Virus record (IMG/VR): IMGVR_UViG_3300023257_000007
Coordinates: 248,001-312,000 of that record
Strand: one strand, 5' to 3'
DNA: 64,000 nucleotides
DNA from: a virus
Position numbers and translations under genes: made by a program. The notes below the pieces were generated by a model. That model did not search any database. It had not been told where the DNA came from and saw only the letters and a program-made list of their open reading frames with translations. Below, piece by piece: positions 1 through 64,000 of this stretch (its first letter is position 1; each line of letters starts with the position of its first letter).

Positions 1-305
1 AATTCTTTATTATAATCAGCATATTCTTCTAGGCTTTCAAATACTGTAAAAAATGTATTAGAAGAATAATTAAATGCGATGAGGGTTTTATTATAACCAA
101 TATAATATTCATTGTAACTATAATTGTTAATGCAATGTTCTAATATTTCTTTGTGATGGGCTTCATCTTCATTGGGTTCATCCCAGTATTTATTCAATTG
201 ACTTCTCCAATAATTAATAAGGCTTGTTACTTCTTCCGGAGTTTTGCAGTTAACTAGGACTTTATCTGATTGTATATTTTCTAAATATGTACTAAGGTAT
301 TTCAT
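1..305 (-). CDS. Head-bearing small protein, 3' end outside window
   Basis: Starts at ATG 305 with MKYLSTYLENIQ, a variant of the MKYLKTY head. 101 codons are visible and the frame is still open at the window edge, so it is unknown whether a tail follows. The body (for example EEVTSLINYWRSQLNKYW) is not recognised. It reads away from the next gene across a short gap that holds a promoter-like box. Confidence 0.8.
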   Translation of the reverse strand, partial: MKYLSTYLENIQSDKVLVNCKTPEEVTSLINYWRSQLNKYWDEPNEDEAHHKEILEHCINNYSYNEYYIGYNKTLIAFNYSSNTFFTVFESLEEYADYNKE

Positions 306-310
306 ATGAA

Positions 311-330
311 GATATATATTGAATTTGTTT
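311..330 (-). promoter_or_regulatory. AATATATATC promoter-like box
   Basis: Read on the minus strand, a TTCAATATATATC box ends six bases before ATG 305, with a poly-A stretch upstream. It matches the TTAATATATA box seen before many other first genes of a block. Confidence 0.45.
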
Positions 331-359
331 TTTCAAAATAAATTTTGTATTTTATATTT

Positions 360-641
360 ATGAAATTTTATTATTTAGAAGTAAAAGAAAAGGATTGGAA
401 TGAAGTTATAAACTATATAACTAAAGTTATTCCTATTTGGAATGAAAAGTTTGATATAAGTCTTCCTATTAAACATATTGGATTTTATATAGATCTAAAG
501 AATGAATTTGGTTTAAATAATGATAATTTATTATTGTTTCGTTATCATAAATTAAATTTTAAAACTTGTGATTATATAAAGTGTAAGGATATAGAAGAAT
601 TCTTATTTTCTTATGAATCAAGTAAGATGGGATTATTGTAA
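360..641 (+). CDS. Small tailed protein
   Basis: 94 residues. An in-frame ATG at 345 exists, but MKFYYLEVKEKDW from 360 gives the usual short beta-strand start of these genes. Ends ESSKMGLL. Body unrecognised; the pattern of a strand followed by a helix (KDWNEVINYITKVIPIW) resembles the other small alpha/beta tailed proteins in the window. First of a plus-strand run to 2.4 kb. Confidence 0.75.
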   Translation: MKFYYLEVKEKDWNEVINYITKVIPIWNEKFDISLPIKHIGFYIDLKNEFGLNNDNLLLFRYHKLNFKTCDYIKCKDIEEFLFSYESSKMGLL

Positions 642-662
642 CATTATTAAATAAAACAAAGA

Positions 663-986
663 ATGAACATAGCTATCGAGTTATATACTAAGAAAGAGTT
701 ATTTAAGGCATGGAAAAAGATGTTAGATTTAGGATATAATTTAGATGTTTGGCATAGAATTTACATGGAGAAGGATTATAATTGGATTGGATTTGATTAT
801 ATAAAAAAAAGGGGTGGTCTTTATATTTATTTTGATTTAGATGAATATATAATGACTGGTTGGGATGGTTTATATAATATACACATGATTAAATATATTC
901 CTGATGATATGGATTTTATTATCAATCATATTGATATTGATTCGATTGATTCGTGTATAGAGGGTATTAAATTAGGTTTATTATAG
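663..986 (+). CDS. Small tailed protein, paralog of 2079-2399
   Basis: 107 residues, starts MNIAIELYTKKELFKAW, ends EGIKLGLL with a TAG stop. It aligns along its whole length with the gene at 2079-2399: the IAIE start, helix, DLGY, a W-x-GF strand, RGG-(L/I)-Y, FDLD and GW-x-x-LY positions are shared. The two are diverged tandem duplicates separated by three other genes. Function unknown. Confidence 0.8.
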   Translation: MNIAIELYTKKELFKAWKKMLDLGYNLDVWHRIYMEKDYNWIGFDYIKKRGGLYIYFDLDEYIMTGWDGLYNIHMIKYIPDDMDFIINHIDIDSIDSCIEGIKLGLL

Positions 987-1012
987 ATTTGAAATTATGA
1001 GATTTTATAGGA

Positions 1013-1036
1013 TCTACTAAAATGGGATTAATGTAA
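1013..1036 (+). pseudogene. Orphan tail STKMGLM with no gene body
   Basis: The frame reads S-T-K-M-G-L-M-stop immediately before ATG 1036 (stop and start overlap as TAATG). No open frame of useful length precedes it: the space back to the previous stop is only about 25 bases. The tail of a lost cassette seems to have been kept at the junction. Confidence 0.6.
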
Positions 1037-1335
1037 TGAATGAACTTGTATATATTAGTGTAAATAATAAGGAACAATATGATAGAGTTATACGTATTGC
1101 TGAAAATAATGGTTTTAAAACAAGAGGTAATTCCTCTTCTTTACCTGTTAATATTTATCTTTGTATTAAGGATGCTGTTGAAGGATCTTGGTTAAAGGAT
1201 GTTATTTATTTTAGTAGTAATGATTATGATCTATATAAAACTGTATTACCAGTTAGGATAAAATGTGATTATGAGGATTTTTCAGAAGAATATTTAAAGT
1301 TTATAACAGAATCAGATAAGATGGGATTATTATAA
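1036..1335 (+). CDS. Small tailed protein
   Basis: 99 residues: MNELVYISVNNKEQYDRV..., ends ESDKMGLL. Opens with a beta strand and a helix (KEQYDRVIRIAENNGF), the common layout of the small tailed proteins. Body not recognised. Its start overlaps the stop of the orphan tail before it. Confidence 0.78.
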   Translation: MNELVYISVNNKEQYDRVIRIAENNGFKTRGNSSSLPVNIYLCIKDAVEGSWLKDVIYFSSNDYDLYKTVLPVRIKCDYEDFSEEYLKFITESDKMGLL

Positions 1336-1337
1336 TT

Positions 1338-1749
1338 ATGAATGAATCGAATACAATATTGTGTGCTGCTTTTTGTGGTACTGGAAAAACTTATATTTGC
1401 AATCAGAATAAGAAGGCTATTAAAATTGAATATTGGAAGTATGAAAGAAGGACTAGAAAAAGAATATGTTAGTGATATAAAAAAGCAAATTGGAAAAGTA
1501 GATTATATTTTTTTAAGTACTGACATAGAAGGTTTGAAACTATTAAAAGGTTTTAATATTGTACTTGATTACCCTGAAAATAATTTGAGAAATGAATACC
1601 TTGATAGGTTTATTGATAGAGATAGTCCTTACGATTTTATAGGGACGTTTATGAAACATTGGAATATATGGATAGATGAACTTAAAGATCAAAATTATTG
1701 TAAACATATTATATTGAAAAATGGTGAGTACTTGCAAAATATTCTCTAA
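1338..1749 (+). pseudogene. P-loop nucleotide kinase-like protein, frameshifted
   Basis: Two frames make one protein. From ATG 1338 the frame gives MNESNTILCAAFCGTGKTYI, with a Walker A loop (CGTGKT), and stops at about 1470. From about 1440 another frame continues with VDYIFLSTDIEGLKLL, then LRNEYLDRF and FMKHWNIWIDEL up to 1749. The order P-loop, strand, 'EYLxRF', 'WxxWI' matches a phage family of small adenylate-kinase-like proteins. One indel between 1440 and 1465 splits it. It has neither head nor tail. Confidence 0.6.
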
Positions 1750-1779
1750 ATTAAAGACTATGTTTTAAATTAAATAACA

Positions 1780-2082
1780 ATGAATGATATAGATATAAAT
1801 GTAAATGAAGATAATTATATAGAATTTGTCAATTATTTATATAGTATTAATTATATAACTAAGAATGATAATGAAAGGTTAGTTAATTGGTATACTGATG
1901 TGAATGATTATTTTCAAAAAGAATATAACTCATATGAATATAGATTATTTTTTGATCGTAAAGAATGGGATATAATAGCTTGTTGTTGTGGCGGTTCTGA
2001 ATTTTTTAAAAAAGTAACTTTTATTAATAATTTAAAGGAATTAGAGGTTTATATGAATTGTTTAAAAATGGGGCTATTATGA
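1780..2082 (+). CDS. Small tailed protein
   Basis: 100 residues, starts MNDIDINVNEDNYIEF, ends NCLKMGLL. A Cys-rich stretch (ACCCGGSEFF) lies near residue 70. Not recognised. The TGA stop overlaps the ATG of the next gene (ATGA). Confidence 0.78.
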   Translation: MNDIDINVNEDNYIEFVNYLYSINYITKNDNERLVNWYTDVNDYFQKEYNSYEYRLFFDRKEWDIIACCCGGSEFFKKVTFINNLKELEVYMNCLKMGLL

Positions 2083-2399
2083 AAAGAATTGCAATAGAGA
2101 TATATTCCATAGAGAAATTATTTGAAATATGGGAAGAAATGGTTGATTTAGGTTACACTTTAAGTTCTTGGACTAATATATTTAAGAGAACAGAAATTGA
2201 TTGGCTTGGTTTTTTAAGTATTGAAAGAGGTGGTATTTATCTTTGTTTTGATTTAGATAAGTGTATAATGATTGGTTGGGGAAGTCTATATTATGATTCT
2301 GGAAAAAAGTTTATTATTAAAGATTTTGAATTAATTATAGATAGTAGTAAAGATGATATTAGATTTCATCTAAATTCAATTAAGATGGGGTTATTATAA
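2079..2399 (+). CDS. Small tailed protein, paralog of 663-986
   Basis: Start taken at ATG 2079 (MKRIAIEIYSIEKLF) because it overlaps the preceding stop as ATGA; a longer in-frame start at 2058 would lie inside the previous gene. Ends NSIKMGLL. Paralogous over its length to 663-986. Converges with the minus-strand gene 2394-2747; the two stop codons overlap. Confidence 0.8.
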   Translation: MKRIAIEIYSIEKLFEIWEEMVDLGYTLSSWTNIFKRTEIDWLGFLSIERGGIYLCFDLDKCIMIGWGSLYYDSGKKFIIKDFELIIDSSKDDIRFHLNSIKMGLL

Positions 2400-2747
2400 T
2401 AGTCCGAGTTTATTTCCTTGTATCAATATATCAAGATCCATTCCATATTCTTTTTTTAACCAATCATCACAACTTATAAAAGAATCTTTATAAAATGACA
2501 CATATTCTAATAGAAACTTCATTGAGCTCCAACACTTATCAAAGCGTTGACCATCATCTAATGTAAAAAATGTTTTATCTTTTGAAAAAGCAACCCAAAA
2601 ATTTTCTTTAAAATTTACTCTAGAATATTCTATATCATATTTTTCCTCAATTAATTTTATTATAAATTTTGTTTCTTTATGAGGTATATCAGTTATTACA
2701 ACAATATTATCCTCTTTATTTTCATTGTATGTATTAAGATATTTCAT
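2394..2747 (-). CDS. Head-and-tail small protein
   Basis: 117 residues from ATG 2747: head MKYLNTYNENKEDN, tail QGNKLGLL. The body begins with a VVITDIP strand and ends with a DDWLKKEYGMDLD helix. That resembles the ITDIP start and DWLxK end of 8622-8912 and 8909-9205, so it is likely a distant relative. Upstream of the ATG the same frame reads LKHLK, which looks like a second, broken head (codons for K-H-L-K before MKYL). Confidence 0.78.
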   Translation of the reverse strand: MKYLNTYNENKEDNIVVITDIPHKETKFIIKLIEEKYDIEYSRVNFKENFWVAFSKDKTFFTLDDGQRFDKCWSSMKFLLEYVSFYKDSFISCDDWLKKEYGMDLDILIQGNKLGLL

Positions 2748-2773
2748 TTTCAAATGTTTCAAATCTTATTTTG

Positions 2774-2801
2774 TTTTATATATTAATTTGTTTTTTTAGA
2801 A
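2774..2801 (-). promoter_or_regulatory. 28-base promoter-like block, identical to 5135-5162
   Basis: Contains TTAATATATA on the minus strand behind a poly-A stretch, upstream of the head gene at 2747. The same 28 bases recur at 5135-5162 before another minus-strand block. It may also serve the divergent plus-strand gene at 2822. Confidence 0.5.
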
Positions 2802-2821
2802 TATTTTTTTTATCTTTCAAT

Positions 2822-3322
2822 ATGAAAATAAATATAATGTATGCGGGGATGGCGGATGATATTATGCTTCCAATGTTACAAGTTCCAACTTTCATAATAA
2901 TCCAAGTTTATTTGCTTCTATTTTTATTTGATGGAGCCTTTGCTAGAAATGGTTGGGAAAGTCAAAAAGAAGATATAAGACAAACGTTATTGTCTGGTAA
3001 TAATGAGAATTCATGGCACAGGGAGGTATATTTAAAATATGAATCAGACACTCCAACTTTTTCATTAGAAGAAAAATGTGTTATATTATCTGATATAGAT
3101 AAAGATGAATGTTGGAAATTGACATTTGATTATAATGGAAAGCGCAGAGAACTAATTTATTATCATCATCAAAACTTTTATGATGTGTGGCCTGATAATA
3201 TAAAGGATATTAATCATTTATTTAGTATTGGTGCTACTTTTGAATATTTAACAGAACCTAAATTAAAAGAAATGTTGAAGACAAGATGTACTGGTTATTT
3301 ATATGATCAAGTGACACCATAA
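2822..3322 (+). CDS. Hypothetical protein with one membrane segment
   Basis: 166 residues from ATG 2822 (MKINIMYAGMADD); an earlier in-frame start at 2771 would put the start inside the promoter block. One hydrophobic segment (PTFIIIQVYLLLFLF, residues about 21-35), then a soluble domain containing GWESQKEDIRQTL and YLYDQVTP. No head or tail. Not recognised. Confidence 0.65.
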   Translation: MKINIMYAGMADDIMLPMLQVPTFIIIQVYLLLFLFDGAFARNGWESQKEDIRQTLLSGNNENSWHREVYLKYESDTPTFSLEEKCVILSDIDKDECWKLTFDYNGKRRELIYYHHQNFYDVWPDNIKDINHLFSIGATFEYLTEPKLKEMLKTRCTGYLYDQVTP

Positions 3323-3376
3323 GAAACAGAAATAATTCAAATGAATAGAAGGATTTATATTAATAAAATAGATATA

Positions 3377-3856
3377 TTAATATAATCCCATTTTATTTGC
3401 ATTATAAAGGTCTGGATTTTCTTTCCAAAACCATTCCCAATATTCTTCTAAATTATTATAAGGTAATTGGTTATTATAACAATTTAAATATTCTAATCTT
3501 TTAGATAATTCAGGTAATTCAGTTAATTGGTTACCATCACAATCTAAATATTTTAACTCTTTTGGTAATTCAGGCAATTTAGTTAATTTATTATTATAAC
3601 AATATAATATTTCTAACCCTTTTGGTAGTTCAGGTAATTCAATTAATTTGTTGTTGTCACAATATAACATTTCTAATCCTTTTGGTAATTCAGGTAATTC
3701 AGTTAATTGATTATTATAACACATTAATTTTTCTAACCCTTTAGGTAATTCAGGTAATTCAGTTAAATTTAAATTAACTAAATTTAATATTTTACCATCA
3801 TCACTTAGATGATCTTTTATTAATTGGTTTTCTGAATATGTTTTTAAATATTTCAT
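3377..3856 (-). CDS. LRR protein with head and tail, 5 repeats
   Basis: 159 residues. Head MKYLKTYSENQLIKDHLS, an N-cap (DDGKILNLVNLNL), then five 20-residue repeats of the type LTELPELPKGLExLYCxNNQ, a C-cap (NQLPYNNLEEYWEWFWKENP) and tail NANKMGLY. The LPxLPxxL pattern is that of bacterial LRR effectors such as YopM and IpaH. Each repeat has a Cys after the LY. The repeats and C-cap are nearly identical to the plus-strand gene 20919-21479, which has one more repeat. The role is probably protein binding; the partner is unknown. Confidence 0.85.
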   Translation of the reverse strand: MKYLKTYSENQLIKDHLSDDGKILNLVNLNLTELPELPKGLEKLMCYNNQLTELPELPKGLEMLYCDNNKLIELPELPKGLEILYCYNNKLTKLPELPKELKYLDCDGNQLTELPELSKRLEYLNCYNNQLPYNNLEEYWEWFWKENPDLYNANKMGLY

Positions 3857-3882
3857 CTATTTTATAATTTTATTGACTTACA
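3857..3882 (-). repeat. 26-base leader repeated at 4262-4287
   Basis: The bases between the stop of one gene and the ATG of the next (reading TAAGTCAATAAAATTATAAA then ATAG) are identical at 3857-3882 and 4262-4287. The repeat includes the stop codon of each upstream gene, so it is another junction-level duplication. Confidence 0.7.
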
Positions 3883-4261
3883 TAAGTCCTAATTTACCTG
3901 ATTCAAATACATATGGGTTATTATGAAAGAATATTTTCATAATAAATAATATTAGTTCATAATCTTTTATTATTTGGTGTCCATCATTTTTATTTGAAGA
4001 TTCTTTTATCCAATTTGGATCTGATACAACTGCAACTTGCTGTTCAACTTTTTGTAATATTATTTGAAATAGATTTCCTTCTCGTTTTAACACAATAGTT
4101 GTGTATACTCCGTTATAATCTATTTCAAGGAATCCATTTCTAATATAAATTTTAAATTTGGTATCTTTAAACATATCTTTTATTGTATCAACAAAGAAAT
4201 CTTGATTGTTATCATTAACTGAAATCTCATTTATCATTTGATATGTCTTTAAATGTTTCAT
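3878..4261 (-). CDS. Head-and-tail small protein
   Basis: 127 residues. Head MKHLKTYQMINEISVND, sharing MINEISV with the heads of LRR genes 15784 and 20919 although the body is not LRR. Tail ESGKLGLM. The body has alternating strands (KFKIYIRNGFLEIDY, TTIVLKREGNLFQIIL) and a helix near the end. Not recognised. Confidence 0.78.
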   Translation of the reverse strand: MKHLKTYQMINEISVNDNNQDFFVDTIKDMFKDTKFKIYIRNGFLEIDYNGVYTTIVLKREGNLFQIILQKVEQQVAVVSDPNWIKESSNKNDGHQIIKDYELILFIMKIFFHNNPYVFESGKLGLM

Positions 4262-4287
4262 CTATTTTATAATTTTATTGACTTACA
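4262..4287 (-). repeat. Second copy of the 26-base leader
   Basis: Identical to 3857-3882, placed between the stop of 4283-4651 and the start of 3878-4261. Confidence 0.7.
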
Positions 4288-4651
4288 AGACACCAAGATT
4301 TTTTGTCCCATTATACATATTTATCATATTTTGTAATTCATTCATAAATTCATCTTTAGTTATTAATATATCTGAGTGTTTATAATAACCGCAAGGACCA
4401 TAAATACGATTTAATTTATAATGAATTGTTCTACTTTCATGTTGTACACAGCAACTATACACCATTTTTCTTTTATCTTCCTCTTTTTCAAGTATATCAC
4501 AACATAATTCTATTTTTGTTCTATGTACATCAAATTTAAAATCATTTATAAGTTTATCATATATTTCAATTGCTTCTTTTGCGTTATTAAATTCAACTGA
4601 TATAAACTTATCTTCATCTATATTTTCATTATATGTTTTAAGGTATTTCAT
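4283..4651 (-). CDS. Head-and-tail small protein
   Basis: 122 residues. Head MKYLKTYNENIDEDK, tail NGTKNLGVL. The body holds a strand-helix start (FISVEFNNAKEAIEIYDKL), several Cys (CC at about 50 and 67) and a CGYYKHSD loop. Its start overlaps the stop of 4651-5121 (TAATG). Not recognised. Confidence 0.78.
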   Translation of the reverse strand: MKYLKTYNENIDEDKFISVEFNNAKEAIEIYDKLINDFKFDVHRTKIELCCDILEKEEDKRKMVYSCCVQHESRTIHYKLNRIYGPCGYYKHSDILITKDEFMNELQNMINMYNGTKNLGVL

Positions 4652-5121
4652 TATAATAATCCTAGTTTATTTGCTTCTAAATCTGCTTTAAGGTCTTCAC
4701 TTTTAAGGTATTCTAATATTTGTGAAAGTTTTTTATAATTTTTTAAATTTTTACTAACCCTTGTTAAAAGACTAAATTTATCTCTATTATTATCTTCAAT
4801 AAGATAAGCAATAACATCAACAATTTTACTAGTATTAATATCAACTGAATCTAATACTTCTAGATGTGTATAATTACCTAATTTAATATTTTCTGGTATT
4901 TTTATAAATACTTGTTCATATTTATCACCATGTAAAATATATTGATATTTATTATATATTTTAGCACATTCCTTTTTAATATCTGATATTAGTTTATTAA
5001 AATTATCAAAAATTGTTTTATCATTTATTTGTTTATAAAGCAATTCTTTTTGTTTATAAAATGATTCTTGTTGTTTATAGTTTTCTTCTATGTTTTCGTT
5101 ATATGTTTCACTTATGATCAT
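4651..5121 (-). CDS. Head-and-tail helical protein
   Basis: 156 residues. Divergent head MIISETYNENIEENY, then a charged coiled-coil-like stretch (QQESFYKQKELLYKQ) and tail EANKLGLL. The layout (coiled coil, I-x-x-(K/E)-(I/L)-P-x-x-I strand, helical end) resembles the four genes at 25219-26985. First gene of a minus-strand block; a promoter-like block lies just upstream. Confidence 0.76.
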   Translation of the reverse strand: MIISETYNENIEENYKQQESFYKQKELLYKQINDKTIFDNFNKLISDIKKECAKIYNKYQYILHGDKYEQVFIKIPENIKLGNYTHLEVLDSVDINTSKIVDVIAYLIEDNNRDKFSLLTRVSKNLKNYKKLSQILEYLKSEDLKADLEANKLGLL

Positions 5122-5134
5122 ATTGTTTTGTTTG

Positions 5135-5162
5135 TTTTATATATTAATTTGTTTTTTTAGAA
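5135..5162 (-). promoter_or_regulatory. 28-base promoter-like block
   Basis: Same 28 bases as 2774-2801, here 13 bases upstream of ATG 5121. Contains TTAATATATA on the minus strand. Confidence 0.5.
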
Positions 5163-5241
5163 TTTTTTTCTTATATTACAATAATTATTAAAAATTATGA
5201 AAGAATTAATTTGGTTAAATATATGTTATAAAGGTCTTATG

Positions 5242-5484
5242 TCAAAAGAAATGTATTTCTACATATTCATCTATGATGATTGGATGATATCTTTTAATAT
5301 CTCTCACTATATCATCTACAATTTCTTTTAGTTTTATTATATCTGTATTTGGTGGAACAAATAAGTAAATTTCTGAATCATCTTTACACAAACCCTTTTT
5401 ATTCAAATAATATGGTGTATTTTTAAATATATCATCAATAATATATTTAAATTTAAATGATTCATACTTTTTTATATATTTCAT
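5242..5484 (-). CDS. Head-bearing small protein without tail
   Basis: 80 residues. Head MKYIKKYESFKFKY, body with IYLFVPPNTD and IKLKEIVDDIV, ends VEIHFF. It lacks the usual tail and is short, so it may be truncated. Function unknown. Confidence 0.7.
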   Translation of the reverse strand: MKYIKKYESFKFKYIIDDIFKNTPYYLNKKGLCKDDSEIYLFVPPNTDIIKLKEIVDDIVRDIKRYHPIIIDEYVEIHFF

Positions 5485-5494
5485 AATTATTAGA

Positions 5495-5905
5495 TTATAA
5501 AAGACCCATTTGACCTGTTATTAATAATCTTTTTACTTTTTTTAATGGTACTAAATAATTTTCCCAGTTTTCTGGACTATCATCTATACCATCTGTTATA
5601 TCTTTATCTTCCCAAACAGATATTGGTATTTTATTATCCTTTGTAAAGATAGTGTTTGCACCATTTTGATCAAATCGTATAATCTCTTCATCAAATAAAT
5701 TAAAAATTGTTCGACTTGTTTTTATATTATCATCAATATATGAATTATAGTCAGTAATTAAATGTTTTGCATATTGATTAAACCATTTACAACCATTCTT
5801 TATAGCTAAATTAGTATAAGTAAAATATTCATCAATATTACTTACTTCAAACACAAATAATACATTTGGTATTGTACTTTCATTATATGTTTTTAAATAT
5901 TTCAT
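5495..5905 (-). CDS. Head-and-tail small protein
   Basis: 136 residues. Head MKYLKTYNESTIPN, tail ITGQMGLL. The body starts with LFVFEVSNIDEYFTYTNLAI and NGCKWF, the 'strand, helix, G-x-x-W' pattern shared by many small tailed proteins here. Not recognised. Confidence 0.78.
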   Translation of the reverse strand: MKYLKTYNESTIPNVLFVFEVSNIDEYFTYTNLAIKNGCKWFNQYAKHLITDYNSYIDDNIKTSRTIFNLFDEEIIRFDQNGANTIFTKDNKIPISVWEDKDITDGIDDSPENWENYLVPLKKVKRLLITGQMGLL

Positions 5906-5911
5906 TATAGT

Positions 5912-6085
5912 TTATATATTTATTTTTTTATTTAAGAAAATTTTAACTATTTTTTTAATACCTTTAGTTTTAACTATTGGTATATTTTTAAAATAATTAT
6001 TTAATTCATCAACCATTTTAATTCTTAACTTAGATGTAATGGTCATAGACTTAGCAAATTGATTATATGTGTCTAATTTATTCAT
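5912..6085 (-). CDS. Small basic head-like protein
   Basis: 57 residues from ATG 6085: MNKLDTYNQFAKSMTITSK, ends KIFLNKKINI. The start looks like a diverged head. Lys-rich, one predicted amphipathic helix. The AT-rich end of the frame doubles as the promoter-like box of the next gene (AATATATAAAC just before ATG 5905). Confidence 0.6.
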   Translation of the reverse strand: MNKLDTYNQFAKSMTITSKLRIKMVDELNNYFKNIPIVKTKGIKKIVKIFLNKKINI

Positions 6086-6511
6086 TTATAATAGTCCTAA
6101 TTTAGTAGATTCAAATTTTGATTCTATATTTTCACTATGAATATATTCTATTATTTTTTCTTCAAATTCCGTAGAGCAACTCTCAATATAATAATTAGTG
6201 TCATTCACAGATTGAAGAAATATTCTATAAGAAGTCGAAATTTCTTCATCATACTTTATGATATATAATGATAAATCATCATCTGGATCTACAATTGTTC
6301 TTCTATCTATATTAGTAGGTTTATCTATAAAATCTGAACCAGATACATTTACTTTAACATCTGTTCTACTATTCAAATATTCATTAGGTTTACCATATTT
6401 ATTTATTAAATACTCACATCTATATAATAATTCTTCATCATCTTTATAAATATGATGAACAGTACCATTATCATATATTAATGATTCATTATAAGTTTTT
6501 AAATATTTCAC
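6086..6511 (-). CDS. Head-and-tail small protein, GTG start
   Basis: 141 residues. The head codons (V/M)KYLKTYNES are intact but the start codon is GTG at 6511, the only such case among the clear heads. Tail ESTKLGLL. The body has LLYRCEYLINKYGKPN, SGSDFIDKPTNI and strands near the C-terminus; it resembles 19979-20440 (QDLLDQHGKLDL, GSEIVDKETNI) and more distantly 21511-22000. Confidence 0.76.
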   Translation of the reverse strand: MKYLKTYNESLIYDNGTVHHIYKDDEELLYRCEYLINKYGKPNEYLNSRTDVKVNVSGSDFIDKPTNIDRRTIVDPDDDLSLYIIKYDEEISTSYRIFLQSVNDTNYYIESCSTEFEEKIIEYIHSENIESKFESTKLGLL

Positions 6512-6516
6512 AAGAC

Positions 6517-6530
6517 TATATATTAATTTT
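6517..6530 (-). promoter_or_regulatory. TTAATATATA box
   Basis: Minus-strand AATTAATATATAG lies about ten bases before the GTG start at 6511. Confidence 0.45.
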
Positions 6531-6630
6531 TTATTTTAAGATAAATTTTCTATATTAAAATTATGGATATTAAAGAAAACCTTAAAAATTATTATGAAAT
6601 TAGATAAATATTTCTTAATTAAAGATAAAT

Positions 6631-6954
6631 ATGATTAAAATTAATATTACGGGAATTAATTGTAATGAATTTGAAAAGTTACAAAAAATATTCTTTGATC
6701 AAAATATACCTTGGTATTATAGTGGTTATAAATTACAATCATCCGATGATTGTAATTATTATCATAACATTTATATTGTTTCAAAAATCGTTGTCATGAG
6801 AAATGATAACCATGAAAAAGAAGAATATTATATGACCTTTAAAAAAGATAATATAATCTCAAAAGACCAAGATTTAATTGAATATAAATATGATGAAATG
6901 GATGAGAATACATTAAAAAGTTATTTTAACGGTTTACAACTAGGATTATTATGA
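6631..6954 (+). CDS. Small tailed protein, paralog of 6951-7269
   Basis: 107 residues. Starts MIKINITGINCNEFEKLQK, ends NGLQLGLL. The order strand, helix, 'FFDQNIPWYY' is shared with the next gene (IHMIDQNIPWID). Function unknown. The stop overlaps the next ATG. Confidence 0.78.
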   Translation: MIKINITGINCNEFEKLQKIFFDQNIPWYYSGYKLQSSDDCNYYHNIYIVSKIVVMRNDNHEKEEYYMTFKKDNIISKDQDLIEYKYDEMDENTLKSYFNGLQLGLL

Positions 6955-7269
6955 TATCAATAAATATAGAAAATATAAGTCTAAATGACTTCAAGAAATT
7001 GCAAATACATATGATTGATCAAAATATTCCTTGGATTGATGGTGATTGGGAAGTTTGGGTAGATGGATATTGGTCATTTATAATTAATCATAAAAAAAAA
7101 TATCTTACTAATTGATCAATATACATCAACTGGTAAACCAGTTGATGGTTACCTTAGATATAATATGCAATTGTGTAATGTTTCATCTCCAATCGTTTTA
7201 AGTGTTGAAGAAATGCTTGATTTAAATATATACGAATATTTGGAGGCGAAAAAGTTTAATTTATTATAA
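6951..7269 (+). pseudogene. Paralog of 6631-6954, frameshifted in A9
   Basis: MISINIENISLNDFKKLQ runs to a stop at about 7115. After a run of nine A at about 7098-7106 the other frame continues with LLIDQYTSTGKPVDGYLRY and ends EAKKFNLL at 7269. One base change in the A-run restores a protein of about 105 residues. It could be an indel error, decay or slippage. Converges with 7264-7514. Confidence 0.65.
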
Positions 7270-7514
7270 TAGATCCATCTTATTCGATGCAATATACTCT
7301 TGTAAATTAAAATCTTTAGTTATATCAGAACCATTTAACTTACCTAACAAAATACCAATTTCAGTATATTTTTCAATAATTTGATTATAAAACCAAGTAG
7401 TCCAATGATTTCCAATATAAGTTTTATCATCTATATTAATTAGTAAATTAATTTCTTTCCAAAACCATTCCTTATATCACTAATACTTTCATCATATGTC
7501 TTTAAGTATTTCAT
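7264..7514 (-). pseudogene. Head-and-tail gene, frameshifted
   Basis: Head MKYLKTYDESISD starts at 7514, but the frame stops after about 22 codons. A second frame from about 7480 runs WFWKEINLLINIDDKTY to the tail ASNKMDLL. A single indel near 7480 joins them into a protein of about 83 residues. Function unknown. Confidence 0.6.
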
Positions 7515-7534
7515 GAATAATTTAAAAACTTTTG

Positions 7535-7550
7535 TTTTATATATTAAAAT
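7535..7550 (-). promoter_or_regulatory. TTAATATATA-type box
   Basis: Minus-strand TTTTAATATATAAAAC, about 20 bases upstream of ATG 7514. The remaining bases to the ATPase at 7732 hold no gene that I can support. Confidence 0.45.
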
Positions 7551-7731
7551 TTAGATTTGAATATCAATACCCAGAATTTATATTCCAACCTCTACAATAT
7601 CATAAAATTAATTTTTATACCAAGAAATATTCCTTATATTTAAGTATTGGAATTTCGAAAAAATTGAAGAATTTTTATTTTTTGAACAAATTCCGTATAT
7701 TATAAATGATGAAATACATAAACTACTAAAT

Positions 7732-8622
7732 ATGGAAGAAAAAACAAAAATATTATTAAACGGCAAAGAAAATAAGAGCGAACTTATTAACTTACTTACA
7801 AAAGTTGATGTTTCTTGCTCTACTCGTGAACTAAATTCTGAGTTGATAGTTAAAATCAAACATTTTAACAAATGTATCGAAGAAAATATCGAATTCAGAA
7901 ATAAATTCAATGTTAATGAAAGATTTGAGTTCTTAGAAGATCTTACCAACATGATTATTGATGGTAAAGGTAACTCATTGATAGTTATAGGTGAAGGTGG
8001 ACTTGGTAAAACATTTACTGTATTAAGCACTTTATCAAAAAGAACAAAAACTGGATTTCTAAACCTTTTCAAGAAAAAAGAAGATGTTCACATAGTTAAA
8101 GGTTTCTCAACAGCTAGAGGTCTATATGATACATTATATGATAATAGAGATAAATTAATTTTATTTGACGACTGTGATTCAATCTTAGAAGATAAAACAG
8201 CTATTAATATTTTAAAATCAGCTTTAGATTCTTATGATACTAGAATCGTTACATGGTCTAAATTTTTGAAAAATAAAAACAATTATCCACAATCATTCGA
8301 ATTTACAGGTAGAATAATCTTTATCTCAAATAAAAAGAAAACTCAAATACCACAACCAATCTTAACAAGAGGTTATGTAGTTGATTTAGAAATGAGCAAT
8401 GGTGAGAAAATCGACAGAATGGCTCACATCATGCCAACACTTATCGAAGATAAAGGTAAAGGTAGATGGAGTTTAAATGATGGTTTTACGGCTTTAGAAT
8501 TCATTAGAATAAATATAGATGATGTTAAAGAACTAAGTATTAGAACATTAGTAGATGTTTTAAGAATAATGAAATCAAGAAAAAATTGGGAAAAATTAGC
8601 TTTATATACAATAACAGAATAA
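7732..8622 (+). CDS. AAA+-type ATPase
   Basis: 296 residues. Walker A GEGGLGKT at about residues 87-94, Walker B LILFDDCD at about 143-150, a sensor-like IIFISN at about 199 and an arginine in ILTRGY at about 215. These give a compact P-loop ATPase like those beside phage replication or DNA-handling genes. The N-terminal 80 residues are unassigned. No head or tail. The stop overlaps the next start (TAATG). The exact role (helicase loading, DNA packaging or other) cannot be told. Confidence 0.8.
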   Translation: MEEKTKILLNGKENKSELINLLTKVDVSCSTRELNSELIVKIKHFNKCIEENIEFRNKFNVNERFEFLEDLTNMIIDGKGNSLIVIGEGGLGKTFTVLSTLSKRTKTGFLNLFKKKEDVHIVKGFSTARGLYDTLYDNRDKLILFDDCDSILEDKTAINILKSALDSYDTRIVTWSKFLKNKNNYPQSFEFTGRIIFISNKKKTQIPQPILTRGYVVDLEMSNGEKIDRMAHIMPTLIEDKGKGRWSLNDGFTALEFIRINIDDVKELSIRTLVDVLRIMKSRKNWEKLALYTITE

Positions 8623-8912
8623 TGACAACATATATAACAGATATACCATCAGAATATATATTATATCTTGATAAAATAATCAGTGAATATTATAATATGA
8701 AATCTATAATTAGACCTAATAAAAGAATCATAAAATATGATTATTATTTTATAAGTATCAATAAATATAATGATAATTGTCTGTGTTATTCAGGTATGTG
8801 TTATTTACATGAACTCATAGGACCAACCAGTGAAACTATTAATTATGTTGATTGGTTAGAAAAACATAATTTAACATACAAATTAGAATCAACCAAATTA
8901 GGATTATTATGA
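8622..8912 (+). CDS. Small tailed protein, paralog of 8909-9205
   Basis: 96 residues from ATG 8622 (MTTYITDIPSEYILYLDKII); an upstream in-frame ATG at 8586 lies inside the ATPase. Ends ESTKLGLL. Nearly the same start, DKIISEYYNM helix and DWLxKxNL end as the next gene, so a recent tandem duplication. Confidence 0.8.
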   Translation: MTTYITDIPSEYILYLDKIISEYYNMKSIIRPNKRIIKYDYYFISINKYNDNCLCYSGMCYLHELIGPTSETINYVDWLEKHNLTYKLESTKLGLL

Positions 8913-9205
8913 CATTATATATAACAGACATACCTCAAAAAGAAATATTATATCTTGATAAAATAATCAGTGAATATTATAATATGGAAACTATAACTCG
9001 TAGTATTAATAGAATTAATTTCACATTATATGATTATATTTATATAAGTGTTGGTAAAAATTGTACTGAGGGATTATATTATTCAGATATGAATTATTTA
9101 AAACATATTAAAAAACAGAACCATAAAACTATCAATTATATTGATTGGTTGAAAAAGAATAATTTATTCTATAAATTAGAATCAGCCAAATTAGGATTAT
9201 TATGA
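8909..9205 (+). CDS. Small tailed protein, paralog of 8622-8912
   Basis: 98 residues, MTLYITDIPQKEILYLDKII, ends ESAKLGLL. Overlaps the previous gene by ATGA. The IDWLKKNNLFYKLES end also resembles 47991-48314 (FKNWLKEKELEYKLES) far to the right. Function unknown. Confidence 0.8.
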   Translation: MTLYITDIPQKEILYLDKIISEYYNMETITRSINRINFTLYDYIYISVGKNCTEGLYYSDMNYLKHIKKQNHKTINYIDWLKKNNLFYKLESAKLGLL

Positions 9206-9229
9206 TAATAAATTAATATATAAATTAGA

Positions 9230-9517
9230 ATGATATTAACAGATGAAATATTAAATGAAATAAAAGGATTTAAAAACCAATTTGCAATTTATATGCGTAA
9301 TGGTGATATATTTTATATACCAAAAGGTAGACCAGTTCAATATGCCGCTGGAAGAATGATAGCAAATTCTGAAAAACATAATACTATTGAAATAATTAAA
9401 TTTATTAATATTCTTTATTTTGTTATTGATGGTAAAAGATATGATTTTGAACTACCAACTGTAAAATTAACTAGATATCAAAAAATAATTAATTTTTTTA
9501 AAAGACCAACTTTCTAA
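9230..9517 (+). CDS. Hypothetical protein
   Basis: 95 residues: MILTDEILNEIKGFKNQF, then FAIYMRNGDIFYIPKGRP and a YFVIDGKRYDFELP hairpin, ends FFKRPTF. No head or tail. Sits three bases before the GluRS gene, probably co-transcribed. Not recognised. Confidence 0.7.
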   Translation: MILTDEILNEIKGFKNQFAIYMRNGDIFYIPKGRPVQYAAGRMIANSEKHNTIEIIKFINILYFVIDGKRYDFELPTVKLTRYQKIINFFKRPTF

Positions 9518-9520
9518 ATT

Positions 9521-10348
9521 ATGATAACACGAATTGCACCATCACCAACAGGATATTTTCATTTAGGAACTCTAAGAACTGCACTACTAAATTATTTAAT
9601 GGCAAGAGCAAACAATGGAACATTCATCCTTAGAATTGATGATACCGACCAAGAAAGAAATCAAAACACATTCACAAACTATATCTATAAACAAATGAAT
9701 AAATTTGGCCTTGATTATGATATAACTTTTAAACAATCAGAAAGATTAGACAGATATAAAGAAGTAGCATATAAAATAGGAACAAAAACTGAAAATGGTT
9801 ATGAATTAAATATGGGAGAATATTCAATGGTTATACTCAGAAATAACGGTTTTCCTACCTATAATTTCTGTTCAATTCTTGATGATTATGATTATGATGT
9901 TACAGATATAGTCAGAGGTGTTGACCATATCGCAAACGAATCTAAACAAAAAATTATATGGGATTTGATTTGTTATGTAGAAAGTGATAAACCTTTTCCT
10001 AATATAATTCATGCTGGTTTACTTTTTGAAGGAAATAAAAAGCTTTCTAAAAGAAGTGGTAATGGTCTAACAGAAGATTATTTAGATTTTAGTACTAATG
10101 CAATATTAAATTGGTTATTAAAATTTGGTTGGTCACATCCAGACCCAAACTTCGATAAGAAGTATCCTACATTAAATATGAATCAAATGATTAATTTATT
10201 CAATGATGGTAAAATCTCCGATAGAAATTGTAAAATAGATAAGGCTAAATTAAACTTTTTAAATAAAAAATGGAGATACTTAGAAAGAAAAGCTAATGAA
10301 AACTCTAAACTTTCTAAGTTTAATGAATTTAATAATGGTCTATTGTAA
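9521..10348 (+). CDS. gltX: Short glutamyl-tRNA synthetase (catalytic and stem-contact parts only)
   Basis: 275 residues. Class I signature PSPTGYFHLGTLRTALLN with the HIGH-type HLGT at residues 14-17, FILRIDDTDQER at about 35-46, DIVRGVDH at about 130 and a KMSKS-type KLSKRSG at about 173. After it come LLKFGWSHPD and SDRNCKIDKAKLNFLNKK, typical of GluRS rather than GluQ-RS. Bacterial GluRS is about 470 residues; the anticodon-binding C-terminal part is missing. The protein ends FNNGLL, reminiscent of the tail. It may charge a restricted tRNA set or have another adenylate-transfer role (inference). Confidence 0.82.
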   Translation: MITRIAPSPTGYFHLGTLRTALLNYLMARANNGTFILRIDDTDQERNQNTFTNYIYKQMNKFGLDYDITFKQSERLDRYKEVAYKIGTKTENGYELNMGEYSMVILRNNGFPTYNFCSILDDYDYDVTDIVRGVDHIANESKQKIIWDLICYVESDKPFPNIIHAGLLFEGNKKLSKRSGNGLTEDYLDFSTNAILNWLLKFGWSHPDPNFDKKYPTLNMNQMINLFNDGKISDRNCKIDKAKLNFLNKKWRYLERKANENSKLSKFNEFNNGLL

Positions 10349-11020
10349 AGATTCACCAAGTTTTAAAGCAACTTCTACTGAAGCTCTTACATCATTTTCA
10401 CAATATTCAACAATGGTTTGAATATCATTCTTTTGATGAAAATATTCATAAACATCAGCACCACTTATCTTTTGCTTAGGTGATTCAACTCCTAAAACAT
10501 AACACACTTCTTCTAATGAAGAATATTCACGAGAACCTGCTTTCCAAATATCACTTAATTCAATTAAATTCATTTCCCAAGGTTTCTTACCTTCTACTCT
10601 TAATAAAAAAGGCAGTTTTATTCCATATTTAAAATATTTCTTATTTAATAAAGGTATGTCAAATCCTGTAATATTATAACCACCTAGACTAAAGTTGTTA
10701 TTATTAGCATTAATAATGACTTTATTGAATTTATTCAAAATGTCTGTTTCATCACCGTGAAATGATTTTATAATCCATTCATCATTAATAAAATGCGACA
10801 TAGATATACAAACAATTTTATTATATTCATGTAAAAGAGGACCCTTCATAGGATATAGTTCTTCTAGTGGTTTATCCCAACTTTTATCATATACTGATTT
10901 CTTTTTTTGTTTATTATTGAAAACTTTAAAACCAATTGGATCTAAAGATTCAAATTCATGTATATCTTTGTATTCAGTACTCGTTTCAATATCAAAAAAT
11001 AAGCAAGTATAATTGTTCAT
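10340..11020 (-). CDS. DEDDy 3'-5' exonuclease
   Basis: 226 residues. Exo I FFDIETST at about residues 9-16, Exo II with GGYNITGFDIPLL at about 112-124, Exo III YCENDVRASVEVALKL near the C-terminus, giving the Y-x-x-x-D spacing of DEDDy enzymes. It matches the stand-alone PolB-type exonuclease domain used in phage DNA metabolism or proofreading. Overlaps the 3' end of GluRS on the opposite strand. Confidence 0.82.
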   Translation of the reverse strand: MNNYTCLFFDIETSTEYKDIHEFESLDPIGFKVFNNKQKKKSVYDKSWDKPLEELYPMKGPLLHEYNKIVCISMSHFINDEWIIKSFHGDETDILNKFNKVIINANNNNFSLGGYNITGFDIPLLNKKYFKYGIKLPFLLRVEGKKPWEMNLIELSDIWKAGSREYSSLEEVCYVLGVESPKQKISGADVYEYFHQKNDIQTIVEYCENDVRASVEVALKLGESLQ

Positions 11021-11057
11021 ATAATTTTTTTCTTTTTATATATTTGTTAGTGTAAAA

Positions 11058-11080
11058 CACACAAGTCTTTAGCTTGTGTG
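11058..11080 (+). repeat. Left-end hairpin of the tnpB element
   Basis: Perfect 8-bp stem CACACAAG / CTTGTGTG around loop TCTTTAG. Confidence 0.75.
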
Positions 11081-11160
11081 ATGTAAGCGATTAAAATGGT
11101 AAAAAAACCATTATATTTTAATTATATATACTTACAGAAGAAAAAAGTTTTTTGTAAAAA

Positions 11161-12327
11161 ATGTTAAAATCATATAAATATAGATTATATCCAAATCAAG
11201 ATCAAAAAGAATTAATGTCAAAAATTTTTGGTCAAGTAAGATTTGTATATAACCTTGGTTTAGAAACAAAAACATTAGCATATGTTGGAAATAAAACCAA
11301 TTATACTTGTTTTGATTTAAATAAACAAATAACTGAACTTAAAAAAACAGATGCCCCTTGGCTTAAAGAAAGTCCATCACAGGCATTACAAATGTCTATG
11401 AGAAACCTGGATAATGCTTATACAAATTTTTTTAAAGGTGCCGGGTTTCCTAAATTCAAGTCAAAATATACAAAACAATCATTCCAATTACCACAAGGTG
11501 TATTTTTAAGTGAAAATAATAAACAAATTTATATACCTAAACTAAAACTGGTTGATATTGATTTACACAGAGAATTTAAAGGTGACATAAAGACAATAAC
11601 AGTAAGCAAAACAACAACAAACAAATATTATATCAGCATTTTAGTTGATAATAAAAAAGAATTACCTGAAAAGAAACCAATTAAATTAGAAACAACAGTT
11701 GGAATTGATTTGGGTATTAAAGATTTTGCTATCACTTCAGATGGAAAGAAATTCAAGAACCACGATTTCTTTAAATCTTCAATGAAAAAGTTAAGGGTGG
11801 AACAGCGATCCCTTAGTAGAAAACAAAAAGGATCAAACCATTACAACAAACAAAAATTAAAGGTTGCCTTGTTACACGAACACACTAGAAACCAACGAAA
11901 AGATTATTTACATAAAATAAGTAAATATTTGGTAGATAATTATGACACAATTTGTATCGAAAATCTTGGTGTAAGTAATATGGTTAAAAACCATAACCTT
12001 GCTCGTGCTATAAGTGATATGGGTTGGGGTGAATTTAAATCAATGGTTGATTATAAATGTGAATGGTATGGTAAAAATTTAAGTATAATTGGTAGATTTG
12101 ATCCATCAAGCAAAACATGCTCTAATTGTGGTTCAATCAATAAAGAATTGACTTTGAAAGATAGGGAATGGATTTGCTCTAAATGTGGAATAGAACATGA
12201 CAGGGATATAAATGCTGCAATAAATATAAGAAATTTTGGGTTGAGGAACCAACCCAGCGTCACCCAAAGTGAATGGTTACATTGTGCTTGTGGCGTAGAA
12301 ACACATCAGTCTTTAGCTGATGTGTAG
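11161..12327 (+). CDS. tnpB: TnpB, RNA-guided endonuclease of IS200/IS605 elements
   Basis: 388 residues. N-terminal helix-turn-helix/WED-type region (SYKYRLYPNQDQKELMSKIF). RuvC-like nuclease with catalytic Asp in VGIDLGIKDF (about 183), Glu in CIENLGVSNM (about 265) and Asp in HDRDINAA (about 345), and a four-Cys zinc ribbon (CSNCG...CSKCG). All expected catalytic residues are present. The last codons (THQSLADV) form the right-end hairpin; the guide RNA would come from this 3' end and the flank. Confidence 0.9.
   Translation: MLKSYKYRLYPNQDQKELMSKIFGQVRFVYNLGLETKTLAYVGNKTNYTCFDLNKQITELKKTDAPWLKESPSQALQMSMRNLDNAYTNFFKGAGFPKFKSKYTKQSFQLPQGVFLSENNKQIYIPKLKLVDIDLHREFKGDIKTITVSKTTTNKYYISILVDNKKELPEKKPIKLETTVGIDLGIKDFAITSDGKKFKNHDFFKSSMKKLRVEQRSLSRKQKGSNHYNKQKLKVALLHEHTRNQRKDYLHKISKYLVDNYDTICIENLGVSNMVKNHNLARAISDMGWGEFKSMVDYKCEWYGKNLSIIGRFDPSSKTCSNCGSINKELTLKDREWICSKCGIEHDRDINAAINIRNFGLRNQPSVTQSEWLHCACGVETHQSLADV
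12301..12325 (+). repeat. Right-end hairpin of the tnpB element
   Basis: Perfect 9-bp stem ACACATCAG / CTGATGTGT with loop TCTTTAG, overlapping the tnpB stop. The loop equals that of the left hairpin, but the stem sequence differs. Confidence 0.75.
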
Positions 12328-12408
12328 TTCATAGTCTAGAATGGTCAAAAATATTTTAATATTTTGAAAAATTTCCTTATATTAATATTAATTAACTTAA
12401 AACTAAAA

Positions 12409-12729
12409 ATGAAAAGTTTAGTAATAAATATAAAAAATGAAAAACATTGGATAAAAATCCAAAATGAATTAAAAAAACATTTTAAATGGGATGTATCATA
12501 CCGTATTATGATTAAAAAAGATAATTACGAATATTTAAATGAATATAATATTGGTATATCATTAACCACATTTAGTACAATAAAAGAAAAATATAAAATA
12601 CATCTTTGGATAAAAGATGAATATCTTCACACTATTGATGGTGATGATACTAATATTAATGAACACTATTGTAAAGATATAGATGAATTGTTAGAAATGT
12701 ACACCTCACATAAATTAGGATTAATATAA
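12409..12729 (+). CDS. Small tailed protein, family with 13070 and 13366
   Basis: 106 residues from ATG 12409 (MKSLVINIKNEKHWIKIQNE); the longer frame from 12364 would start inside the element flank. Ends SHKLGLI. Shares 'LVINIxNxKHW', 'KIHLWIKD' and 'YCKDxDELLEMY' with 13070-13369, and less with 13366-13650. Function unknown. Confidence 0.78.
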   Translation: MKSLVINIKNEKHWIKIQNELKKHFKWDVSYRIMIKKDNYEYLNEYNIGISLTTFSTIKEKYKIHLWIKDEYLHTIDGDDTNINEHYCKDIDELLEMYTSHKLGLI

Positions 12730-12730
12730 T

Positions 12731-13069
12731 ATGAATAAAAAAGCAATATTAGCAATAAAAGTCACAAATAAACAAGAATGGTCTGATGTTGAAGATTATT
12801 TCTTAAATAAAGGTATAACTTGGGCATGTCTATCAAATGATAATAAATATGATCCAGACAAAGATTATCTAGGACAATCTTTTCTAACATATATTTCATA
12901 TATAATTGATGATTTATCAGAATATATAATCAGTGCAGAAAAAGATCATTTATATACTATTGATGGAAAACTAATAGAAAGAGTTAAATCTTTTACTTTA
13001 TTTATTGATAAATGGGACAAACCAATATTTGATGAATATATAGAAGGAAATAAAATGGGACTATTATAA
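12731..13069 (+). CDS. Small tailed protein
   Basis: 112 residues: MNKKAILAIKVTNKQEWSD, FLNKGITWACL, ends EGNKMGLL. Has the strand, helix, 'G-(I/Y)-x-W' pattern of the general small tailed fold. It splits the 12409/13070 paralog pair, so cassettes have been inserted between duplicates. Confidence 0.78.
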   Translation: MNKKAILAIKVTNKQEWSDVEDYFLNKGITWACLSNDNKYDPDKDYLGQSFLTYISYIIDDLSEYIISAEKDHLYTIDGKLIERVKSFTLFIDKWDKPIFDEYIEGNKMGLL

Positions 13070-13369
13070 ATGGATAGTTTAGTAATAAATATAGATAATA
13101 AAAAACATTGGAAAGAAGTCCAATGTGAACTATTGGAATGTTTTGAATGGGATAGTTCATATGTTAATATTAAGTACATGTCTGATTATAATCTAGCTGT
13201 ATCATTAACTCAAAGTGATTCACTAAGCGAACAACACAAAATACACCTTTGGATAAAAGATGGTATTATTGATATGAAAGGAGGAAATTACGATAGAGAT
13301 ATATACTACTGCAAAGATGTAGACGAATTATTAGAAATGTACAATTGGCATAAATTAGGATTAATATGA
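13070..13369 (+). CDS. Small tailed protein, paralog of 12409-12729
   Basis: 99 residues: MDSLVINIDNKKHWKEVQCE, HKIHLWIKDG, YYCKDVDELLEMY, ends WHKLGLI. Clear duplicate of 12409-12729. The next gene overlaps by ATGA. Confidence 0.8.
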   Translation: MDSLVINIDNKKHWKEVQCELLECFEWDSSYVNIKYMSDYNLAVSLTQSDSLSEQHKIHLWIKDGIIDMKGGNYDRDIYYCKDVDELLEMYNWHKLGLI

Positions 13370-13650
13370 TATGTTTAATAATAGAAATAGAAAATAAAAA
13401 ACACTGGGAAATTGTTAACAATGAACTAAAGGAACATTTTTCTTGGGCTAATTATTATTATCAAACACAGTATACAGTTGGTTTTAATCTTGTAGTTTCT
13501 TTACCTATAGTAGATACTACGTTCCGTGAAAAATATAAAATATATCATTATTCACATGAAGCATCAATGCATTTATTAGAAAATTGTTTTTGTAAAGATG
13601 TAAACGAACTATTAATAAAATTAACAGCAAACAAATTAGGATTAATATAA
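13366..13650 (+). CDS. Small tailed protein, third family member
   Basis: 94 residues: MICLIIEIENKKHWEIVNNE, CKDVNELLIKL, ends ANKLGLI. More diverged than the other two. A still more distant member is 19624-19926 on the minus strand. Confidence 0.78.
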   Translation: MICLIIEIENKKHWEIVNNELKEHFSWANYYYQTQYTVGFNLVVSLPIVDTTFREKYKIYHYSHEASMHLLENCFCKDVNELLIKLTANKLGLI

Positions 13651-13656
13651 ATAACT

Positions 13657-14547
13657 ATGAACTTAGAAAAAGCATTAAAACTCTATGATAAACTGAAAAA
13701 AATTAGTGATAATTTTATCCTAGCCGGATCAGCTCGCAGAAAGAAACAAGGCGACCTTCATGATTTAGATATAATCTATCATGGAAAAAATATATCTATT
13801 ATAGAAGGAGAATCTATTATAGTCAATGGTGATGATATGAAAAGAATTAAGTTAGATGGTGAACAAATTGATATACATACATGTTCTACTGAAAAATTAG
13901 GTTCTATGTTACTTTATTTCACTGGTTCTAAAACTTATGGTATAAAACTCAGATATAAAGCTAAGAAAATGGGCTATAAACTTAATAGATGGGGTTTATT
14001 TGAAGGTGAAATTTGTTTAGCATCTAAAACAGAGAAAGATATTCTTGATATATTAGGTGAAGAATGGATTACACCAGAAGAAAGAAACTTAGGTGATAAC
14101 ATACTTCTAGACGAAAACAAAAGCGTTGTTAAAGCATTTAGATATTTAGCTCTTTACTGTACTATGAAAAATGATTATTTCAGATCAAGAGCATATAGTG
14201 CAGCGGCAGACATTTTGGGTGGTTTAGAAAATATTAGAGAATTAGTATCAACAGATGAATTAATGGAAATTGAAGGCATTGGTAAATCTATTAATAAAAA
14301 AGTAGAAGAATTCTTAGATACAGGTTCTATTGTGAAACTTAAAGAATATATGGAAGAAATACCAGAAGAGATTTTATCTTTGACTGAACTTGATGGTGTT
14401 GGTCCTAAAAAAGCATATACTATTTGGAAAGAATTAGGTATAATGTCAAGAGAAAAATTAAAAGAGGCTTGTGAAAAAAGAATGATTTCTCAAATCAAAG
14501 GTTTCGGAGTAAAAACAGAAGATAGTATATTAAATCAATTAAAATGA
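13657..14547 (+). CDS. Family X DNA polymerase with permuted domain order
   Basis: 296 residues. The nucleotidyltransferase palm comes first: LAGSARRKKQGDLHDLDII (residues 22-40) holds the GS and RR of family X and metal-binding D36 and D38; the third Asp is D72 in EQIDIHT. A thumb-like part follows (GYKLNRWGLF at 105-114, ITPEERN at 137-143). The 8-kDa and fingers parts, normally N-terminal in family X, come last: RSRAYSAAADI (176-186), then helix-hairpin-helix motifs IEGIGKSINKKV, LDGVGPKKAYTI and IKGFGVKTEDSI. All catalytic residues are present, so it is probably an active repair-type polymerase; the permutation is the surprise. Overlaps the next gene by ATGA. Confidence 0.82.
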   Translation: MNLEKALKLYDKLKKISDNFILAGSARRKKQGDLHDLDIIYHGKNISIIEGESIIVNGDDMKRIKLDGEQIDIHTCSTEKLGSMLLYFTGSKTYGIKLRYKAKKMGYKLNRWGLFEGEICLASKTEKDILDILGEEWITPEERNLGDNILLDENKSVVKAFRYLALYCTMKNDYFRSRAYSAAADILGGLENIRELVSTDELMEIEGIGKSINKKVEEFLDTGSIVKLKEYMEEIPEEILSLTELDGVGPKKAYTIWKELGIMSREKLKEACEKRMISQIKGFGVKTEDSILNQLK

Positions 14548-14732
14548 GAACAAATAGAATTAATAGAGAATTATTAAAAAAATTACGCAAATCTAAAAGA
14601 TCTGGTAAAGGTTATGATTTAAACGATATAGTAGAAGTTGAATTAAATGTTATTGAAAATTATTATAAAAAAATTGAAATACTGAAAGAATTGCAGGAAT
14701 TATATCCGAATTTAGAAAACGATGAAGAGTAA
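14544..14732 (+). CDS. Small charged protein
   Basis: 62 residues, MRTNRINRELLKKLRKSK, helical, ends LYPNLENDEE. Translationally coupled between the polymerase and the next gene (ATGA and an 11-base overlap). Function unknown; possibly a polymerase accessory by position only. Confidence 0.68.
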   Translation: MRTNRINRELLKKLRKSKRSGKGYDLNDIVEVELNVIENYYKKIEILKELQELYPNLENDEE

Positions 14733-15354
14733 AGAGTTTATATTAAATACAATTGAAGCTATTAAGTCTAATAACTATGATGATCTATCTTCTGATTTAG
14801 GATATCTTTGGTCTGTTGAAAAAAATCTATATCAAGAATATGAAGATTATGATAATGTATTTATTACAGATGGAATAATGGATGTTTGGTTAAGATTAAA
14901 TGATATTAAAACAGAAAATTATACATTTAATACATTAACTAAAAATAAACAAACCGCAAGTTTATTTGAAAAGATGAATTTAAGAAATAAACATAAAGTA
15001 TATTATTGGAAATATATGAATATGAATTCAGAAGATTGGAAATTTACTAATAAAGGAATTGAATTTAGAGGTTATACACGTGGTAGTAAACATGATTTTG
15101 AACAGGGAAAATCTATTGAAGCACATAGTAACATTGGTTTAAATTATTTTAAAAATGTCTATCCAAAGAAAATCTATTTAAAGAAGACAACAGGTAAATT
15201 TCTATGGAAGAAAACAACATTAGAACCAATAATGATTGTACAAAAAGTACTATTCGGTTATTTAGTCTTAGAAATAAACAAAACAAAAAGTTTCAAAAAG
15301 AAACTACAAGAATATAAAGAGTCTATTAAAGAATTAGACTTATCCACTCAATAA
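14722..15354 (+). CDS. Hypothetical protein
   Basis: 210 residues: MKSKEFILNTIEAIKSNN, an all-helical start, then GIEFRGYTRGSKHDFEQGKS and a basic C-terminus (KSFKKKLQEYKESIKEL). No head or tail. Last gene of the polymerase operon; a strong terminator follows at once. Not recognised. Confidence 0.72.
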   Translation: MKSKEFILNTIEAIKSNNYDDLSSDLGYLWSVEKNLYQEYEDYDNVFITDGIMDVWLRLNDIKTENYTFNTLTKNKQTASLFEKMNLRNKHKVYYWKYMNMNSEDWKFTNKGIEFRGYTRGSKHDFEQGKSIEAHSNIGLNYFKNVYPKKIYLKKTTGKFLWKKTTLEPIMIVQKVLFGYLVLEINKTKSFKKKLQEYKESIKELDLSTQ

Positions 15355-15375
15355 AGGCTTATTCAAGCCTTTTTT
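15353..15375 (+). terminator. Rho-independent terminator
   Basis: Stem AAAGGCTT / AAGCCTTT around loop ATTC, followed by a T-run. The clearest intrinsic terminator in the window; it begins at the stop of 14722-15354. Confidence 0.85.
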
Positions 15376-15393
15376 CATTTCAAATATTTTATT

Positions 15394-15403
15394 TTAATAT
15401 ATA
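15394..15403 (+). promoter_or_regulatory. TTAATATATA box
   Basis: TTAATATATA six bases before ATG 15409, directly after the terminator; starts the LRR block. Confidence 0.5.
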
Positions 15404-15408
15404 GGTTC

Positions 15409-15783
15409 ATGAAATATCTAAATAGATATAATGAGTCTAAACCGAATGAAGAAAATCTTTTTAAGTATTTTAAAAATGTTTTGTCTAAATATGAGAATTT
15501 TAAAGAGATTGTGTTTGAAAAATTTCTTGTAACAAATATCAATAATAAATATGATTCTTTTCAATATGCTGCAGAATTTAACACTCTTTATAAACCTGGT
15601 TTAGAAATAGAAATTGAAGATTTATATAAAGTCTCAATATTAGGACTTGAAATTAAAAAAGAATTAAACTTAAAAGAAGTAAGGTTTGAACAACACACAC
15701 ACTCAAGTTATTTTATATTAATTACAAAAGATATATCAGAATATAAAGAAATGATTGAAGGAAATAAAATGGGTTTAATATAA
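15409..15783 (+). CDS. Head-and-tail small protein
   Basis: 124 residues. Head MKYLNRYNESKPNEEN, tail EGNKMGLI. The body has a helix (LFKYFKNVLSKYENF) and strands with a HTHSSYFILITKD segment. Not recognised. First gene after a promoter box. Confidence 0.78.
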   Translation: MKYLNRYNESKPNEENLFKYFKNVLSKYENFKEIVFEKFLVTNINNKYDSFQYAAEFNTLYKPGLEIEIEDLYKVSILGLEIKKELNLKEVRFEQHTHSSYFILITKDISEYKEMIEGNKMGLI

Positions 15784-16230
15784 ATGAAATATTTAAAAAC
15801 ATATAATCGAATGATAAATGAGATTTCAGTTAACGAAAATCAATTAATTAAACAACATTTAAGTAGTGATGGTAAATCATTAAATATAGGTAATTTAAAT
15901 TTAACTGAATTACCTGAATTACCTGAAGGTTTAGAAAGATTATATTGTACTAATAACCAATTAACTAAATTACCTAAATTACCAAAAGGATTAGAAAGAT
16001 TATATTGTGATAATAACCAATTAACTGAATTACCTGAATTACCTAAAGGATTAAAATATTTATATTGTGGTAATAACAAATTAACTAAATTACCTGAAAT
16101 ACCTAAAGGATTAAGAGAATTATATTGTCATGATAACCAATTACCTTATGATAATTTAGAAAAATATTGGGAATGGTTTTGGAAAGAAAATCCAGACCTT
16201 CACAATGCAAAAAAAATGGGATTATATTAA
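15784..16230 (+). CDS. LRR protein with head and tail, 4 repeats
   Basis: 148 residues. Head MKYLKTYNRMINEISVNENQ, N-cap with SSDGKSLNIGNLNL, four 20-residue LPELPKGL repeats, C-cap DNLEKYWEWFWKENPD and tail NAKKMGLY. The head has the I-N-E motif seen after several heads. The stop overlaps the next start. Confidence 0.85.
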   Translation: MKYLKTYNRMINEISVNENQLIKQHLSSDGKSLNIGNLNLTELPELPEGLERLYCTNNQLTKLPKLPKGLERLYCDNNQLTELPELPKGLKYLYCGNNKLTKLPEIPKGLRELYCHDNQLPYDNLEKYWEWFWKENPDLHNAKKMGLY

Positions 16231-16835
16231 TGAAGTATTTAAAGACATATGAATCTAAATTATGGGATAAAATTAGTAAAATGAAAAATAAAATCATAAG
16301 AAAGATAATTACTAAGATGAAAAACCTTAGGATAGATACGTATGTTCCTGAAAATATAAAAATTAATGGTAATTATATTTATTATATATATCAACATAAT
16401 TACAATATTGAAATAATGTCATATGATAAAAATGGTAATGAAATATATCTATCATCAAATAGTGATGATATTGGTATAGAAAGTTTATATGAAATATGGC
16501 AAGAAATGAAATATATAACATTAAAAAGTATTATTGAATATTCAATTGAAAGGGATGAATCTTGGATTAATGAAATAGTTGATAAAAATAAAGATAGAAT
16601 AAATTTTGGTAATTTTTATGATGGTGATGATATTATAGACACACATTTAAATCATAAGTATGTCTTAGATGATATATTAAACACATATGAATCTCAAAAA
16701 TATTTATTTACTGAAAGAGAAGATATGATTGTTTGGTTTTTAGATGAATGTGAATCAAATCACATAAAAATGCACGTTGATATAAAAGAAGAATTTAAAA
16801 ATATAATAGAAGCAAGAAAAATGGGATTAGTATAA
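16230..16835 (+). CDS. Head-and-tail protein, 201 residues
   Basis: Start at ATG 16230, overlapping the preceding stop; a longer frame from 16167 lies within the LRR gene. Head MKYLKTYESKLWDKISKMKN, tail EARKMGLV. A basic helical N-terminal part, a beta-rich middle (GNYIYYIYQHNYNIEIMSY) and an acidic helical C-terminal half. Not recognised. Confidence 0.78.
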   Translation: MKYLKTYESKLWDKISKMKNKIIRKIITKMKNLRIDTYVPENIKINGNYIYYIYQHNYNIEIMSYDKNGNEIYLSSNSDDIGIESLYEIWQEMKYITLKSIIEYSIERDESWINEIVDKNKDRINFGNFYDGDDIIDTHLNHKYVLDDILNTYESQKYLFTEREDMIVWFLDECESNHIKMHVDIKEEFKNIIEARKMGLV

Positions 16836-16951
16836 AATGAAATATTTAAAAACATATTCAGAAAATAAATTAATTAAAGACCATTTAAGTGATGACGGTA
16901 AAAAATTAAATTTTGATTATTTAGATTTAACTGAAATATGCTGATATTTCT

Positions 16952-17200
16952 GATTACTACGACAATATAATTCTTCTAAATCTTTAGGCAATTCAGGTAA
17001 TTCAGTTAATTGGTTATCATAACAATACAACGTTTCTAACCCTTTAGGTAATTTAGGTAATTCGGTTAATTTGTTATTATCACATTTTAATGTTTTTAAT
17101 CCTTCAGGTAATTCAGGTAATTCGGTTAATTTGTTATTATCACATTTTAATGTTTTTAATCCTTCAGGTAATTCAGGTAATTCGGTTAATTTGTTATCAT
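16952..17200 (-). repeat. Inverted block of LRR repeats
   Basis: On the minus strand it encodes about four repeats (LPELPEGLKTLKCDNNKLTE twice, identical over 60 bases, then LETLYC and LEELYC). It has no start or end of its own. Confidence 0.75.
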
Positions 17201-17212
17201 AAACAAATTAAC
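17185..17212. repeat. Inverted repeat at an inversion joint
   Basis: Perfect 11-bp arms GTTAATTTGTT (17185-17195) and AACAAATTAAC (17202-17212) with a 6-base spacer. This is where the inverted LRR block meets forward repeats; the arms are the N-K-L-T codons of two opposed repeats. Confidence 0.7.
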
Positions 17213-17466
17213 TAAATTACCCGAAATACCTAAAGGGTTAGAATATTTATATTGTCGTGGCAACGGTAAATCATTAAGTTTAGGCCAGTTAAATCTAACT
17301 AAATTACCTGAATTACCTGAAGGATTAGAAAGATTATATTGTTAATGAAAACCAATTAATTAAAGACCATTTAAGTGACAGTATTTTAAAAAAATGTTTA
17401 ACCCAACAAATATAGAAAATGAACTTAAATAACAACGAAGATTTTATCTTATTATGGCATAATAAT

Positions 17467-17621
17467 GGAACTGAAATCTCATTTATCATTCGATTATATG
17501 TCTTTAAATATTTCATTAATATAGTCCCATTTTATTTGCATTATGAAGGTCTGGGTTTTCTTTCCAAAACCATTTCCAATAACCTTCTAAATTATTATAA
17601 GGTAATTGGTTACCACCAACT
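17467..17621 (-). pseudogene. Inverted fragment: LRR C-cap and tail joined to a head
   Basis: On the minus strand: NQLPYNNLEGYWKWFWKENP, tail NANKMGLY with stop at 17517, then an overlapping ATG 17516 and head MKYLKTYNRMINEISV. Sequence homology ends there. It is a complete cassette junction without cassettes. Confidence 0.75.
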
Positions 17622-17681
17622 GCCTGAATTACCTGAAGGATTAGAAAGATTATATTGTAATAATTACTATTATAATGATAT

Positions 17682-18161
17682 ATGAGTCTTAATAGTAAAT
17701 ATCCTGAACAATTTAGATATTTTGAAAAAATGATTAATGAAAGCAAACAAATACTCGAATTAATAAAGAAAAGATTATATGAATTAGATCCTGATATGGT
17801 ATTGGCAAATCAACTAGGATTATTTGAAGGGTTAATTACAACATTTTCTAAAGATGATAGAATAGTTTTTGAAGATATTAAAAGAAAAGATGTTATAAGA
17901 GCTGGTGAATTACTACTTAAAGAACTAAATATACAAACAAGGTGGGATGACGGATTTTTAGGGTTCTGTCACAATATTGTAGAATGTGGACCAGATGAAT
18001 TCTATTATATAATGAAAAGTGAATGGGATTCAGCTAGTCTTTATGTTAAAGAAATGCCTTACAAATCACAAGTAAAAGCAACACATTATAACTTCTATGA
18101 CTGGCTTAAAGAAAATGATTTAGAATACTATTTCGACGCAGATCAAATGGGTTTAATTTAA
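17682..18161 (+). CDS. Tailed protein
   Basis: 159 residues: MSLNSKYPEQFRYFEKMINE, helical, then a mixed domain with CGPDEFYYIMKSEWDSASLY, a FYDWLKENDLEYYF helix and end DADQMGLI. The DWLKxxxLxY end recalls the 8622/8909 family. Starts directly after the LRR graveyard. Not recognised. Confidence 0.75.
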   Translation: MSLNSKYPEQFRYFEKMINESKQILELIKKRLYELDPDMVLANQLGLFEGLITTFSKDDRIVFEDIKRKDVIRAGELLLKELNIQTRWDDGFLGFCHNIVECGPDEFYYIMKSEWDSASLYVKEMPYKSQVKATHYNFYDWLKENDLEYYFDADQMGLI

Positions 18162-18349
18162 GGAAGTTTAATCGAATCAAAATCTATAATTTTCCAAGAA
18201 TAAGGATTTTCACCAATTTTATGATGTTCTTTATACATTATAGTCCTATAAACAACACAACCCTTTCTTGTACATTGTTGTTTATAATTACCATTGTCCC
18301 ATATATGTCCAAACCACTTACACTTTTTTCTTATAAACCATTTCTTCAT
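18158..18349 (-). CDS. Small putative zinc-binding protein
   Basis: 63 residues. CKWFGHIWDNGNYKQQCTR with KGC just after gives Cys, His, Cys and Cys spaced as in phage mini zinc ribbons. Basic N-terminus (MKKWFIRKKCKW). No head or tail. Confidence 0.65.
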   Translation of the reverse strand: MKKWFIRKKCKWFGHIWDNGNYKQQCTRKGCVVYRTIMYKEHHKIGENPYSWKIIDFDSIKLP

Positions 18350-18382
18350 TAAATTTATATTTATTTTTTGATAAATAGTTTA

Positions 18383-19624
18383 TTAAAAACTAACCCATCT
18401 CGAAAGCGTTAATCTCTCTTTAAATGCCCATTTATTAATTATATTTAACTCATATTTAGAAGGTAATCTATTATTCTTGCCACGAATCTGAGTCACTACT
18501 CTATCACTATTAACCTCAATAGTTAAGAGTTTACTGTCTAATTTTGTTTTGCTATTTACATTCAAAGACCAAATAGAAGTTCTACCACCAGAACATGAAT
18601 TAATATAAGAACTTACACAATGTTTCATATATCTACCCTCATCTAAAATATCACCACTCGTAGTTAATTGATTAATCAAATAAGTCATTTTATTTTCATC
18701 TTTACCAACTAACCAAACATAATTATTAATTGGTAATGGTTGCCATAATTTAGGAACACCTTTTCTAGATACTCTATTAGTTTGGTTATGCCATTTATCA
18801 ACCAATTGTAATAAAGCATCTGGGTTTCTATCTTTCATGTTGAAATTAGGTTTATCAGGTGCTAAAGTAACAAATACATTATTTTGAAAAACTCTTCTTG
18901 TTTCATATTTAATATGATTTATATAATCAACAATAGGGTTATATTTTTCAGGATCTAACATAGGATTATTAATAAAAAATCTTAGAACACTATTCCAAAA
19001 CTCATTATTGCCAAAATCAGAAGCAATTTTAGTAGACATAACACCTTTAACAGATCTCATGTCACCACCCATATCAACAATTTGTCCATATCTTATAGCT
19101 TCCATAGGAAGAAAATCATCTGGTGATTGCATAAAAGCATGAGCCATCTTCTTAGTTAATGGAATCGGTGTTTTAGATTTTCTAATATTTTTACCAACTC
19201 CAATATCAATAAACCATCTAATAGGATTACCTTCAAATTTAATACCACCATTCCAAAACCATGCATTATACATGAATTTAGGCATATCATACTTAACAAA
19301 TAAATGGTCAGCAAGTTCTCTAAATTGTCTATCTCTTGATCTTGATTTCTTTTTCCAAGAACTAATATCACGAATCCAATCTTTTTTGTATTCACAAAAT
19401 TTATGAAGTGATATAACATAATTATAATCACAAAGCAATTCAGCTTTTTGATTAGCAACACAATTTAATAAATTTCTAAAATCTTTATTTTTACCATCTT
19501 TTATTTCACTGTAAATATACTGGTAAGGACAATTATTACCTGTGTAATATTGTGTCTTAGCCAATTCATCAATTAATTTAGACGATGGTCTCTTTAAAAG
19601 TTTATGTAATTTATTATTTCCCAT
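18383..19624 (-). CDS. PcfJ-like protein
   Basis: 413 residues. The C-terminal third has the PcfJ signature: EGRYMKHCVSSYINSC, GRTSIWSLNV, LLTIEVNSDRVVTQIRGKNN. PcfJ-like proteins occur in conjugative elements and phages; their biochemical role is not settled. The N-terminal part is helical with many aromatic residues and is unassigned. The start overlaps the stop of 19624-19926 (TAATG). No head or tail. Confidence 0.75.
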   Translation of the reverse strand: MGNNKLHKLLKRPSSKLIDELAKTQYYTGNNCPYQYIYSEIKDGKNKDFRNLLNCVANQKAELLCDYNYVISLHKFCEYKKDWIRDISSWKKKSRSRDRQFRELADHLFVKYDMPKFMYNAWFWNGGIKFEGNPIRWFIDIGVGKNIRKSKTPIPLTKKMAHAFMQSPDDFLPMEAIRYGQIVDMGGDMRSVKGVMSTKIASDFGNNEFWNSVLRFFINNPMLDPEKYNPIVDYINHIKYETRRVFQNNVFVTLAPDKPNFNMKDRNPDALLQLVDKWHNQTNRVSRKGVPKLWQPLPINNYVWLVGKDENKMTYLINQLTTSGDILDEGRYMKHCVSSYINSCSGGRTSIWSLNVNSKTKLDSKLLTIEVNSDRVVTQIRGKNNRLPSKYELNIINKWAFKERLTLSRWVSF

Positions 19625-19926
19625 TATAATAATCCTAATTTATAAGCTGTGTTATACTTTTCAATGTTATCATATATTTCAAATAGTTCATCTGCATTAC
19701 TACACATAATTGGATTATATTCACGATCATAATTTATTGTAACATGAGCAATATTGTTTTTTTCAATACCTCCAGTAATATTAACAAGAGCTATAAATAA
19801 ATTATAATTTTCATCATATTCAAAATCATTATAAAGACCACTTAGATCAAATCTTTCTTTAAGTTTAAAAAAATTTTCTTCCCAACATTTCTTATCCGTT
19901 GTATCTATTACTATTAATTCAATCAT
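19624..19926 (-). CDS. Small tailed protein
   Basis: 100 residues from ATG 19926 (MIELIVIDTTDKKCWEENF); an in-frame start at 19953 is less likely because every relative begins at this strand. Ends TAYKLGLL. Same plan as the 12409/13070/13366 family (strand, KKxW helix, NADELFEIY). Confidence 0.75.
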   Translation of the reverse strand: MIELIVIDTTDKKCWEENFFKLKERFDLSGLYNDFEYDENYNLFIALVNITGGIEKNNIAHVTINYDREYNPIMCSNADELFEIYDNIEKYNTAYKLGLL

Positions 19927-19961
19927 AACATAAAAATACAATTTTTTTCTCACAAATAAAA

Positions 19962-19978
19962 ATAAATATATAATTTTA
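19962..19978 (+). promoter_or_regulatory. AAATATATAATTTTA box
   Basis: ATAAATATATAATTTTA ends at the base before ATG 19979. A near-identical block precedes 21511. Confidence 0.5.
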
Positions 19979-20440
19979 ATGATGTATTTAAAAACATATG
20001 AAAATTTTACTCCTACAGATATCCTTATTAGAAAGATAGATGGTAAAGATATAAAAATAAGTTTGCAATTTATAAAAAATGATAAAGAACTTGCTATTAG
20101 AATACAAGATCTATTAGATCAACACGGTAAATTAGATTTAGATGGTGATCTTGAATTATTAATACCAATAACGGGTTCTGAAATTGTTGATAAAGAAACT
20201 AATATTACTGCACATAGTGATTTAATTGTTAAACCTAATGATAATTGTTTTTTGGAGTTAATTAGATATGAAGATACATATTTTGGTTATACAACAGATT
20301 TCTTTTTTGTTAACGAAAGGGAAAGTTCATGGTGTAGATATAAAGAACTATTAGATCAATATGTAGAAATATGTAGAGAAATAATAATGAATAAAAATGT
20401 AAAAATTAGAATAGAAGCAAATAAAATGGGATTATATTAA
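19979..20440 (+). CDS. Head-and-tail protein
   Basis: 153 residues. Head MMYLKTYENFTPTD, tail EANKMGLY. LAIRIQDLLDQHGKLDL and GSEIVDKETNI resemble 6086-6511 (GSDFIDKPTNI), so the two are probably homologous. The stop overlaps the next start. Confidence 0.78.
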   Translation: MMYLKTYENFTPTDILIRKIDGKDIKISLQFIKNDKELAIRIQDLLDQHGKLDLDGDLELLIPITGSEIVDKETNITAHSDLIVKPNDNCFLELIRYEDTYFGYTTDFFFVNERESSWCRYKELLDQYVEICREIIMNKNVKIRIEANKMGLY

Positions 20441-20919
20441 TGAAATATTTAAAGACATATAGTGAAAATCAATTAATTAAACAATATTTAAGTAATGATG
20501 GTAAAACATTGGATTTAGGTAATTTCAAATTAACAGAATTGCCTGAATTACCTGAAGGATTAAAAGTATTATATTGTTATAATAATCAATTACCTGAATT
20601 ACCTGAATTACCTAAAGGATTAGAATATTTATATTGTTATACTAATAAATTAACTGAGTTACCTGAATTACCTAAAGGGTTAGAAGGATTATATTGTGGT
20701 AATAACCAATTAACTAAATTACCTGAATTACCTAAAGGATTAAAAAGATTATATTGTTATTATAACCAATTAACTAAATTACCTGAATTACCTAAAAGAT
20801 TAAAAGAATTATATTGTTATTATAACCAATTACCTTATGATAATTTAGAAGGTTATTGGAAATGGTTTTGGAAAGAAAACCCAGACCTACATAATGCAAA
20901 TAAAATGGGACTGTATTAA
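20440..20919 (+). CDS. LRR protein with head and tail, 5 repeats
   Basis: 159 residues. Head MKYLKTYSENQLIKQYLS, N-cap NDGKTLDLGNFKL, five 20-residue repeats with Cys at each LYC, C-cap DNLEGYWKWFWKENPD, tail NANKMGLY. Overlaps both neighbours by TAATG. Confidence 0.85.
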   Translation: MKYLKTYSENQLIKQYLSNDGKTLDLGNFKLTELPELPEGLKVLYCYNNQLPELPELPKGLEYLYCYTNKLTELPELPKGLEGLYCGNNQLTKLPELPKGLKRLYCYYNQLTKLPELPKRLKELYCYYNQLPYDNLEGYWKWFWKENPDLHNANKMGLY

Positions 20920-21479
20920 TGAAATATTTAAAGACATATAATCGAATGATAAATGAGATTTCAGTTAATGAAAATCTGATTAACCGTTTAAGTGATGATG
21001 GTAAAAATTTAAATCTAAATAGTTTAAATTTAACCAAATTGCCTGAATTACCTAAAGGGTTAGAAAAATTAATGTGTTATAATAATCAATTAACTGAATT
21101 ACCTGAATTACCAAAAGGATTAGAAATGTTATATTGTGACAACAACAAATTAATTGAATTACCTGAACTACCAAAAGGGTTAGAAATATTAGATTGTGAT
21201 TATAACAAACTAACTGAATTACCTGAATTACCTAAAGGGTTAGAAAGATTATATTGTGGTAATAATAAATTAACAGAATTACCTGAAATACCTAAAGGGT
21301 TAGAAAGATTATATTGTGGTAATAACCAATTAACTGAATTACCTGAATTATCTAAAAGATTAGAATATTTAAATTGTTATAATAACCAATTACCTTATAA
21401 TAATTTAGAAGAATATTGGGAATGGTTTTGGAAAGAAAACCCAGACCTACATAATGCAAATAAAATGGGATTGTATTAA
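20919..21479 (+). CDS. LRR protein with head and tail, 6 repeats
   Basis: 186 residues. Head MKYLKTYNRMINEISVNENL, six repeats, C-cap NNLEEYWEWFWKENPD, tail NANKMGLY. Repeats beginning GLEKLMCYNNQ, GLEMLYCDNNK and GLEIL occur in the same order in the minus-strand gene 3377-3856, so the two share recent ancestry or gene conversion. Confidence 0.85.
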   Translation: MKYLKTYNRMINEISVNENLINRLSDDGKNLNLNSLNLTKLPELPKGLEKLMCYNNQLTELPELPKGLEMLYCDNNKLIELPELPKGLEILDCDYNKLTELPELPKGLERLYCGNNKLTELPEIPKGLERLYCGNNQLTELPELSKRLEYLNCYNNQLPYNNLEEYWEWFWKENPDLHNANKMGLY

Positions 21480-21493
21480 AACTTAGAGAAAAA

Positions 21494-21510
21494 ATTAATA
21501 TATAATTTTA
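21494..21510 (+). promoter_or_regulatory. TTAATATATAATTTTA box
   Basis: ATTAATATATAATTTTA abuts ATG 21511; matches 19962-19978 at all but one or two bases. Confidence 0.5.
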
Positions 21511-22000
21511 ATGATGTATTTAAAGACATATGAAAATTTTAATGATATTGAAAATTATTTCAAATTGCATAATAAAATCAAAAAATCTAAGAAAAGACTT
21601 AAAAAATATAAGAAAGAAAAGAAACTATCCAAAAAAAATGGTTTATAAATTAATAATCAAAAAAGCTAGAGAAATACTTGATAAATACGGTACACCTTAT
21701 TTATATGATAGGGAATATGAAAATACCGTGAAAATACCTATAACACCAGTTAAAATTGAAGGTGCAAAATATGATAGAATATTAATTTGGTTTGAAACTA
21801 AAAAAGAAATTATTGGATCAAATTCATTTGATTTTGATGATGAAAATATTGGTTTTGATAATGGTTATGAATATTATGAAGAATGGTGTTCATTAGATTC
21901 ATTTAGAAATTCAATTAAAGCATTAACAATAATGTATGAAAATTTATTTGATGAAGATTTACCAATTAAATTAGAAGCAAATAAATTTGGATTGTTATAA
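21511..22000 (+). pseudogene. Head-and-tail protein, frameshifted in A8
   Basis: Head MMYLKTYENFNDIENYFKLH starts at 21511 and runs into a stop just after eight A (21631-21638). From the same point the other frame continues MVYKLIIKKAREILDKYGTP to the tail EANKFGLL at 22000. Correcting one base gives about 162 residues. ILDKYGTPYLYDREY resembles LINKYGKPNEY of 6086-6511. Could be indel error, decay or slippage. Confidence 0.68.
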
Positions 22001-22402
22001 TATACCAAGGTTTTTACCCTCTTCGTAAGCTCTTACAATTTTAGAATATTTAGGATCATTTTTTAGATTTTTATTAAAACCAACCCTACTATCAATTAAT
22101 TCATCAAAACCATTATCAATTAATATCTTTTGAATATTAAAATCAGTCATTGTAGCATCACTCATTATTTTAGGATCTGAACCTTTCTTAATTAAATATT
22201 CAAAAACCTCATCATCATAATAAGCAAGATCTAAAACATTATTATAAGTACTTTCATAACTTACATCAGCACCTTTATTAATAAACATTTTAATTAATTC
22301 AAAATCTTCTGTTTTTAAAGCCAATAAAAACAAATCATTTAAATCTTCTTGATCAATGTTATTGCTCTCTAAAAATAATTTATATGTTTGTAGTTTTACC
22401 AT
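21995..22402 (-). CDS. Ankyrin-repeat protein with head and tail
   Basis: 135 residues. Head-like MVKLQTYKLFLESNNID with an L-x-E just after it, then three to four ankyrin-type repeats (LFLLALKTEDFELIKMFINK; GADVSYES; EVFEYLIKKGSDP; IQKILIDNGFDE) and tail EGKNLGIL. Probably a protein-interaction module, a second repeat-protein scaffold besides LRR carried between the same ends. Confidence 0.78.
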   Translation of the reverse strand: MVKLQTYKLFLESNNIDQEDLNDLFLLALKTEDFELIKMFINKGADVSYESTYNNVLDLAYYDDEVFEYLIKKGSDPKIMSDATMTDFNIQKILIDNGFDELIDSRVGFNKNLKNDPKYSKIVRAYEEGKNLGIL

Positions 22403-23268
22403 GACAGTCTTTCTCTTGTTATTTCATTAAGATATTTATCTTCAATTGTACCATAAATATAATCGTAATTTGGTGCACTAAATTTATTTAAGTCATGTTC
22501 TTTCATAATATACAACCAATCACCATAGTATTCTTCAATAAAATCAATTTCACCTCTATAAAAATAATCATCAATTAATTCACTTTTAATATCGTCCCAA
22601 TCTACATTCAATTTAACCTTTATAGTTTCGTTTTTCAACCATTCAAATTTACCAAAAGCATCTTCAAAAGCATCTTTAATCTTATCATAAACTTCATTAT
22701 AATCAGCATTTTCTTGTGTTTCAAGAATAGCATGATTCAAAATGGTTTTTAATTCATCTGTTTCACTTAACTGTTCACTTAACTTTATAGAATCTTCAAT
22801 AATTATATCATTATCTACTATTTTAGTATTATTCTTTGTGATTTTAATTTCATCAATCATTTCACCTTTTTTATTACAATATTCTATAATAGCTTTCAAG
22901 GTTTCATTATCATAAGAACTCCACCAATCACTAATATTTGCATCATAATCATAAACAGGGTCCCAATCATAATCATGACCTAATATTTCACTCTCATATT
23001 TCTCTAAACCAAAATCATCAAAATTACCAATATAATAAAAATCTCCATTTTCATAATCTAAGTCCATTCTCTTAGCAAACTCTTCAGATGTTATATAATC
23101 TTCTTCCCATAAAAGAATATCTCCTAACTCATTACAATCTCTTGTATCTATTTCATGTTCTTTTACTAATTTGGTGATTTCTTCCTTAGTAAAGGGTATA
23201 TTGGATGATTTAGATTTCCAAATTATAGAAAATATGAGATTTGCATATTGATTTTCATATTCGTTCAT
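22396..23268 (-). CDS. Hypothetical acidic protein
   Basis: 290 residues, acidic. Contains FTKEEITKLVKEHEID, an Asp/Tyr/Trp-rich middle (YDWDPVYDYDANISDWW) and helices toward the end. No head or tail. Overlaps the ankyrin gene by about seven bases. Not recognised. Confidence 0.7.
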   Translation of the reverse strand: MNEYENQYANLIFSIIWKSKSSNIPFTKEEITKLVKEHEIDTRDCNELGDILLWEEDYITSEEFAKRMDLDYENGDFYYIGNFDDFGLEKYESEILGHDYDWDPVYDYDANISDWWSSYDNETLKAIIEYCNKKGEMIDEIKITKNNTKIVDNDIIIEDSIKLSEQLSETDELKTILNHAILETQENADYNEVYDKIKDAFEDAFGKFEWLKNETIKVKLNVDWDDIKSELIDDYFYRGEIDFIEEYYGDWLYIMKEHDLNKFSAPNYDYIYGTIEDKYLNEITRERLSW

Positions 23269-23288
23269 AAATAATATATATTAAAAAT

Positions 23289-23684
23289 TTAAAATAGATT
23301 CATCTTCTTAGCCTCTAAATATGAATTAACTTCTTTTAACATTTCATCTTCTTTATAAATAATAGTTAAAGAATCTAATTCAAAATTTTCCAGATCCACA
23401 ACCGGAAAAGTTTCATTAATTTGAATTAATAATTCACTTAAATCAACTTCATATGTCATTAACATATCACTCCACACATTTAAAAAAATTGGTTTATTAA
23501 TATCTTGTTCTATCTTAGTTCTATAAGTTGCACCAGCAGTTCTATAAGTAATAGGATGAGTATCTCTATTAAATGTCAAAAAACCCTTTTCAATTAATAG
23601 TTTTTGTTTATACATAAAATCAGACTCATTGTCACATTTAATAGTAAATAAGTAATCATATGAATGTCCTTTAATTATTATCAT
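23289..23684 (-). CDS. Small tailed protein
   Basis: 131 residues: MIIIKGHSYDYLFTIKCDNE, YKQKLLIEKGFLTF, ends EAKKMNLF, a variant tail. Follows the strand, helix, 'QK-x-L-x-x-x-G' plan. Overlaps the next gene by 14 bases. Confidence 0.76.
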   Translation of the reverse strand: MIIIKGHSYDYLFTIKCDNESDFMYKQKLLIEKGFLTFNRDTHPITYRTAGATYRTKIEQDINKPIFLNVWSDMLMTYEVDLSELLIQINETFPVVDLENFELDSLTIIYKEDEMLKEVNSYLEAKKMNLF

Positions 23685-24042
23685 TTCTAATTCTATTTAA
23701 TTTTAATTTTCTATAAAGTTTTGTAAATATTGGATTATTTATAGATAATACGTCTAATATCTTTATTAAGACATCATCAAAATCTATATCTGTAAAATGT
23801 ACTTCTCCCCCTATTATATCAACAATAACGAAGAAAGATATAGAAGCAGATAATGTTAAAATATGTTTATTATCATCATAAACATATAATATTTGACTAT
23901 ATGGATAACCTTCGTTAAATGAAACTTTTAATTTTTTAGAATGAATTTTTTGTGTCAAATAATCATAACAATCAAATAGAAGTTTTTGATGTGTAATTAA
24001 AGATTCTGAAACTATTTCGTTTATTTGTTTATTAGTCTCCAT
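23671..24042 (-). CDS. Small protein with tail 2
   Basis: 123 residues: METNKQINEIVSESL..., beta-rich middle (LYVYDDNKHILTLSASISFF), ends KLYRKLKLNRIRNDNN, a member of the basic RK-x-KLxR C-terminal class. Not recognised. Confidence 0.74.
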   Translation of the reverse strand: METNKQINEIVSESLITHQKLLFDCYDYLTQKIHSKKLKVSFNEGYPYSQILYVYDDNKHILTLSASISFFVIVDIIGGEVHFTDIDFDDVLIKILDVLSINNPIFTKLYRKLKLNRIRNDNN

Positions 24043-24049
24043 TTTTCAA

Positions 24050-24334
24050 TTATAATAACCCTAATTTTGAAGCAGTTGATAATTCAATTAAACCTAGTTC
24101 TTCAATATCATCAAAAGTTAATAATGGGACTTTAAATTCACGATTATTTGCATCACATTGACCACCTGTTATTATTTTATCATTTAATGAAACACCAACA
24201 GCACCAGGAAATCCACAAAATGTCCAATATTTTTCAATACGTCCACTTAATCGTGTATATCCGTCAGCATATAATGATTTTAATAGAGTTTTTTGTTCTT
24301 CTGCATTTTCACACAATATGTATATTTTATCCAT
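24050..24334 (-). CDS. Small tailed protein, paralog of 24698-24979
   Basis: 94 residues: MDKIYILCENAEEQKTLLKS, GYTRLSG, FPGAVGVSLNDKIITGGQCD, ends TASKLGLL. Nearly every motif recurs in 24698-24979. Overlaps the next gene by eight bases. Confidence 0.8.
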   Translation of the reverse strand: MDKIYILCENAEEQKTLLKSLYADGYTRLSGRIEKYWTFCGFPGAVGVSLNDKIITGGQCDANNREFKVPLLTFDDIEELGLIELSTASKLGLL

Positions 24335-24701
24335 TTTTCACTCTTTCCAATTTTTGTTTTCTATTCATCCTTTCATATTCTTTATCTTTACAAAAAATAT
24401 TTACACATTCTTCTAAAACCTGTTCTTTATTAATACAAGATATAATAAAAGATTTCCAAGATATATTATATCTACCAAATTCACAACCATCTTCTAATAA
24501 AATGACTTTTTTAATTTCTAAATCAGTCCAAAATATTGAAAATGGTTCCATATTAAAATATTTTTTTGGTAGTTCTTTTGATAAATCAATATCAAGTTTC
24601 ATTGTTCGACCAATACATATCTTATCATTTTTGAAATTCATTTTATAATCTTTAGGTAAAATAATATTATCCTTTAAATAGTCATATACTTTATTTATCA
24701 T
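24327..24701 (-). CDS. Small protein with tail 2
   Basis: 124 residues from ATG 24701 (MINKVYDYLKDNIILPKDY), which overlaps the preceding stop as ATGA; an earlier frame start at 24734 lies in the neighbour. Ends NRKQKLERVKNG (tail 2). Sits between the two 24-kb paralogs, alternating with class 1 tails. Confidence 0.75.
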   Translation of the reverse strand: MINKVYDYLKDNIILPKDYKMNFKNDKICIGRTMKLDIDLSKELPKKYFNMEPFSIFWTDLEIKKVILLEDGCEFGRYNISWKSFIISCINKEQVLEECVNIFCKDKEYERMNRKQKLERVKNG

Positions 24702-24979
24702 AATAATCCAAGTTTTGAAGCTGTATATAAACAATTAATACCTATTTCATTTAACTCTTCAGTATTTAAAAGTTCATTTTTAAAATTGTGATTATTTGCA
24801 TCACATTGACCTCCTAATATAATTTTTTCATCTAATCTAATATGAATAGCACCTGGGAAAATACTAAATTTCCAATAAGTCATAGTTTTGTCACTTCTTC
24901 GATAACCATTTGCAAATAGAGATTTTAAAACCATCTTTTGTTCTTTTTCATTCTCAACTAAAATCCATCTTTCAATCAT
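24698..24979 (-). CDS. Small tailed protein, paralog of 24050-24334
   Basis: 93 residues: MIERWILVENEKEQKMVLKS, GYRRSDKTMTYWKFSIFPGA, ILGGQCDANNHNF, ends TASKLGLL. First gene of the minus-strand block 22.0-25.0 kb. Confidence 0.8.
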   Translation of the reverse strand: MIERWILVENEKEQKMVLKSLFANGYRRSDKTMTYWKFSIFPGAIHIRLDEKIILGGQCDANNHNFKNELLNTEELNEIGINCLYTASKLGLL

Positions 24980-25044
24980 TTTTTATTCTATTTTATCTGT
25001 TTTATAATAAATTTATAATTAAAATTTAAAAATGTTTTAATTTT

Positions 25045-25056
25045 TTAATATATAAT
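25045..25056 (+). promoter_or_regulatory. TTAATATATAAT box
   Basis: TTAATATATAAT about six bases before ATG 25062; starts the plus-strand block to 30.1 kb. Confidence 0.5.
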
Positions 25057-25061
25057 AGGTA

Positions 25062-25222
25062 ATGAAATATTTAAAATATTATGAAAGTTCAAAATCTTTT
25101 GTAAATCCATTTGGTGAAAATAGATTTTTGTATTGTTATAAAGGTACTAAAAGTGATGTGAAATCTCATATTAATATAGATGAAGGTAATATTTATAATC
25201 AAAAAAGATGGGACTATTATGA
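25062..25222 (+). pseudogene. Short head gene with out-of-frame tail
   Basis: Head MKYLKYYESSKSFVNPFGEN starts at 25062. At about 25202-25207 (six A) the tail codons K-K-M-G-L-L with TGA stop lie in another frame, and the TGA overlaps ATG 25219. The body is only about 45 residues, so an internal deletion and/or one indel is likely. Confidence 0.6.
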
Positions 25223-25656
25223 TAAAAGATTTTAAAAAGTTTTCAGAATGGTATAATAAATCAAATGATGAAATAGATCAAATGAAACATAAAGCTAATA
25301 AATTAGAAATAGAAGTAACTAAAAATAAACAATATTTTGACAATATAATTTATAACAAATTAAAAGAAATGCGAAAATATGCTATAAGAGAGAATAAAAA
25401 TGACATATTAACAATAAATTTACCAATTGAAATAGATGGAGAAAAATATGAATGTTTAAATATAACTTATGATATTAATTATAACGAAATAGATATATCA
25501 GCTGGTGAAAAATATGCATGGGTATGTTTTATTGAAAATAATGATAATGAAATAAATATTGATAGTATATATGAAGATTATAGAAAATTATATAATTATT
25601 TGATAAGTGATAACTTAAATGAATTTTTAGAAGCAAAAAGAATGGGACTATTATGA
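25219..25656 (+). CDS. Tailed coiled-coil protein, first of four relatives
   Basis: 145 residues from ATG 25219 (MIKDFKKFSEWYNKSNDEID), chosen for its overlap with the preceding TGA. An N-terminal charged helix, then LKEMRKYAIRENKNDILTIN, LPIEIDGEKYECLNI, ends EAKRMGLL. The same layout recurs in 25693, 26013 and 26509. Confidence 0.78.
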   Translation: MIKDFKKFSEWYNKSNDEIDQMKHKANKLEIEVTKNKQYFDNIIYNKLKEMRKYAIRENKNDILTINLPIEIDGEKYECLNITYDINYNEIDISAGEKYAWVCFIENNDNEINIDSIYEDYRKLYNYLISDNLNEFLEAKRMGLL

Positions 25657-25692
25657 TAGAAGATTTTGATAAATATATTATATAAGAAAAAA

Positions 25693-26013
25693 ATGGATAA
25701 AATCAAATTGAAATTAGAACAATCCTTTGTTGATAAAATTCTAAGTTTGAAAAAATATGCTAAAAAAGACGATAATGATGAATTAATGTTAATTATAGAT
25801 AAAGAAATATATGAATCTAAAAAATTATATATTTGTTATGGTTTCGTTACTATGGTTTATTGTGATGTTGGTGGTTTAATTACACTAAATCATTATAATA
25901 AAATAGAATATGATAGAGATAACAAATATGAAACATTATCAACATTATATAAATATTTTATGGATGATGATATTGTAAAACAGTTAGAAGCAAAAAAAAT
26001 GGGATTAATGTAA
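25693..26013 (+). CDS. Tailed protein, second of four relatives, shortened N-terminus
   Basis: 106 residues from ATG 25693 (MDKIKLKLEQSFVDKILSLK). The bases from ATG 25653 (MIEDFDKYII then stop) look like the lost start of the same gene, separated by a frame change. Ends EAKKMGLM. Lacks most of the N-terminal coiled coil of its relatives. Confidence 0.7.
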   Translation: MDKIKLKLEQSFVDKILSLKKYAKKDDNDELMLIIDKEIYESKKLYICYGFVTMVYCDVGGLITLNHYNKIEYDRDNKYETLSTLYKYFMDDDIVKQLEAKKMGLM

Positions 26014-26507
26014 TGAGTAAAATTGATAAATATATTGATTTTGTTAAGAATATGAAAAATCTTGAATCTGATTGCGAAAAAGCAAAATTAAAATACGATG
26101 AAATGCATAAGCAATATATTGATAAAATAGCTGAATTAAATAAAAAAGGATTCAAAATGAAAGATTATTATAGCGATATATTAGAAAGAATATATTCACT
26201 TAAAAAATATTTAAAACCTAATAAAAAATATAATGATTATGAAATAACATTTCCAATTGATATTAAATATGAAGGAAAAAATTATATAAATTGCACAATA
26301 TCTTTTGAACGTAAAGATTCAGACTATTTTTCAGGTTGTTACTTAGGTACAAGTAATAAAACAATTGATAATGATCTATTTAATTATATTTCCGAAAAAG
26401 AAATAAGATGGAATGAAGATGAAATATTATTTATAAAGTTTTATAAAGCTCTAATGAGTCCTGACGTAGAAAAGTATTTAGAAGCAAAAAGAATGGGATT
26501 ATTATAA
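26013..26507 (+). CDS. Tailed coiled-coil protein, third of four relatives
   Basis: 164 residues: MSKIDKYIDFVKNMKNLESD, long coiled coil to about residue 45, ILERIYSLKKYLKPNKKY, FPIDIKYEGKNYINC, ends EAKRMGLL. The start overlaps the previous stop (TAATG). Confidence 0.78.
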   Translation: MSKIDKYIDFVKNMKNLESDCEKAKLKYDEMHKQYIDKIAELNKKGFKMKDYYSDILERIYSLKKYLKPNKKYNDYEITFPIDIKYEGKNYINCTISFERKDSDYFSGCYLGTSNKTIDNDLFNYISEKEIRWNEDEILFIKFYKALMSPDVEKYLEAKRMGLL

Positions 26508-26508
26508 T

Positions 26509-26985
26509 ATGGAAAACTACACAGAATATATTAAAAAACTTGAAAAAGAAAAAAGGATTCTTAATAAAGAATTTGATAAGATTTCAAAAAAGATAAATAA
26601 TGCTAAACAAGAAATGGCTGTTACAATAATTGATAAAGTGAAAAGTTTTAAAATTATAGCAAAAAAAATAGATTTTGAATATAGTAGTTATAATTGTTTC
26701 AATATACCAAAACAAATAAATGGTTTAAAGAGTGATTATATTAAAAAACATGATGGTTTAGTAATATTTTTTGATGAATATCCTAACATAGAAGTCTATA
26801 CTTATTATATTAATGATGAAAAACCTTACTATGATTGTGAATTATTTAGTTTTATTGATAATAAAACAAAATTGAGATTTACCGATATTAAAAATACACC
26901 AGAAAATATAGAAATAATATATAACTATTTCATGAGCAAAGATCTAGATTTTTATTTAAATTCAGGAAAAATGGGCTTATTATAA
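26509..26985 (+). CDS. Tailed coiled-coil protein, fourth of four relatives
   Basis: 158 residues: MENYTEYIKKLEKEKRILNK, coiled coil to about residue 40, IIDKVKSFKIIAKKIDF, IPKQINGLKSDY, ends NSGKMGLL. The start MENYTEYIKKLE also resembles a head. Overlaps the next gene by one base. Confidence 0.78.
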   Translation: MENYTEYIKKLEKEKRILNKEFDKISKKINNAKQEMAVTIIDKVKSFKIIAKKIDFEYSSYNCFNIPKQINGLKSDYIKKHDGLVIFFDEYPNIEVYTYYINDEKPYYDCELFSFIDNKTKLRFTDIKNTPENIEIIYNYFMSKDLDFYLNSGKMGLL

Positions 26986-27329
26986 TGAAATACCTTAAAA
27001 CATATAATGAAAATTCAGTAGATACAAATCGAGTGATATTTGGTATATTTATTGATAATAAAGGAGACTTTGCAAAAGTACAAAAAACTTTGATTAATTT
27101 AGGTTATGAAATAAGTTCATGGTATAAAAGTAAACATTGGTTTCCTGATTTAAAATTTGAAGATGATATACTTGACTATAATTCACTACCAATAAAACCA
27201 GTTTATATTACAATATGGAGAGATGATAAAAGATGGACTATGATAAATGAAATAAATGAAAAAATCATAATCGTTGATGTTGAAGATGTTCATAAATATA
27301 TCGAAGCTCTAAAACTAAACATTTTATAA
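26985..27329 (+). CDS. Head-and-tail small protein
   Basis: 114 residues. Head MKYLKTYNENSVDTN, body GIFIDNKGDFAKVQKTLINL then GYEISSWY (the small fold: strand, helix, QK-x-L-x-x-x-GY, W), tail EALKLNIL. Confidence 0.8.
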   Translation: MKYLKTYNENSVDTNRVIFGIFIDNKGDFAKVQKTLINLGYEISSWYKSKHWFPDLKFEDDILDYNSLPIKPVYITIWRDDKRWTMINEINEKIIIVDVEDVHKYIEALKLNIL

Positions 27330-27337
27330 TTTCTATA

Positions 27338-27349
27338 TTTAATATATAA
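27338..27349 (+). promoter_or_regulatory. TTAATATATAAT box
   Basis: TTTAATATATAAT about 20 bases before ATG 27369. Confidence 0.45.
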
Positions 27350-27368
27350 TGGAAATAATCATACAAGA

Positions 27369-27863
27369 ATGAAAAAATTAATATACATACTATTCTTAAT
27401 ACTACTACCAATTTTCTCTTTAGCACAAAAAGAGAACTATTACCAACATAATACAGAAAAACAAATAAGATTTTATAAACATAAAGATTGGACATTAGAA
27501 AATGAAGGAGAATGGGGTTCTTTTTATTGGAAGATTATTAGATCATCTAAAGATTCAGATGATTATTACTGGTATTATGTATATTTATATTCAAACTCAT
27601 ATTTTAACACAAAAACAAATAATGAATATGACAAAGCTATTACATATATTAAAAATATGGTTATAACTATGTATATTTATAAAAACAAAAAAGATAAATT
27701 AATCTACATTAATAATATACCGATTAAATTACCTTATGTTGTATGTGATTATAAACTAGATGAAAGTCTATATGTTGCTTATTTTTATTCAACATCAAAA
27801 TACAATTCGTTTAATCTTAAGTTTGAAGGAGCAACCGCTTTTGATTATTCTGAAACAAAATAA
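27369..27863 (+). CDS. Exported protein with signal peptide
   Basis: 164 residues. MKKLIYILFLILLPIFSLA then QKEN is a standard Sec signal peptide with an A-Q cleavage site of the kind common in Bacteroidota. The mature part is rich in Tyr and Trp (DDYYWYYVYLYSNSYF). It ends FDYSETK, with no tail. It would leave the cytoplasm; possibly acts at the cell surface (for example exclusion), which is inference. Confidence 0.72.
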   Translation: MKKLIYILFLILLPIFSLAQKENYYQHNTEKQIRFYKHKDWTLENEGEWGSFYWKIIRSSKDSDDYYWYYVYLYSNSYFNTKTNNEYDKAITYIKNMVITMYIYKNKKDKLIYINNIPIKLPYVVCDYKLDESLYVAYFYSTSKYNSFNLKFEGATAFDYSETK

Positions 27864-27871
27864 AAAATATC

Positions 27872-28252
27872 ATGAAACATTTATATGAATGGAATGTATT
27901 TAAAAATAAAAATAAATATGAAGAAGGTGATAAACTTATGAATAGACTTATTGATATTATTAAAAATGAAGATATATCTATCAAACATAGTGGTGGATAT
28001 AATATAGAATTGGATAATAAAATATATAGTTTTGCAAGAAGTGGTCGTAGTTGTTGGGTGACTAAGTATGATAATAATCAAAATAATGGAAAATTTTGGC
28101 AAGGTGAACCGGAATCTAAATATGATTTTTCTGTTAAAATATGGAAAGAATTAGACAATTTACACAAAGAACAAAATAAACCAGATTTATCAAATGATTT
28201 GGATAATTTAACTGATGAAAATAGAACAGCAAAAAAGATGGGATTATTATGA
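27872..28252 (+). CDS. Head-like and tailed protein
   Basis: 126 residues. Diverged head MKHLYEWNVFKNKNKYE, body with SIKHSGGYNIELDN and CWVTKYDNNQNNGKF, tail TAKKMGLL. The TGA overlaps the next ATG. Confidence 0.76.
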   Translation: MKHLYEWNVFKNKNKYEEGDKLMNRLIDIIKNEDISIKHSGGYNIELDNKIYSFARSGRSCWVTKYDNNQNNGKFWQGEPESKYDFSVKIWKELDNLHKEQNKPDLSNDLDNLTDENRTAKKMGLL

Positions 28253-28686
28253 GAAAAATTAGAAAAATAAACGAAGCGTACTGGCAAAGTGACATGAGCC
28301 CAGAAAAAAGAAGAAAATTAGCTGAAGAACTAATTAAATATTTAAGAGAAGAAGTTAAAGAAAAAGACGACAAAGAAAAGCTAGGATTATTATTTATGCA
28401 TTTCTGTGGTGATAGAGGATTGTCATTTACTGAAGCAAGAGATCTTGATAAAGAAGTGGGTGACATGAGTGCAGAAATGTTAATGTTAGGAGATTTATCA
28501 GAATATATTGAAAAAATAATTAAAGAATTATTTATAAAATATGGTAATGGTAAAGATGATATTTATGATAAAACAAATTTCTTAAAATATTTAAATAAAA
28601 AAATTGATTGGTTGTCTAATATTTATGATTCACCATCTGAAATAGAAAATCTTGAAAAAGTAAGAAATCGTTTTGAAAATTATTAA
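28249..28686 (+). CDS. Head-like helical protein without tail
   Basis: 145 residues. MRKIRKINEAYWQSDMS has I-N-E followed by A, a possible prohead-protease-type site. Then a helical, charged body (EELIKYLREEVKEKDDKEK) with an internal KLGLLFMHF; ends RNRFENY. No tail. Confidence 0.72.
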   Translation: MRKIRKINEAYWQSDMSPEKRRKLAEELIKYLREEVKEKDDKEKLGLLFMHFCGDRGLSFTEARDLDKEVGDMSAEMLMLGDLSEYIEKIIKELFIKYGNGKDDIYDKTNFLKYLNKKIDWLSNIYDSPSEIENLEKVRNRFENY

Positions 28687-28986
28687 ATGAAACATTTAAA
28701 GACATATAATGAAAATCAATTTATTAAAGACCATTTAAGTGGTGATGGTAAATCATTAGATTTAGATAAGTTAAATCTAACTGAATTACCTAAATTACCT
28801 GAAGGATTAGAAAGATTAGATTGTGATAATAACCTATTAACAGAATTACCTGAATTACCAAAAGGCTTAGAAAGATTATATTGTTATGATAACAAATTAC
28901 CTTATAATGATTTAAAAGGATATTGGAAATGGTTCTGGGAACAAAATCCAGACCTTTATAATGCAAATAAAATGGGATTATATTAA
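28687..28986 (+). CDS. LRR protein with head and tail, 2 repeats
   Basis: 99 residues, the shortest intact member. Head MKHLKTYNENQFIKDHLS, two repeats, C-cap DLKGYWKWFWEQNPD, tail NANKMGLY. The stop overlaps the next start. Confidence 0.84.
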   Translation: MKHLKTYNENQFIKDHLSGDGKSLDLDKLNLTELPKLPEGLERLDCDNNLLTELPELPKGLERLYCYDNKLPYNDLKGYWKWFWEQNPDLYNANKMGLY

Positions 28987-29405
28987 TGAAATATTTAAAA
29001 ACATATTCAGAAAATAAATTAATTAAAGACAATTTAAGTAATAATGGTAAAACATTAGATTTAAGTGATTTAAATTTAAAAGAATTACCTGAATTACCTG
29101 AAGGATTAGAAAGATTAGATTGTGATAATAACAGATTAACTGAATTACCTGAATTACCTGAAGGATTAAGATATTTAGATTGTGATAATAATCAATTAAC
29201 TGAATTACCTGAATTACCAAAAGGATTAGAATCAATATGGTGCTATAATAATAAATTAACTGAATTACCTGAATTACCTAAAGGGTTAAAAATATTAGAT
29301 TGTGATTATAACAAATTACCTTATAATGATTTAGAAGAATATTGGGAATGGTTTTGGAAGGAAAATCCAGATTTAAATCAAGCAAACAAATTAGGATTAT
29401 ATTAA
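28986..29405 (+). CDS. LRR protein with head and tail, 4 repeats
   Basis: 139 residues. Head MKYLKTYSENKLIKDNLS, N-cap NNGKTLDLSDLNL, four repeats, one with SIWC in place of LYC, C-cap DLEEYWEWFWKENPD, tail QANKLGLY. Confidence 0.85.
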   Translation: MKYLKTYSENKLIKDNLSNNGKTLDLSDLNLKELPELPEGLERLDCDNNRLTELPELPEGLRYLDCDNNQLTELPELPKGLESIWCYNNKLTELPELPKGLKILDCDYNKLPYNDLEEYWEWFWKENPDLNQANKLGLY

Positions 29406-29420
29406 AAATAATAAAAAATC

Positions 29421-29837
29421 ATGGCAAAGAAATCATTACAAGATAAAGCAAACTTTATAGATAATGTAATAACAGATAAAGGAACATTTACATTAAGTAC
29501 AAAAACAGTTAAATGGATAATTGGTTTACTAATAGTAGGAACATTAACTATTCTTGGTATGTCTTGGAAATATAAAATATCATTAGATACTAAAATAGAA
29601 AATATGGGGATTAAAATTAATAAAGAACTTATAGTAGTGAAGAATAATTTAACTAAAATAATAGAAGTGCTTGAAAAAGAAGATGTAAAACCAAATACCA
29701 AAAAAAATTATGAACAAGATGGAACAATTGGTATATTATTAGATAGAACTAACTCTAAAGACAGAAATGTAAATAACAATAGAGAAAGGCCTGATGATAT
29801 TAATAATCGACCACCTCCACCAATATTGAACAATTAA
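29421..29837 (+). CDS. Single-pass membrane protein
   Basis: 138 residues. MAKKSLQDKANFIDNVITD, a membrane segment at about 32-48 (IIGLLIVGTLTILGMSW), then a helical region and a Pro-rich end (RPPPPILNN). No head or tail. Membrane attachment with a flexible C-terminus; role unknown. Confidence 0.72.
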   Translation: MAKKSLQDKANFIDNVITDKGTFTLSTKTVKWIIGLLIVGTLTILGMSWKYKISLDTKIENMGIKINKELIVVKNNLTKIIEVLEKEDVKPNTKKNYEQDGTIGILLDRTNSKDRNVNNNRERPDDINNRPPPPILNN

Positions 29838-29839
29838 CT

Positions 29840-30153
29840 ATGAAAATTAAAAGATTTAACGAAAATTATAAACATAAATCAGTAGTGTACGGTACTAAAA
29901 ATAAAGAAATACCTGAATTTTTAGGCAAGTTTGCTGACTATATAATAGAAAATATTGATATATTACATGAATGGTATATTGATAGTGAAAATTATGTTAA
30001 TGAAAATTATATTGTTTTTGAATTAGTAGAACAATACGATGTTGATTTATGTATTAAAAATTTCACAAAATTACAAGAATATACTCTTATGATCCTGATA
30101 AATTTAAAAAAGATATGTATTTATTAGAGGGTGGTAAATTAGGGTTACTTTAA
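29840..30153 (+). pseudogene. Head-and-tail gene, frameshifted near 3' end
   Basis: Head-like MKIKRFNENYKHKS, frame ends at 30127. From about 30085 the other frame reads DPDKFKKDMYLLEGG and the tail K-L-G-L-L, stop 30153. One indel near 30085-30095 explains it. It converges with 30150-30605. Confidence 0.62.
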
Positions 30154-30605
30154 CCTATTATTTTAAGTAATTTTTGAAACAATTCTTCTTTATCAACAAT
30201 CTTACTTTGGTGTTTATCACCAATCAATCTTAAATCTTCAAGAGAATCTATATTTATTATATGAGTATTTTCAAACTCAATCGTATCATAATTACCTTCA
30301 CTGGTGGTAAGTATAATAAGGTGATCATCATCAAAAAACCCTTTTACCATTTCTTTTAAATCAGAAATTTTTTGTATAGTATTACTTGATTTACCTGTTG
30401 TTGACGCAATAAAAATATAATAATTTTTAAGGTTTTTATTATGAGTTACTGTATAATCAACTGGTTGTAAATAAGACGATTTTTTTATTGTAATTTCATC
30501 AAATCCAAAACTTCCAAATAAAAGTTCTAAAAATACCATATTTATTTCATATCTGGTTATTAATTCTTTATTTTTCTGTATCTTCTTTATCTTTGACTTC
30601 TTCAT
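30150..30605 (-). CDS. Hypothetical protein
   Basis: 151 residues: MKKSKIKKIQKNKELITRYE, a conserved-looking core VTHNKNLKNYYIFIASTTGK, LIILTTSEGNYDTIEFENTH, ends LFQKLLKIIG. Alternating strands and helices suggest a Rossmann-like or nuclease-like fold, not resolved. No head or tail. Confidence 0.68.
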   Translation of the reverse strand: MKKSKIKKIQKNKELITRYEINMVFLELLFGSFGFDEITIKKSSYLQPVDYTVTHNKNLKNYYIFIASTTGKSSNTIQKISDLKEMVKGFFDDDHLIILTTSEGNYDTIEFENTHIINIDSLEDLRLIGDKHQSKIVDKEELFQKLLKIIG

Positions 30606-30606
30606 T

Positions 30607-30930
30607 TTAAATTAAGTTTAATTTTATGCTTTCAGTTAATTCATTTTCAGTTAATCCGAGAAATGAATCTATATCTATTTTTACTATATTCATATTAAAT
30701 GTAACATAAGTAGTATATCCTTCAGTTGTATAAAAAGATTTATCTGATATAAAAGCTCTTTTTCTATTATTTATAATTTCAGTAACAACAAACATTTTAG
30801 AATAATTTTTAATATCATTTATTCTTATTCCAGTTGTGTCATAGTTATCTTTCTCTAATTTATTAAGAACTTTTAACGTTTCTCTTTCATTAATTACTTT
30901 TATTGCTGTTAAATTAAACATAGTTTTCAT
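30607..30930 (-). CDS. Small protein with variant tail
   Basis: 107 residues: MKTMFNLTAIKVINERETLK, beta-rich, ends LTESIKLNLI. Strand, helix (ETLKVLNKLEKDNYD) and hairpins as in the small tailed fold. Confidence 0.74.
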   Translation of the reverse strand: MKTMFNLTAIKVINERETLKVLNKLEKDNYDTTGIRINDIKNYSKMFVVTEIINNRKRAFISDKSFYTTEGYTTYVTFNMNIVKIDIDSFLGLTENELTESIKLNLI

Positions 30931-30987
30931 AGATTTTCTTTATTATTTAATACAATATACGAAATTCGTCCAAAAATAAAAAATAAC

Positions 30988-31146
30988 TTATAACAAACCA
31001 AACTTCTTAGATTCAACAAGAGACTTCAACATATTAAAATCATCATCAAGAATCAAAGAAAATTCATTATCAGGAAAACCAAATTGATCTAATGAATTTA
31101 TTGTTTTTTGATAAGTTTCTTTGTGTAATTTATAATAAATTATCAT
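30988..31146 (-). CDS. Very small tailed protein
   Basis: 52 residues from ATG 31146 (MIIYYKLHKETYQKTINSLD), chosen for its ATGA overlap with the preceding stop. Ends ESKKFGLL. Keeps only the first strand and helix plus the tail, so it looks like a minimal or deleted cassette. Confidence 0.68.
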   Translation of the reverse strand: MIIYYKLHKETYQKTINSLDQFGFPDNEFSLILDDDFNMLKSLVESKKFGLL

Positions 31147-31535
31147 GATATTTCCTGTATATTTAAAAAGTTTTTTATCTTTTCTATTTCCTCTGTCGTT
31201 AAAGAATTCCAAATAACATTATCTCCATTAACATTAAATATTAAACAAAAATTATCAACAGGCACAAACTCAAGTTCTGATCTATGAACAGACCATTCAA
31301 GATTATTCTCAAATTTTACTCTTAATTTATTTCCTTCTTCTGATATAATTTCACCTTTTGTACCAACTGGTAAATCAAATTCATCACCACCATAATAACA
31401 ATATTTGACTGGACTATACGATCTTTTTTTAATGACAAATGATTTACCATTAGTAATACTCAATCTATGAATACTTGACACTTTAATTATTTCTCTATCA
31501 CCTAATTTGATAAATTCAATATTATTAATTCCCAT
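31143..31535 (-). CDS. Hypothetical protein with SH3-like segment
   Basis: 130 residues. The segment FDLPVGTKGEIISEEGNKLR followed by WSVHRSELEFV has the run of strands and turn of an SH3/KOW-like barrel. Ends NFLNIQEIS. No head or tail. Overlaps 30988-31146 by ATGA and the small membrane gene 31502-31663. Confidence 0.66.
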   Translation of the reverse strand: MGINNIEFIKLGDREIIKVSSIHRLSITNGKSFVIKKRSYSPVKYCYYGGDEFDLPVGTKGEIISEEGNKLRVKFENNLEWSVHRSELEFVPVDNFCLIFNVNGDNVIWNSLTTEEIEKIKNFLNIQEIS

Positions 31536-31663
31536 TTATTGTAATTATTTTTAATTTTTTCTAAATATTTTACAAAATTCCTCAACACTAACCCTATTTT
31601 ATATACTAACCATCCACCTTCTGATAATATTACTCCAATTATAATTCCTAATAATATCCACAT
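31502..31663 (-). CDS. Small membrane protein
   Basis: 53 residues from ATG 31663: MWILLGIIIGVILSEGGWLV is one membrane helix, followed by a basic helix. Ends IILNLSN inside the start of the next gene. No promoter box is evident. Confidence 0.55.
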   Translation of the reverse strand: MWILLGIIIGVILSEGGWLVYKIGLVLRNFVKYLEKIKNNYNKWELIILNLSN

Positions 31664-31682
31664 AATTTATTCTCTTATTTAT

Positions 31683-31973
31683 TTATAATAATTGTAATTT
31701 TTTTGCCTCTATCAACATTGATAATTCATCAAAATCGAACTCCCATGCCATAGTTTTAATTATTTCCCATTTATGAACCTGTTTCTGATAATGTATAAAA
31801 GCATCTTCAGAAGTATATGATGGTAAACTTTTTAATAAAGTATCATCTATAATATAAAATAATGTATTAGTACTATTATTTACATCTAGCTTAACTCCCT
31901 TATTTTTAAAATAATTCAATATTTGAGTTTTGTCATTAAACTTATATGTACGTATAATTATAATTTTTTTCAT
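31683..31973 (-). CDS. Small protein with variant tail
   Basis: 96 residues: MKKIIIIRTYKFNDKTQILN, FKNKGVKL, ends IEAKKLQLL. Strand, helix and hairpin plan. The stop/start overlap with 31970-32266 is ATGA. Confidence 0.76.
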   Translation of the reverse strand: MKKIIIIRTYKFNDKTQILNYFKNKGVKLDVNNSTNTLFYIIDDTLLKSLPSYTSEDAFIHYQKQVHKWEIIKTMAWEFDFDELSMLIEAKKLQLL

Positions 31974-32266
31974 AATAAGTTCATTTTTGTAGCGTCAATA
32001 ACCATATCTATTTCATAAATATTATGTAATTCAATATCAAAATTACATTTTCCAACTATCCAATTTAATTTGTTTGTTCCAATTTCATGTTTTAAATATA
32101 CATCTATAGTATTATTAAATATTAATGACTTAAACACTTCCATACTTAATGCAGATATTCTTTCACAGGTAGGTAAGTCTGGAAAGAAGAATACACCTTT
32201 ATTAAAGAATTTTTCACAATATTCATGAAATATTTTTTCTGTTTCACATTTTATAACACACATCAT
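31970..32266 (-). CDS. Small protein with variant tail
   Basis: 98 residues: MMCVIKCETEKIFHEYCEKF then FNKGVFFF, ends DATKMNLL. Second of four genes (31683-32921) sharing the same plan and joined by ATGA-type overlaps. Confidence 0.76.
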   Translation of the reverse strand: MMCVIKCETEKIFHEYCEKFFNKGVFFFPDLPTCERISALSMEVFKSLIFNNTIDVYLKHEIGTNKLNWIVGKCNFDIELHNIYEIDMVIDATKMNLL

Positions 32267-32586
32267 AATAATCCTAATTTTTGTGCTATTACAGCAGATT
32301 GTAAATCTAAATTTTCATCATATACAAAATAGTTATAATTTCTAAGTGTTTTGTAATATTCTCTATTAACATAGAAAGTTTCATTATAAAACATCTTTTT
32401 AATTTCTTTCTCTTTATGTTCATCTTTATATAATACTAAACAAGTTTTAACAAATTTAAAATCCATTTCTATTATAGCAGCACTTCCGGTATTCCAAATA
32501 TATCCTAATGATATAAGATACTTCTGGGCTTGTATGTGGTTTAATTCAGATACCTCAATTAATATGTAATCTCTATTATTTACCAT
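32263..32586 (-). CDS. Small tailed protein
   Basis: 107 residues: MVNNRDYILIEVSELNHIQA then QKYLISLGYIWNTG, ends IAQKLGLL. The clearest example of the QKxLxxLGYxW helix-turn that recurs in the small tailed fold. Confidence 0.78.
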   Translation of the reverse strand: MVNNRDYILIEVSELNHIQAQKYLISLGYIWNTGSAAIIEMDFKFVKTCLVLYKDEHKEKEIKKMFYNETFYVNREYYKTLRNYNYFVYDENLDLQSAVIAQKLGLL

Positions 32587-32921
32587 AATTTCATTTTTAA
32601 TGCATTAATACATACTTCTACATTTTCTATATCTTTAAATTCAAAAATATCAACAACTTCGAGATGTCTCTCTTCATTAAAAATATTATCAACTTCTGTA
32701 TAATATTTCTTCATCCATTTAGATTCATCATTACCCCAAAATATATGTTTTGTGCTGTCTTCTATACAATATTCTAAAAATAAATTACATCTACCTTCAA
32801 TATATACTATTTCATAACTATCTTCACTCCAGTAAAAATCAAGTTTAAATGCATATTTTTGAGCATCTATGAACTCTTCTTCAGATTTCGTTTTAATTGA
32901 TATTATTTGATGTTTTTTCAT
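32580..32921 (-). CDS. Small protein with variant tail
   Basis: 113 residues: MKKHQIISIKTKSEEEFIDA then QKYAFKLDFYW, ends INALKMKLW. First gene of the minus-strand block 30.6-32.9 kb. Confidence 0.76.
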   Translation of the reverse strand: MKKHQIISIKTKSEEEFIDAQKYAFKLDFYWSEDSYEIVYIEGRCNLFLEYCIEDSTKHIFWGNDESKWMKKYYTEVDNIFNEERHLEVVDIFEFKDIENVEVCINALKMKLW

Positions 32922-32975
32922 TATAAAATTTAGTTAATTATTCTAATATAATAAATTTATTCAAGAAATAAAAAA

Positions 32976-32983
32976 AATATATA
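32976..32983 (+). promoter_or_regulatory. AATATATA box
   Basis: AATATATA six bases before ATG 32990, after a run of A. Starts a plus-strand trio. Confidence 0.42.
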
Positions 32984-32989
32984 GGAATA

Positions 32990-33364
32990 ATGAAATACAT
33001 AAAATCATATAACGAAAATAACTTAGAAAAAATCATTTCATTTATTGAAAACAATATTTTCATCAATTCAAAATATCACATTGTAAAAAGTGATAATTAC
33101 ATTGAATTAAGAGACTCAGATATGAATGATTATCATGGATCTAATATGATATTATCTACAATAATTAATGAAAAAGATCCATCAATTTTATATATTATAA
33201 ATATACTTAAAGACGAAATTAAAAAAGCAATCTCTGAATTAAAAATTAGGTATACTCTACGTTTCTGGTTCATTGAAGACTATTCAAAAATTGAAAAATT
33301 AATTGATGATTTTGTTACAAAAAATCAAGATTTATTACAAGCAAACCAATTAGGACTATTATAA
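32990..33364 (+). CDS. Head-and-tail protein
   Basis: 124 residues. Head MKYIKSYNENNLEKIISF, tail QANQLGLL. A beta-rich middle (KYHIVKSDNYIELRD) and helices. Not recognised. The stop overlaps the next start. Confidence 0.78.
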   Translation: MKYIKSYNENNLEKIISFIENNIFINSKYHIVKSDNYIELRDSDMNDYHGSNMILSTIINEKDPSILYIINILKDEIKKAISELKIRYTLRFWFIEDYSKIEKLIDDFVTKNQDLLQANQLGLL

Positions 33365-33822
33365 TGAAATATTTAGAAACATATATGCACAAGTTTTATA
33401 TTGATAATTTTAAATTAGAGGATGATAAAGAATTATATCTTGAATTTAATAAATTAATAGAAAAGATTAAAAAAGAATGGCCCTCAGAAAAATTATGGTT
33501 AGCACATGAACTAGGTTTACACCCTACATCTAAAACTATTGATAAATTATTATATGAAAGATGCGTGGAACTAATTAATAAATATGGTAATTTAAATTAT
33601 TTTAATGGAGTTGCTGAAATGGTTAAAATACCTACTTATATTGACATGTATATATTTAAAAATAGATATGATAATATAGGCATTGGTCATGCTTATGAAC
33701 CTGGGACCGATTGGTATTTTTATGATAAAATGAAAAATACTGAAAAAACAAAAATCAGAAATTTTATAATGAGCGATGAATTAGAACCAATGTTAGAAGC
33801 TGAAAAAATGGGAATATTATGA
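33364..33822 (+). CDS. Head-and-tail protein
   Basis: 152 residues. Head MKYLETYMHKFYID, tail EAEKMGIL. RCVELINKYGNLNYFNG and VKIPTYID relate it to 6086-6511 and 21511-22000 (helix then KYG then V-x-(I/V)-P). Confidence 0.78.
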   Translation: MKYLETYMHKFYIDNFKLEDDKELYLEFNKLIEKIKKEWPSEKLWLAHELGLHPTSKTIDKLLYERCVELINKYGNLNYFNGVAEMVKIPTYIDMYIFKNRYDNIGIGHAYEPGTDWYFYDKMKNTEKTKIRNFIMSDELEPMLEAEKMGIL

Positions 33823-34538
33823 AATATTTAAAGACATATAATGAAAATCAATTAATTAAAGACCATTTAAAAGATAATGGTAAAACATTAGATTTAATTG
33901 ATTTAAATTTAACTGAATTACCTGAATTACCTGAAGGATTAAAAGAATTATATTGTGATGATAACCAATTAACTAAATTACCTGAATTACCTAAAGGATT
34001 AAAATTTTTAAATTGTGAAAATAACCAATTAACCGAATTACCTGAATTACCTAAAGGGTTAGAAAGATTATATTGTTATAATAATCAATTAACTGAATTA
34101 CCTGAATTACCTAAAAGATTAAAATATTTAAATTGTTATAATAACCTATTAACTGAATTACCTGAATTACCTAAGGGATTAAAAAGATTAGATTGTGAAA
34201 ATAATCAATTAACTGAATTGCCTGAATTACCTAAAGGTTTAGAAAAATTATATTGTTATAATAATAAATTAACTAAATTACCTGAATTACCTAAAGATTT
34301 AAAAACATTAGATTGTGAACATAACCAATTAACTAAATTACCTGAATTACCTAAAGGATTAGAAAGATTAGATTGTTATAATAATAAATTAACTAAATTA
34401 CCTGAATTACCTAAAGGATTAAAAAGATTATATTGTCATGATAACCAATTACCTTATAACAATTTAAAAGGATATTGGGAATGGTTTTGGAAAGAAAACC
34501 CAGACCTTTATAATGCAAAAAAGATGGGATTATATTAA
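33819..34538 (+). CDS. LRR protein with head and tail, 9 repeats
   Basis: 239 residues, the longest LRR member. Head MKYLKTYNENQLIKDHLK, N-cap DNGKTLDLIDLNL, nine 20-residue repeats with exact 60-base spacing, C-cap NNLKGYWEWFWKENPD, tail NAKKMGLY. The regular spacing allows repeat gain and loss by unequal crossover. Overlaps the previous gene by ATGA. Confidence 0.87.
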   Translation: MKYLKTYNENQLIKDHLKDNGKTLDLIDLNLTELPELPEGLKELYCDDNQLTKLPELPKGLKFLNCENNQLTELPELPKGLERLYCYNNQLTELPELPKRLKYLNCYNNLLTELPELPKGLKRLDCENNQLTELPELPKGLEKLYCYNNKLTKLPELPKDLKTLDCEHNQLTKLPELPKGLERLDCYNNKLTKLPELPKGLKRLYCHDNQLPYNNLKGYWEWFWKENPDLYNAKKMGLY

Positions 34539-34545
34539 TTTTCCT

Positions 34546-34972
34546 TTAAAACAACGATCTAATTTGATTATAAGAATCACAAAACATATCCTTTGGTAAA
34601 TCATCTATATGAACCCATTCCCAACCTTCACATTTATCAAGTTCCATATTTTTTACTTTAATTTTACTTCTATCAATGTTTTTAACAACAAAATATAATG
34701 TAGTATATTGTTTATCTCCAAAGAAATCTTCTGAAAATCCTACCTTTTCAAAATCTTTAGAAATTTTCCAACCATCGCCTTCCATTCCTAAATTAATACC
34801 TGTTTCTTCTAAAAGTTCTCTCACAGGCTCGTTGATATATTTCCATATACTCTAAATGCCCACCTGGGATTGAATATACACCAGTACCATGTGAACCTTT
34901 TCTTTTACCCATTAATATTTTGTTATCTTGACTAATTAGTATAACACCAACACCTACTCTTGCTTGTTTCAT
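34546..34972 (-). pseudogene. Nudix hydrolase, frameshifted inside the Nudix box
   Basis: From ATG 34972: MKQARVGVGVILISQDNKIL, GTGVYSIPGGHLEYME. The frame then shifts by one base near 34840 and continues EPVRELLEETGINLG to 34546. Joined, the box reads G-x5-E-x7-REL-x-EE-x-G-I exactly, so one base pair is the only defect. Likely a nucleotide pyrophosphohydrolase if functional. Confidence 0.72.
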
Positions 34973-34977
34973 ATCTT

Positions 34978-35232
34978 TTATTTTATTATATAATTATATT
35001 TTGACAGAGATTCAAAATTTTCATCTAATAAATTTTGAACGTATTCTAACGTATTTTCATAATCTTCTGATGTAAAATCAATTGATGTTACTAATGATTT
35101 TCTCAAATCTAACAAATAAATAAAATGTTCTAACAACACATCTAAATCTTTTGATTTTGGTTGCGATTTTCTTTTTAAAAATTTTATCATCGAATCTATT
35201 TTTTCTTGTTTTAATAATATTTCTTGTTTCAT
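34978..35232 (-). CDS. Small helical protein
   Basis: 84 residues: MKQEILLKQEKIDSMIKFLK, all helical, no head or tail. ATGA overlap with 35229-35678; five bases before the Nudix gene. Function unknown. Confidence 0.66.
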   Translation of the reverse strand: MKQEILLKQEKIDSMIKFLKRKSQPKSKDLDVLLEHFIYLLDLRKSLVTSIDFTSEDYENTLEYVQNLLDENFESLSKYNYIIK

Positions 35233-35678
35233 AATACTCCTAATTTTTTAGCTTCATTGCATATTAATATTTCTTTTAATGTTTTAAAAGCATCTTTATA
35301 ATGTGTATGTTTAAATGTACACCATGAATATGCATTACTGTCGCAATAAAATAGACCATTTTCAAATTCTCTTTTAAAATCACCAATATCTCCTATTATA
35401 TAACATTGATTTTTATTAAATAAAAATTCACCACAACATACATCAGAATTTTCACTATATAAAACAATATGTAAGTGTTTTGACCCATATGTTGAATATT
35501 CTTTTTCTAAATTAAATTCTACTAAACGTGATCCCTTCCCATCATCCCAATCTTTTGCCACCAGTTTAAAATCTTTATTTAAATAATTATTTTCAATTAG
35601 ATTTTCCACCAATTGGTTGTAATCTTCAATTGATTTACATAAAATATCCATAAAAGTGAGTTTTTCCATTTCCATCAT
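35229..35678 (-). CDS. Tailed protein, one of three paralogs
   Basis: 149 residues: LTFMDILCKSIEDYNQLVEN..., GSRLVEFNLEKEY, WCTFKHTHYKDAFKTLKEI, ends EAKKLGVL. The C(R/K)xIE helix, 'W-C-T-F' and 'AF-x-x-LK' positions recur in 35675 and 36055. Confidence 0.8.
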   Translation of the reverse strand: MMEMEKLTFMDILCKSIEDYNQLVENLIENNYLNKDFKLVAKDWDDGKGSRLVEFNLEKEYSTYGSKHLHIVLYSENSDVCCGEFLFNKNQCYIIGDIGDFKREFENGLFYCDSNAYSWCTFKHTHYKDAFKTLKEILICNEAKKLGVL

Positions 35679-36058
35679 AATAATCCTAATTTTTTAGCTT
35701 CATGAAATATTTTTAAATTGTTAAAAGCACCTATCCATTGTAATGAATGTGAAAATTCAAATGTACACCAATCTTTACCTGTTGGTAACCACACACCATT
35801 ATTATATGGATATTCACCATCAAATTGTATAACTCTTAATTTAGATGACTTATGTAAAATAGTATTATCTTTTTGATCAAGTAAAATACAATGATACATC
35901 TTACCATTATTTATTTTTACATTTTCACCTTCCCAGTTACAAAATATAAAATCATTATTTAAAATATTCTTTGATTTTAATATTTCAGTAAATTGGACCA
36001 ATTCTTCAATAATTCTACACATGACATCCATATATACAATATTTTTCAAATCTATCAT
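35675..36058 (-). CDS. Tailed protein, one of three paralogs
   Basis: 127 residues: MIDLKNIVYMDVMCRIIEEL, CNWEGENVKINNGK, DWCTFEFSHSLQWIGAFNNL, ends EAKKLGLL. Shorter than its neighbours. ATGA overlaps on both sides. Confidence 0.8.
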   Translation of the reverse strand: MIDLKNIVYMDVMCRIIEELVQFTEILKSKNILNNDFIFCNWEGENVKINNGKMYHCILLDQKDNTILHKSSKLRVIQFDGEYPYNNGVWLPTGKDWCTFEFSHSLQWIGAFNNLKIFHEAKKLGLL

Positions 36059-36477
36059 AATAATCCTAATTTTTTACATATTTTATATTCCTTTAATTTT
36101 TTATATGTTTTAAATGCAACTTTATAATATTTTGATTTATATGAAACCCAACAATTTTCATCATATTCTACATAATGTTTATCTTTAATATAATATTCTT
36201 CATTATATCCAACATTTGTTATTAACAATAATTCGTCTCTTTTATAATCATATTCAGTTTGATATAATTCAACATAAATCTCTCTAATTGCTTCTTTTTT
36301 AAAATCAAATTCAACTAATGAAAATTTTTCATAACTCGATCCAGATTCCCATTTTTTGCGTAAAGACTTATAGTTTTTATCTAAAAAACCATCTTTAATT
36401 AAGTTTTTAATTAAAATATCATACTCTTCTAAAGATGCACAATCAATTCCAATATTTTTCAATTTTGCATAATTCAT
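36055..36477 (-). CDS. Tailed protein, one of three paralogs
   Basis: 140 residues: MNYAKLKNIGIDCASLEEYD, SLVEFDFKKEAIREIYVELY, CWVSYKSKYYKVAFKTYKKL, ends ICKKLGLL. First gene of the block. Confidence 0.8.
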   Translation of the reverse strand: MNYAKLKNIGIDCASLEEYDILIKNLIKDGFLDKNYKSLRKKWESGSSYEKFSLVEFDFKKEAIREIYVELYQTEYDYKRDELLLITNVGYNEEYYIKDKHYVEYDENCWVSYKSKYYKVAFKTYKKLKEYKICKKLGLL

Positions 36478-36539
36478 ACTTTAATATACAAATTATATTC
36501 TGAAAATAAAAAATCGTTTAAATTTTTGAAAAATTATCA

Positions 36540-36550
36540 TTAATATATAT
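36540..36550 (+). promoter_or_regulatory. TTAATATATA box
   Basis: TTAATATATAT seven bases before ATG 36558. Confidence 0.48.
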
Positions 36551-36557
36551 TTATTAG

Positions 36558-36938
36558 ATGAAATTTTTAAAAACATATGAAACATATAAAGAACCAATTT
36601 GGATGCAAGAAATTTATAAATTGCAAAAGAAATGTGATGATTATTATCATTCAAATTCAAAAGAAATAGATTTAGATCCATTTGCAACAATACCTATTAA
36701 CATAGAACATAAAGGAATTAAGTATAATTATTTAACAATAACAGAATTTGGTTATTATTTAACAGATGACGATAAATTTTTATCTCTTGATAATGCTAAT
36801 TCTAATTGGTCAGATTTTTCTTTTAAAGAACATTATGTTAGAGAAAATCCAATATTAATACAAAAATTATTTGATTTAATGAATATTGATTATAATATTA
36901 TCATAGATATTGAATCTGAAAAATTAGGTGTTTTGTAA
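36558..36938 (+). CDS. Head-and-tail protein
   Basis: 126 residues. Head MKFLKTYETYKEPIW, tail ESEKLGVL. ATIPINIEHKGIKYNYLTIT resembles the (I/L)P-x-x-I-x-x-x-G-x-x-Y core of the 25219-26985 family, so it is a likely distant relative. Confidence 0.78.
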   Translation: MKFLKTYETYKEPIWMQEIYKLQKKCDDYYHSNSKEIDLDPFATIPINIEHKGIKYNYLTITEFGYYLTDDDKFLSLDNANSNWSDFSFKEHYVRENPILIQKLFDLMNIDYNIIIDIESEKLGVL

Positions 36939-36952
36939 AATGGAGAATTATT

Positions 36953-36964
36953 ATTAATATATAT
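36953..36964 (+). promoter_or_regulatory. TTAATATATAT box
   Basis: ATTAATATATAT about 24 bases before ATG 36989. Confidence 0.45.
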
Positions 36965-36988
36965 CTGTAAGAAAAATAATATCTTTTA

Positions 36989-38374
36989 ATGATCAAGAAA
37001 TACAATGATTTTATTCAACCTATAAATGAATCAAGAGTTAAAACTTTTGGTTTTCCAAATGAAGTTAATAATGAATTAAGTAAGAATGATATTAAATCTT
37101 TGAAAGAAGTAAAATATGGTGGTAAAGGTAAAAAATTATTATCTCAGAAAATTATTAATATTGTTAATAATAAAGAATCTATTGTAATTGAAAATAAAAA
37201 GAATAATGAATATCTAATTCTTATACCTAAAAGTCAAGGGTTTACAATTTATTATTATAATGGTATTAGAATTCTACCACCACAAACATTAAAAACAAGT
37301 CCAGTAAATCAAGATATAACATTATTATTTAGTAGAATGTATGAAAAAGAAATCGTACAAATTCCTACACATACAAGCTTTATTAATCAATTCAATCCTA
37401 AATATGATCAGTTAAATGTTTATGCTACAAAGGATGTAAAGAACATTGAAACATTTGATTATGTTCAAGTAAAGATAGATAAAAATGTTGCAGACAAAGT
37501 TAATAGATTGACCAAGGGTATGGGTTTTGATATAAGAAGCAATCTAAGAGCAAAAATTTCATTCTTAGCTGATCCATTAAAATGGAAAAATAATCCATTA
37601 GATCCAAATACATTACTAACGGTTCAGAATAAAGTTTCATCTATAATATTATTAGATTATTTAGCTGAAATAAAAGATAATTTTGTTCCATCATCAAGTG
37701 GATTTTTATTCGAATCATTCATAGCAGGCCTTATTGGAGGACACGTAGTTGAAGACAATACCCAAGTTGATATTTACCTACCAGGTAAAGGACCTTATAA
37801 ATCTAAAAATTATCAATTAAAATTATATGATAGGGGTTCAATGTCTAATCTCAATGTTATAAAGAATAACACTACAAGTTTACAAAAAGTAATTAATGGT
37901 ATGCCTATAAGCCAACAAAATTTCATATTGATAGGGTTAAAAATAGATGAAAATATAGAAATGTATTTAGTACCTTTTAATGAAGAATTTGAACAATTAA
38001 TGGAAGATGAAGGATTTTTACCAAACCAACCTAAATTAACACCTACATTTTTAAGATCATTTAAAACAAAAAAAGCTTTTTCATCAAATATAACTGACAA
38101 TTTTCAAGAAAGGGGTATTGAATATCTTGGTACTTTAAGATTTGGTAATTTTACCAATAAAATAAATAGTGTTAAAAAAGATCTTGGGGATTCTCTTAAA
38201 GATGTCTGGGAATCAGTAAAGGCACTACATGATGAAATTGACACTTTAGTAACTGGTATAAGTGCTAAGAAAAGAAAAATATCAGATAAAACAAGGGTGT
38301 TAAAACAATCAAAAAAAGTTGATTCTAAAGTTAAAAAATTGTATAAAACAATTATTACAACAGAAGAAGAATAG
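36989..38374 (+). CDS. Nuclease-fold-like protein with head-like N-terminus
   Basis: 461 residues. MIKKYNDFIQPINESRVKTF resembles the T4 capsid-targeting start and has I-N-E then S, a candidate prohead-protease site. In the middle, GFLFESFIAGLIGG, VEDNTQVDIYLPG and YQLKLYDRG give the E, D and Q-x-K order of a PD-(D/E)XK-type fold (about residues 235-283). The C-terminus is Lys-rich and helical (SAKKRKISDKTRVLKQSKK). No tail. Possibly a packaged DNA-binding or cleaving protein (inference). Confidence 0.7.
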   Translation: MIKKYNDFIQPINESRVKTFGFPNEVNNELSKNDIKSLKEVKYGGKGKKLLSQKIINIVNNKESIVIENKKNNEYLILIPKSQGFTIYYYNGIRILPPQTLKTSPVNQDITLLFSRMYEKEIVQIPTHTSFINQFNPKYDQLNVYATKDVKNIETFDYVQVKIDKNVADKVNRLTKGMGFDIRSNLRAKISFLADPLKWKNNPLDPNTLLTVQNKVSSIILLDYLAEIKDNFVPSSSGFLFESFIAGLIGGHVVEDNTQVDIYLPGKGPYKSKNYQLKLYDRGSMSNLNVIKNNTTSLQKVINGMPISQQNFILIGLKIDENIEMYLVPFNEEFEQLMEDEGFLPNQPKLTPTFLRSFKTKKAFSSNITDNFQERGIEYLGTLRFGNFTNKINSVKKDLGDSLKDVWESVKALHDEIDTLVTGISAKKRKISDKTRVLKQSKKVDSKVKKLYKTIITTEEE

Positions 38375-38382
38375 GTTCAATT

Positions 38383-38700
38383 TTATATAAACAACCCATA
38401 AACTTCTTCATAACATATAACATCATACTCTTTTATATATTGTCTAGTCTTTGCAACTAAACCAATACTCTTAATTATAAAAGTGTGCACATAATAATCT
38501 AAATTATCAATCTCCTCTTTTTTAGGATCACCGCCATTATAACCAACCGCATGTTTTACTAAATCAACTAATTCCTCTTCCCACTCTTCCCATGTCAGAT
38601 CATCTTCTTCATCTTTATCTATTCCAAAATACTCAAATACATTATCAGGTACTTCATCAAGATTATTTATTCTTTTTAACTTCTTTTTAAATATATTCAT
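38383..38700 (-). CDS. Hypothetical acidic protein
   Basis: 105 residues: basic start MNIFKKKLKRINNLDEVPDN, then very acidic (DKDEEDDLTWEEWEEELVD), ends CYEEVYGLFI. Not recognised. Converges with the 461-residue gene. Confidence 0.66.
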   Translation of the reverse strand: MNIFKKKLKRINNLDEVPDNVFEYFGIDKDEEDDLTWEEWEEELVDLVKHAVGYNGGDPKKEEIDNLDYYVHTFIIKSIGLVAKTRQYIKEYDVICYEEVYGLFI

Positions 38701-38712
38701 AATTTTCTTTAT

Positions 38713-39072
38713 TTACAACCAAAAGTCATCTAATTCTTCTTTTTCTACAATATATTCTTCTGGAACTTTTGTTATTACTTCTATATTTTTAATATCTACT
38801 TGAAGGTTTTCTGAATCTTTTAATTTCATGAACTCAGTTAGAAACTCATCTATTGTCAAGGTGGTAAAATCAAAATCAGAATTATGGGGTATGACAACAA
38901 ACTCAAATATATCACATCTTTCATCTGAATGATCTTGATTCCATTCCCAAAGTAAATAATTGAGGGATTCGACGTGTATATTGATAGATTCTTGGGGTTT
39001 AGAATTTATTTCAAGTATTCTAAACTCTTTATTCTTTATCTTTTTATATATTTGATTGAAATAGTTTTTCAT
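38713..39072 (-). CDS. Hypothetical protein
   Basis: 119 residues: MKNYFNQIYKKIKNKEFRIL, ESLNYLLWEWNQDHSDERCD, ends EELDDFWL. The first residues (MKNYFNQIYKKI) could be a diverged head. Overlaps the next gene by ATGA. Confidence 0.68.
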   Translation of the reverse strand: MKNYFNQIYKKIKNKEFRILEINSKPQESINIHVESLNYLLWEWNQDHSDERCDIFEFVVIPHNSDFDFTTLTIDEFLTEFMKLKDSENLQVDIKNIEVITKVPEEYIVEKEELDDFWL

Positions 39073-39401
39073 TGTTTTATTCTATCTAATTTTAATTTTC
39101 TTTGTTTTCTAATATATTCTTTATTAAAACCTTCTTTTGAAATACAATTATATACCCACTCATCCAACTTCTCAATAACATTTTCATCAACATCTTGTCC
39201 CTGTACATCTAAATCTGTTAATTCAATAATACTATCACCAATATTTTTTATTAATTGTGAATAGTTATAATGGAAATGAAATGTTATTCCTTTTTTCATA
39301 AACCACAAATGAACATAATTCGTAACTTCTGGATGATCATTTAATTCAACTTTTATACAATATTCTTCTGAATATTTTTTACTTAATTCATTTACATTCA
39401 T
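39069..39401 (-). CDS. Small protein with tail 2
   Basis: 110 residues: MNVNELSKKYSEEYCIKVEL..., ends YIRKQRKLKLDRIKQ, the clearest tail 2 example together with 51574-51936. The body is beta then helical (VIEKLDEWVYNCI). Overlaps the neighbour by one base. Confidence 0.76.
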   Translation of the reverse strand: MNVNELSKKYSEEYCIKVELNDHPEVTNYVHLWFMKKGITFHFHYNYSQLIKNIGDSIIELTDLDVQGQDVDENVIEKLDEWVYNCISKEGFNKEYIRKQRKLKLDRIKQ

Positions 39402-40216
39402 TATTCAAATCTTCTTTCTTTTTCCATTCTCCTTAAACATTCTAATGGGGTTTCATTATTTTTAATATTATAACCACATCCTAAAGTACCACCTTTCCAT
39501 GAGCCTGTTCTTTCTCCTACTTCACTACTAAATTCTATACTTATATCCTTACTAACCTTAGCAAATAACTTAGTCCATTTAAACCATCTTGGTCTCCATT
39601 CTCTTTCTTCAACTGTAATTGTAGCATTAACTTTTTGCACTGTTGTATTACTTTTAATTATAATAGAATCACCTATTTTTTGTTCTGATTTTCTTTTCAT
39701 AACATATTCATATGGATATGTTTCTATAAACACTAATTTAGGATCTTTCCATTTATTATCATAAAAAGATTTTCTATCTTTTTTTGTTTCGTGTTCCCAT
39801 GTGTCATCTCTTAATAATAAAGATGTTCTAATCCAATCATATTGCCAAGGCATATCAATTGTTTTCCATTTAGTACCCCCTTCAAAATTCCCTGCACCTC
39901 CAATATAAAACCATAAAGTATTACCATGATAGTTTATTCCCCATGAGGCACTATCACAATCTTGTATTCCTGTCTTAATAGGTAAATTGATATACATTTT
40001 ACCATAACCATAAAAAATTAAAGGCAATAAAAATAATGCATTTAATGTGAATATCAATAATATAGGTATTAACAACATAAAAAATAATTGTGTTGCACTA
40101 ATTATAATATTAGGTCTTTCATCAAAATAACCTGCCTTGTCTAACTGAAAACCAAAATTGAATAACTTGTATATTCTTACCCAGCCTTTATTTTCTGTTA
40201 AGTATTTTCTTTTCAT
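39401..40216 (-). CDS. Two-pass membrane protein
   Basis: 271 residues. Hydrophobic pair at about residues 45-75 (LFFMLLIPILLIFTLNALFL, then LLPLIFYGYG). The soluble part has GNTLWFYIGGAGNFEGGTKW, EREWRPRWFKW and a conserved-looking end GERTGSWKGGTLGCGY, LRRMEKERRF. This pattern looks like a family of phage-encoded membrane proteins of unknown role. No head or tail. Confidence 0.7.
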   Translation of the reverse strand: MKRKYLTENKGWVRIYKLFNFGFQLDKAGYFDERPNIIISATQLFFMLLIPILLIFTLNALFLLPLIFYGYGKMYINLPIKTGIQDCDSASWGINYHGNTLWFYIGGAGNFEGGTKWKTIDMPWQYDWIRTSLLLRDDTWEHETKKDRKSFYDNKWKDPKLVFIETYPYEYVMKRKSEQKIGDSIIIKSNTTVQKVNATITVEEREWRPRWFKWTKLFAKVSKDISIEFSSEVGERTGSWKGGTLGCGYNIKNNETPLECLRRMEKERRFE

Positions 40217-40242
40217 ATATTTTCTTTTAATATTTTTATCAT

Positions 40243-40932
40243 TTAATATTTCATTTCTTCTATTGCATATGATGGTATAAAATCATATGTGTAAAATGCA
40301 TCAACACCTGGATATTTTGGATCAGTATATAATCTGAGTTGGTTTAATTTTTTCACATTTATTTTCAATATTAACGGTTTAAACGTATAATCTAAATCAA
40401 TTTTTTCTTCAATGAAATTATCAATATATTCTAAAGTATCAAAAAAATAAATCCTTTCTGGTTGATTTTCTAATGTATTTTTAGATTTTATAGTTAATCC
40501 ACTTTTCAATATTTTGTCTTTATGTTTTTGATCTGAAACATGATATAATACGGTTTTTATCCCTTTATCTTCAAAATCAAAATTCTTATTGATAATAATA
40601 GAAAGTTTATTATTATTAAAATAATCTTTTATAGTTAGATTTCCTTTAATGAATTTGTTATCATCTCCTTTATATTTTGATATATAATAACCAGATATAT
40701 TTAATAATGAATGTAAATCATCAAAAAATTCTTTTGTTTTAATATTTGTAAAATTTACAATAACACCATTATTGATTGATATATCATATAATATATGATA
40801 TTTTTTAAACAAATTTTCAATTTTCTGTTTTAATTTATCATAAGTAAAAGAATATATTAAACCCTCTACTATTAAAGTGTTTGGTATACCTTTTATATGA
40901 TCATAATTACGATACTCATTATAAGTTTTCAT
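40243..40932 (-). CDS. ADP-ribosyltransferase-like protein with head-like start
   Basis: 229 residues. MKTYNEYRNYDHIKG closely matches the start of T4 internal proteins (MKTYQEF). The C-terminal half has LYHVSDQKHKDKILKSGLTI, ERIYFFDTLEYIDNF, LRLYTDPKYPGVDAFYTYDF and IPSYAIEEM. This is the His..., GL-x-x-x-S, R-(I/V)-Y, ..., 'IPxxxI' order of ART / RNA 2'-phosphotransferase-like (H-Y-x) folds. Substrate unknown. T4 packages and injects the ADP-ribosyltransferase Alt, so a packaged effector is a reasonable inference. Confidence 0.68.
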   Translation of the reverse strand: MKTYNEYRNYDHIKGIPNTLIVEGLIYSFTYDKLKQKIENLFKKYHILYDISINNGVIVNFTNIKTKEFFDDLHSLLNISGYYISKYKGDDNKFIKGNLTIKDYFNNNKLSIIINKNFDFEDKGIKTVLYHVSDQKHKDKILKSGLTIKSKNTLENQPERIYFFDTLEYIDNFIEEKIDLDYTFKPLILKINVKKLNQLRLYTDPKYPGVDAFYTYDFIPSYAIEEMKY

Positions 40933-40995
40933 TTTTTAATCTATTTTTTTATTTTTCTATTCTCAATTTCAGTGATAGTCCACTTTTTGGGCAAT

Positions 40996-41730
40996 TTAAT
41001 ATAATTCATAATTTCCATTTTCTTCATCAATTATTGTTATTAAATTTTTAGGTATATTATCAACACAGTAAAATCCTTTATCTTCATAATTTGGATCTTC
41101 GAAAATATCAATGTTACTATTAGTTAAATCAATTTCGTAAATAATCCATTTATCATTAATTTTGGATTTTGATCTTTTTTTATAATTATATTCTAATTTC
41201 ATTCTTGGTATTAATGAATAACAATCATTTACATCTTTACATATATAAATTCTATCTAAATGTTTAGATAATTTTGATTTTGATTTTGGTATAAGTCCTT
41301 TATTTATTATCTTTTCTTTATATTCTTGAATAGATATGTGATAATATATGTCATTTGCAACTTTTTTATCATATTTAGCTTCATAAGTTATAGAAACTTG
41401 TTCTAAATATTCAGCATTTTCAATTAAATAATCTTCATTATATGACAATTCATTTTCATTTTCTGATAAATTGACTAAATACATTTTAGATGGGAACCAT
41501 CCATGTCTATCTATCATCAGAGAATCTAAATATTCTAAGGTAATTGGTATATTTTTAATAAATCTAAAACCATGTAAGTTAATAGTAATTGTATTATTCT
41601 GAGATTGTATTGAAAAATCATAATTTAATAAATTAAGTTCACTTTTAACATTTTTAATGGTTGAATTTAATTCATGTGTTTTAAGTGTTTCATTTAAAAT
41701 ATATTCTGAATATGTGTTAATCTTTTTCAT
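40996..41730 (-). CDS. ADP-ribosyltransferase-like protein with head-like start, paralog of 40243
   Basis: 244 residues. MKKINTYSEYILNETLKTHE has a head-like start and L-N-E then T. The C-terminal half parallels the previous gene: IYYHISIQEYKEKIINKGLI, PKSKSKLSKHLDRIYICKDV, FEDPNYEDKGFYCVDNIPKN. The N-terminal half is a separate alpha/beta part seen in both. No tail. Confidence 0.68.
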   Translation of the reverse strand: MKKINTYSEYILNETLKTHELNSTIKNVKSELNLLNYDFSIQSQNNTITINLHGFRFIKNIPITLEYLDSLMIDRHGWFPSKMYLVNLSENENELSYNEDYLIENAEYLEQVSITYEAKYDKKVANDIYYHISIQEYKEKIINKGLIPKSKSKLSKHLDRIYICKDVNDCYSLIPRMKLEYNYKKRSKSKINDKWIIYEIDLTNSNIDIFEDPNYEDKGFYCVDNIPKNLITIIDEENGNYELY

Positions 41731-41733
41731 GTT

Positions 41734-42000
41734 TTATAATAATCCTAATTTTATTGAAGATATTTTTGAATCTAAATCTTTATCTAAAAAATAATTGAAT
41801 TTTTCACTGTTATTTATACTATCATAAACACATATCCATGCTTGTTCTTCACTTAGTCCAAACGGGACAGCAATTTCATGAAAACCTACGGTAAAAGATG
41901 ACCAATCTTCATATATTGGATTAAATTCAAACCTACTTTTATTAGTATTTTTAATACAATCATACATTTGTTTTAATCTATTATAATTATTCATATTCAT
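41734..42000 (-). CDS. Small tailed protein
   Basis: 88 residues: MNMNNYNRLKQMYDCIKNTN, WSSFTVGFHEIAVPFG, ends SSIKLGLL. The only tailed gene in the 37-47 kb stretch of untailed head genes. Confidence 0.76.
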   Translation of the reverse strand: MNMNNYNRLKQMYDCIKNTNKSRFEFNPIYEDWSSFTVGFHEIAVPFGLSEEQAWICVYDSINNSEKFNYFLDKDLDSKISSIKLGLL

Positions 42001-42003
42001 ATC

Positions 42004-42597
42004 TTACCAAATGTATAATCCTTTATCGTTAATAAAACCATCGCAATAAAGCATTTCTATATTATAATCAGGAAAAACTAATAATAAAAAGTTTTTATAT
42101 AATTTAATTTTAGATTTTAAAGTTGTATCACCAATAATATAGTATTTTGGAATATCTATTCTGTTTAAAATGTCACCAATTCTTAATAAAACTTCTCTTG
42201 TTTCATCTAATTTGGTTAATTCCTCATAAGATTCATCATATATAGAATTATCTTTTAACGTAAATGAAATACTCCAAATAAATTCAGAATCTATTTTCAT
42301 ATTATAATTAATCATTGGTATCAAATCAACCCTATATTCAGTATCAGAATCAGTTTTAAAAAATATTTGATAACCGTGGCCATTATTATAATTTGAGAAT
42401 TTATCTCCGAAAACATATTTACTTATACTAAATTTAGTGTTTGGATACAATTTGTCAAAAGATTCAAAAACTGATTCTCTAAATTTTTTGTAAGTGTAAA
42501 TTTTCAAAAATTTGTCTAATCTCTCACTATTATTCTCTTTAATGTAATTATTATAAGTAATATGTGAAACCATTATATTATCAACTTTAATTCCCAT
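42004..42597 (-). CDS. Hypothetical protein, head-like start possible
   Basis: 197 residues. Either start fits: 42597 (MGIKVDNIMVSH) or the internal Met that gives MVSHITYNNYIKENNSERL, resembling a head. Contains IYTYKKFRESVFESFDKLYP and GHGYQIFFKTDSDTEYRVDL. Not recognised. Confidence 0.68.
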   Translation of the reverse strand: MGIKVDNIMVSHITYNNYIKENNSERLDKFLKIYTYKKFRESVFESFDKLYPNTKFSISKYVFGDKFSNYNNGHGYQIFFKTDSDTEYRVDLIPMINYNMKIDSEFIWSISFTLKDNSIYDESYEELTKLDETREVLLRIGDILNRIDIPKYYIIGDTTLKSKIKLYKNFLLLVFPDYNIEMLYCDGFINDKGLYIW

Positions 42598-42601
42598 AAT
42601 T

Positions 42602-42808
42602 CTAAAATTTTAAATCCAATATCCATGATGAATCATCTTTTAAGACTTCTAATGAAATTTCAATATATAACTCATTATCATTCATTTGGATTTCGTTTAA
42701 ATAGTAATCTACATATAAATCATCAAGTATTATATATTCTTTATTATTTAAACTACTAAACTCTTCAAATGGATCTAATGGTTCATAAAAAGAATTATAG
42801 GTTAACAT
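42602..42808 (-). CDS. Small acidic protein
   Basis: 68 residues: MLTYNSFYEPLDPFEEFSSL, beta-rich, ends DSSWILDLKF. Start weakly head-like (LTYNSF). Function unknown. Confidence 0.62.
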   Translation of the reverse strand: MLTYNSFYEPLDPFEEFSSLNNKEYIILDDLYVDYYLNEIQMNDNELYIEISLEVLKDDSSWILDLKF

Positions 42809-42897
42809 TGTTTTTTCACCTGATGTTAAATTCTATTATAACTTTCTTTATTTCATTATACTTTTTCATTTTGTTATTTGTTTTTTAATTGTTTATA

Positions 42898-43093
42898 TTA
42901 GTAAAGTCCCATTTTATTTGCATTATAAAGGTCTGGATTTTCTTTTTTCCACCATTCCCAATAACCATCTAAATTATTATAAGGTAATTGGTTTGTATCA
43001 CAATATAATGCTTTTAATCCTTTAGGCAATTCTGGCAACACATTAAATTTATTGTTAATACAATTTAAATCTCGTAAATATTCTAATATCTTT
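42898..43093 (-). pseudogene. LRR 3' fragment with tail
   Basis: Minus strand: LEYLRDLNCINNKFNVLPEL, one more repeat (GLKALYCDTNQ), C-cap NNLDGYWEWWKKENPD, tail NANKMGLY. A stop precedes it in frame and there is no start or N-cap, so it is a 5'-truncated relic. It fills most of the gap between 42.8 and 43.1 kb. Confidence 0.78.
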
Positions 43094-43141
43094 TACTATT
43101 AATTTTTAATTTTATGTTTTTGAATAATTTACGTATACACA

Positions 43142-45106
43142 TTATATCTCTTTTATTGTTGAAGGTGTTACATCTACGATATTACCAAATTTATCTTTAA
43201 TGCGAACCTTAGTTTTAAGTTGTTTAATAATTTTAACTTCCTTAGTAGTTATCTTCTTACTACGACCAGTATATTCATATACCTCACCAATTTTGAAAAG
43301 TTTACTATTTGTGTTGATATTTGCACCTATAGATTTTTCAATTTTAACAGGTTTTTTATTATAATATTCAGGTATAGATTCGTCTATAAACTTCCATTCT
43401 TCGTCTGTTATCTTAAAATGTTTTATTAGTTTTTCATCAGTCCACTCTTTTGTAAAATCTAACCAAGGAACAGATTCTAATTCTCCACCATGTAAAGTTT
43501 GACTAGTTTTAAATAAACTCAATGAAAATCTTGCAATTTTAGTCATTAAATAATTTCTGAAATTTTCACTCTCGATTTGAGTATCAAAACCATATTTTAA
43601 TTTGTATTTTGTGGTTTTCCCTATATGTTCAAAAGGTTTTCTAATTTGTAAAAATGTATAATAATCATCCTTGAGAAGTTTTTGATTATCTTTTTCAAAA
43701 ACGTGACCTCGAATTGGACTAAAACCAACTTCATATTTTTTATTATTTGTCGTTTTTGTCCCGTTATATATTCTTTTACATCTATCTCCCCAAAGATGAC
43801 CTTTTTTACAATGTTTTAAAATCTTCAACTTAATATTATTAAATATTTCCCCGTTACCATGCATATTTATTTTTCCAATTGAATCTACAAAATATTCTTC
43901 ATTTTTCATTTTATTTAATACTTTGATATTTGAAACTTTATCAGCTAAATAAGTTATTGAACATGGATAAAATAGACCAATATTAAAAATAGGATTACCA
44001 TTAAACAACGTTACTTTATTTAATCTCTCATAAACATGATCTCTAGTTTCTTTAAAAATTTTATTTTTACCTTTTTTATCAATTATCCAAATTGAAGGAT
44101 GAATATATAAAATTTTATCAGAAATATCATAACTTTTTGTTAAAAATTTTAAATCTATATTTTGTGTATATGGGGGATTACCCACAACAATATCAAATTT
44201 CTCAATTCCCCATTCTTTCATTTTATCATCAAATCCTTTTTCAAGAAAAGATCCGAAATGGTAATTCATGTTATATTTGTGTTCTCTATCAAATAAATTT
44301 AAATAAATAAACATATTCTTTGTACTAATATCACAAACATAAATCATATTCTCCATTATATGTTTATATCTTTTTTCAGCATTACTTTCCCAATCTTTTA
44401 AACCTTCCATAAGCCTTTGTACTATTACAACCGGGAAATTACCAATTCCATTGCAATTGTCAAGTATCTTAAAATCAGGGTTAGACCATGTTTCCTGTGG
44501 AAGTACGTCTAAGACCTCTGATACCAACGATCCGGGCGTAAAAACTTCACCAAATTCTTTCTTCTCAGCCACCGAAATACCAATATAACTATCAATTCTT
44601 TCAATTATTTTATTTAGCTCCGCCACTCTTTTTTCTAAGTCATTTTTGTCAGAATCTAATATCTTATTTAGTTCTGAATCATCCAATAAATTCTTATTTA
44701 GGAAATCATTCTTAACACAATGAATAAAAAAGTCCTCTATTGCTTTAAACTTCTCATTTATATATTGAATTTTAGAATTAGTTTTAAAAATTAAAAAACT
44801 ATTTACGAAAAGCTCTTTATCCTCTACGTTATCGAAAATATCCTCAATTCCACCTTTCATATCAATACCTAACAACGAAGAACACATAGATTTTCTCCAA
44901 GGTTTATTTTGAATAAAATCTTCCCAATTCTCTAATAAAAATACAATAGACTCCTTATATTCATCATTGTTTCTCAATGATAAAGAATCGTTAAATTTCT
45001 CAATAAGTTTAGGGTATATTTTATCATGTGATAACTTTACCTCATATTCATCACAAACATCAAATATATTCTGTATTTTGTTTTCTATTATGTCTTTTCT
45101 AATCAT
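43142..45106 (-). CDS. N6-adenine DNA methyltransferase
   Basis: 654 residues. KKEFGEVFTPGSLVSEVLDV (about residue 190), motif I ILDNCNGIGNFPVV (about 220) and motif IV VGNPPYTQN (about 310) place it in the N6-adenine class of the type I/IIG-like methyltransferases. A helical N-terminal part, a probable target-recognition part after the catalytic domain and an SH3-like C-terminus (EVYEYTGRSKKITTKEVK). No nuclease domain in the same chain. Could protect phage DNA or pair with the nuclease/helicase at 47.4-50 kb. Confidence 0.82.
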   Translation of the reverse strand: MIRKDIIENKIQNIFDVCDEYEVKLSHDKIYPKLIEKFNDSLSLRNNDEYKESIVFLLENWEDFIQNKPWRKSMCSSLLGIDMKGGIEDIFDNVEDKELFVNSFLIFKTNSKIQYINEKFKAIEDFFIHCVKNDFLNKNLLDDSELNKILDSDKNDLEKRVAELNKIIERIDSYIGISVAEKKEFGEVFTPGSLVSEVLDVLPQETWSNPDFKILDNCNGIGNFPVVIVQRLMEGLKDWESNAEKRYKHIMENMIYVCDISTKNMFIYLNLFDREHKYNMNYHFGSFLEKGFDDKMKEWGIEKFDIVVGNPPYTQNIDLKFLTKSYDISDKILYIHPSIWIIDKKGKNKIFKETRDHVYERLNKVTLFNGNPIFNIGLFYPCSITYLADKVSNIKVLNKMKNEEYFVDSIGKINMHGNGEIFNNIKLKILKHCKKGHLWGDRCKRIYNGTKTTNNKKYEVGFSPIRGHVFEKDNQKLLKDDYYTFLQIRKPFEHIGKTTKYKLKYGFDTQIESENFRNYLMTKIARFSLSLFKTSQTLHGGELESVPWLDFTKEWTDEKLIKHFKITDEEWKFIDESIPEYYNKKPVKIEKSIGANINTNSKLFKIGEVYEYTGRSKKITTKEVKIIKQLKTKVRIKDKFGNIVDVTPSTIKEI

Positions 45107-45137
45107 TTAATATGATTTTAAGGGGGGTGAGTAATTA

Positions 45138-45293
45138 TTATTTATCTGTTAGAATTGGTGTTTTCTTTTTATTTTTTTGCCTTTTAACGAATTCTTCATG
45201 TTTTTTGTCAAAAATATAACCATTTTTTTCGATCTTTTTAATGATATGTTTTTCTGCATCATCTAACATCTTTTGTTTTCTTTCTTCTATCAT
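45138..45293 (-). CDS. Small charged protein, paralog of 46262-46390
   Basis: 51 residues: MIEERKQKMLDDAEKHIIKK, NGYIFDKKHEEFVKRQK, ends KKKTPILTDK. The same protein, slightly shorter, is at 46262-46390. Its start lies in a 74-base tandem duplication. Confidence 0.68.
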   Translation of the reverse strand: MIEERKQKMLDDAEKHIIKKIEKNGYIFDKKHEEFVKRQKNKKKTPILTDK

Positions 45294-45415
45294 AGTTTTT
45301 ATTTTCTTTTTATTATGATTTCATCATAAATTTATCCAACAATCTTTTGTTTTCTTTCTTCTATCATAGTTTTTATTTTCTTTTTATTATGATTTCATCA
45401 TAAATTTATCCAACA
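45268..45415 (-). repeat. 74-base perfect tandem duplication
   Basis: 45268-45341 and 45342-45415 are identical. The unit carries the start codon and first eight codons of 45138-45293; the upstream copy therefore encodes MIEERKQK then runs out of frame to a stop. Confidence 0.85.
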
Positions 45416-45433
45416 ATCTCGATCAACTCATTA

Positions 45434-46024
45434 TTATTTCATATTTTTAAGATGTAAAAAGCAGTTCTCATCTAACTTTATTTTTTTTATATTTTCATTT
45501 TGAATTTTTTCTTTTACTAAAAAATATGCTGTGCCTTTTTCATCATTTGAATCAGTATAAAAAGAAGAAGGTCCAGTAAGGACGGTAAATTCTTTAAAAT
45601 GTTTTCTATAATTGTTATAAAAATTAATTTTCTTATCACCTAACTCACCTACAGAATAAGTTGTATAATTATGTTTATTTATATAATTAAAAATTATATA
45701 TACAACTTTACCCATAACTTCTAAGTATTCTTTTTTGTTAGTTAATTTGTCAAAGTTTTCACCAAAACCTCTCTCACTAATAGAAAAGAATATTGTTGGT
45801 ATTTTATCTAATTCTGTATATTCAGATAAATATTTACCATTAGATAATTTCTCATCATCTTCTTCAGTTATCATAAAATAAACACTATATAAATTATTGT
45901 TTTTAGAAGTAAATTGTTTTTCTTCTACTTCTATATCTCGCAATTCCTTATAATTTGTAATATATTCTGTTTCTATTAAATTAAATTCAATTTCTTTTAT
46001 AAATTCATCATATTTAGTTTTCAT
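45434..46024 (-). CDS. Hypothetical protein with head-like start
   Basis: 196 residues. MKTKYDEFIKEIEFNLIETE matches the T4-type MKTYxEFIxE pattern, including I-K-E. A mixed alpha/beta body (VYFMITEEDDEKLSNGKYL; TVLTGPSSFYTDSNDEKGTA; YFLVKEK), ends LHLKNMK. No tail. Possibly a packaged protein; enzyme class not recognised. Confidence 0.7.
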   Translation of the reverse strand: MKTKYDEFIKEIEFNLIETEYITNYKELRDIEVEEKQFTSKNNNLYSVYFMITEEDDEKLSNGKYLSEYTELDKIPTIFFSISERGFGENFDKLTNKKEYLEVMGKVVYIIFNYINKHNYTTYSVGELGDKKINFYNNYRKHFKEFTVLTGPSSFYTDSNDEKGTAYFLVKEKIQNENIKKIKLDENCFLHLKNMK

Positions 46025-46027
46025 CTA

Positions 46028-46162
46028 TTATTTATTTTTAAATTCCAATTCTTTTCCTTTTAATTCTTGGCTTCGTTTTTTCAAATTTTTCAGAAAACGA
46101 TTAACACGGGGCAAGGAAAATGTTTCTCCAATAGATTCTTTACGTTTTGGTATAGTTTTCAT
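46028..46162 (-). CDS. Small basic protein
   Basis: 44 residues: MKTIPKRKESIGETFSLPRV, then NRFLKNLKKRSQELKGK. Strongly basic and helical. Lies between the previous gene and a promoter box. Function unknown. Confidence 0.55.
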   Translation of the reverse strand: MKTIPKRKESIGETFSLPRVNRFLKNLKKRSQELKGKELEFKNK

Positions 46163-46182
46163 AATATTTTATTTCCTTTTCT

Positions 46183-46195
46183 TTATATATTAATT
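46183..46195 (-). promoter_or_regulatory. TTAATATATAAAG box
   Basis: Minus-strand AATTAATATATAAAG about 20 bases before ATG 46162. Confidence 0.48.
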
Positions 46196-46261
46196 GATTC
46201 TTTAGGTATGTTTTTCATTTTCATTTATCTTCTTTTTCTTCTGTAGAATTGTTGTTTGTTT

Positions 46262-46390
46262 TTAATTTTTCTGCCTTTTAACAAATTCTTCATGCTTTTC
46301 ATCAAAAATATAACCATCTTTTTTAATCTTTTCAAGAATATGTTCTTCAACATTATCTAACATTTTTTGTTTTCTTTCTTCTCTTGTCAT
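46262..46390 (-). CDS. Small charged protein, paralog of 45138-45293
   Basis: 42 residues: MTREERKQKMLDNVEEHILE, KDGYIFDEKHEEFVKRQKN. Conserved with 45138-45293 across nearly its full length, which supports both as real genes. Confidence 0.68.
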   Translation of the reverse strand: MTREERKQKMLDNVEEHILEKIKKDGYIFDEKHEEFVKRQKN

Positions 46391-46424
46391 AATTATGATT
46401 TTCTTTTTATTATTATATTTTTCT

Positions 46425-47333
46425 TTAATCTTTTATTTTATTTCTATAATCTTCATTAAAAGGTCTGTTACCATTCAAATCTTCGATAACTTCTTTAACA
46501 ATAAATCTAAATTTCTTTATGTGTTTTTCTGATTTTTTATTAAAATAAGATGCAAAATCATCATATAATGATTTAACATCATCTAGGTTACTAACATCTT
46601 TTATAAAAGATAATAACTTAGAATGTTTATTTAAATTAAACTGTTTAAACTTTTTAACTAAATCATTTGTAATCTTGATTAATCCTTCTAAATTAATTTC
46701 ACTTATATTATCTTCTATGAAATTATCAACATTAAAGTTATTTAACATTTCCATATATTTCCAATTTTGATGTTCTTTAAGTTTTTCAAATAAATCATCT
46801 TCATCATTAATATTTAATTCATATAAATAGTGATACACTTGAGATATTCTCGCATTCATTTCGGTATCTAGTGATAAATATAACAAATATATAAATTTAT
46901 AATAACTTTTATCCTTATCTATTTTTAGGTTAGAATAAATATTCCTAATTTTAATATAATGTGGTTTAATATCAACTCCTGTTTTCTCAATATTTTTTTG
47001 GATTTCGAAAAACTCTTTTATGTGTGTTAATTCATGTGATAAAATACCTTTGATTTTTATTAGATCGACATTATTTTTATCAATTTCAATTGTTATTAAT
47101 ATATCATGTAATTTATTTTTCTTAATAGATGAAAAACTTGGATCACACACTGAATGGTATCTATCTGTTAAAATATATTCTATTCGTAAGTCTATTAATG
47201 GAAAATTACCATAATCTAAATCTAATTGAAATTTATCATTTTTATTTTCAAACAATGATGTAATAAAGTCTGAATATTCCTTTATTTCATCGGAAATTCC
47301 TCTACCCTCAAGAAATGATTTAAAAGTTTTCAA
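46425..47333 (-). CDS. Metalloprotease-like protein with head-like start
   Basis: 302 residues. MKTFKSFLEGRGISDEI begins like a T4 capsid-targeting sequence, with L-E then G. ILSHELTHIKEFFEIQ (about residue 97) is an HExxH zinc-protease motif. Acidic helical C-terminal half. No tail. If the head directs packaging, this would be a packaged or injected protease (inference). Confidence 0.68.
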   Translation of the reverse strand: MKTFKSFLEGRGISDEIKEYSDFITSLFENKNDKFQLDLDYGNFPLIDLRIEYILTDRYHSVCDPSFSSIKKNKLHDILITIEIDKNNVDLIKIKGILSHELTHIKEFFEIQKNIEKTGVDIKPHYIKIRNIYSNLKIDKDKSYYKFIYLLYLSLDTEMNARISQVYHYLYELNINDEDDLFEKLKEHQNWKYMEMLNNFNVDNFIEDNISEINLEGLIKITNDLVKKFKQFNLNKHSKLLSFIKDVSNLDDVKSLYDDFASYFNKKSEKHIKKFRFIVKEVIEDLNGNRPFNEDYRNKIKD

Positions 47334-47349
47334 AAATAATTCTTTTTCT

Positions 47350-47361
47350 TTTATATATTAA
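47350..47361 (-). promoter_or_regulatory. TTTAATATATAA box
   Basis: Minus-strand TTTTAATATATAAAAG upstream of ATG 47333. Confidence 0.48.
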
Positions 47362-47375
47362 AATTCTTAATTGGT

Positions 47376-47987
47376 TTAATAATATTCCTCCACACTACTA
47401 TCAACATAATCTCTAACAACATTCCAAAATGGAATATTACTATCCAATAATGTTCTCATCATTTCTTTATCAATAATTCTTGATTTACCTGATAAAACCC
47501 TTTCACCAGTAATCCAATGTAAACCAGTAGTACTGAAAATAATCAAATTTCCACTATCATTAACGTCTACACCATATTTAGCATAAGATATTCCTTGAAA
47601 ATTATGTAAATCTTTGATGGTTAATTCTTTTTCTTCATCAGTTCTAAATTTAGCTTGAATAGTACAAGGTTTATCATCTATACCTTTACCAAATCCATCT
47701 ACACCATAATCATCAAAATTCTCAACTTCATAGCCATAAACACCTACCCTATTATCAGATCCAAGTATCTTGAAAAACAATTCAGCAAAGATTTCAAATA
47801 GATCACCTATCATCTTATCCCTACCTTGTTCTTCATTATATCCAAATTTCTTCCAATTTTTAGATTCTTTTTGAATTTTATTGATAAAAGTGTTCACCAA
47901 TTTACATTTTCCAAATATTCTTTCAAATATTTCTTCATCTTTGTTATATAGTTCTATAAAACTATCATGTGTTATATAATTTTTCAT
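47376..47987 (-). CDS. Mrr-like restriction endonuclease domain protein
   Basis: 203 residues. GDLFEIFAELFFKILG, YGVDGFGKGIDDKPCTIQAK then FR give the E, D-G and Q-x-K order of the Mrr branch of PD-(D/E)XK nucleases; then LHWITGERVLSGKSRIID. Close to the SF2 helicase 48314-49954 (one small tailed gene between), so they may work together on DNA. Confidence 0.75.
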   Translation of the reverse strand: MKNYITHDSFIELYNKDEEIFERIFGKCKLVNTFINKIQKESKNWKKFGYNEEQGRDKMIGDLFEIFAELFFKILGSDNRVGVYGYEVENFDDYGVDGFGKGIDDKPCTIQAKFRTDEEKELTIKDLHNFQGISYAKYGVDVNDSGNLIIFSTTGLHWITGERVLSGKSRIIDKEMMRTLLDSNIPFWNVVRDYVDSSVEEYY

Positions 47988-47990
47988 AAT

Positions 47991-48314
47991 TTATAGTATA
48001 TTCATTTTTAAGCTTTCTAATTTATATTCTAATTCTTTTTCTTTCAACCAATTCTTAAAATCTATACTTTTAGCCGTCATAATATTTAATCTCGTATATA
48101 ACCAAAGTGCGGGACCACCATAAATAAAAATTATGGAAAGAGTAAAAGATTCAGTTTTTTTTGTTGACGATAAAAGATTCACCATATCGATATCATAACC
48201 CACCCCATAATATTCACTCAATATATCAAGAGCAAATATACATTCATTTGGTTTCACATTACAAAAATTCTCATATTCAAAATCTCTCATTATAGTATGT
48301 TCAAAATCTCTCAT
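47991..48314 (-). CDS. Small protein with variant tail
   Basis: 107 residues from 48314, or 99 from the second Met at 48290; the start MRDFEHTI/MRDFEYEN is a 24-base tandem duplication. Ends LESLKMNIL. The FKNWLKEKELEYKLES end relates it to 8622 and 8909. The start overlaps the helicase stop. Confidence 0.74.
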   Translation of the reverse strand: MRDFEHTIMRDFEYENFCNVKPNECIFALDILSEYYGVGYDIDMVNLLSSTKKTESFTLSIIFIYGGPALWLYTRLNIMTAKSIDFKNWLKEKELEYKLESLKMNIL

Positions 48315-48324
48315 TATAGTAAGT
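48277..48324 (-). repeat. 24-base tandem duplication at a gene start
   Basis: 48277-48300 and 48301-48324 differ at one base. The unit contains the last bases of the preceding gene and the codons M-R-D-F-E, so it duplicates a start/stop junction. Confidence 0.8.
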
Positions 48325-49954
48325 TTATTGCATCATCAAGTGATTGACAATCATCTAATTTTTCTCTAAATTCCATCCTTTCAGATGATTCTTGTTCTAA
48401 TTTATCTAATTTCTCAATTTCATTCAATATATCTTCTATATATTCTGACTTTGGTTTACGGTTCTTTTTGTTTAATCCTGGTAAACCCTCATCTTCTTTA
48501 GATTTTGATATATCTTTACCCTCTGAAACATAAAAAGCAGGATCATAACCATAATCATCCCTCATGTCTTTAATTGTCTTACTAATAACATTCTTAGTTT
48601 GAATGCTTTGTATGTCCATAACTGGAACTATAACAGCACAATATGGTTTAATCCACAAACTATAATCATCAGTATCAATTTCACCACTTCTTAATCTTAA
48701 AGAATCTAAATCATGCTTACGTGTTGACCTGCCTGTGTTTTGAACAATCTTAGATTTTGTTGGTAAAATATCATTAAGAAATAAAACTCCTGTAATGCCT
48801 GGTACGTTAATACCTTCCGATAGAATATCATAATGTAGTATAATTGCACCTTCATCAGATTCCATATCCTTCATTTTTCCTAAAAATTCACCTCTATCTT
48901 TAATACCTTCATCATTAAAATAATGTAGTTCACCTCTATCATGTCTAGAAGCACCAGCTAAAACATTAACATCTAATAATTCAAAATAATCTAAGGCTCT
49001 CTCATGTAAATCCCATATATGATCAACAGAGGCACATTTAATTAATAATTTAGGTTCTATATTATCTGGTTCAGCTGAATTTTCTTTTAACCATGTCTTA
49101 TGTGCATCGTAAACTTCTGTAACGAATTTTAACAGGTTTTCACCTGATTTACCAAAATCTTTCCCATCTTCATAATTTGATGGAGTTGCAATATGCATGA
49201 TAGGTTTTATTATATAACCTCTTTCTACACTATCTTTAAAAGTAAGTCCGTGTCTTTCTCCGAAAATATTTTCATTATTCATTAAAAATGAATCTGTTTC
49301 TTCACTGATAGCATCTCTAGGCGTTGCTGTAAAGAAATAAGATTTTTCAAAATCTAAACATTCAAAATTCCTTCTAAACTCTGAACTATTCATTTCAGAT
49401 GCTAATAAATGGGCTTCATCGCAGTATATTGTATTTAGGTGTATATTCTTCATTTTAAATAAAGAGTGATATGTACTTATAATAACAACATCTCTATTTT
49501 CTTTTATATGTTTATCAACAATAGAATTTACTTCTTTTTCTGAAATAGTAAAATTAATAATGTCTCCATAATTTAATCCAAGTTCTTTTAATTTTTTATT
49601 ATTTTGCTTAGTTCTAAATTTATCTAAACAAATCCTAGAACTACCAACAAAAACAAATCCTATATGTCCTATAATTGTTTCATATTGTTTAAATAAATCA
49701 ATCGTATGTTGTTCATTTAACATCAATCTATGAGATGCAATTGCACATATATCAATAGATGGTTCTTTAAATGTTCTAATTAAATCTGAATATATAATTA
49801 ATGATTTACCTGTGCCTGTTGGTTGGAATATTGTGGCTTTATCATTTTTGGATAGAAATTCTAATGCTTCTTTTTGGTCAGGGTATAACTTATTTTGCAA
49901 TCTTTTATAATAAGACTTAAAAGTCTTTGATTCAAATATTTCTTGTTTTTTCAT
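48314..49954 (-). CDS. SF2 DEAH-type helicase
   Basis: 546 residues. YPDQKEALEFL (Q-like), Walker A FQPTGTGKS (residues 43-51), VVIISTYHSL, DEAH in TIYCDEAHLLAS, motif III FFTATPRD, motif VI QNTGRSTRKHD. Like the helicases of restriction systems and T4 UvsW-type enzymes. The N-terminal MKKQEIFESKTFKSYYK precedes the helicase core. May supply translocation for the Mrr-like nuclease. Confidence 0.82.
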   Translation of the reverse strand: MKKQEIFESKTFKSYYKRLQNKLYPDQKEALEFLSKNDKATIFQPTGTGKSLIIYSDLIRTFKEPSIDICAIASHRLMLNEQHTIDLFKQYETIIGHIGFVFVGSSRICLDKFRTKQNNKKLKELGLNYGDIINFTISEKEVNSIVDKHIKENRDVVIISTYHSLFKMKNIHLNTIYCDEAHLLASEMNSSEFRRNFECLDFEKSYFFTATPRDAISEETDSFLMNNENIFGERHGLTFKDSVERGYIIKPIMHIATPSNYEDGKDFGKSGENLLKFVTEVYDAHKTWLKENSAEPDNIEPKLLIKCASVDHIWDLHERALDYFELLDVNVLAGASRHDRGELHYFNDEGIKDRGEFLGKMKDMESDEGAIILHYDILSEGINVPGITGVLFLNDILPTKSKIVQNTGRSTRKHDLDSLRLRSGEIDTDDYSLWIKPYCAVIVPVMDIQSIQTKNVISKTIKDMRDDYGYDPAFYVSEGKDISKSKEDEGLPGLNKKNRKPKSEYIEDILNEIEKLDKLEQESSERMEFREKLDDCQSLDDAINLL

Positions 49955-49956
49955 CT

Positions 49957-50364
49957 TTAAATGTAATAAATTTGTTCTAAACTAAAAAATTCACCTTTTG
50001 GAGCTATAATAGGTGGTGGTTTACTCCCTTTAGGTAATTCAGGCAATTCAGTTAATTTGTTATTACCACAATATAATATTTTTAACCCTTTAGGTAATTC
50101 AGGTAATTCAGTTAATTGGTTATAATCACAATCTAATATTAATAATCCTTTTGGTAATTCAGGTAATTGTGTTAATTGGTTATTAGAACAATATAATGTT
50201 TCTAATCCTTTAGGTAATTCAGGTAATTCAGGTAATTCAGTTAATTTGTTATTACCACAATACAAATATTTTAATCCTTCAGGTAATTCAGGTAATTCAG
50301 TTAATTTGAAATTACCTAAATCCAATGTTTTACCATCATTACTTAAATGGTTTTTTATATTCAT
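49957..50364 (-). CDS. LRR protein with both ends replaced
   Basis: 135 residues. Starts MNIKNHLSNDGKTLDLGNFK, directly in the N-cap without a head. Four full repeats, one with an extra 9 bases (LPELPELPKGL), then the fifth breaks off into GSKPPPIIAPKGEFFSLEQI and ends YYI, without C-cap or tail. Ends appear lost by recombination. Confidence 0.78.
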   Translation of the reverse strand: MNIKNHLSNDGKTLDLGNFKLTELPELPEGLKYLYCGNNKLTELPELPELPKGLETLYCSNNQLTQLPELPKGLLILDCDYNQLTELPELPKGLKILYCGNNKLTELPELPKGSKPPPIIAPKGEFFSLEQIYYI

Positions 50365-50420
50365 TGTTTAACCCTTTCCAATTTTCTTTTTCTTTGCAAT
50401 CTTTTATAAATCTTTCTAAC
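50361..50420 (-). pseudogene. Orphan tail 2 relic
   Basis: Frame reads IYKRLQRKRKLERVKQ then TGA, which overlaps ATG 50364. A stop lies seven codons before the motif, so only the C-terminal signature of a lost tail 2 gene remains. The rest of the gap to 50446 holds nothing else. Confidence 0.6.
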
Positions 50421-50445
50421 TCATTTATTGAATCGCATCAATCAT

Positions 50446-50751
50446 TTAACACATATTTTCATTCTCATCATGAAACATAAATATTTGTTCTTGGTACCAC
50501 ATAACATCATCATAATGATGTCTTTCATTTTTAGTAAAATCTTCAACTAAACTATCAATTCTACTTCTCTGACCACCATCTTTATCACCAAATATGTCTT
50601 TATGCCAAAAATTCATATAACAATAAGTATATCCAATTTCACTTAACATTAATTGTCTTAATTCTTTAATATTATCTGGTAATTGTTTGTATGTTTTAGG
50701 ATCATCTAAATCCACTTCATTTCCATGAAAACTACAAGTAAATTTTCTCAT
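50446..50751 (-). CDS. Hypothetical protein
   Basis: 101 residues: MRKFTCSFHGNEVDLDDPKT, KELRQLMLSEIGYTYCYMNF, DKDGGQRSRIDSLVEDF. Several Cys and His. No head or tail. Not recognised. Confidence 0.68.
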   Translation of the reverse strand: MRKFTCSFHGNEVDLDDPKTYKQLPDNIKELRQLMLSEIGYTYCYMNFWHKDIFGDKDGGQRSRIDSLVEDFTKNERHHYDDVMWYQEQIFMFHDENENMC

Positions 50752-50762
50752 ACTTCTTTTTT

Positions 50763-51200
50763 TTATTTATCAATTTTACCAATAACAGAACTCTCAATAT
50801 CCTGTATAACATTACTAGGAGAACAACAACAAACACTATTATCAACTGACTGATCAACAAATAAGTTATCATGGGTAGAATATTGTAAATCCCTTGGAGT
50901 GTATGGGACAGATACGAAATTAAAATTACCATTAGCAACTTTAAAACCTATAAAAGCCTCATCACCTTTAATATGAAACACTTCTAAATCTGTAGCATCA
51001 GCTGGTATTGTTGTTTGACTTTTACTTAATCTTCTAATTACACCATTTTTAGCCTCATACCATATATCATTATATTGAAATTCAAAACCTGTATCTCTCA
51101 TACAAATTCCAAACTCTTCTTTATCTTTTGTTACTAATAGTATACCAGAATATATTTCTTCTAATATATGTTCGTATTTTTCACTAATGCTTATTTTCAT
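50763..51200 (-). CDS. Hypothetical beta-rich protein
   Basis: 145 residues: MKISISEKYEHILEEIYSGI, FEFQYNDIWYEAKNGVI, GDEAFIGFKVANGNFNFVSV, with SVCCCSPSNVI near the end. No head or tail. Not recognised. Confidence 0.68.
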   Translation of the reverse strand: MKISISEKYEHILEEIYSGILLVTKDKEEFGICMRDTGFEFQYNDIWYEAKNGVIRRLSKSQTTIPADATDLEVFHIKGDEAFIGFKVANGNFNFVSVPYTPRDLQYSTHDNLFVDQSVDNSVCCCSPSNVIQDIESSVIGKIDK

Positions 51201-51204
51201 CTTT

Positions 51205-51537
51205 TTAATTTATTTTTTGTAATGGTACGTCATCAGTTGACATAGGTCCTAATTCACCGTTATGTTTGTCATCATAACCTGTTTCTAATAAATGATGCCC
51301 TGTATATACATTTTGTATTGTACCGAAAAATCCTTTGTGATCAAAATGAATTCTATGTGTTACCTTTATTATTTGATCTCTATTAAATTTTACAGTTTCT
51401 TGTAATGATATAGACCATACCAATGTGCCTGCTGGTACTACTCTTAATTCACCAATTTTAGCAATTGGATCTTTCATATCGGGTACATATGTCTGACATA
51501 TTGGTAATATTGGTAATGGTTTTTTATGTTGTAAATT
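51205..51537 (-). CDS. Hypothetical beta-rich protein
   Basis: 110 residues from ATG 51537 (MNLQHKKPLPILPICQTYVP); an in-frame start at 51567 is possible. LRVVPAGTLVWSISLQETVK, KVTHRIHFDHKGFFGTIQNV. Ends TDDVPLQKIN. Not recognised. Confidence 0.66.
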   Translation of the reverse strand, partial: NLQHKKPLPILPICQTYVPDMKDPIAKIGELRVVPAGTLVWSISLQETVKFNRDQIIKVTHRIHFDHKGFFGTIQNVYTGHHLLETGYDDKHNGELGPMSTDDVPLQKIN

Positions 51538-51573
51538 CATTTCTTTATTTTTTATGTTCAATAACAATTTATT

Positions 51574-51936
51574 TTATTCATCCTTAACCCTTTCCAATTT
51601 TAATTTTCTCTGTTTTCTTAATAAAGCCTTTTTATATTTTTCATAATCATTTCTATTAACAGTTTGATTATAAAAATTACCATATTCTTCACTTATTAAG
51701 TCTTCTTTAAAAATAACATACAAAAGCATTACATAATTATCTTCAAGTATACCAATTACTTCACCCTTTTTTGAAAGTTTATCTACATATTTTTCAAATA
51801 ATTCTACATCTATATCAATCAAAACATTGCGAATATTTTCTAAATCATCTATTAAAGGTTGATTCCAATTATCCAAAGTCATTTTGTTTTTTGAATGATT
51901 AATGAACTTATCTAAAATTTCTTTACTGTTTACCAT
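51574..51936 (-). CDS. Small protein with tail 2
   Basis: 120 residues from ATG 51936 (MVNSKEILDKFINHSKNKMT); 51945 is also possible. Helical, ends ALLRKQRKLKLERVKDE. The C-terminal 15 residues match those of 39069-39401, although the bodies differ. Confidence 0.74.
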   Translation of the reverse strand: MVNSKEILDKFINHSKNKMTLDNWNQPLIDDLENIRNVLIDIDVELFEKYVDKLSKKGEVIGILEDNYVMLLYVIFKEDLISEEYGNFYNQTVNRNDYEKYKKALLRKQRKLKLERVKDE

Positions 51937-51951
51937 TTTTAACATTTACGT

Positions 51952-52068
51952 TTATTCATCAAATACACCTAATCTTTTAAGTATTTTAAATTCTATTTCA
52001 TGTAAATTAAAAAGATCTATTAGATTTTCAATCTTTTTCTTCGCATTATTTAATTTACATCCAACCAT
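51952..52068 (-). CDS. Mini-protein
   Basis: 38 residues: MVGCKLNNAKKKIENLIDLF, then NLHEIEFKILKRLGVFDE. The LKRLGV near the end resembles a tail followed by three more residues. Two bases before the stop of 52070-52399. Could be a relic. Confidence 0.45.
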   Translation of the reverse strand: MVGCKLNNAKKKIENLIDLFNLHEIEFKILKRLGVFDE

Positions 52069-52069
52069 C

Positions 52070-52399
52070 TTATTCTAAAATTGTATCAACTTCTTCAATA
52101 CGCCAATCTTCAAAACGACCAAATTTAAAAGGTATGTCTTCATTTTCATATATTTTATCCCATTCGGCTTTTTCTTTATCTTTATGTTCTTTCATTGCTT
52201 TTTCGGCACCTTCTTTAGTCTTATGAATACTCATAGTTACATAACCACTTTCTTCTGTCATTGGATTATAAAGAAATTCATATAATTTAATATTATCTTT
52301 CATCCAATTAGCACCATCAATAACAAGTTGTTTAAGTTCATTAATATCTATGTCATAGACATCATTTGCTCTTTTTTCTGCGTATTCTTCTAATTTCAT
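52070..52399 (-). CDS. Hypothetical protein
   Basis: 109 residues: MKLEEYAEKRANDVYDIDIN, KLYEFLYNPMTEESGYVTMS, IHKTKEGAEKAMKEHKDKE. Looks like a small 'phage accessory' domain with a Y-V-T-M-S-I-x-x-T strand. No head or tail. ATGA overlap with the next gene. Confidence 0.68.
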   Translation of the reverse strand: MKLEEYAEKRANDVYDIDINELKQLVIDGANWMKDNIKLYEFLYNPMTEESGYVTMSIHKTKEGAEKAMKEHKDKEKAEWDKIYENEDIPFKFGRFEDWRIEEVDTILE

Positions 52400-52608
52400 A
52401 TTTTTTCTAATTTTTTCATTGGATAAGATACATCAAAGTAAAATTTACCACAATCAACATCACCAAGATCTATTAAAGGTGAATAATTATCACATTTTTG
52501 ATCTCTGAAATCTTGATCTAATACTTCTTTAGACCAAAAAATTCCTAATTGATAGCAAATATATTTACCATTTTCATTTCCACCATGTTCGCAATTAATA
52601 CATTTCAT
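52396..52608 (-). CDS. Small zinc-binding-type protein
   Basis: 70 residues. MKCINCEHGGNENGKYICYQ and DQKCDNYSPL provide a CxxC pair and two further Cys, plus a DCGKFYFD segment. Overlaps both neighbours. Confidence 0.68.
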   Translation of the reverse strand: MKCINCEHGGNENGKYICYQLGIFWSKEVLDQDFRDQKCDNYSPLIDLGDVDCGKFYFDVSYPMKKLEKI

Positions 52609-53060
52609 TATAATTCAGTTTGATTTTTCTTTAAATTTTTATTTTCTTCTTTCAATTTCTTATTTTCTTTTACAAGATTTTCTTGTTTTTGTTTTTCTTC
52701 TTTTTCTTTTTCTTTCTTACTCTCCAAAAAATTTTGAACACCTTTTGTATTTTGCATTTCAAATACTTTATCCAAACAATCTTCAGTATTCTCTGAAGCT
52801 TCAGAACCATCTTTAACATCATAATAATCAAATTTATTATATGTATACCATTGATCACCATCAATACCTAAAACCCAAAAACCTTTCCCTTTTTCTGGTT
52901 TTTCCCATCTAATAGTAGATTCTTGAATCTCACTCCTATAATATGTTGGTATTAAATACATATATACTGGTATTAATGCAGCTAAAGCTATACTAGTCAA
53001 AAATGTTGTTATTCCTCCATTCCAATACCACCATTTTCCAAATTTCGTTTTTTTACTCAT
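52608..53060 (-). CDS. Membrane protein with coiled coil
   Basis: 150 residues. One membrane segment (TTFLTSIALAALIPVYMYLI, about 18-37), an outer or inner domain with GFWVLGIDGDQWYTYNKFDY, then a long Lys/Glu coiled coil to the end (KENKKLKEENKNLKKNQTEL). No head or tail. Confidence 0.72.
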   Translation of the reverse strand: MSKKTKFGKWWYWNGGITTFLTSIALAALIPVYMYLIPTYYRSEIQESTIRWEKPEKGKGFWVLGIDGDQWYTYNKFDYYDVKDGSEASENTEDCLDKVFEMQNTKGVQNFLESKKEKEKEEKQKQENLVKENKKLKEENKNLKKNQTEL

Positions 53061-53079
53061 TTTTTTTATTTATTTTAAT

Positions 53080-53412
53080 TTATATTAATCCTAATTTATA
53101 ACCATCAAAGAAATATTGTAAATCATGTTCTTCAATAAATTCATCAAACCACCTCAATATATGTCCTGGATGATTAATCCGAGTTAAATCTATAGCATTT
53201 GTTCTACCAGAAGATTCAAAACAAGAAACTGTATGTTTTTCATCAACGAACAAAACAAGTGGAAAGTACTTTCTACTTAACAATGGTTTAACAAATAATG
53301 ATCGCCACAAATGTGTATGTTCATATTTCATATGATCAAACCATTTAAGAATATTTAAAAGTTCTTCATTATTTTCAATGACTACATTTAATATATGTCT
53401 TGATTCTTTCAT
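53080..53412 (-). CDS. Small tailed protein
   Basis: 110 residues: MKESRHILNVVIENNEELLN, FPLVLFVDEKHTVSCFESSG, WFDEFIEEHDLQYFF, ends DGYKLGLI. Overlaps the Pth2 gene by one base. Not recognised. Confidence 0.76.
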   Translation of the reverse strand: MKESRHILNVVIENNEELLNILKWFDHMKYEHTHLWRSLFVKPLLSRKYFPLVLFVDEKHTVSCFESSGRTNAIDLTRINHPGHILRWFDEFIEEHDLQYFFDGYKLGLI

Positions 53413-53807
53413 TATAATAATTTTAAATGACCTGTTATTTTATCAATCTTATCTGCTCTATAAGGACCAATTGCAATACAAGTTTTAGTAGCAACACCAT
53501 CAAATTCAGTTAAACCTGCATCAGTTATCAATACACAAGGCATATTATTTACTTCTGCAAGTCTATATAGTTCTAAGAGTTCTTCTTCACTATCACAAGA
53601 CACACATATCTTAGTAAAATTACCATTTAACCATTTATCCCAATATGAACCTGATTCAAACTTAAAATTATATTCATTTTCAGATTTTTGCATAGCGTTC
53701 AAAATTACAGCCAGTGAGGCGTGACTACCTTGGGCTATTTCCTTACCCCGCCTCATTTTCAAGTCTTTGCGCATTACTATTACTTGTTTTACTTTATAAT
53801 CACTCAT
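53412..53807 (-). CDS. pth2: Peptidyl-tRNA hydrolase, Pth2 type
   Basis: 131 residues. KQVIVMRKDLKMRRGKEIAQ, GSHASL, CVLITDAGLTEFDG, TCIAIGPYRADKIDKITGHL match the archaeal/eukaryotic Pth2 family, including the QGSHA and DAGLTE signatures. Releases peptides from peptidyl-tRNA. Full length for the family. Ends TGHLKLL, the family's own end, though similar to the tail. Confidence 0.85.
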   Translation of the reverse strand: MSDYKVKQVIVMRKDLKMRRGKEIAQGSHASLAVILNAMQKSENEYNFKFESGSYWDKWLNGNFTKICVSCDSEEELLELYRLAEVNNMPCVLITDAGLTEFDGVATKTCIAIGPYRADKIDKITGHLKLL

Positions 53808-53821
53808 CTTCTTCTAATTCT

Positions 53822-54174
53822 TTATAATACTCCTAATTTAATCGAATCAATTATTTCTCTTATTAATTTACATGCTTCAATAAGACCTGCCTCTAGTGCT
53901 TCTTCGTAGGTTTTATATTCACCTACTACATCTGTTGGATAACTAGAACCATTATCACTTTGTTCACCTATTTTATAACCATATTTAGTACAATTAAATT
54001 GAGCATTAACATCTAATTTGTATTTTTTTCTTTAAATATATGATATTTTTCCATGATTCTTTCAACAATTAATTCTCTTAACTCATAATAACTAATTTGT
54101 AATTTTTTGTCTTCAATTGTGAGTAAATCTTCCCATGTTGTTGCTTCTCTTAAGGCTTTTTTCATATTTTCCAT
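53822..54174 (-). pseudogene. Tailed protein, frameshifted in a run of seven A
   Basis: From ATG 54174: MENMKKALREATTWEDLLTI, IVERIMEKYHIFKEK, then a stop at 54013. At the run 54023-54029 (T on plus strand) the other frame continues KYKLDVNAQFNCTKYGYKIG, YEEALEAGLIEACKLI, tail DSIKLGVL, stop 53822. Joined it gives about 116 residues resembling a known type of small phage protein ending YEEALEAGLxEA. One indel is the only defect. Confidence 0.66.
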
Positions 54175-54225
54175 TTTTTCATTTGTTTTTATTCTTATTT
54201 AGAATCATTCCAAATAAGATCATTT

Positions 54226-54882
54226 TTATTTTCTAATTCTTTCTATTTTATATTTTCTAAGTTTTCTTACAGTTTTCTTATTATGGGTTTCAATTTGTTC
54301 TGGAGTAAAACCAATCCATAAATCAACATCTACAGGAATTAAAATACCTTCTAATTGAGACCAATTATCACATGATAAATATTTTAAACTTTTAGGTAAT
54401 TTTGGTAACCTTTTAATTGGATTATCATAACATTGTAAATCTTCTAAATCTTCTGGTAATACTGGTAATTCTTTCAATAAATTTGTATCACAATATAAAT
54501 ATTTAAGTGTTTTTGGTAAATCAGGTAATTCAGTTAATTCATTTTCATAACAATATAAATGTGCTAAATCTTCTTTTAATTCAGGTAACTTTTTTAAATC
54601 TTTTCTCTCAAACACATCTTTAGCTAATGAACCATATTTTTCAATCAATTCAACAGCTCCTTCAAGTTCTTTTATCAATACATTAAATTGTGTTTCATTC
54701 CTAATACTTTTATATTTATTGTAATATACTTTAAACATATCATCATATTCTTTAAATTTAACATACAATATAAAATAATAATATACATTGATGTGTATTT
54801 TTTCAATATATTCAATATATTCAAAAAGTTTATTAAAATTATCTGTATTATATTTATGTCTCACCCTTTCCAATTTACTCAT
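54226..54882 (-). CDS. Divergent LRR protein with tail 2
   Basis: 218 residues. Starts MSKLERVRHKYNTDN, which contains the tail 2 motif KLERV. A helical N-terminal domain (residues 1-95), four diverged LPELxxxLxxLxC repeats, ends VRKLRKYKIERIRK (tail 2). Unlike the other LRR genes it lacks head, WFWKENPD cap and KMGLY tail. Confidence 0.78.
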   Translation of the reverse strand: MSKLERVRHKYNTDNFNKLFEYIEYIEKIHINVYYYFILYVKFKEYDDMFKVYYNKYKSIRNETQFNVLIKELEGAVELIEKYGSLAKDVFERKDLKKLPELKEDLAHLYCYENELTELPDLPKTLKYLYCDTNLLKELPVLPEDLEDLQCYDNPIKRLPKLPKSLKYLSCDNWSQLEGILIPVDVDLWIGFTPEQIETHNKKTVRKLRKYKIERIRK

Positions 54883-54887
54883 AAGGT

Positions 54888-55226
54888 TTAATCACTCATC
54901 TTCAGGTTTTTCTTCACTAAGAAATTTATTGCTAAATTTATTAATTTAGAATTATAATTTTTAAATTGTTCTAATACTAACTTATTTATTTCTTCAGTTT
55001 GATGTTTATCTATAACATTAATTTCAATCATTCCATATTCAAAATTATATCTAATGTAGTAATTAACAAAATAATTAATTATTACATTACCTAATTCTAA
55101 ATTATAAAGATTAGCATTAGTTTCTTTAGTTACTTTATAACTTTCTTTATTAAGAGATTTTATAATCTCCTTTAATAAATCTTTTTCTAAATTTTTCATT
55201 TCCGTTTGTTTATTCATTTTATTCAT
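54888..55226 (-). CDS. Hypothetical protein
   Basis: 112 residues: MNKMNKQTEMKNLEKDLLKE, then VIINYFVNYYIRYNFEYGMI, ends VKKNLKMSD. Helix-strand-helix. No tail. Not recognised. Confidence 0.68.
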   Translation of the reverse strand: MNKMNKQTEMKNLEKDLLKEIIKSLNKESYKVTKETNANLYNLELGNVIINYFVNYYIRYNFEYGMIEINVIDKHQTEEINKLVLEQFKNYNSKLINLAINFLVKKNLKMSD

Positions 55227-55380
55227 TATTTTTTAAATACTCATTTACACATTCTGATAAAGACTCAGATTCAAATTTAACAACAAATTCACCTAATTCT
55301 CTTGAATAATGTATTTGGTTATTAATGGTTAAAGATTGATATAACACCAATATTTGACCTTCGTTTTCATTAGTACACAT
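55219..55380 (-). CDS. Small acidic protein
   Basis: 53 residues from ATG 55380: MCTNENEGQILVLYQSLTIN, REL then GEFVVKFESES, ends NEYLKNNE. Overlaps both neighbours by a few bases. Function unknown. Confidence 0.6.
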   Translation of the reverse strand: MCTNENEGQILVLYQSLTINNQIHYSRELGEFVVKFESESLSECVNEYLKNNE

Positions 55381-55636
55381 ATTTTATATCTATTGGTTCA
55401 AAGACACTAAATTGCCAACAATATTGACCTTCTGGTGGATTAAAACCATAATTATCATGAGGTTTTCCTCTTGGTTCGTATTCTACTTCTAATAATACAT
55501 TACCATAACTATCTCCAAAATCATCTGGTGATAAATAAGTGTGTCTATAGTTAAAAGTTACTCCCCATAATACTCCTTCTTGTTGTATTTTATCCCAATT
55601 TTCTTGTGTTGTTCTGTGATAAAATTTATAACTCAT
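55370..55636 (-). CDS. Small ADP-ribosyltransferase / phosphotransferase-like protein
   Basis: 88 residues from ATG 55636 (MSYKFYHRTTQENWDKIQQE); an in-frame start at 55660 is possible. FYHRTT, then I-x-x-EGVLWG, HTYLSP, GNVLLEVEYEPRG and CWQFSVFEPIDIKYV give the His, Tyr and closing strand order of compact ART-like folds. No head or tail. Confidence 0.66.
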   Translation of the reverse strand: MSYKFYHRTTQENWDKIQQEGVLWGVTFNYRHTYLSPDDFGDSYGNVLLEVEYEPRGKPHDNYGFNPPEGQYCWQFSVFEPIDIKYVY

Positions 55637-55666
55637 TATAATATAACTTTTAAAGTTCAAAATTAT

Positions 55667-55891
55667 TTAAACTTCTTCTTCATTTGCTTCTCGAAAATTA
55701 TTTGTATGATACATACCAATAATTTTACCGGTTTTTAAATCTCCTAATATACAATGACCTGGCGCTTGTGGAACTTCTCCAAAAAATATAAATAATTTCT
55801 CACCAAATAAATCTTTGTAATATTTTTCGTATGTTTCATCTGTGCAAGTAGTTCTATCAAAAACTACAAACGCGTTTTGTCTAATCTTCAT
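55667..55891 (-). CDS. Hypothetical protein
   Basis: 74 residues: MKIRQNAFVVFDRTTCTDET, KLFIFFGEVPQAPGHCILGD, LKTGKIIGMYHTNNFREA. Beta-barrel-like small protein with a GHCIL strand. Not recognised. Confidence 0.68.
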   Translation of the reverse strand: MKIRQNAFVVFDRTTCTDETYEKYYKDLFGEKLFIFFGEVPQAPGHCILGDLKTGKIIGMYHTNNFREANEEEV

Positions 55892-56295
55892 TTTCTTCTT
55901 CTCTTTTTATTAATGTATAACCTACCGTATATCCTTTATGATATACGTTTCTTTCTCTTTCATTTGAAACAATTACAAAAGCATTTGAATCCATATCTGG
56001 TTCAAATTCTTGGTTGAAACCAGTCTTCAAAAAAGTATCATCTCGATCTATTAAATTTATATTGATAATATCTGTTCTTCTTTTAGGATATATAGGCACA
56101 TTAAATTCATATTCTGAATTACCTTTATATATGATCAATGTATCTTGGTCTTTAAATTTACTAATTATAGAATCTCTACATTTCTCAATATATTCTCCAT
56201 ATGCGTCACGTCCCAAACATGCACAATTTACTAATTATTTTAAGATCATTATATATTTCATTTGCAATTTTCTCTCTTAATTCTTTTTCATCCAT
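55881..56295 (-). pseudogene. Hypothetical protein, probable frameshift
   Basis: From ATG 56295, MDEKELREKIANEIYNDLKI runs on to a stop just after 56220. The other frame then reads NCACLGRDAYGEYIEKCRDS to 55881 without an ATG of its own (only a TTG at 56216). A single indel near 56235 would give one protein of about 137 residues ending KREEENED. Confidence 0.55.
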
Positions 56296-56311
56296 ATTAT
56301 TCTTAGTTTTA

Positions 56312-56431
56312 TTATTTATACCAAAAAGCTGTTACATCCTGATAACTTGTAATGATAAAATCATCCTCAGGATTTTCAATCATTCCTTTTATTTTTGATT
56401 CAGTTATACAAAAAGTAAATTTCATATTCAT
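56312..56431 (-). CDS. Mini-protein
   Basis: 39 residues: MNMKFTFCITESKIKGMIEN, PEDDFIITSYQDVTAFWYK. Beta-rich, no recognised family. Confidence 0.5.
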   Translation of the reverse strand: MNMKFTFCITESKIKGMIENPEDDFIITSYQDVTAFWYK

Positions 56432-56458
56432 CGTGGCAATATTTTCTCATATTTTGGT

Positions 56459-56602
56459 TCATAATACTATCCAACTTAATAGTAAATAAATAATTGCTGA
56501 TGCACCAAACGAAAAGAATGTTAAAAATATAAATATAAATCTATATATCCAAGCATCTACATTTGTCTCACTTCCTAAGTGTTCACATAATCCTGTAATC
56601 AT
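56459..56602 (-). CDS. PspC-like membrane mini-protein
   Basis: 47 residues: MITGLCEHLGSETNVDAWIY, RFIFIFLTFFSFGASA, IIYLLLSWIVL. The order G-(L/V)-C-x-x-LG, VD-x-x-x-(Y/V)-R, glycine-poor membrane helix, IY-x-L-x-W-I matches the single-domain PspC family (phage-shock membrane regulators). Confidence 0.62.
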   Translation of the reverse strand: MITGLCEHLGSETNVDAWIYRFIFIFLTFFSFGASAIIYLLLSWIVL

Positions 56603-56604
56603 AA

Positions 56605-57135
56605 TTAATCTCCTTTTTTAAAATGTTTTTTTATTTTATTAATTGTATATTCAGACAAAATCCATGGAAATGTATATCCACTTTCTTTTTCTAATTTATC
56701 TGATTTTTCGTTTAAAAATCTTTCATTGCCTGGTATTTCTACAAAATATTTAATATCTTCATAATTAAAGTTTGAAACTACACCTGAACAAACATCCCAT
56801 TTTGAATATTGTGTCCTGAGTTTTATTTCTCCAAGAACGGGATTCAACTCAACCAATTTTTCATAATGAAAATCAGCAACTCTAACATCATTTAAATGAT
56901 ATGGTGATATATTAAATAATTCTGGAAAAGTTTTCCAATCTCCGCATATGTTTATATCTAAATATTCTGAATAGTCTTGAGCGGGTTTTTGCTCTATATT
57001 CTCAATTCCAAAACAAACCCACACATCACCATTATGGTATTCAGTTATTTTTTCTAATATTGATGTACCAATTTCTATTCTATCTTCTACTGATTTTGTA
57101 TAACCAAAATCACAGGCACCTGATTTTTTATTCAA
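56605..57135 (-). CDS. Hypothetical protein
   Basis: 176 residues: MNKKSGACDFGYTKSVEDRI, VWVCFGIENIEQKPAQDYSE, ADFHYEKLVELNPVLGEIKL, ends KKHFKKGD. No head or tail. Not recognised. Confidence 0.7.
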   Translation of the reverse strand: MNKKSGACDFGYTKSVEDRIEIGTSILEKITEYHNGDVWVCFGIENIEQKPAQDYSEYLDINICGDWKTFPELFNISPYHLNDVRVADFHYEKLVELNPVLGEIKLRTQYSKWDVCSGVVSNFNYEDIKYFVEIPGNERFLNEKSDKLEKESGYTFPWILSEYTINKIKKHFKKGD

Positions 57136-57211
57136 TTTTTATAATATTCTTTTTTGTGGTTATGTCTTTTTCAACTATAAACAGTAAACTGTTTTAAAAA
57201 ATATACATTTT

Positions 57212-58408
57212 TTAATTTGAACCAATAGTTATTAATTCTGGATGAACAGCACACCCTCTATCCCATTTAAATTCTGGGACTACTTTTTTTAATATATTAT
57301 ATGATGCGTTTAAATCAGCATTTATTAATATGTTTTCTTTACTTTTAAACATACCCCTTGAAACCCTTTTACCACAATATTCTTTATGTTTTTTTAATTC
57401 TTCACCATCAATAAAAGAACATTTACTTGTGAAACTTTCTTCATTTAATTTAACATTCAAACCTTCTTTTAATGCTTTATATTCAATCATTTGAATTAAT
57501 TTATAAAAAGGTATTTGAACAAAATTTTGATTATTCTTCTTACCCATATTTACATTTTGTTTCCAACTTTTATTATAACCAATAATTATTGTATTTAAAT
57601 CATTTTTTAAACAAAAATCAACCAAATATTTAGATGCATTATGTAAGTAATTATTTATTTTATTATTTCTTTTTTCAGTTAATAAATATAACCTTTTACT
57701 TATAAAAGTTTTCTTTGGTAATTTTGATTGTAATTTAGACAACTTTTTATTATAATATTGATTAATTGATTTTAATGGTCTACCGTTAATGATTATAGGT
57801 TTTACAACCTTTTCATTTGAAGTTATAGCCATTAAATTATTTACACCTAAATCAACACTACAATATTTACTATTGTCTAACTTTAAAGGTTTTTCATCAT
57901 ATTTATATACTATATTTATTTTATATTTTTTTGTTTTAAGTGGTTTTACCTGAACCTCAATTATTTTTTTACTTTTATTTTGAAATGGTAATTTAATACC
58001 TGTTTTATATAATTCTATATAACCTTCCTTTTCAAGATTTTTAGTTTTTACAGCATTATCCACCAAAATGGCTGTAAATTTACTATTTTTAGGTAAATAT
58101 TTAGGTAAATTTGGTTTACCAGTAAATCTATTTGGATTCTTTTTCCATTCTTTCATAGCGTTAAAAAAACTTTTCCAATTTGCATTAAGTATTCTTAGTG
58201 TTGGTCTAGCAATTCTAGATAATAAATCTTTATATTCTACGTGATCTTTCATAATGGTATACATATCATATACTGTAATATAATTACCATGATTAATAAA
58301 TTCCTGTCTGATAATGTAGTTAGCTTTATTGTAAAGATTTTTGGTTTTAACACAAATATCGTTTAAATTATTGTTATTTTTAATTATATGTGATTCAATT
58401 AAATACAA
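57212..58408 (-). CDS. tnpB: TnpB-family protein with rearranged RuvC site
   Basis: 398 residues. CSVDLGVNNLMAI holds the first Asp; INADLNASYNILKK the last. Where ordinary TnpB has I-E-x-L, this has IIIGYNKSWKQNVNMGKKNN, QIPFYKLIQMIEYKAL, then LNEESFTSKCSFIDGEEL, the type in which the catalytic Glu sits in the later 'E-(S/E)-x-TS' segment. Only two Cys remain of the zinc ribbon. No TnpA nearby; a small hairpin AACAGT-AA-ACTGTT lies downstream at 57180-57193. Confidence 0.8.
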   Translation of the reverse strand: MYLIESHIIKNNNNLNDICVKTKNLYNKANYIIRQEFINHGNYITVYDMYTIMKDHVEYKDLLSRIARPTLRILNANWKSFFNAMKEWKKNPNRFTGKPNLPKYLPKNSKFTAILVDNAVKTKNLEKEGYIELYKTGIKLPFQNKSKKIIEVQVKPLKTKKYKINIVYKYDEKPLKLDNSKYCSVDLGVNNLMAITSNEKVVKPIIINGRPLKSINQYYNKKLSKLQSKLPKKTFISKRLYLLTEKRNNKINNYLHNASKYLVDFCLKNDLNTIIIGYNKSWKQNVNMGKKNNQNFVQIPFYKLIQMIEYKALKEGLNVKLNEESFTSKCSFIDGEELKKHKEYCGKRVSRGMFKSKENILINADLNASYNILKKVVPEFKWDRGCAVHPELITIGSN

Positions 58409-58473
58409 TTTGTGTAGAAATAATTTTTCTTTACACCTATATATTAAAAATAAAAAGTCAAGATAATATTTTT

Positions 58474-58535
58474 TATGGTTTTAATATCATTTATTACATA
58501 AATGTACCAAACGTACTATGGTTTTAATATCATTT
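58474..58535 (-). repeat. 19-base direct repeat pair
   Basis: TATGGTTTTAATATCATTT occurs at 58474-58492 and 58517-58535. One copy encodes N-D-I-K-T-I at the 3' end of 58487-58771, the other overlaps its stop and the spacer before tnpB. Confidence 0.75.
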
Positions 58536-58771
58536 TTATTAAATCCGTTAATTTTAATTCTACCTCCTGTTGTTTTAAATAATAATCCGTCTCCAAATAA
58601 ACCACCTTCAACTGTTATTTCAACAATATTTTTTATTAGAATAACTGTTTCGTTTATTGATATTAAATTACCATCTCTTTTTTTATAAATCACTTCTGAA
58701 TCAGTGATAGTTATGTGGTCAGGTCTTAATAAATTGCCTCCGCACCAAAATTGTGATTTGAATTTTTTCAT
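58487..58771 (-). CDS. PH-like domain protein
   Basis: 94 residues: MKKFKSQFWCGGNLLRPDHI, VEITVEGGLFGDGLLFKTTG, GRIKINGFNKNDIKTIVRLV. The strand pattern and closing helix resemble the bacterial PH-like (bPH) domain. No head or tail. Upstream of the tnpB gene. Confidence 0.58.
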   Translation of the reverse strand: MKKFKSQFWCGGNLLRPDHITITDSEVIYKKRDGNLISINETVILIKNIVEITVEGGLFGDGLLFKTTGGRIKINGFNKNDIKTIVRLVHLCNK

Positions 58772-58779
58772 ACTTAATT

Positions 58780-59364
58780 TTAATTTAATTTTATTATATT
58801 ATTTTTATTTTTCTTTTTTTCTTTTCCAATATAAATTGTGGTATCTTCACCCGCAATTTCATTAATAACTTTTGTTTCTGAAATTATTAATTTAACACCA
58901 TCTGACTTTTCTGGATTCTTATATTCTTTTGTAATTATTTCATCAGGTTTTGTCTCAACTTCAGGATTAGTATAACTTATACCACCATTGTCTCCAATTC
59001 CAAAATGGTCAAAAGTTTCATAATGATTCCATGTTGTATTTTTAGTAAATATACTATCAAACTCATGTATATTTACTTCAGTATATTCTTGTATGTGATT
59101 TTCACCATCATACTTATAATTTACAATAACAATCTCTTTTGTCTTATTATATTCAATTACTGGATATATTTGAGATGTTTCTGTTTTCCAATCAATCAAA
59201 AGACCTACAACTGATGAAGCAAAAATAACACAAAGAAAAGCAAACATAAATCCAGCTCCAACCGAAAAATCATTGTAATAATTTTTCTTCTTCCACGTTG
59301 TAAAAATTGAACATATTAATAATATAAAGGCAATACTACTTGCAACAATCAACAGTGTACTCAT
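58780..59364 (-). CDS. Membrane protein, family of four, tail 3
   Basis: 194 residues. Two membrane segments (LIVASSIAFILLICSIFTTW; FMFAFLCVIFASSVVGLLI), then an IYPVIEYN-K-T-K-E-I-V-I-V-N-Y-K-Y-D-G domain and a Lys-rich end KKNKNNIIKLN. First-listed of four tandem paralogs to 60888. Probably cell-envelope located; role unknown. Confidence 0.76.
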   Translation of the reverse strand: MSTLLIVASSIAFILLICSIFTTWKKKNYYNDFSVGAGFMFAFLCVIFASSVVGLLIDWKTETSQIYPVIEYNKTKEIVIVNYKYDGENHIQEYTEVNIHEFDSIFTKNTTWNHYETFDHFGIGDNGGISYTNPEVETKPDEIITKEYKNPEKSDGVKLIISETKVINEIAGEDTTIYIGKEKKKNKNNIIKLN

Positions 59365-59366
59365 AA

Positions 59367-59898
59367 TTAATTTAATTTTATAATGTTAAACTTCTTTTTC
59401 TCTTTTTTTGTTTCTTCCTTCTTTTTCTCTTTAGGTTTTTCCTTAGGTTCTTCTTTTTTATATGATATCTCTCTGATTTTTGTTGAATCAACTATTTCAG
59501 GTGTCTCAAATTTTAAATTATGTTCTATAATTTTACCAAAATGATTTATTTCTTCTTTCACATAAAATACAGTATTCTCATTAAAATTAGTTTCAAACTC
59601 TTTATTTGTATATTTCTTTGCAAATGTTGTTGTCCAATTACTTAATTTATAATCATAAGTTGCTTTAACAACAAGAGTTTCTTCATTGTAAATAATATCA
59701 GGATAAGCATCAATATCATTTCTTTTCCATCCAGTAAAATAACCAATTAAAAATGTTGCAATAATAACAACTATAAACCACACACAAACAAGTACCAGTA
59801 CTCCACTCATGATAACCACCATCATCCCATGGTGTAAAAATCATAAATATTAAAAGTATTAAGGCTATACTTCCACCAATCCATATTAATAAACTCAT
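59367..59898 (-). pseudogene. Membrane protein of the same family, frameshifted
   Basis: From ATG 59898: MSLLIWIGGSIALILLIFMI, TPWDDGGYHEWSTG. The frame then shifts at about 59790-59800 and the second membrane segment continues VLVLVCVWFIVVIIATFLIG, DAYPDIIYNEE, ending KKKFNIIKLN at 59367. The second frame also has its own ATG at 59825. One indel restores the family plan. Confidence 0.66.
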
Positions 59899-59900
59899 AT

Positions 59901-60401
59901 CTAATTTATTTTTATAATATTTTTTTTATCTGTAATTTTTACAGTATCTTTCTCTTCTTTTATATTGTTAATTGAACGCAATAAATCTTTTTCTTCTTTT
60001 ATATTTGAATAATTTTTATATTCGTAATCACTTTTCTGTTGAAATGTAACTTTTATATCCTTTTTATGTCCAAATAAATTTTTATCAAAAACAATATACC
60101 ATTGTATATCATTTGTTAATTTATCATATTTAATATTAACACCATCTTCATAATCTTTACCATCATATTGATAAATGGCAGTTACTTGATAATTCGTTTT
60201 ATTGTGTCTTATTTTAGGATATATCTGGTGTGTTTCATTGCTATAACTTATAGAAGCGTAAAACCAAAATATAATTGAACAAATTAAAGTACAAATCAAT
60301 GCACCATACCAATGTTCAGTTGCTTTACCAATCCATCCAAATATTAAACCTAATATACAAGCCGAACATATACATATCATAACTATTACACTTACACTCA
60401 T
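59901..60401 (-). CDS. Membrane protein, same family, tail 3
   Basis: 166 residues: two membrane segments (VIVMICICSACILGLIFGW; ALICTLICSIIFWFYASI), then IYPKIRHNKTNYQVTAIYQY, ends DKKNIIKIN. Confidence 0.76.
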   Translation of the reverse strand: MSVSVIVMICICSACILGLIFGWIGKATEHWYGALICTLICSIIFWFYASISYSNETHQIYPKIRHNKTNYQVTAIYQYDGKDYEDGVNIKYDKLTNDIQWYIVFDKNLFGHKKDIKVTFQQKSDYEYKNYSNIKEEKDLLRSINNIKEEKDTVKITDKKNIIKIN

Positions 60402-60402
60402 A

Positions 60403-60888
60403 TTACAATTCTATTAAATTACTTTTTATTTTTTCTTTTATTTCAGGGTCTTTTTTCTTTTCTTCTGTTTTTTCTTCTGTTTTCTTAGAATAATCAACGC
60501 TTTTAACTATATTTTTAGGTTTTTTAAATACTATTGTAGATTTATTAAGTTTATAACCATAAAAATTCATATTATATTCAACATACCACTCTAAACCAGG
60601 TTTAAGATCATTGAAATTAACATTAATCTTTTCTGTTTTTTCTTCACCTTTATATTCATAAATAGCATAAACAATTTGATTATTTTCATCATAATCTATT
60701 CTAGGATAGATTCTTTCAGATACTTTATCAAACACATTACCCATAAATATAAATATGATAACAAATGAAATAACACCAATAATAAGACTCGGTACTCCAA
60801 GACCGACCAAATCTTTTTTTATCGAATAAATAAATCCCAATAAACATAATGGGAATATAAATAAATTTATTAAAGCAATTATACTCAT
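60403..60888 (-). CDS. Membrane protein, same family, diverged tail 3
   Basis: 161 residues: MSIIALINLFIFPLCLLGFI, GVISFVIIFIFMGNVF, IYPRIDYDENNQIVYAIYEY, a Lys/Glu-rich linker and end IKSNLIEL. Two bases separate it from CoaB, so it is probably in the same transcript. Confidence 0.76.
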   Translation of the reverse strand: MSIIALINLFIFPLCLLGFIYSIKKDLVGLGVPSLIIGVISFVIIFIFMGNVFDKVSERIYPRIDYDENNQIVYAIYEYKGEEKTEKINVNFNDLKPGLEWYVEYNMNFYGYKLNKSTIVFKKPKNIVKSVDYSKKTEEKTEEKKKDPEIKEKIKSNLIEL

Positions 60889-60889
60889 T

Positions 60890-61540
60890 TTAGTTAAATA
60901 TTTTATTAATTAATTTTTTGGCAATATCATCTTTGCCATTACATTTCACATAATTTTTCTCTGTATCAATAATATAAGCAATATGTTCTTTTGCTATTTG
61001 CATTTCTAATTTATCATTAGCAATAACAAAATCACTATTGTTTCTAGTCATTGATTCATAAGCAATGTCAATCAAATTATTCAAAGATTGACCAACTTCA
61101 AACTTAAAACTAACAAGTTTAATTTCTGGATTCCACTTCTTAATATAAGAAATAACTTTGGGATTCTTTTTAATTCTTGATCTTAAAGAATCAATAAAGG
61201 CTTGTGGACTATCGCTTTTTAATTTTTCATTTAAAGATTCAAAACCAAAATCACTAATAGCCATTGAATGAATCACCACATCCATTTTTGGTATTAATTT
61301 TTCCATTTCTTCCATAACTTCTTCAACAGAGTCAGCATATATTATATTGCCTTTGTAGAATATTTCAGGAATTACTGAATATTTAGAGCATAAATAATAA
61401 CAATCTTGAATTTTGACTGATTTACTCATGAGCAAATTGTCAGCAATCTTTGCTCCTAATTTACCTGTACTAATATTAGTTAATACTCTTACATCATCTA
61501 AATATTCTCTAGTTCCACCCGCTGTAATTAAAATCTTCAT
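60890..61540 (-). CDS. coaB: Phosphopantothenoylcysteine synthetase (CoaB domain)
   Basis: 216 residues. KILITAGGTREYLDDVRVLT and NISTGKLGAKIADNLL are the nucleotide-binding start of CoaB; later IHSMAISDF, KLVSFKFEV and FVIANDKLEM match CoaB positions (A-V-x-D-(F/Y), K-x-E). Joins 4'-phosphopantothenate and cysteine in CoA synthesis. In bacteria it is usually fused behind CoaC; here it is separate, with CoaC about 700 bases upstream in the same direction. Confidence 0.8.
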   Translation of the reverse strand: MKILITAGGTREYLDDVRVLTNISTGKLGAKIADNLLMSKSVKIQDCYYLCSKYSVIPEIFYKGNIIYADSVEEVMEEMEKLIPKMDVVIHSMAISDFGFESLNEKLKSDSPQAFIDSLRSRIKKNPKVISYIKKWNPEIKLVSFKFEVGQSLNNLIDIAYESMTRNNSDFVIANDKLEMQIAKEHIAYIIDTEKNYVKCNGKDDIAKKLINKIFN

Positions 61541-61551
61541 ATTTTTATATT

Positions 61552-61752
61552 TTATATTTTGTCATAAATTATTATATCTACACTATTAACATAACTACTT
61601 TCTTTCTTTGAAGCAAACACTTTAATGTCTATCAATCTTCTTTCTTTACACCATATATCTAACCATTCATTGACTTGATTTTTTATATCCCATCTTCCAA
61701 TAGATAGTAAAGTGTCTATTCTTTTAGTTTCTTCTATACTATTTAAACTCAT
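61552..61752 (-). CDS. Small protein, family of three
   Basis: 66 residues: MSLNSIEETKRIDTLLSIGR, LIDIKVFASKKESSY, ends VDIIIYDKI. Same plan as the next two: LNxxEET start, N-W/E-W helix, I-DIKI strand, I-I-I-YD end. ATGA overlaps link the three. Confidence 0.72.
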   Translation of the reverse strand: MSLNSIEETKRIDTLLSIGRWDIKNQVNEWLDIWCKERRLIDIKVFASKKESSYVNSVDIIIYDKI

Positions 61753-61943
61753 ATTATATCATATATTATTAGTATATCTTTATCCCATTCACTACCTTTA
61801 GATAATGTAATTTTTATATCAATAATTTTATATTTTTCTTTATTCTCATTGATCCACTCATTAATTCTTGTTTGAACTTGAGTTTGTCTAATATCATATA
61901 AAAACTTAACCTGTAATGTTTCTTCTGTTTTATTTAAACTCAT
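61749..61943 (-). CDS. Small protein, family of three
   Basis: 64 residues: MSLNKTEETLQVKFLYDIRQ, INEWINENKEKYKIIDIKIT, ends DILIIYDII. Confidence 0.74.
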   Translation of the reverse strand: MSLNKTEETLQVKFLYDIRQTQVQTRINEWINENKEKYKIIDIKITLSKGSEWDKDILIIYDII

Positions 61944-62143
61944 ATTATATCATATATTATTAGTATATCTTTTCTAAACTCATATTCTTCATCAGAAGAC
62001 GATGCAATTATATTTATATCTATAATTTTATAATTAGATTTATTTTTCTCAATCCAATTGTTTATTTTCTTTGATACCTTTTTTTGTTTAATATCATATA
62101 AATAATGGACTCTCTTTGTTTCGTCTATTTTATTTAGGTTCAT
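61940..62143 (-). CDS. Small protein, family of three
   Basis: 67 residues: MNLNKIDETKRVHYLYDIKQ, INNWIEKNKSNYKIIDINII, ends DILIIYDII. The next upstream sequence is a 5'-truncated fourth copy. Confidence 0.74.
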   Translation of the reverse strand: MNLNKIDETKRVHYLYDIKQKKVSKKINNWIEKNKSNYKIIDINIIASSSDEEYEFRKDILIIYDII

Positions 62144-62246
62144 AAATTATCAGTATTGATTTGTAAGAACTAGAATAACTACCACCAGTAGAATTTGATA
62201 TTATTTTAATATTTATTAATTCAATATCCTCATTTTCCTTTAACCA
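62130..62246 (-). pseudogene. Fourth family member, 5'-truncated and joined to coaC
   Basis: Frame reads WLKENEDIELINIKIISNST, then YKSILIIYEPK and a stop, matching the C-terminal half of the three genes before. A stop precedes the W; the 5' half has been replaced by coaC sequence, whose stop lies inside this fragment. Confidence 0.68.
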
Positions 62247-62700
62247 TTAAACCTTTAACAGGTGATATAATATGTGTATTATCCATAGATGCGACCAATC
62301 CTTCATTGAATTGATATTGAACACTTTCATACATTTTAGTATTCATTGCAGGACATATAATTCTAGGAGTTTCTTTTGGAAGAGCGATAAATGTACTAGT
62401 CACGAAATCATCAGCGATTCCATGTGCAAATTTAGCCATAATATTAGCAGTTGCTGGTACACAGATAAAAGCATCACAATTTTGTGCTTCCACAATATGT
62501 GATACTATATTTGGATCATCATTCGTAATATAATTACCTGATATAGTTCCTATAACTGTGGGAGTTATAAAATTTAGAGCATTTTTAGTTGTCATAACTC
62601 TAACAATATAACCAGAGGCTTTTAAACCTGAAATAACATCAGCAACTTTATAGGCTGATATACCACCACTAATGGCTATTAATATTGTTTTTGTGTTCAT
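62230..62700 (-). CDS. coaC: Phosphopantothenoylcysteine decarboxylase (CoaC), 3' end replaced
   Basis: 156 residues. ILIAISGGISAYKVADVISG, FITPTVIGTISGN, SHIVEAQNCDAFICVPATAN, CPAMNTKMY with the PAMN motif, and IISPVKGLMVKG match the flavoprotein CoaC, including the His of SHI. The chain ends two residues after the last match, where the sequence changes into the 62130-62246 relic, so the final part of the domain (the usual G-x-G-R-M region) is missing. Activity is uncertain. Confidence 0.78.
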   Translation of the reverse strand: MNTKTILIAISGGISAYKVADVISGLKASGYIVRVMTTKNALNFITPTVIGTISGNYITNDDPNIVSHIVEAQNCDAFICVPATANIMAKFAHGIADDFVTSTFIALPKETPRIICPAMNTKMYESVQYQFNEGLVASMDNTHIISPVKGLMVKGK

Positions 62701-62871
62701 TTATAAGTTCTTTATGCGATTTAATTTCAAAATAATCATCGAGAAATTTAATCAATTCTTTATATTATATTTTTCATCACCACTACTACTATATACTGTG
62801 AAAGATTTAACCGTAGATAAATTAAGTCTTTTGTTCTTTACTTTTATCCAAAGATCTTGTTTATTATTCAT
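62669..62871 (-). pseudogene. Paralog of 62864-63118, frameshifted
   Basis: From ATG 62871: MNNKQDLWIKVKNKRLNLST, SFTVYSSSGDEKYNIKN then stop. A second frame continues KELIKFLDDYFEIKSHKELI into the coaC start, matching KKFVDFLNKYFDVRTVEEAI of the upstream neighbour. Confidence 0.6.
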
Positions 62872-63118
62872 ATTCTTCTATTGCCTCCTCAACTGTTCTT
62901 ACATCAAAATATTTATTTAGGAAATCAACGAATTTCTTTCTATCATCTTCATTTCCAAACCAACAATCATGACATTCTTTTTCATAATCATAGAGTTCAA
63001 TACAAAATGGCCCACTACCATATTTTTTAAAGTATCTAATATTCTTTAAATTTATAGTATGCCCATTTTCCCCCTTCTCATTTAATTTAATCCAATAATC
63101 TTGTTCATTTAACGACAT
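62864..63118 (-). CDS. Small protein
   Basis: 84 residues: MSLNEQDYWIKLNEKGENGH, IRYFKKYGSGPFCIELYDYE, CHDCWFGNEDDRKKFVDFLN, ends EEAIEEYE. Shares the MSLN start with the 61-62 kb family and a plan with the frameshifted gene before CoaC. Confidence 0.72.
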   Translation of the reverse strand: MSLNEQDYWIKLNEKGENGHTINLKNIRYFKKYGSGPFCIELYDYEKECHDCWFGNEDDRKKFVDFLNKYFDVRTVEEAIEEYE

Positions 63119-63121
63119 ATC

Positions 63122-63367
63122 TTACATTTTAGGGTAAATAAATTCTTTTCTAACTTTAGTCTCTATAGTTACATAATTATCAGACAATTCAACAATTCTA
63201 CCATCCATTCCATCTGAAAGTTGATTAAATTTAACATCATCACCTTTTCTCATACATTTTCTATATTTTCGAGCAATTCTCTCTTTTTTAACTGATTTTA
63301 TAATTCTATAAAATATATAACCTATAATACAAATTATACCTATTGCAAATAATATTTTTATTGTCAT
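63122..63367 (-). CDS. Single-pass membrane protein
   Basis: 81 residues. A membrane helix at the start (ILFAIGIICIIGYIFYRI), a basic stretch (KSVKKERIARKYRKCMRKGD), then DDVKFNQLSDGMDGRIVELS, which looks like an SH3-like strand pair. ATGA overlap with the next gene. Confidence 0.7.
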   Translation of the reverse strand: MTIKILFAIGIICIIGYIFYRIIKSVKKERIARKYRKCMRKGDDVKFNQLSDGMDGRIVELSDNYVTIETKVRKEFIYPKM

Positions 63368-63522
63368 AATAATCCTAAATCTTTTCCATTAAGATAATCA
63401 GCTAATCTTTCTTTTAATATATCGGCCAATTCATCTTCTGTTAATATTTCTCTTAATTTACTCATGATAATATCGTAATTTAATGGTTCATCAATACTAC
63501 AAAAATCTTCATCATTACTCAT
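63364..63522 (-). CDS. Small acidic tailed protein
   Basis: 52 residues from ATG 63522: MSNDEDFCSIDEPLNYDIIM, helix LTEDELADILKERLADYL, ends NGKDLGLL. First gene of the long minus-strand block. Confidence 0.65.
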   Translation of the reverse strand: MSNDEDFCSIDEPLNYDIIMSKLREILTEDELADILKERLADYLNGKDLGLL

Positions 63523-63603
63523 TTATTCATTTATTTTTTAATCAACTGTAATATACAAAAAAATTTTAAATAAAAAAACGTGTTATAAAAATTAAGAAGT
63601 TTA

Positions 63604-63616
63604 TTTTAATATATAT
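63604..63616 (+). promoter_or_regulatory. TTTTAATATATAT box
   Basis: TTTTAATATATAT about 22 bases before ATG 63639; opens a plus-strand block at the window edge. Confidence 0.48.
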
Positions 63617-63638
63617 TTCAAAAGATCTTAATAGTTTA

Positions 63639-63674
63639 ATGAAAAATTACGAACAATTTATTAAAGAAATATAA
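63639..63674 (+). pseudogene. Orphan T4-like head peptide
   Basis: MKNYEQFIKEI followed by TAA. It is the closest match in the window to the T4 internal-protein start (MKTYQEFI plus A-E), with no body behind it; the next gene begins four bases later with its own head. Confidence 0.6.
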
Positions 63675-63678
63675 AATA

Positions 63679-64000
63679 ATGAAACATTTAAAAACATATG
63701 AAAATATAAAAGATTTTGACAAAAATAAAGAAGATCTAATAAAAATGACAGTTAAATATCGAAATGAAATTGCTGATAAAATTTATAGTCTTGAAAAATA
63801 TACCAAATCTAGAATAATAGAAATACCATTTAATTCTCATCCTAAATATGATTTAATAAGAATTGAATGGTGTGATGTTGAAAAGATGACAAGTTTTGAT
63901 ATTGATATTGATATTTGTGCTGTTGGTGAAGGTTTAAACCACCTTGTTTTTTGGTTAAACCAAGGAAAAATTACTAAATCTCGTAATTTTAATAAGAAAG
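63679..64000 (+). CDS. Head-bearing protein, 3' end outside window
   Basis: 107 codons visible. Head MKHLKTYENIKDFDKNKED, IADKIYSLEKYTKSRIIEIP, IRIEWCDVEK. The helix then IEIP core resembles the 25219-26985 family. Open at the window edge. Confidence 0.76.
   Translation, partial: MKHLKTYENIKDFDKNKEDLIKMTVKYRNEIADKIYSLEKYTKSRIIEIPFNSHPKYDLIRIEWCDVEKMTSFDIDIDICAVGEGLNHLVFWLNQGKITKSRNFNKK

Follow-up and report, generated by a model that had tools for sequence, protein, structure and literature searches.

What could lead proteins with unrelated bodies to begin and end alike? The question is raised by a 64,000-nucleotide stretch of viral DNA (the window), where a sequence-only reading had noticed many genes starting like MKYLKTYNE (heads) and ending like KMGLL or KLGLL (tails). 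The window is part of a 348-kb record, a fragment of a Bacteroidota-type, T4-like huge phage whose terminase shares 51% identity with that of LR756501, a phage of 735 kb. A second record of the phage, with a terminase 100% identical to that of the 348-kb record, encodes a gp21-type protease-scaffold, a gp23-type capsid protein and a gp20-type portal; its Pfam S77 match scores 21.9 bits, under the cut-off of 27. No protease or capsid gene was found in the 348-kb record itself (G000), which we read as truncation of the record. The protease-scaffold is 64% identical over residues 3–557 to that of Mahaphage-type huge phages (LR756501 and relatives), and relatives of gp23, gp20 and S77 are shared with Mahaphage-type and T4-like Bacteroidota phages (PTm1, pT24, PAU). 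For five genomes larger than 634 kb, Bacteroidetes are the predicted hosts (PMC7162821).

Distribution of heads and tails

In six frames of the window, the strict tail [KRQ][MLF]GL[LIVMYF] followed by a stop matched 50 times; 100 first-order Markov simulations averaged 0.29 matches and never gave more than 3. The strict head MK[YHFIKM][LI][KNE][TSRK][YF][NSEQMK] after any ATG, GTG or TTG matched 23 times (60 simulations: mean 0.12, maximum 1), so neither strict motif is random; a broad head pattern was uninformative (58 vs. 32). Both motifs also exceed a reversed-pattern control across the 348-kb record, with 84 matches vs. 3 for the tail DNA pattern and 71 vs. 3 for the head pattern at up to two mismatches, and heads thus occur genome-wide. 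Among 138 non-overlapping window ORFs of at least 50 aa, heads stand on 21 and tails on 55, while 19 carry both (20 with the doubtful 17682..18161). A shorter head-like pattern adds three ORFs, of which 17682..18161 and 54013..54174 are doubtful. The shared ends are therefore real and far above chance, and the roughly 65 tails first proposed come near our count, but about 40 heads is too high unless relics and loose variants are included. LRR bodies were confirmed among the tagged proteins; ankyrin bodies, also proposed, were not found in the 138 ORFs with a simple pattern or in ten tail proteins with Pfam.

On the minus strand, head and tail occur together in 2394..2747 (MKYLNTYNEN ... GNKLGLL), 3878..4261 (MKHLKTYQMINE ... 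SGKLGLM), 4283..4651 (variant tail TKNLGVL), 5495..5905 (TGQMGLL), 6086..6511 (GTG start, STKLGLL) and the LRR gene 3377..3856 (MKYLKTYSEN ... NANKMGLY). Plus-strand genes with both are 15409..15783 (MKYLNRYNES ... GNKMGLI), 16230..16835 (ARKMGLV), 19979..20440 (MMYLKTYENF ... ANKMGLY), 26985..27329 (variant tail ALKLNIL), 32990..33364 (MKYIKSYNEN ... ANQLGLL), 33364..33822 (MKYLETYMHK ... AEKMGIL) and 36558..36938 (MKFLKTYETY ... SEKLGVL), together with the LRR genes 15784..16230 (MKYLKTYNRMINE ... NAKKMGLY), 20440..20919, 20919..21479, 28687..28986, 28986..29405 and 33819..34538. In the predicted structure of the last, residues 1–6 have pLDDT <50 and a helix (228–235) precedes the terminal MGLY. 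The gene at 5242..5484 (−) has a head only (MKYIKKYESF). A tail also ends the genes 4651..5121 (−; start MIISETYNEN, a degenerate head by eye), 17682..18161 (+; doubtful head-like start, ADQMGLI), 21530..22000 (+; ANKFGLL, with an MMYLKTYENF head in another frame at 21511), 21995..22402 (−; start MVKLQTYKLFLES, GKNLGIL) and 27872..28252 (+; start MKHLYEWNVF, AKKMGLL).

Tails without heads end the plus-strand genes 345..641 (SSKMGLL), 663..986 (GIKLGLL), 1036..1335 (SDKMGLL), 1780..2082 (CLKMGLL), 2058..2399 (SIKMGLL), 6631..6954 (GLQLGLL), 8586..8912 (STKLGLL), 8909..9205 (SAKLGLL), 12364..12729 (SHKLGLI), 12731..13069 (GNKMGLL), 13070..13369 (a predicted small alpha/beta fold whose last helix, 84–95, runs into LGLI), 13366..13650 (ANKLGLI), 25180..25656 (AKRMGLL), 25666..26013 (AKKMGLM), 26013..26507 (AKRMGLL) and 26509..26985 (SGKMGLL). 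Their minus-strand equivalents are 19624..19953 (AYKLGLL), 23289..23684 (AKKMNLF), 24050..24334 (ASKLGLL; outside the 138-ORF list through the overlap filter), 24698..24979 (ASKLGLL), 30607..30930 (SIKLNLI), 30988..31212 (SKKFGLL), 31683..31973 (variant AKKLQLL), 31970..32266 (ATKMNLL), 32263..32586 (AQKLGLL), 32580..32921 (variant ALKMKLW), 35229..35678 (AKKLGVL), 35675..36058 (AKKLGLL), 36055..36477 (CKKLGLL), 41734..42000 (SIKLGLL), 47991..48314 (SLKMNIL) and 53080..53412 (GYKLGLI). Tail relics lie at 1001..1036 (+; STKMGLM, no gene), 2892..2942 (−; EANKLGLL, no gene), 30058..30153 (+; GGKLGLL) and 42898..43041 (−; LRR tail NANKMGLY), and the LRR tail NANKMGLY is also found in an open stretch without a listed gene at 17516..17809 (−).

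Heads and tails had been taken for separate signals. Each is indeed also found alone, but they co-occur above expectation, with an odds ratio of 3.7 overall, 7.1 inside 213–291 kb of the record and 5.8 outside it. Could both be copied DNA, spread by recombination or as gene-junction sequence and devoid of peptide function? A tail and the following head often adjoin as TAATG, relics of both exist, and codon T6 of the head is ACA in 34 of 39 cases, more uniform than genome usage. Synonymous change is nevertheless saturated in both motifs (pS 0.59 for tails and 0.57 for heads overall, vs. 0.55 for random codons); the motifs are therefore kept as peptides, as the sequence-only reading had suggested, and we disfavor the copied-DNA account as very improbable. 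Since the patterns that selected the proteins cover tail positions −5 to −1 and head codons 2–7, low pN at these sites is partly built in.

Heads as candidate capsid-targeting sequences

The heads (MKYLKTYNE and relatives) are best read as capsid-targeting sequences (CTS) comparable to MKTYQEFIAE, which starts T4 IPII and IPIII (NC_000866); they would then be a known kind in a new clade, and the earlier view that no such system has been described does not hold for them. The first 10 residues of T4 IPIII are enough for packaging, positions 4 and 7 serving in targeting and 8 and 10 governing cutting, and a suggested role of the CTS is to allow packaging of a variety of proteins by T4-like phages (PMC9026906). 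Like the CTS of IPI, IPII and IPIII, the heads are short N-terminal peptides that combine a spaced pair of aromatics and a hydrophobic-x-E site, ahead of unrelated small bodies and in a phage with a gp21-type prohead protease. The protease-scaffold of the second record contains 13 CTS-like units (like YSEYIAEN), 11 of them in a tandem array exactly 14 residues apart, and five related huge phages have 12–14 such scaffold units; in T4, where only gp21 was checked, there are none. T4 also differs in having three IPs, compared with the 57 narrow-pattern heads of the 348-kb record and its 23 further CTS-like starts, some of them due to chance, and here many head bearers have a C-terminal motif as well.

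The pattern [YF]..[FY][ILVM].E begins within residues 1–14 at 22 places vs. 2.3 expected among 519 proteins, and at 13 vs. 1.2 among 236 proteins of a distant sister phage. A hydrophobic-x-E site lies in residues 3–18 of 47/57 heads, but also of 178/462 other proteins. Capsid-protein N-termini of four phages have a hydrophobic-N-E-N site in common. PAU has three proteins with an internal-capsid-protein annotation: two start MKSLTNLYENKLNEAS and MKTISKLYEAKLNEAS, and the start of the third, gp70, is not head-like. In the window, the head-only gene 40996..41730 (−) starts MKKINTYSEYILNE, close to the scaffold unit YSEYIAEN, the start of 45434..46024 (−), MKTKYDEFIKE, is close to T4 MKTYQEFIAE, and a 461-aa protein (36989..38374, +) has the start MIKKYNDFIQPINES, head-like by eye. 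With a score matrix built from scaffold units, most MKYLKTYNE heads rank low, and 15/433 N-termini vs. 27/2165 internal windows score at least 5. Some related huge phages have head-like starts as well. Against the capsid-targeting reading, three repeat-bearing phages have only 1–2 head-like N-termini per 50 kb, and MA9V-2 has two but no scaffold repeats.

A late promoter-like motif, also found before the capsid gene, precedes 33/60 head operons, 5/40 tail-only operons and 45/207 others without head or tail, often standing 14–15 nt before head starts. In the sister phage 3/5 tail-only operons carry it, and so the timing difference between head and tail-only genes is not reproduced there (small numbers). 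This spacing, with the narrow T6 codon choice, could instead mean that heads serve another N-terminal function, such as translation from a near-leaderless late promoter, and not packaging. We find that unlikely: head codons 2–7 are synonymously saturated overall while their residues recur, the motif reappears as scaffold repeats, and the same promoter motif occurs in operons with neither head nor tail.

If heads are capsid-targeting sequences, each would mimic one YSEYIAEN-like scaffold repeat unit, and we propose that the prohead core therefore takes the protein in. Its protease would then cut after the hydrophobic-x-E site, in or directly behind the head, and the freed protein might later be injected alongside the DNA; packaging, cleavage and injection are all steps that we infer. 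Direct observations on heads comprise sequence likeness, scaffold repeats, N-terminal enrichment, the late motif and a low-confidence (disorder-like) predicted head.

Tails as a putative second label

The tail motif spans the last ten residues (a hydrophobic pair, then E, A/G/S, x, K, L/M, G, L and L) of 113 proteins in 76 sequence clusters. Position −8 is E in 43/76 clusters (background 7.7%) and −7 is A/G/S in 71/76 (background 13.4%), both positions lying outside the pattern used for selection. Among 15 further records, tails exceeded the control only in records of the phage and of the distant sister; the pattern was at or near control in LR756501, LR756500, LR745206, LR756502, LR756504, Lak-A1, PTm1, pT24, PAU, MA9V-2 and G002. 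Four of 18 reciprocal pairs with the sister have a pattern tail, in all four cases in both members: three pairs at 30–32% identity, including 25666..26013 (32%), and one of LRR proteins at 74%. Another pair, the fifth, ends ELGLL/DLGLL at 35% identity. Two structure predictions place the end of the last helix two residues ahead of the tail Gly. Observed directly for tails are a peptide kept despite saturated synonymous change, its C-terminal position, a restricted phage range and persistence between phages with bodies ~30% identical. A literature search found nothing like them, and the claim of novelty may be correct for tails. As a prohead-protease site the tail does not fit.

We interpret the tail as a tag active in the infected cell, for either address or stability. 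Short, C-terminal peptides on diverse cargo are known from encapsulin cargo loading. C-terminal degradation tags of the SsrA-like or nonpolar-tail type end in nonpolar residues, and the tail could be such a degron, seen by a Clp- or FtsH-type protease and making early and injected proteins short-lived. The longer motif is nearly always C-terminal (88 vs. 7 internal) with nonpolar last residues, and the phage encodes ClpS (PF02617, 5.7e-18) and a ClpB/ClpA-type unfoldase, to which an unfoldase of the sister is 43% identical. This has a modest chance of being right, but ClpS also occurs in LR756504, LR756502 and LR745206 and the unfoldase in LR756501, all four with tails at or near control; the tail, which is part of the coding sequence of 113 proteins, has a longer and more specific motif (E at −8, A/G/S at −7, K at −5) than a plain nonpolar end; and one protein retains an internal copy (record position 332614).

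It is rather improbable that the tail is no signal at all, only the conserved last helix of one family of small proteins, old and much duplicated, that was joined to LRR proteins at a later time. A helix C-cap requires Gly or Asn, which suits Gly/Asn at −3; one predicted structure ends in the tail helix at high confidence, and many tail-only proteins are alike in beta-alpha start and size (alignment of 18). Yet the same end occurs on LRR proteins and on 76 clusters whose bodies show no detectable similarity, and −8 and −7, positions not used for selection, stay conserved while pN in the bodies reaches 0.64 (codons −20 to −11), close to random. We see little probability in a second, C-terminal capsid-targeting propeptide, for which the co-occurrence with heads speaks, as do E at −8 followed by A/G/S, resembling a gp21 site, and the C-terminal processing of T4 Alt by gp21 (PMC9026906). 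Among the 43 cluster representatives that carry E at −8, P3 is L/I/V/M in only 12 and P2 is A/N/S/T in 7, whereas the scaffold site reads Y-I-A-E and the capsid site M-N-E; moreover, few tail-only operons here have the late motif, albeit 3/5 in the sister, and tails are missing in relatives with the same capsid machinery.

We are thus inclined, without great confidence, to see the head as a T4-type capsid-targeting sequence and the tail as a second label, probably active in the infected cell. The tail would consist of a C-terminal helix, capped by Gly/Asn, with two aliphatic residues to finish the chain; proteins with heads use it, and so do many without the late motif before their genes. Most likely it either docks proteins to one common putative partner or sets protein lifetime, an action that we infer throughout. 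The first interpretation of the two end motifs is partly supported. Heads and tails differ in reach and, in this phage, in upstream motifs. This giant bacterial virus appears to mark the proteins packed in its shell with a short label at their start, and about 100 small proteins with a different one at their end.

Head and tail peptides and the proteins that carry them

Both end motifs, the N-terminal head (MKYLKTYNE and its relatives) and the ten-residue C-terminal tail ending in about K[LM]GLL, are far more frequent in the window than expected by chance, as the sequence-only reading had held. Across the 348,222-base record that contains it as positions 248,001–312,000 (G000), pattern matches numbered 84 vs. 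3 for tails and 71 vs. 3 for heads, the second figure in each pair coming from reversed-pattern controls. By a looser tail pattern, 107 of the 551 ORFs have tails, 57 have heads and 31 have both, a count that omits four head proteins with tails uncaught by the pattern. Positions 213–291 kb hold 85 of these tails and 26 of the heads, positions 331–340 kb hold 8 and 6, and the remaining 14 and 25 lie elsewhere. When starts resembling the T4 capsid-targeting sequence (CTS) are included as heads, the 213–291 kb region has 24 ORFs with both motifs, 4 with a head only, 61 with a tail only and 72 with neither, and the rest of the record has 10, 42, 12 and 294; the association of head with tail is positive both inside and outside the region. 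The non-overlap filter used for the window ORF list dropped real short genes, such as 24050–24334.

Among the bodies between these ends, the LRR class named in the sequence-only reading is well founded (PF12799, 3.5e-36; structure model with a mean pLDDT of 93.5), and the ankyrin class was not recovered, either by a simple pattern in 138 window ORFs or by Pfam in ten tail proteins. In that Pfam set the LRR protein alone exceeded the cut-off, and ten tail proteins compared with PHROG had no match there. Fold searches with the small alpha/beta model found nothing with an E-value of 0.001 or lower, and PADLOC, run on ten proteins, returned a single weak match, to the protein at 7732–8622, which itself lacks a tail. 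In an LRR protein encoded on another viral contig (3300030294_000062; 388–1068 of the retrieved stretch L061), the start MKYIKQFDSYKT and the end ISSTKKFNL may be a variant head and tail. Neither motif is present in a protein with a proline-rich end (RPPPPILNN; 29421–29837) encoded amid the head and tail genes, and three tandem 64–67-aa paralogues starting MSLN or MNLN (61552–62143) form a small family distinct from the tail proteins. The window also encodes a 275-aa class I tRNA synthetase (E/Q) catalytic domain (9521–10348; PF00749, 8.5e-47, the profile being longer at 314 positions).

Peptide-level constraint on both motifs, another point of the sequence-only reading, holds because of synonymous and nonsynonymous change, positions outside the selecting pattern, and pairs shared with a sister phage. 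We grouped 113 tail proteins, found with a pattern slightly wider than that giving 107, by single linkage after stripping the ends; the 76 resulting sequence clusters are not proven separate folds. Counting one representative per cluster (n = 76), the last five positions read K52 N8 R6 Q5 at −5, L38 M33 at −4, G66 N9 at −3, L65 I6 V5 at −2 and L52 I13 F5 M4 at −1. Upstream, −7 is A31 G21 S19, −8 is E43 with D/N/Q 24, and −9 and −10 are often hydrophobic. In the last five codons pS/pN is 0.59/0.27, the low pN being partly built in since positions −5 to −1 served as the selection pattern; the preceding five codons give 0.52/0.53 and the ten before those 0.55/0.64. Outside the selecting pattern, E occupies −8 in 43/76 (background 7.7%) and A/G/S occupies −7 in 71/76 (background 13.4%). 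Synonymous variety equals the genome codon-use expectation at K−5, L−4, G−3 and L−2, and falls below it at L−1 (0.31 vs. 0.54). Head codons 2–7 have a pS/pN of 0.57/0.21, and later codons come close to the values for random codons (0.55/0.69), although T6 is ACA in 34/39 heads, more uniform than expected. Copied DNA as the cause of the motifs is rejected on the saturated synonymous change, under which the peptide is kept.

The sister-phage comparison used G005, a 166,601-base record that shares with G000 18 reciprocal best pairs among 249 ORFs at a median identity of 35%, and which we accordingly read as a distant sister phage. The tail pattern is found in 4 of the 18 pairs, each time in both members; three of these pairs are at 30–32% identity and the other, of LRR proteins, at 74%. 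In one more pair (35% identity) the members end in ELGLL and DLGLL, which the pattern does not cover. Against the 35% median, a TnpB (OrfB_IS605, Cas12f1-like; window 11161–12327 and 5429–6595 of the retrieved stretch L075) is 100% identical in the two phages, probably through very recent transfer. A second TnpB lies at 57212–58408.

A T4-like phage and its proposed capsid-targeting heads

G000 is a fragment of its phage genome. Neither a T4-type protease nor a capsid protein turned up in it when Pfam, PTm1 proteins and a single PHROG family were used for the search, an absence explained by G001, a second record of the same phage (IMGVR_UViG_3300022868_000009), which extends further left. The two records have 100% identical terminases and a common order and spacing of tail sites. 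In G001 we found a gp23-type capsid protein (PF07068, 6.4e-27), a gp20-type portal (PF07230, 4.7e-67) and a protease-scaffold (5467–7902 of the retrieved stretch L040) with 64% identity to its counterpart in the 735-kb huge phage LR756501 over residues 3–557. The Pfam S77 match of this protein is below the cut-off, and that of its PTm1 relative is above it. With the T4-type terminase of G000 (PF03237, 2.4e-10), these matches point to a T4-like phage with a gp21-type prohead protease; PHROG and Pfam scans of large unknown proteins yielded little. The large terminase has 51% identity to LR756501, 33% to Tenacibaculum phage PTm1 and 30% to phage PAU, and a 1611-aa protein 8 kb past the window (record 320410–325245; L010:8410–13245) has a Bacteroidota-type Por_Secre_tail. 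Because of these relatives and this protein, the host is probably a member of the Bacteroidota, the hosts predicted for the largest huge phages (PMC7162821). The 1611-aa protein combines MAM, GEVED and type IX secretion C-terminal sorting domains.

The T4 internal proteins II and III start MKTYQEFIAE. In that phage, packaging is directed by the ten N-terminal residues, which are afterwards removed (PMC9026906). Heads of the present phage include the near-T4 forms MKTYENFIEK, MKTKYDEFIKE and MNKLYKYSEFLNE, in addition to the abundant MKYLKTYNE form. They sit at the extreme N-terminus of unrelated bodies, and residues 1–6 of the predicted LRR structure fall below pLDDT 50. Two spaced aromatics with a hydrophobic-x-E site, as in MKTYQEFIAE, gave 22 strict N-terminal matches vs. 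2.3 expected, most MKYLKTYNE heads carrying only part of it. The scaffold holds units of a similar kind: the G001 protease-scaffold fusion has 13 YSEYIAEN-like units, 11 of them in tandem at exactly 14-residue spacing, and such tandem units number 11 in the related record G002 and 12 in LR756501. A score matrix built from these repeats was too narrow for the MKYLKTYNE form. A hydrophobic-N-E-N site near the capsid-protein start in four phages resembles the YNE-N of heads, and head-bearing genes adjoin the protease-scaffold, capsid and portal genes in G001.

Across relatives, 12–14 YSEYIAEN-like units were found in five related huge phages, 2 in LR756500, and 0–1 in the protease or protease-scaffold of Lak-A1, PTm1, pT24, PAU, MA9V-2 and T4. 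A repeat-built prohead core may be common among Mahaphage relatives, unlike PTm1, pT24 and PAU. N-terminal units of scaffold type reach 13 vs. 1.2 expected in the sister phage and, in the parts surveyed, 4 vs. 0.7 in G002 and 8 vs. 1.2 in two stretches of LR756501, with none in PTm1, PAU or LR756500. Head-like starts per 50 kb are 1 in LR745206 and 2 each in LR756502 and LR756504, thin support for a CTS role, and MA9V-2, with 2 heads and no scaffold repeats, is a counter-case. Of the three internal capsid proteins annotated in PAU, two start like a head and gp70 does not.

A late promoter-like motif, WAATATATA, stands 29–32 nt upstream of five large genes, those for capsid and portal among them (5/9 proven or presumed virion genes checked), and 14–15 nt before many head genes (e.g. 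window 15409 and 32990), with a second mode at ~30 nt. The shorter distance would give nearly leaderless mRNAs. Scanning the full 75 nt upstream of starts, we found it before 25/46 head genes with their own upstream gap (antisense control 7), 7/34 tail-only genes (control 7) and 45/199 others (control 16). By operon, the counts are 33/60 with a head, 5/40 with a tail but no head and 45/207 others; inside the cluster they are 12/20, 3/35 and 3/36. The head vs. tail-only contrast is not reproduced in the sister phage, because 3/5 tail-only operons there have the motif (14/24 head, 19/92 others). The motif by itself predicts that heads are expressed with the late capsid genes; k-mers enriched upstream of tail-only genes are mostly the tail of the preceding gene. 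If the contrast holds, tail-only proteins would be made separately from the capsid.

In our reading, the head is a capsid-targeting sequence mimicking the scaffold unit, so that the label would be read by direct likeness, with packaging and cutting as the predicted outcome. On this reading it is of a known, T4 kind, sharing with T4 the N-terminal peptide, the unrelated bodies, the gp21-type protease and, going by the motif, expression together with the late capsid genes. It differs in its large scale and in having a visible scaffold counterpart, with 13 units where the T4 protease has 0–1.

Candidate roles of the tail

The tail is a real, lineage-restricted C-terminal label kept as peptide. 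Its eight-residue form stands at the C-terminus 88 times and inside a protein 7 times; of the internal copies, the one at record position 332614 resembles a fusion of two tail proteins. Beyond the 84 vs. 3 of G000, the pattern exceeds control in G001 (53 vs. 4), G004, a further record of the phage (37 vs. 1), and the sister G005 (23 vs. 3). G002, LR756501, LR756500, PTm1 and PAU, searched over their full length, show it at or near control level, as do LR745206, LR756502, LR756504, pT24, Lak-A1 and MA9V-2, where the largest excess is 2 (6 vs. 4, 5 vs. 3, 3 vs. 1); the pattern is absent from the 47-kb record G003. A stricter pattern matched only G001, G004 and G005 in IMG/VR. In GTDB genomes a strict pattern matched 7 sites; the ORFs ending in the motif that were read at 3 of these look like ordinary bacterial proteins. 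A literature search of open-licence papers found no described equivalent.

An E followed by A/G/S made a prohead-protease site attractive at first, but against the consensus of the phage's own scaffold and capsid-protein sites only 12/43 tails with E at −8 fit at P3 and 7/43 at P2, and this reading is rejected. The tail may instead be a C-terminal degron, a prediction consistent with its C-terminal position and nonpolar end, and with the ClpS and Clp-type unfoldase that the phage encodes. These Clp genes are also present in relatives with the tail pattern at or near control, so the machinery is not tail-specific, which weakens it as specific support; a tail-specific protease would be helpful for a degron and is not strictly defining. 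Docking to one partner may also account for the tail, as may a shared structural end: in two structure predictions the last helix stops two residues ahead of the tail Gly, and Gly or Asn at −3 fits a helix cap. We favour an address or stability tag acting in the infected cell.

On a further reading, ~100 fast-diverging small proteins would bear a common ten-residue end so that a single partner could handle all of them; that partner might be a hub, of host or phage origin, or a protease dedicated to the task. The tail label would set the site of action or lifetime of putative takeover proteins, and the head label their delivery route, some tail proteins arriving ready-made in the virion and others being newly made. 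That the tail is a phage-wide address peptide with one handling partner, both labels together sorting a putative takeover arsenal, we offer as a speculative reading, rather doubtful as it stands.

With the tail, ~100 otherwise unrelated proteins would have one C-terminal label in common, an arrangement for which we found no published description. Should the heads indeed target the capsid, a simple pattern would tell which of the numerous orphan proteins of these huge phages are packaged and injected, and the scaffold repeats would account directly for the reading of the label, as a copy of the unit in the scaffold. A 2026 review states that small uncharacterised jumbo-phage genes may conceal a rich anti-defence arsenal (PMC13282480); head and tail labels would open access to this possible arsenal.
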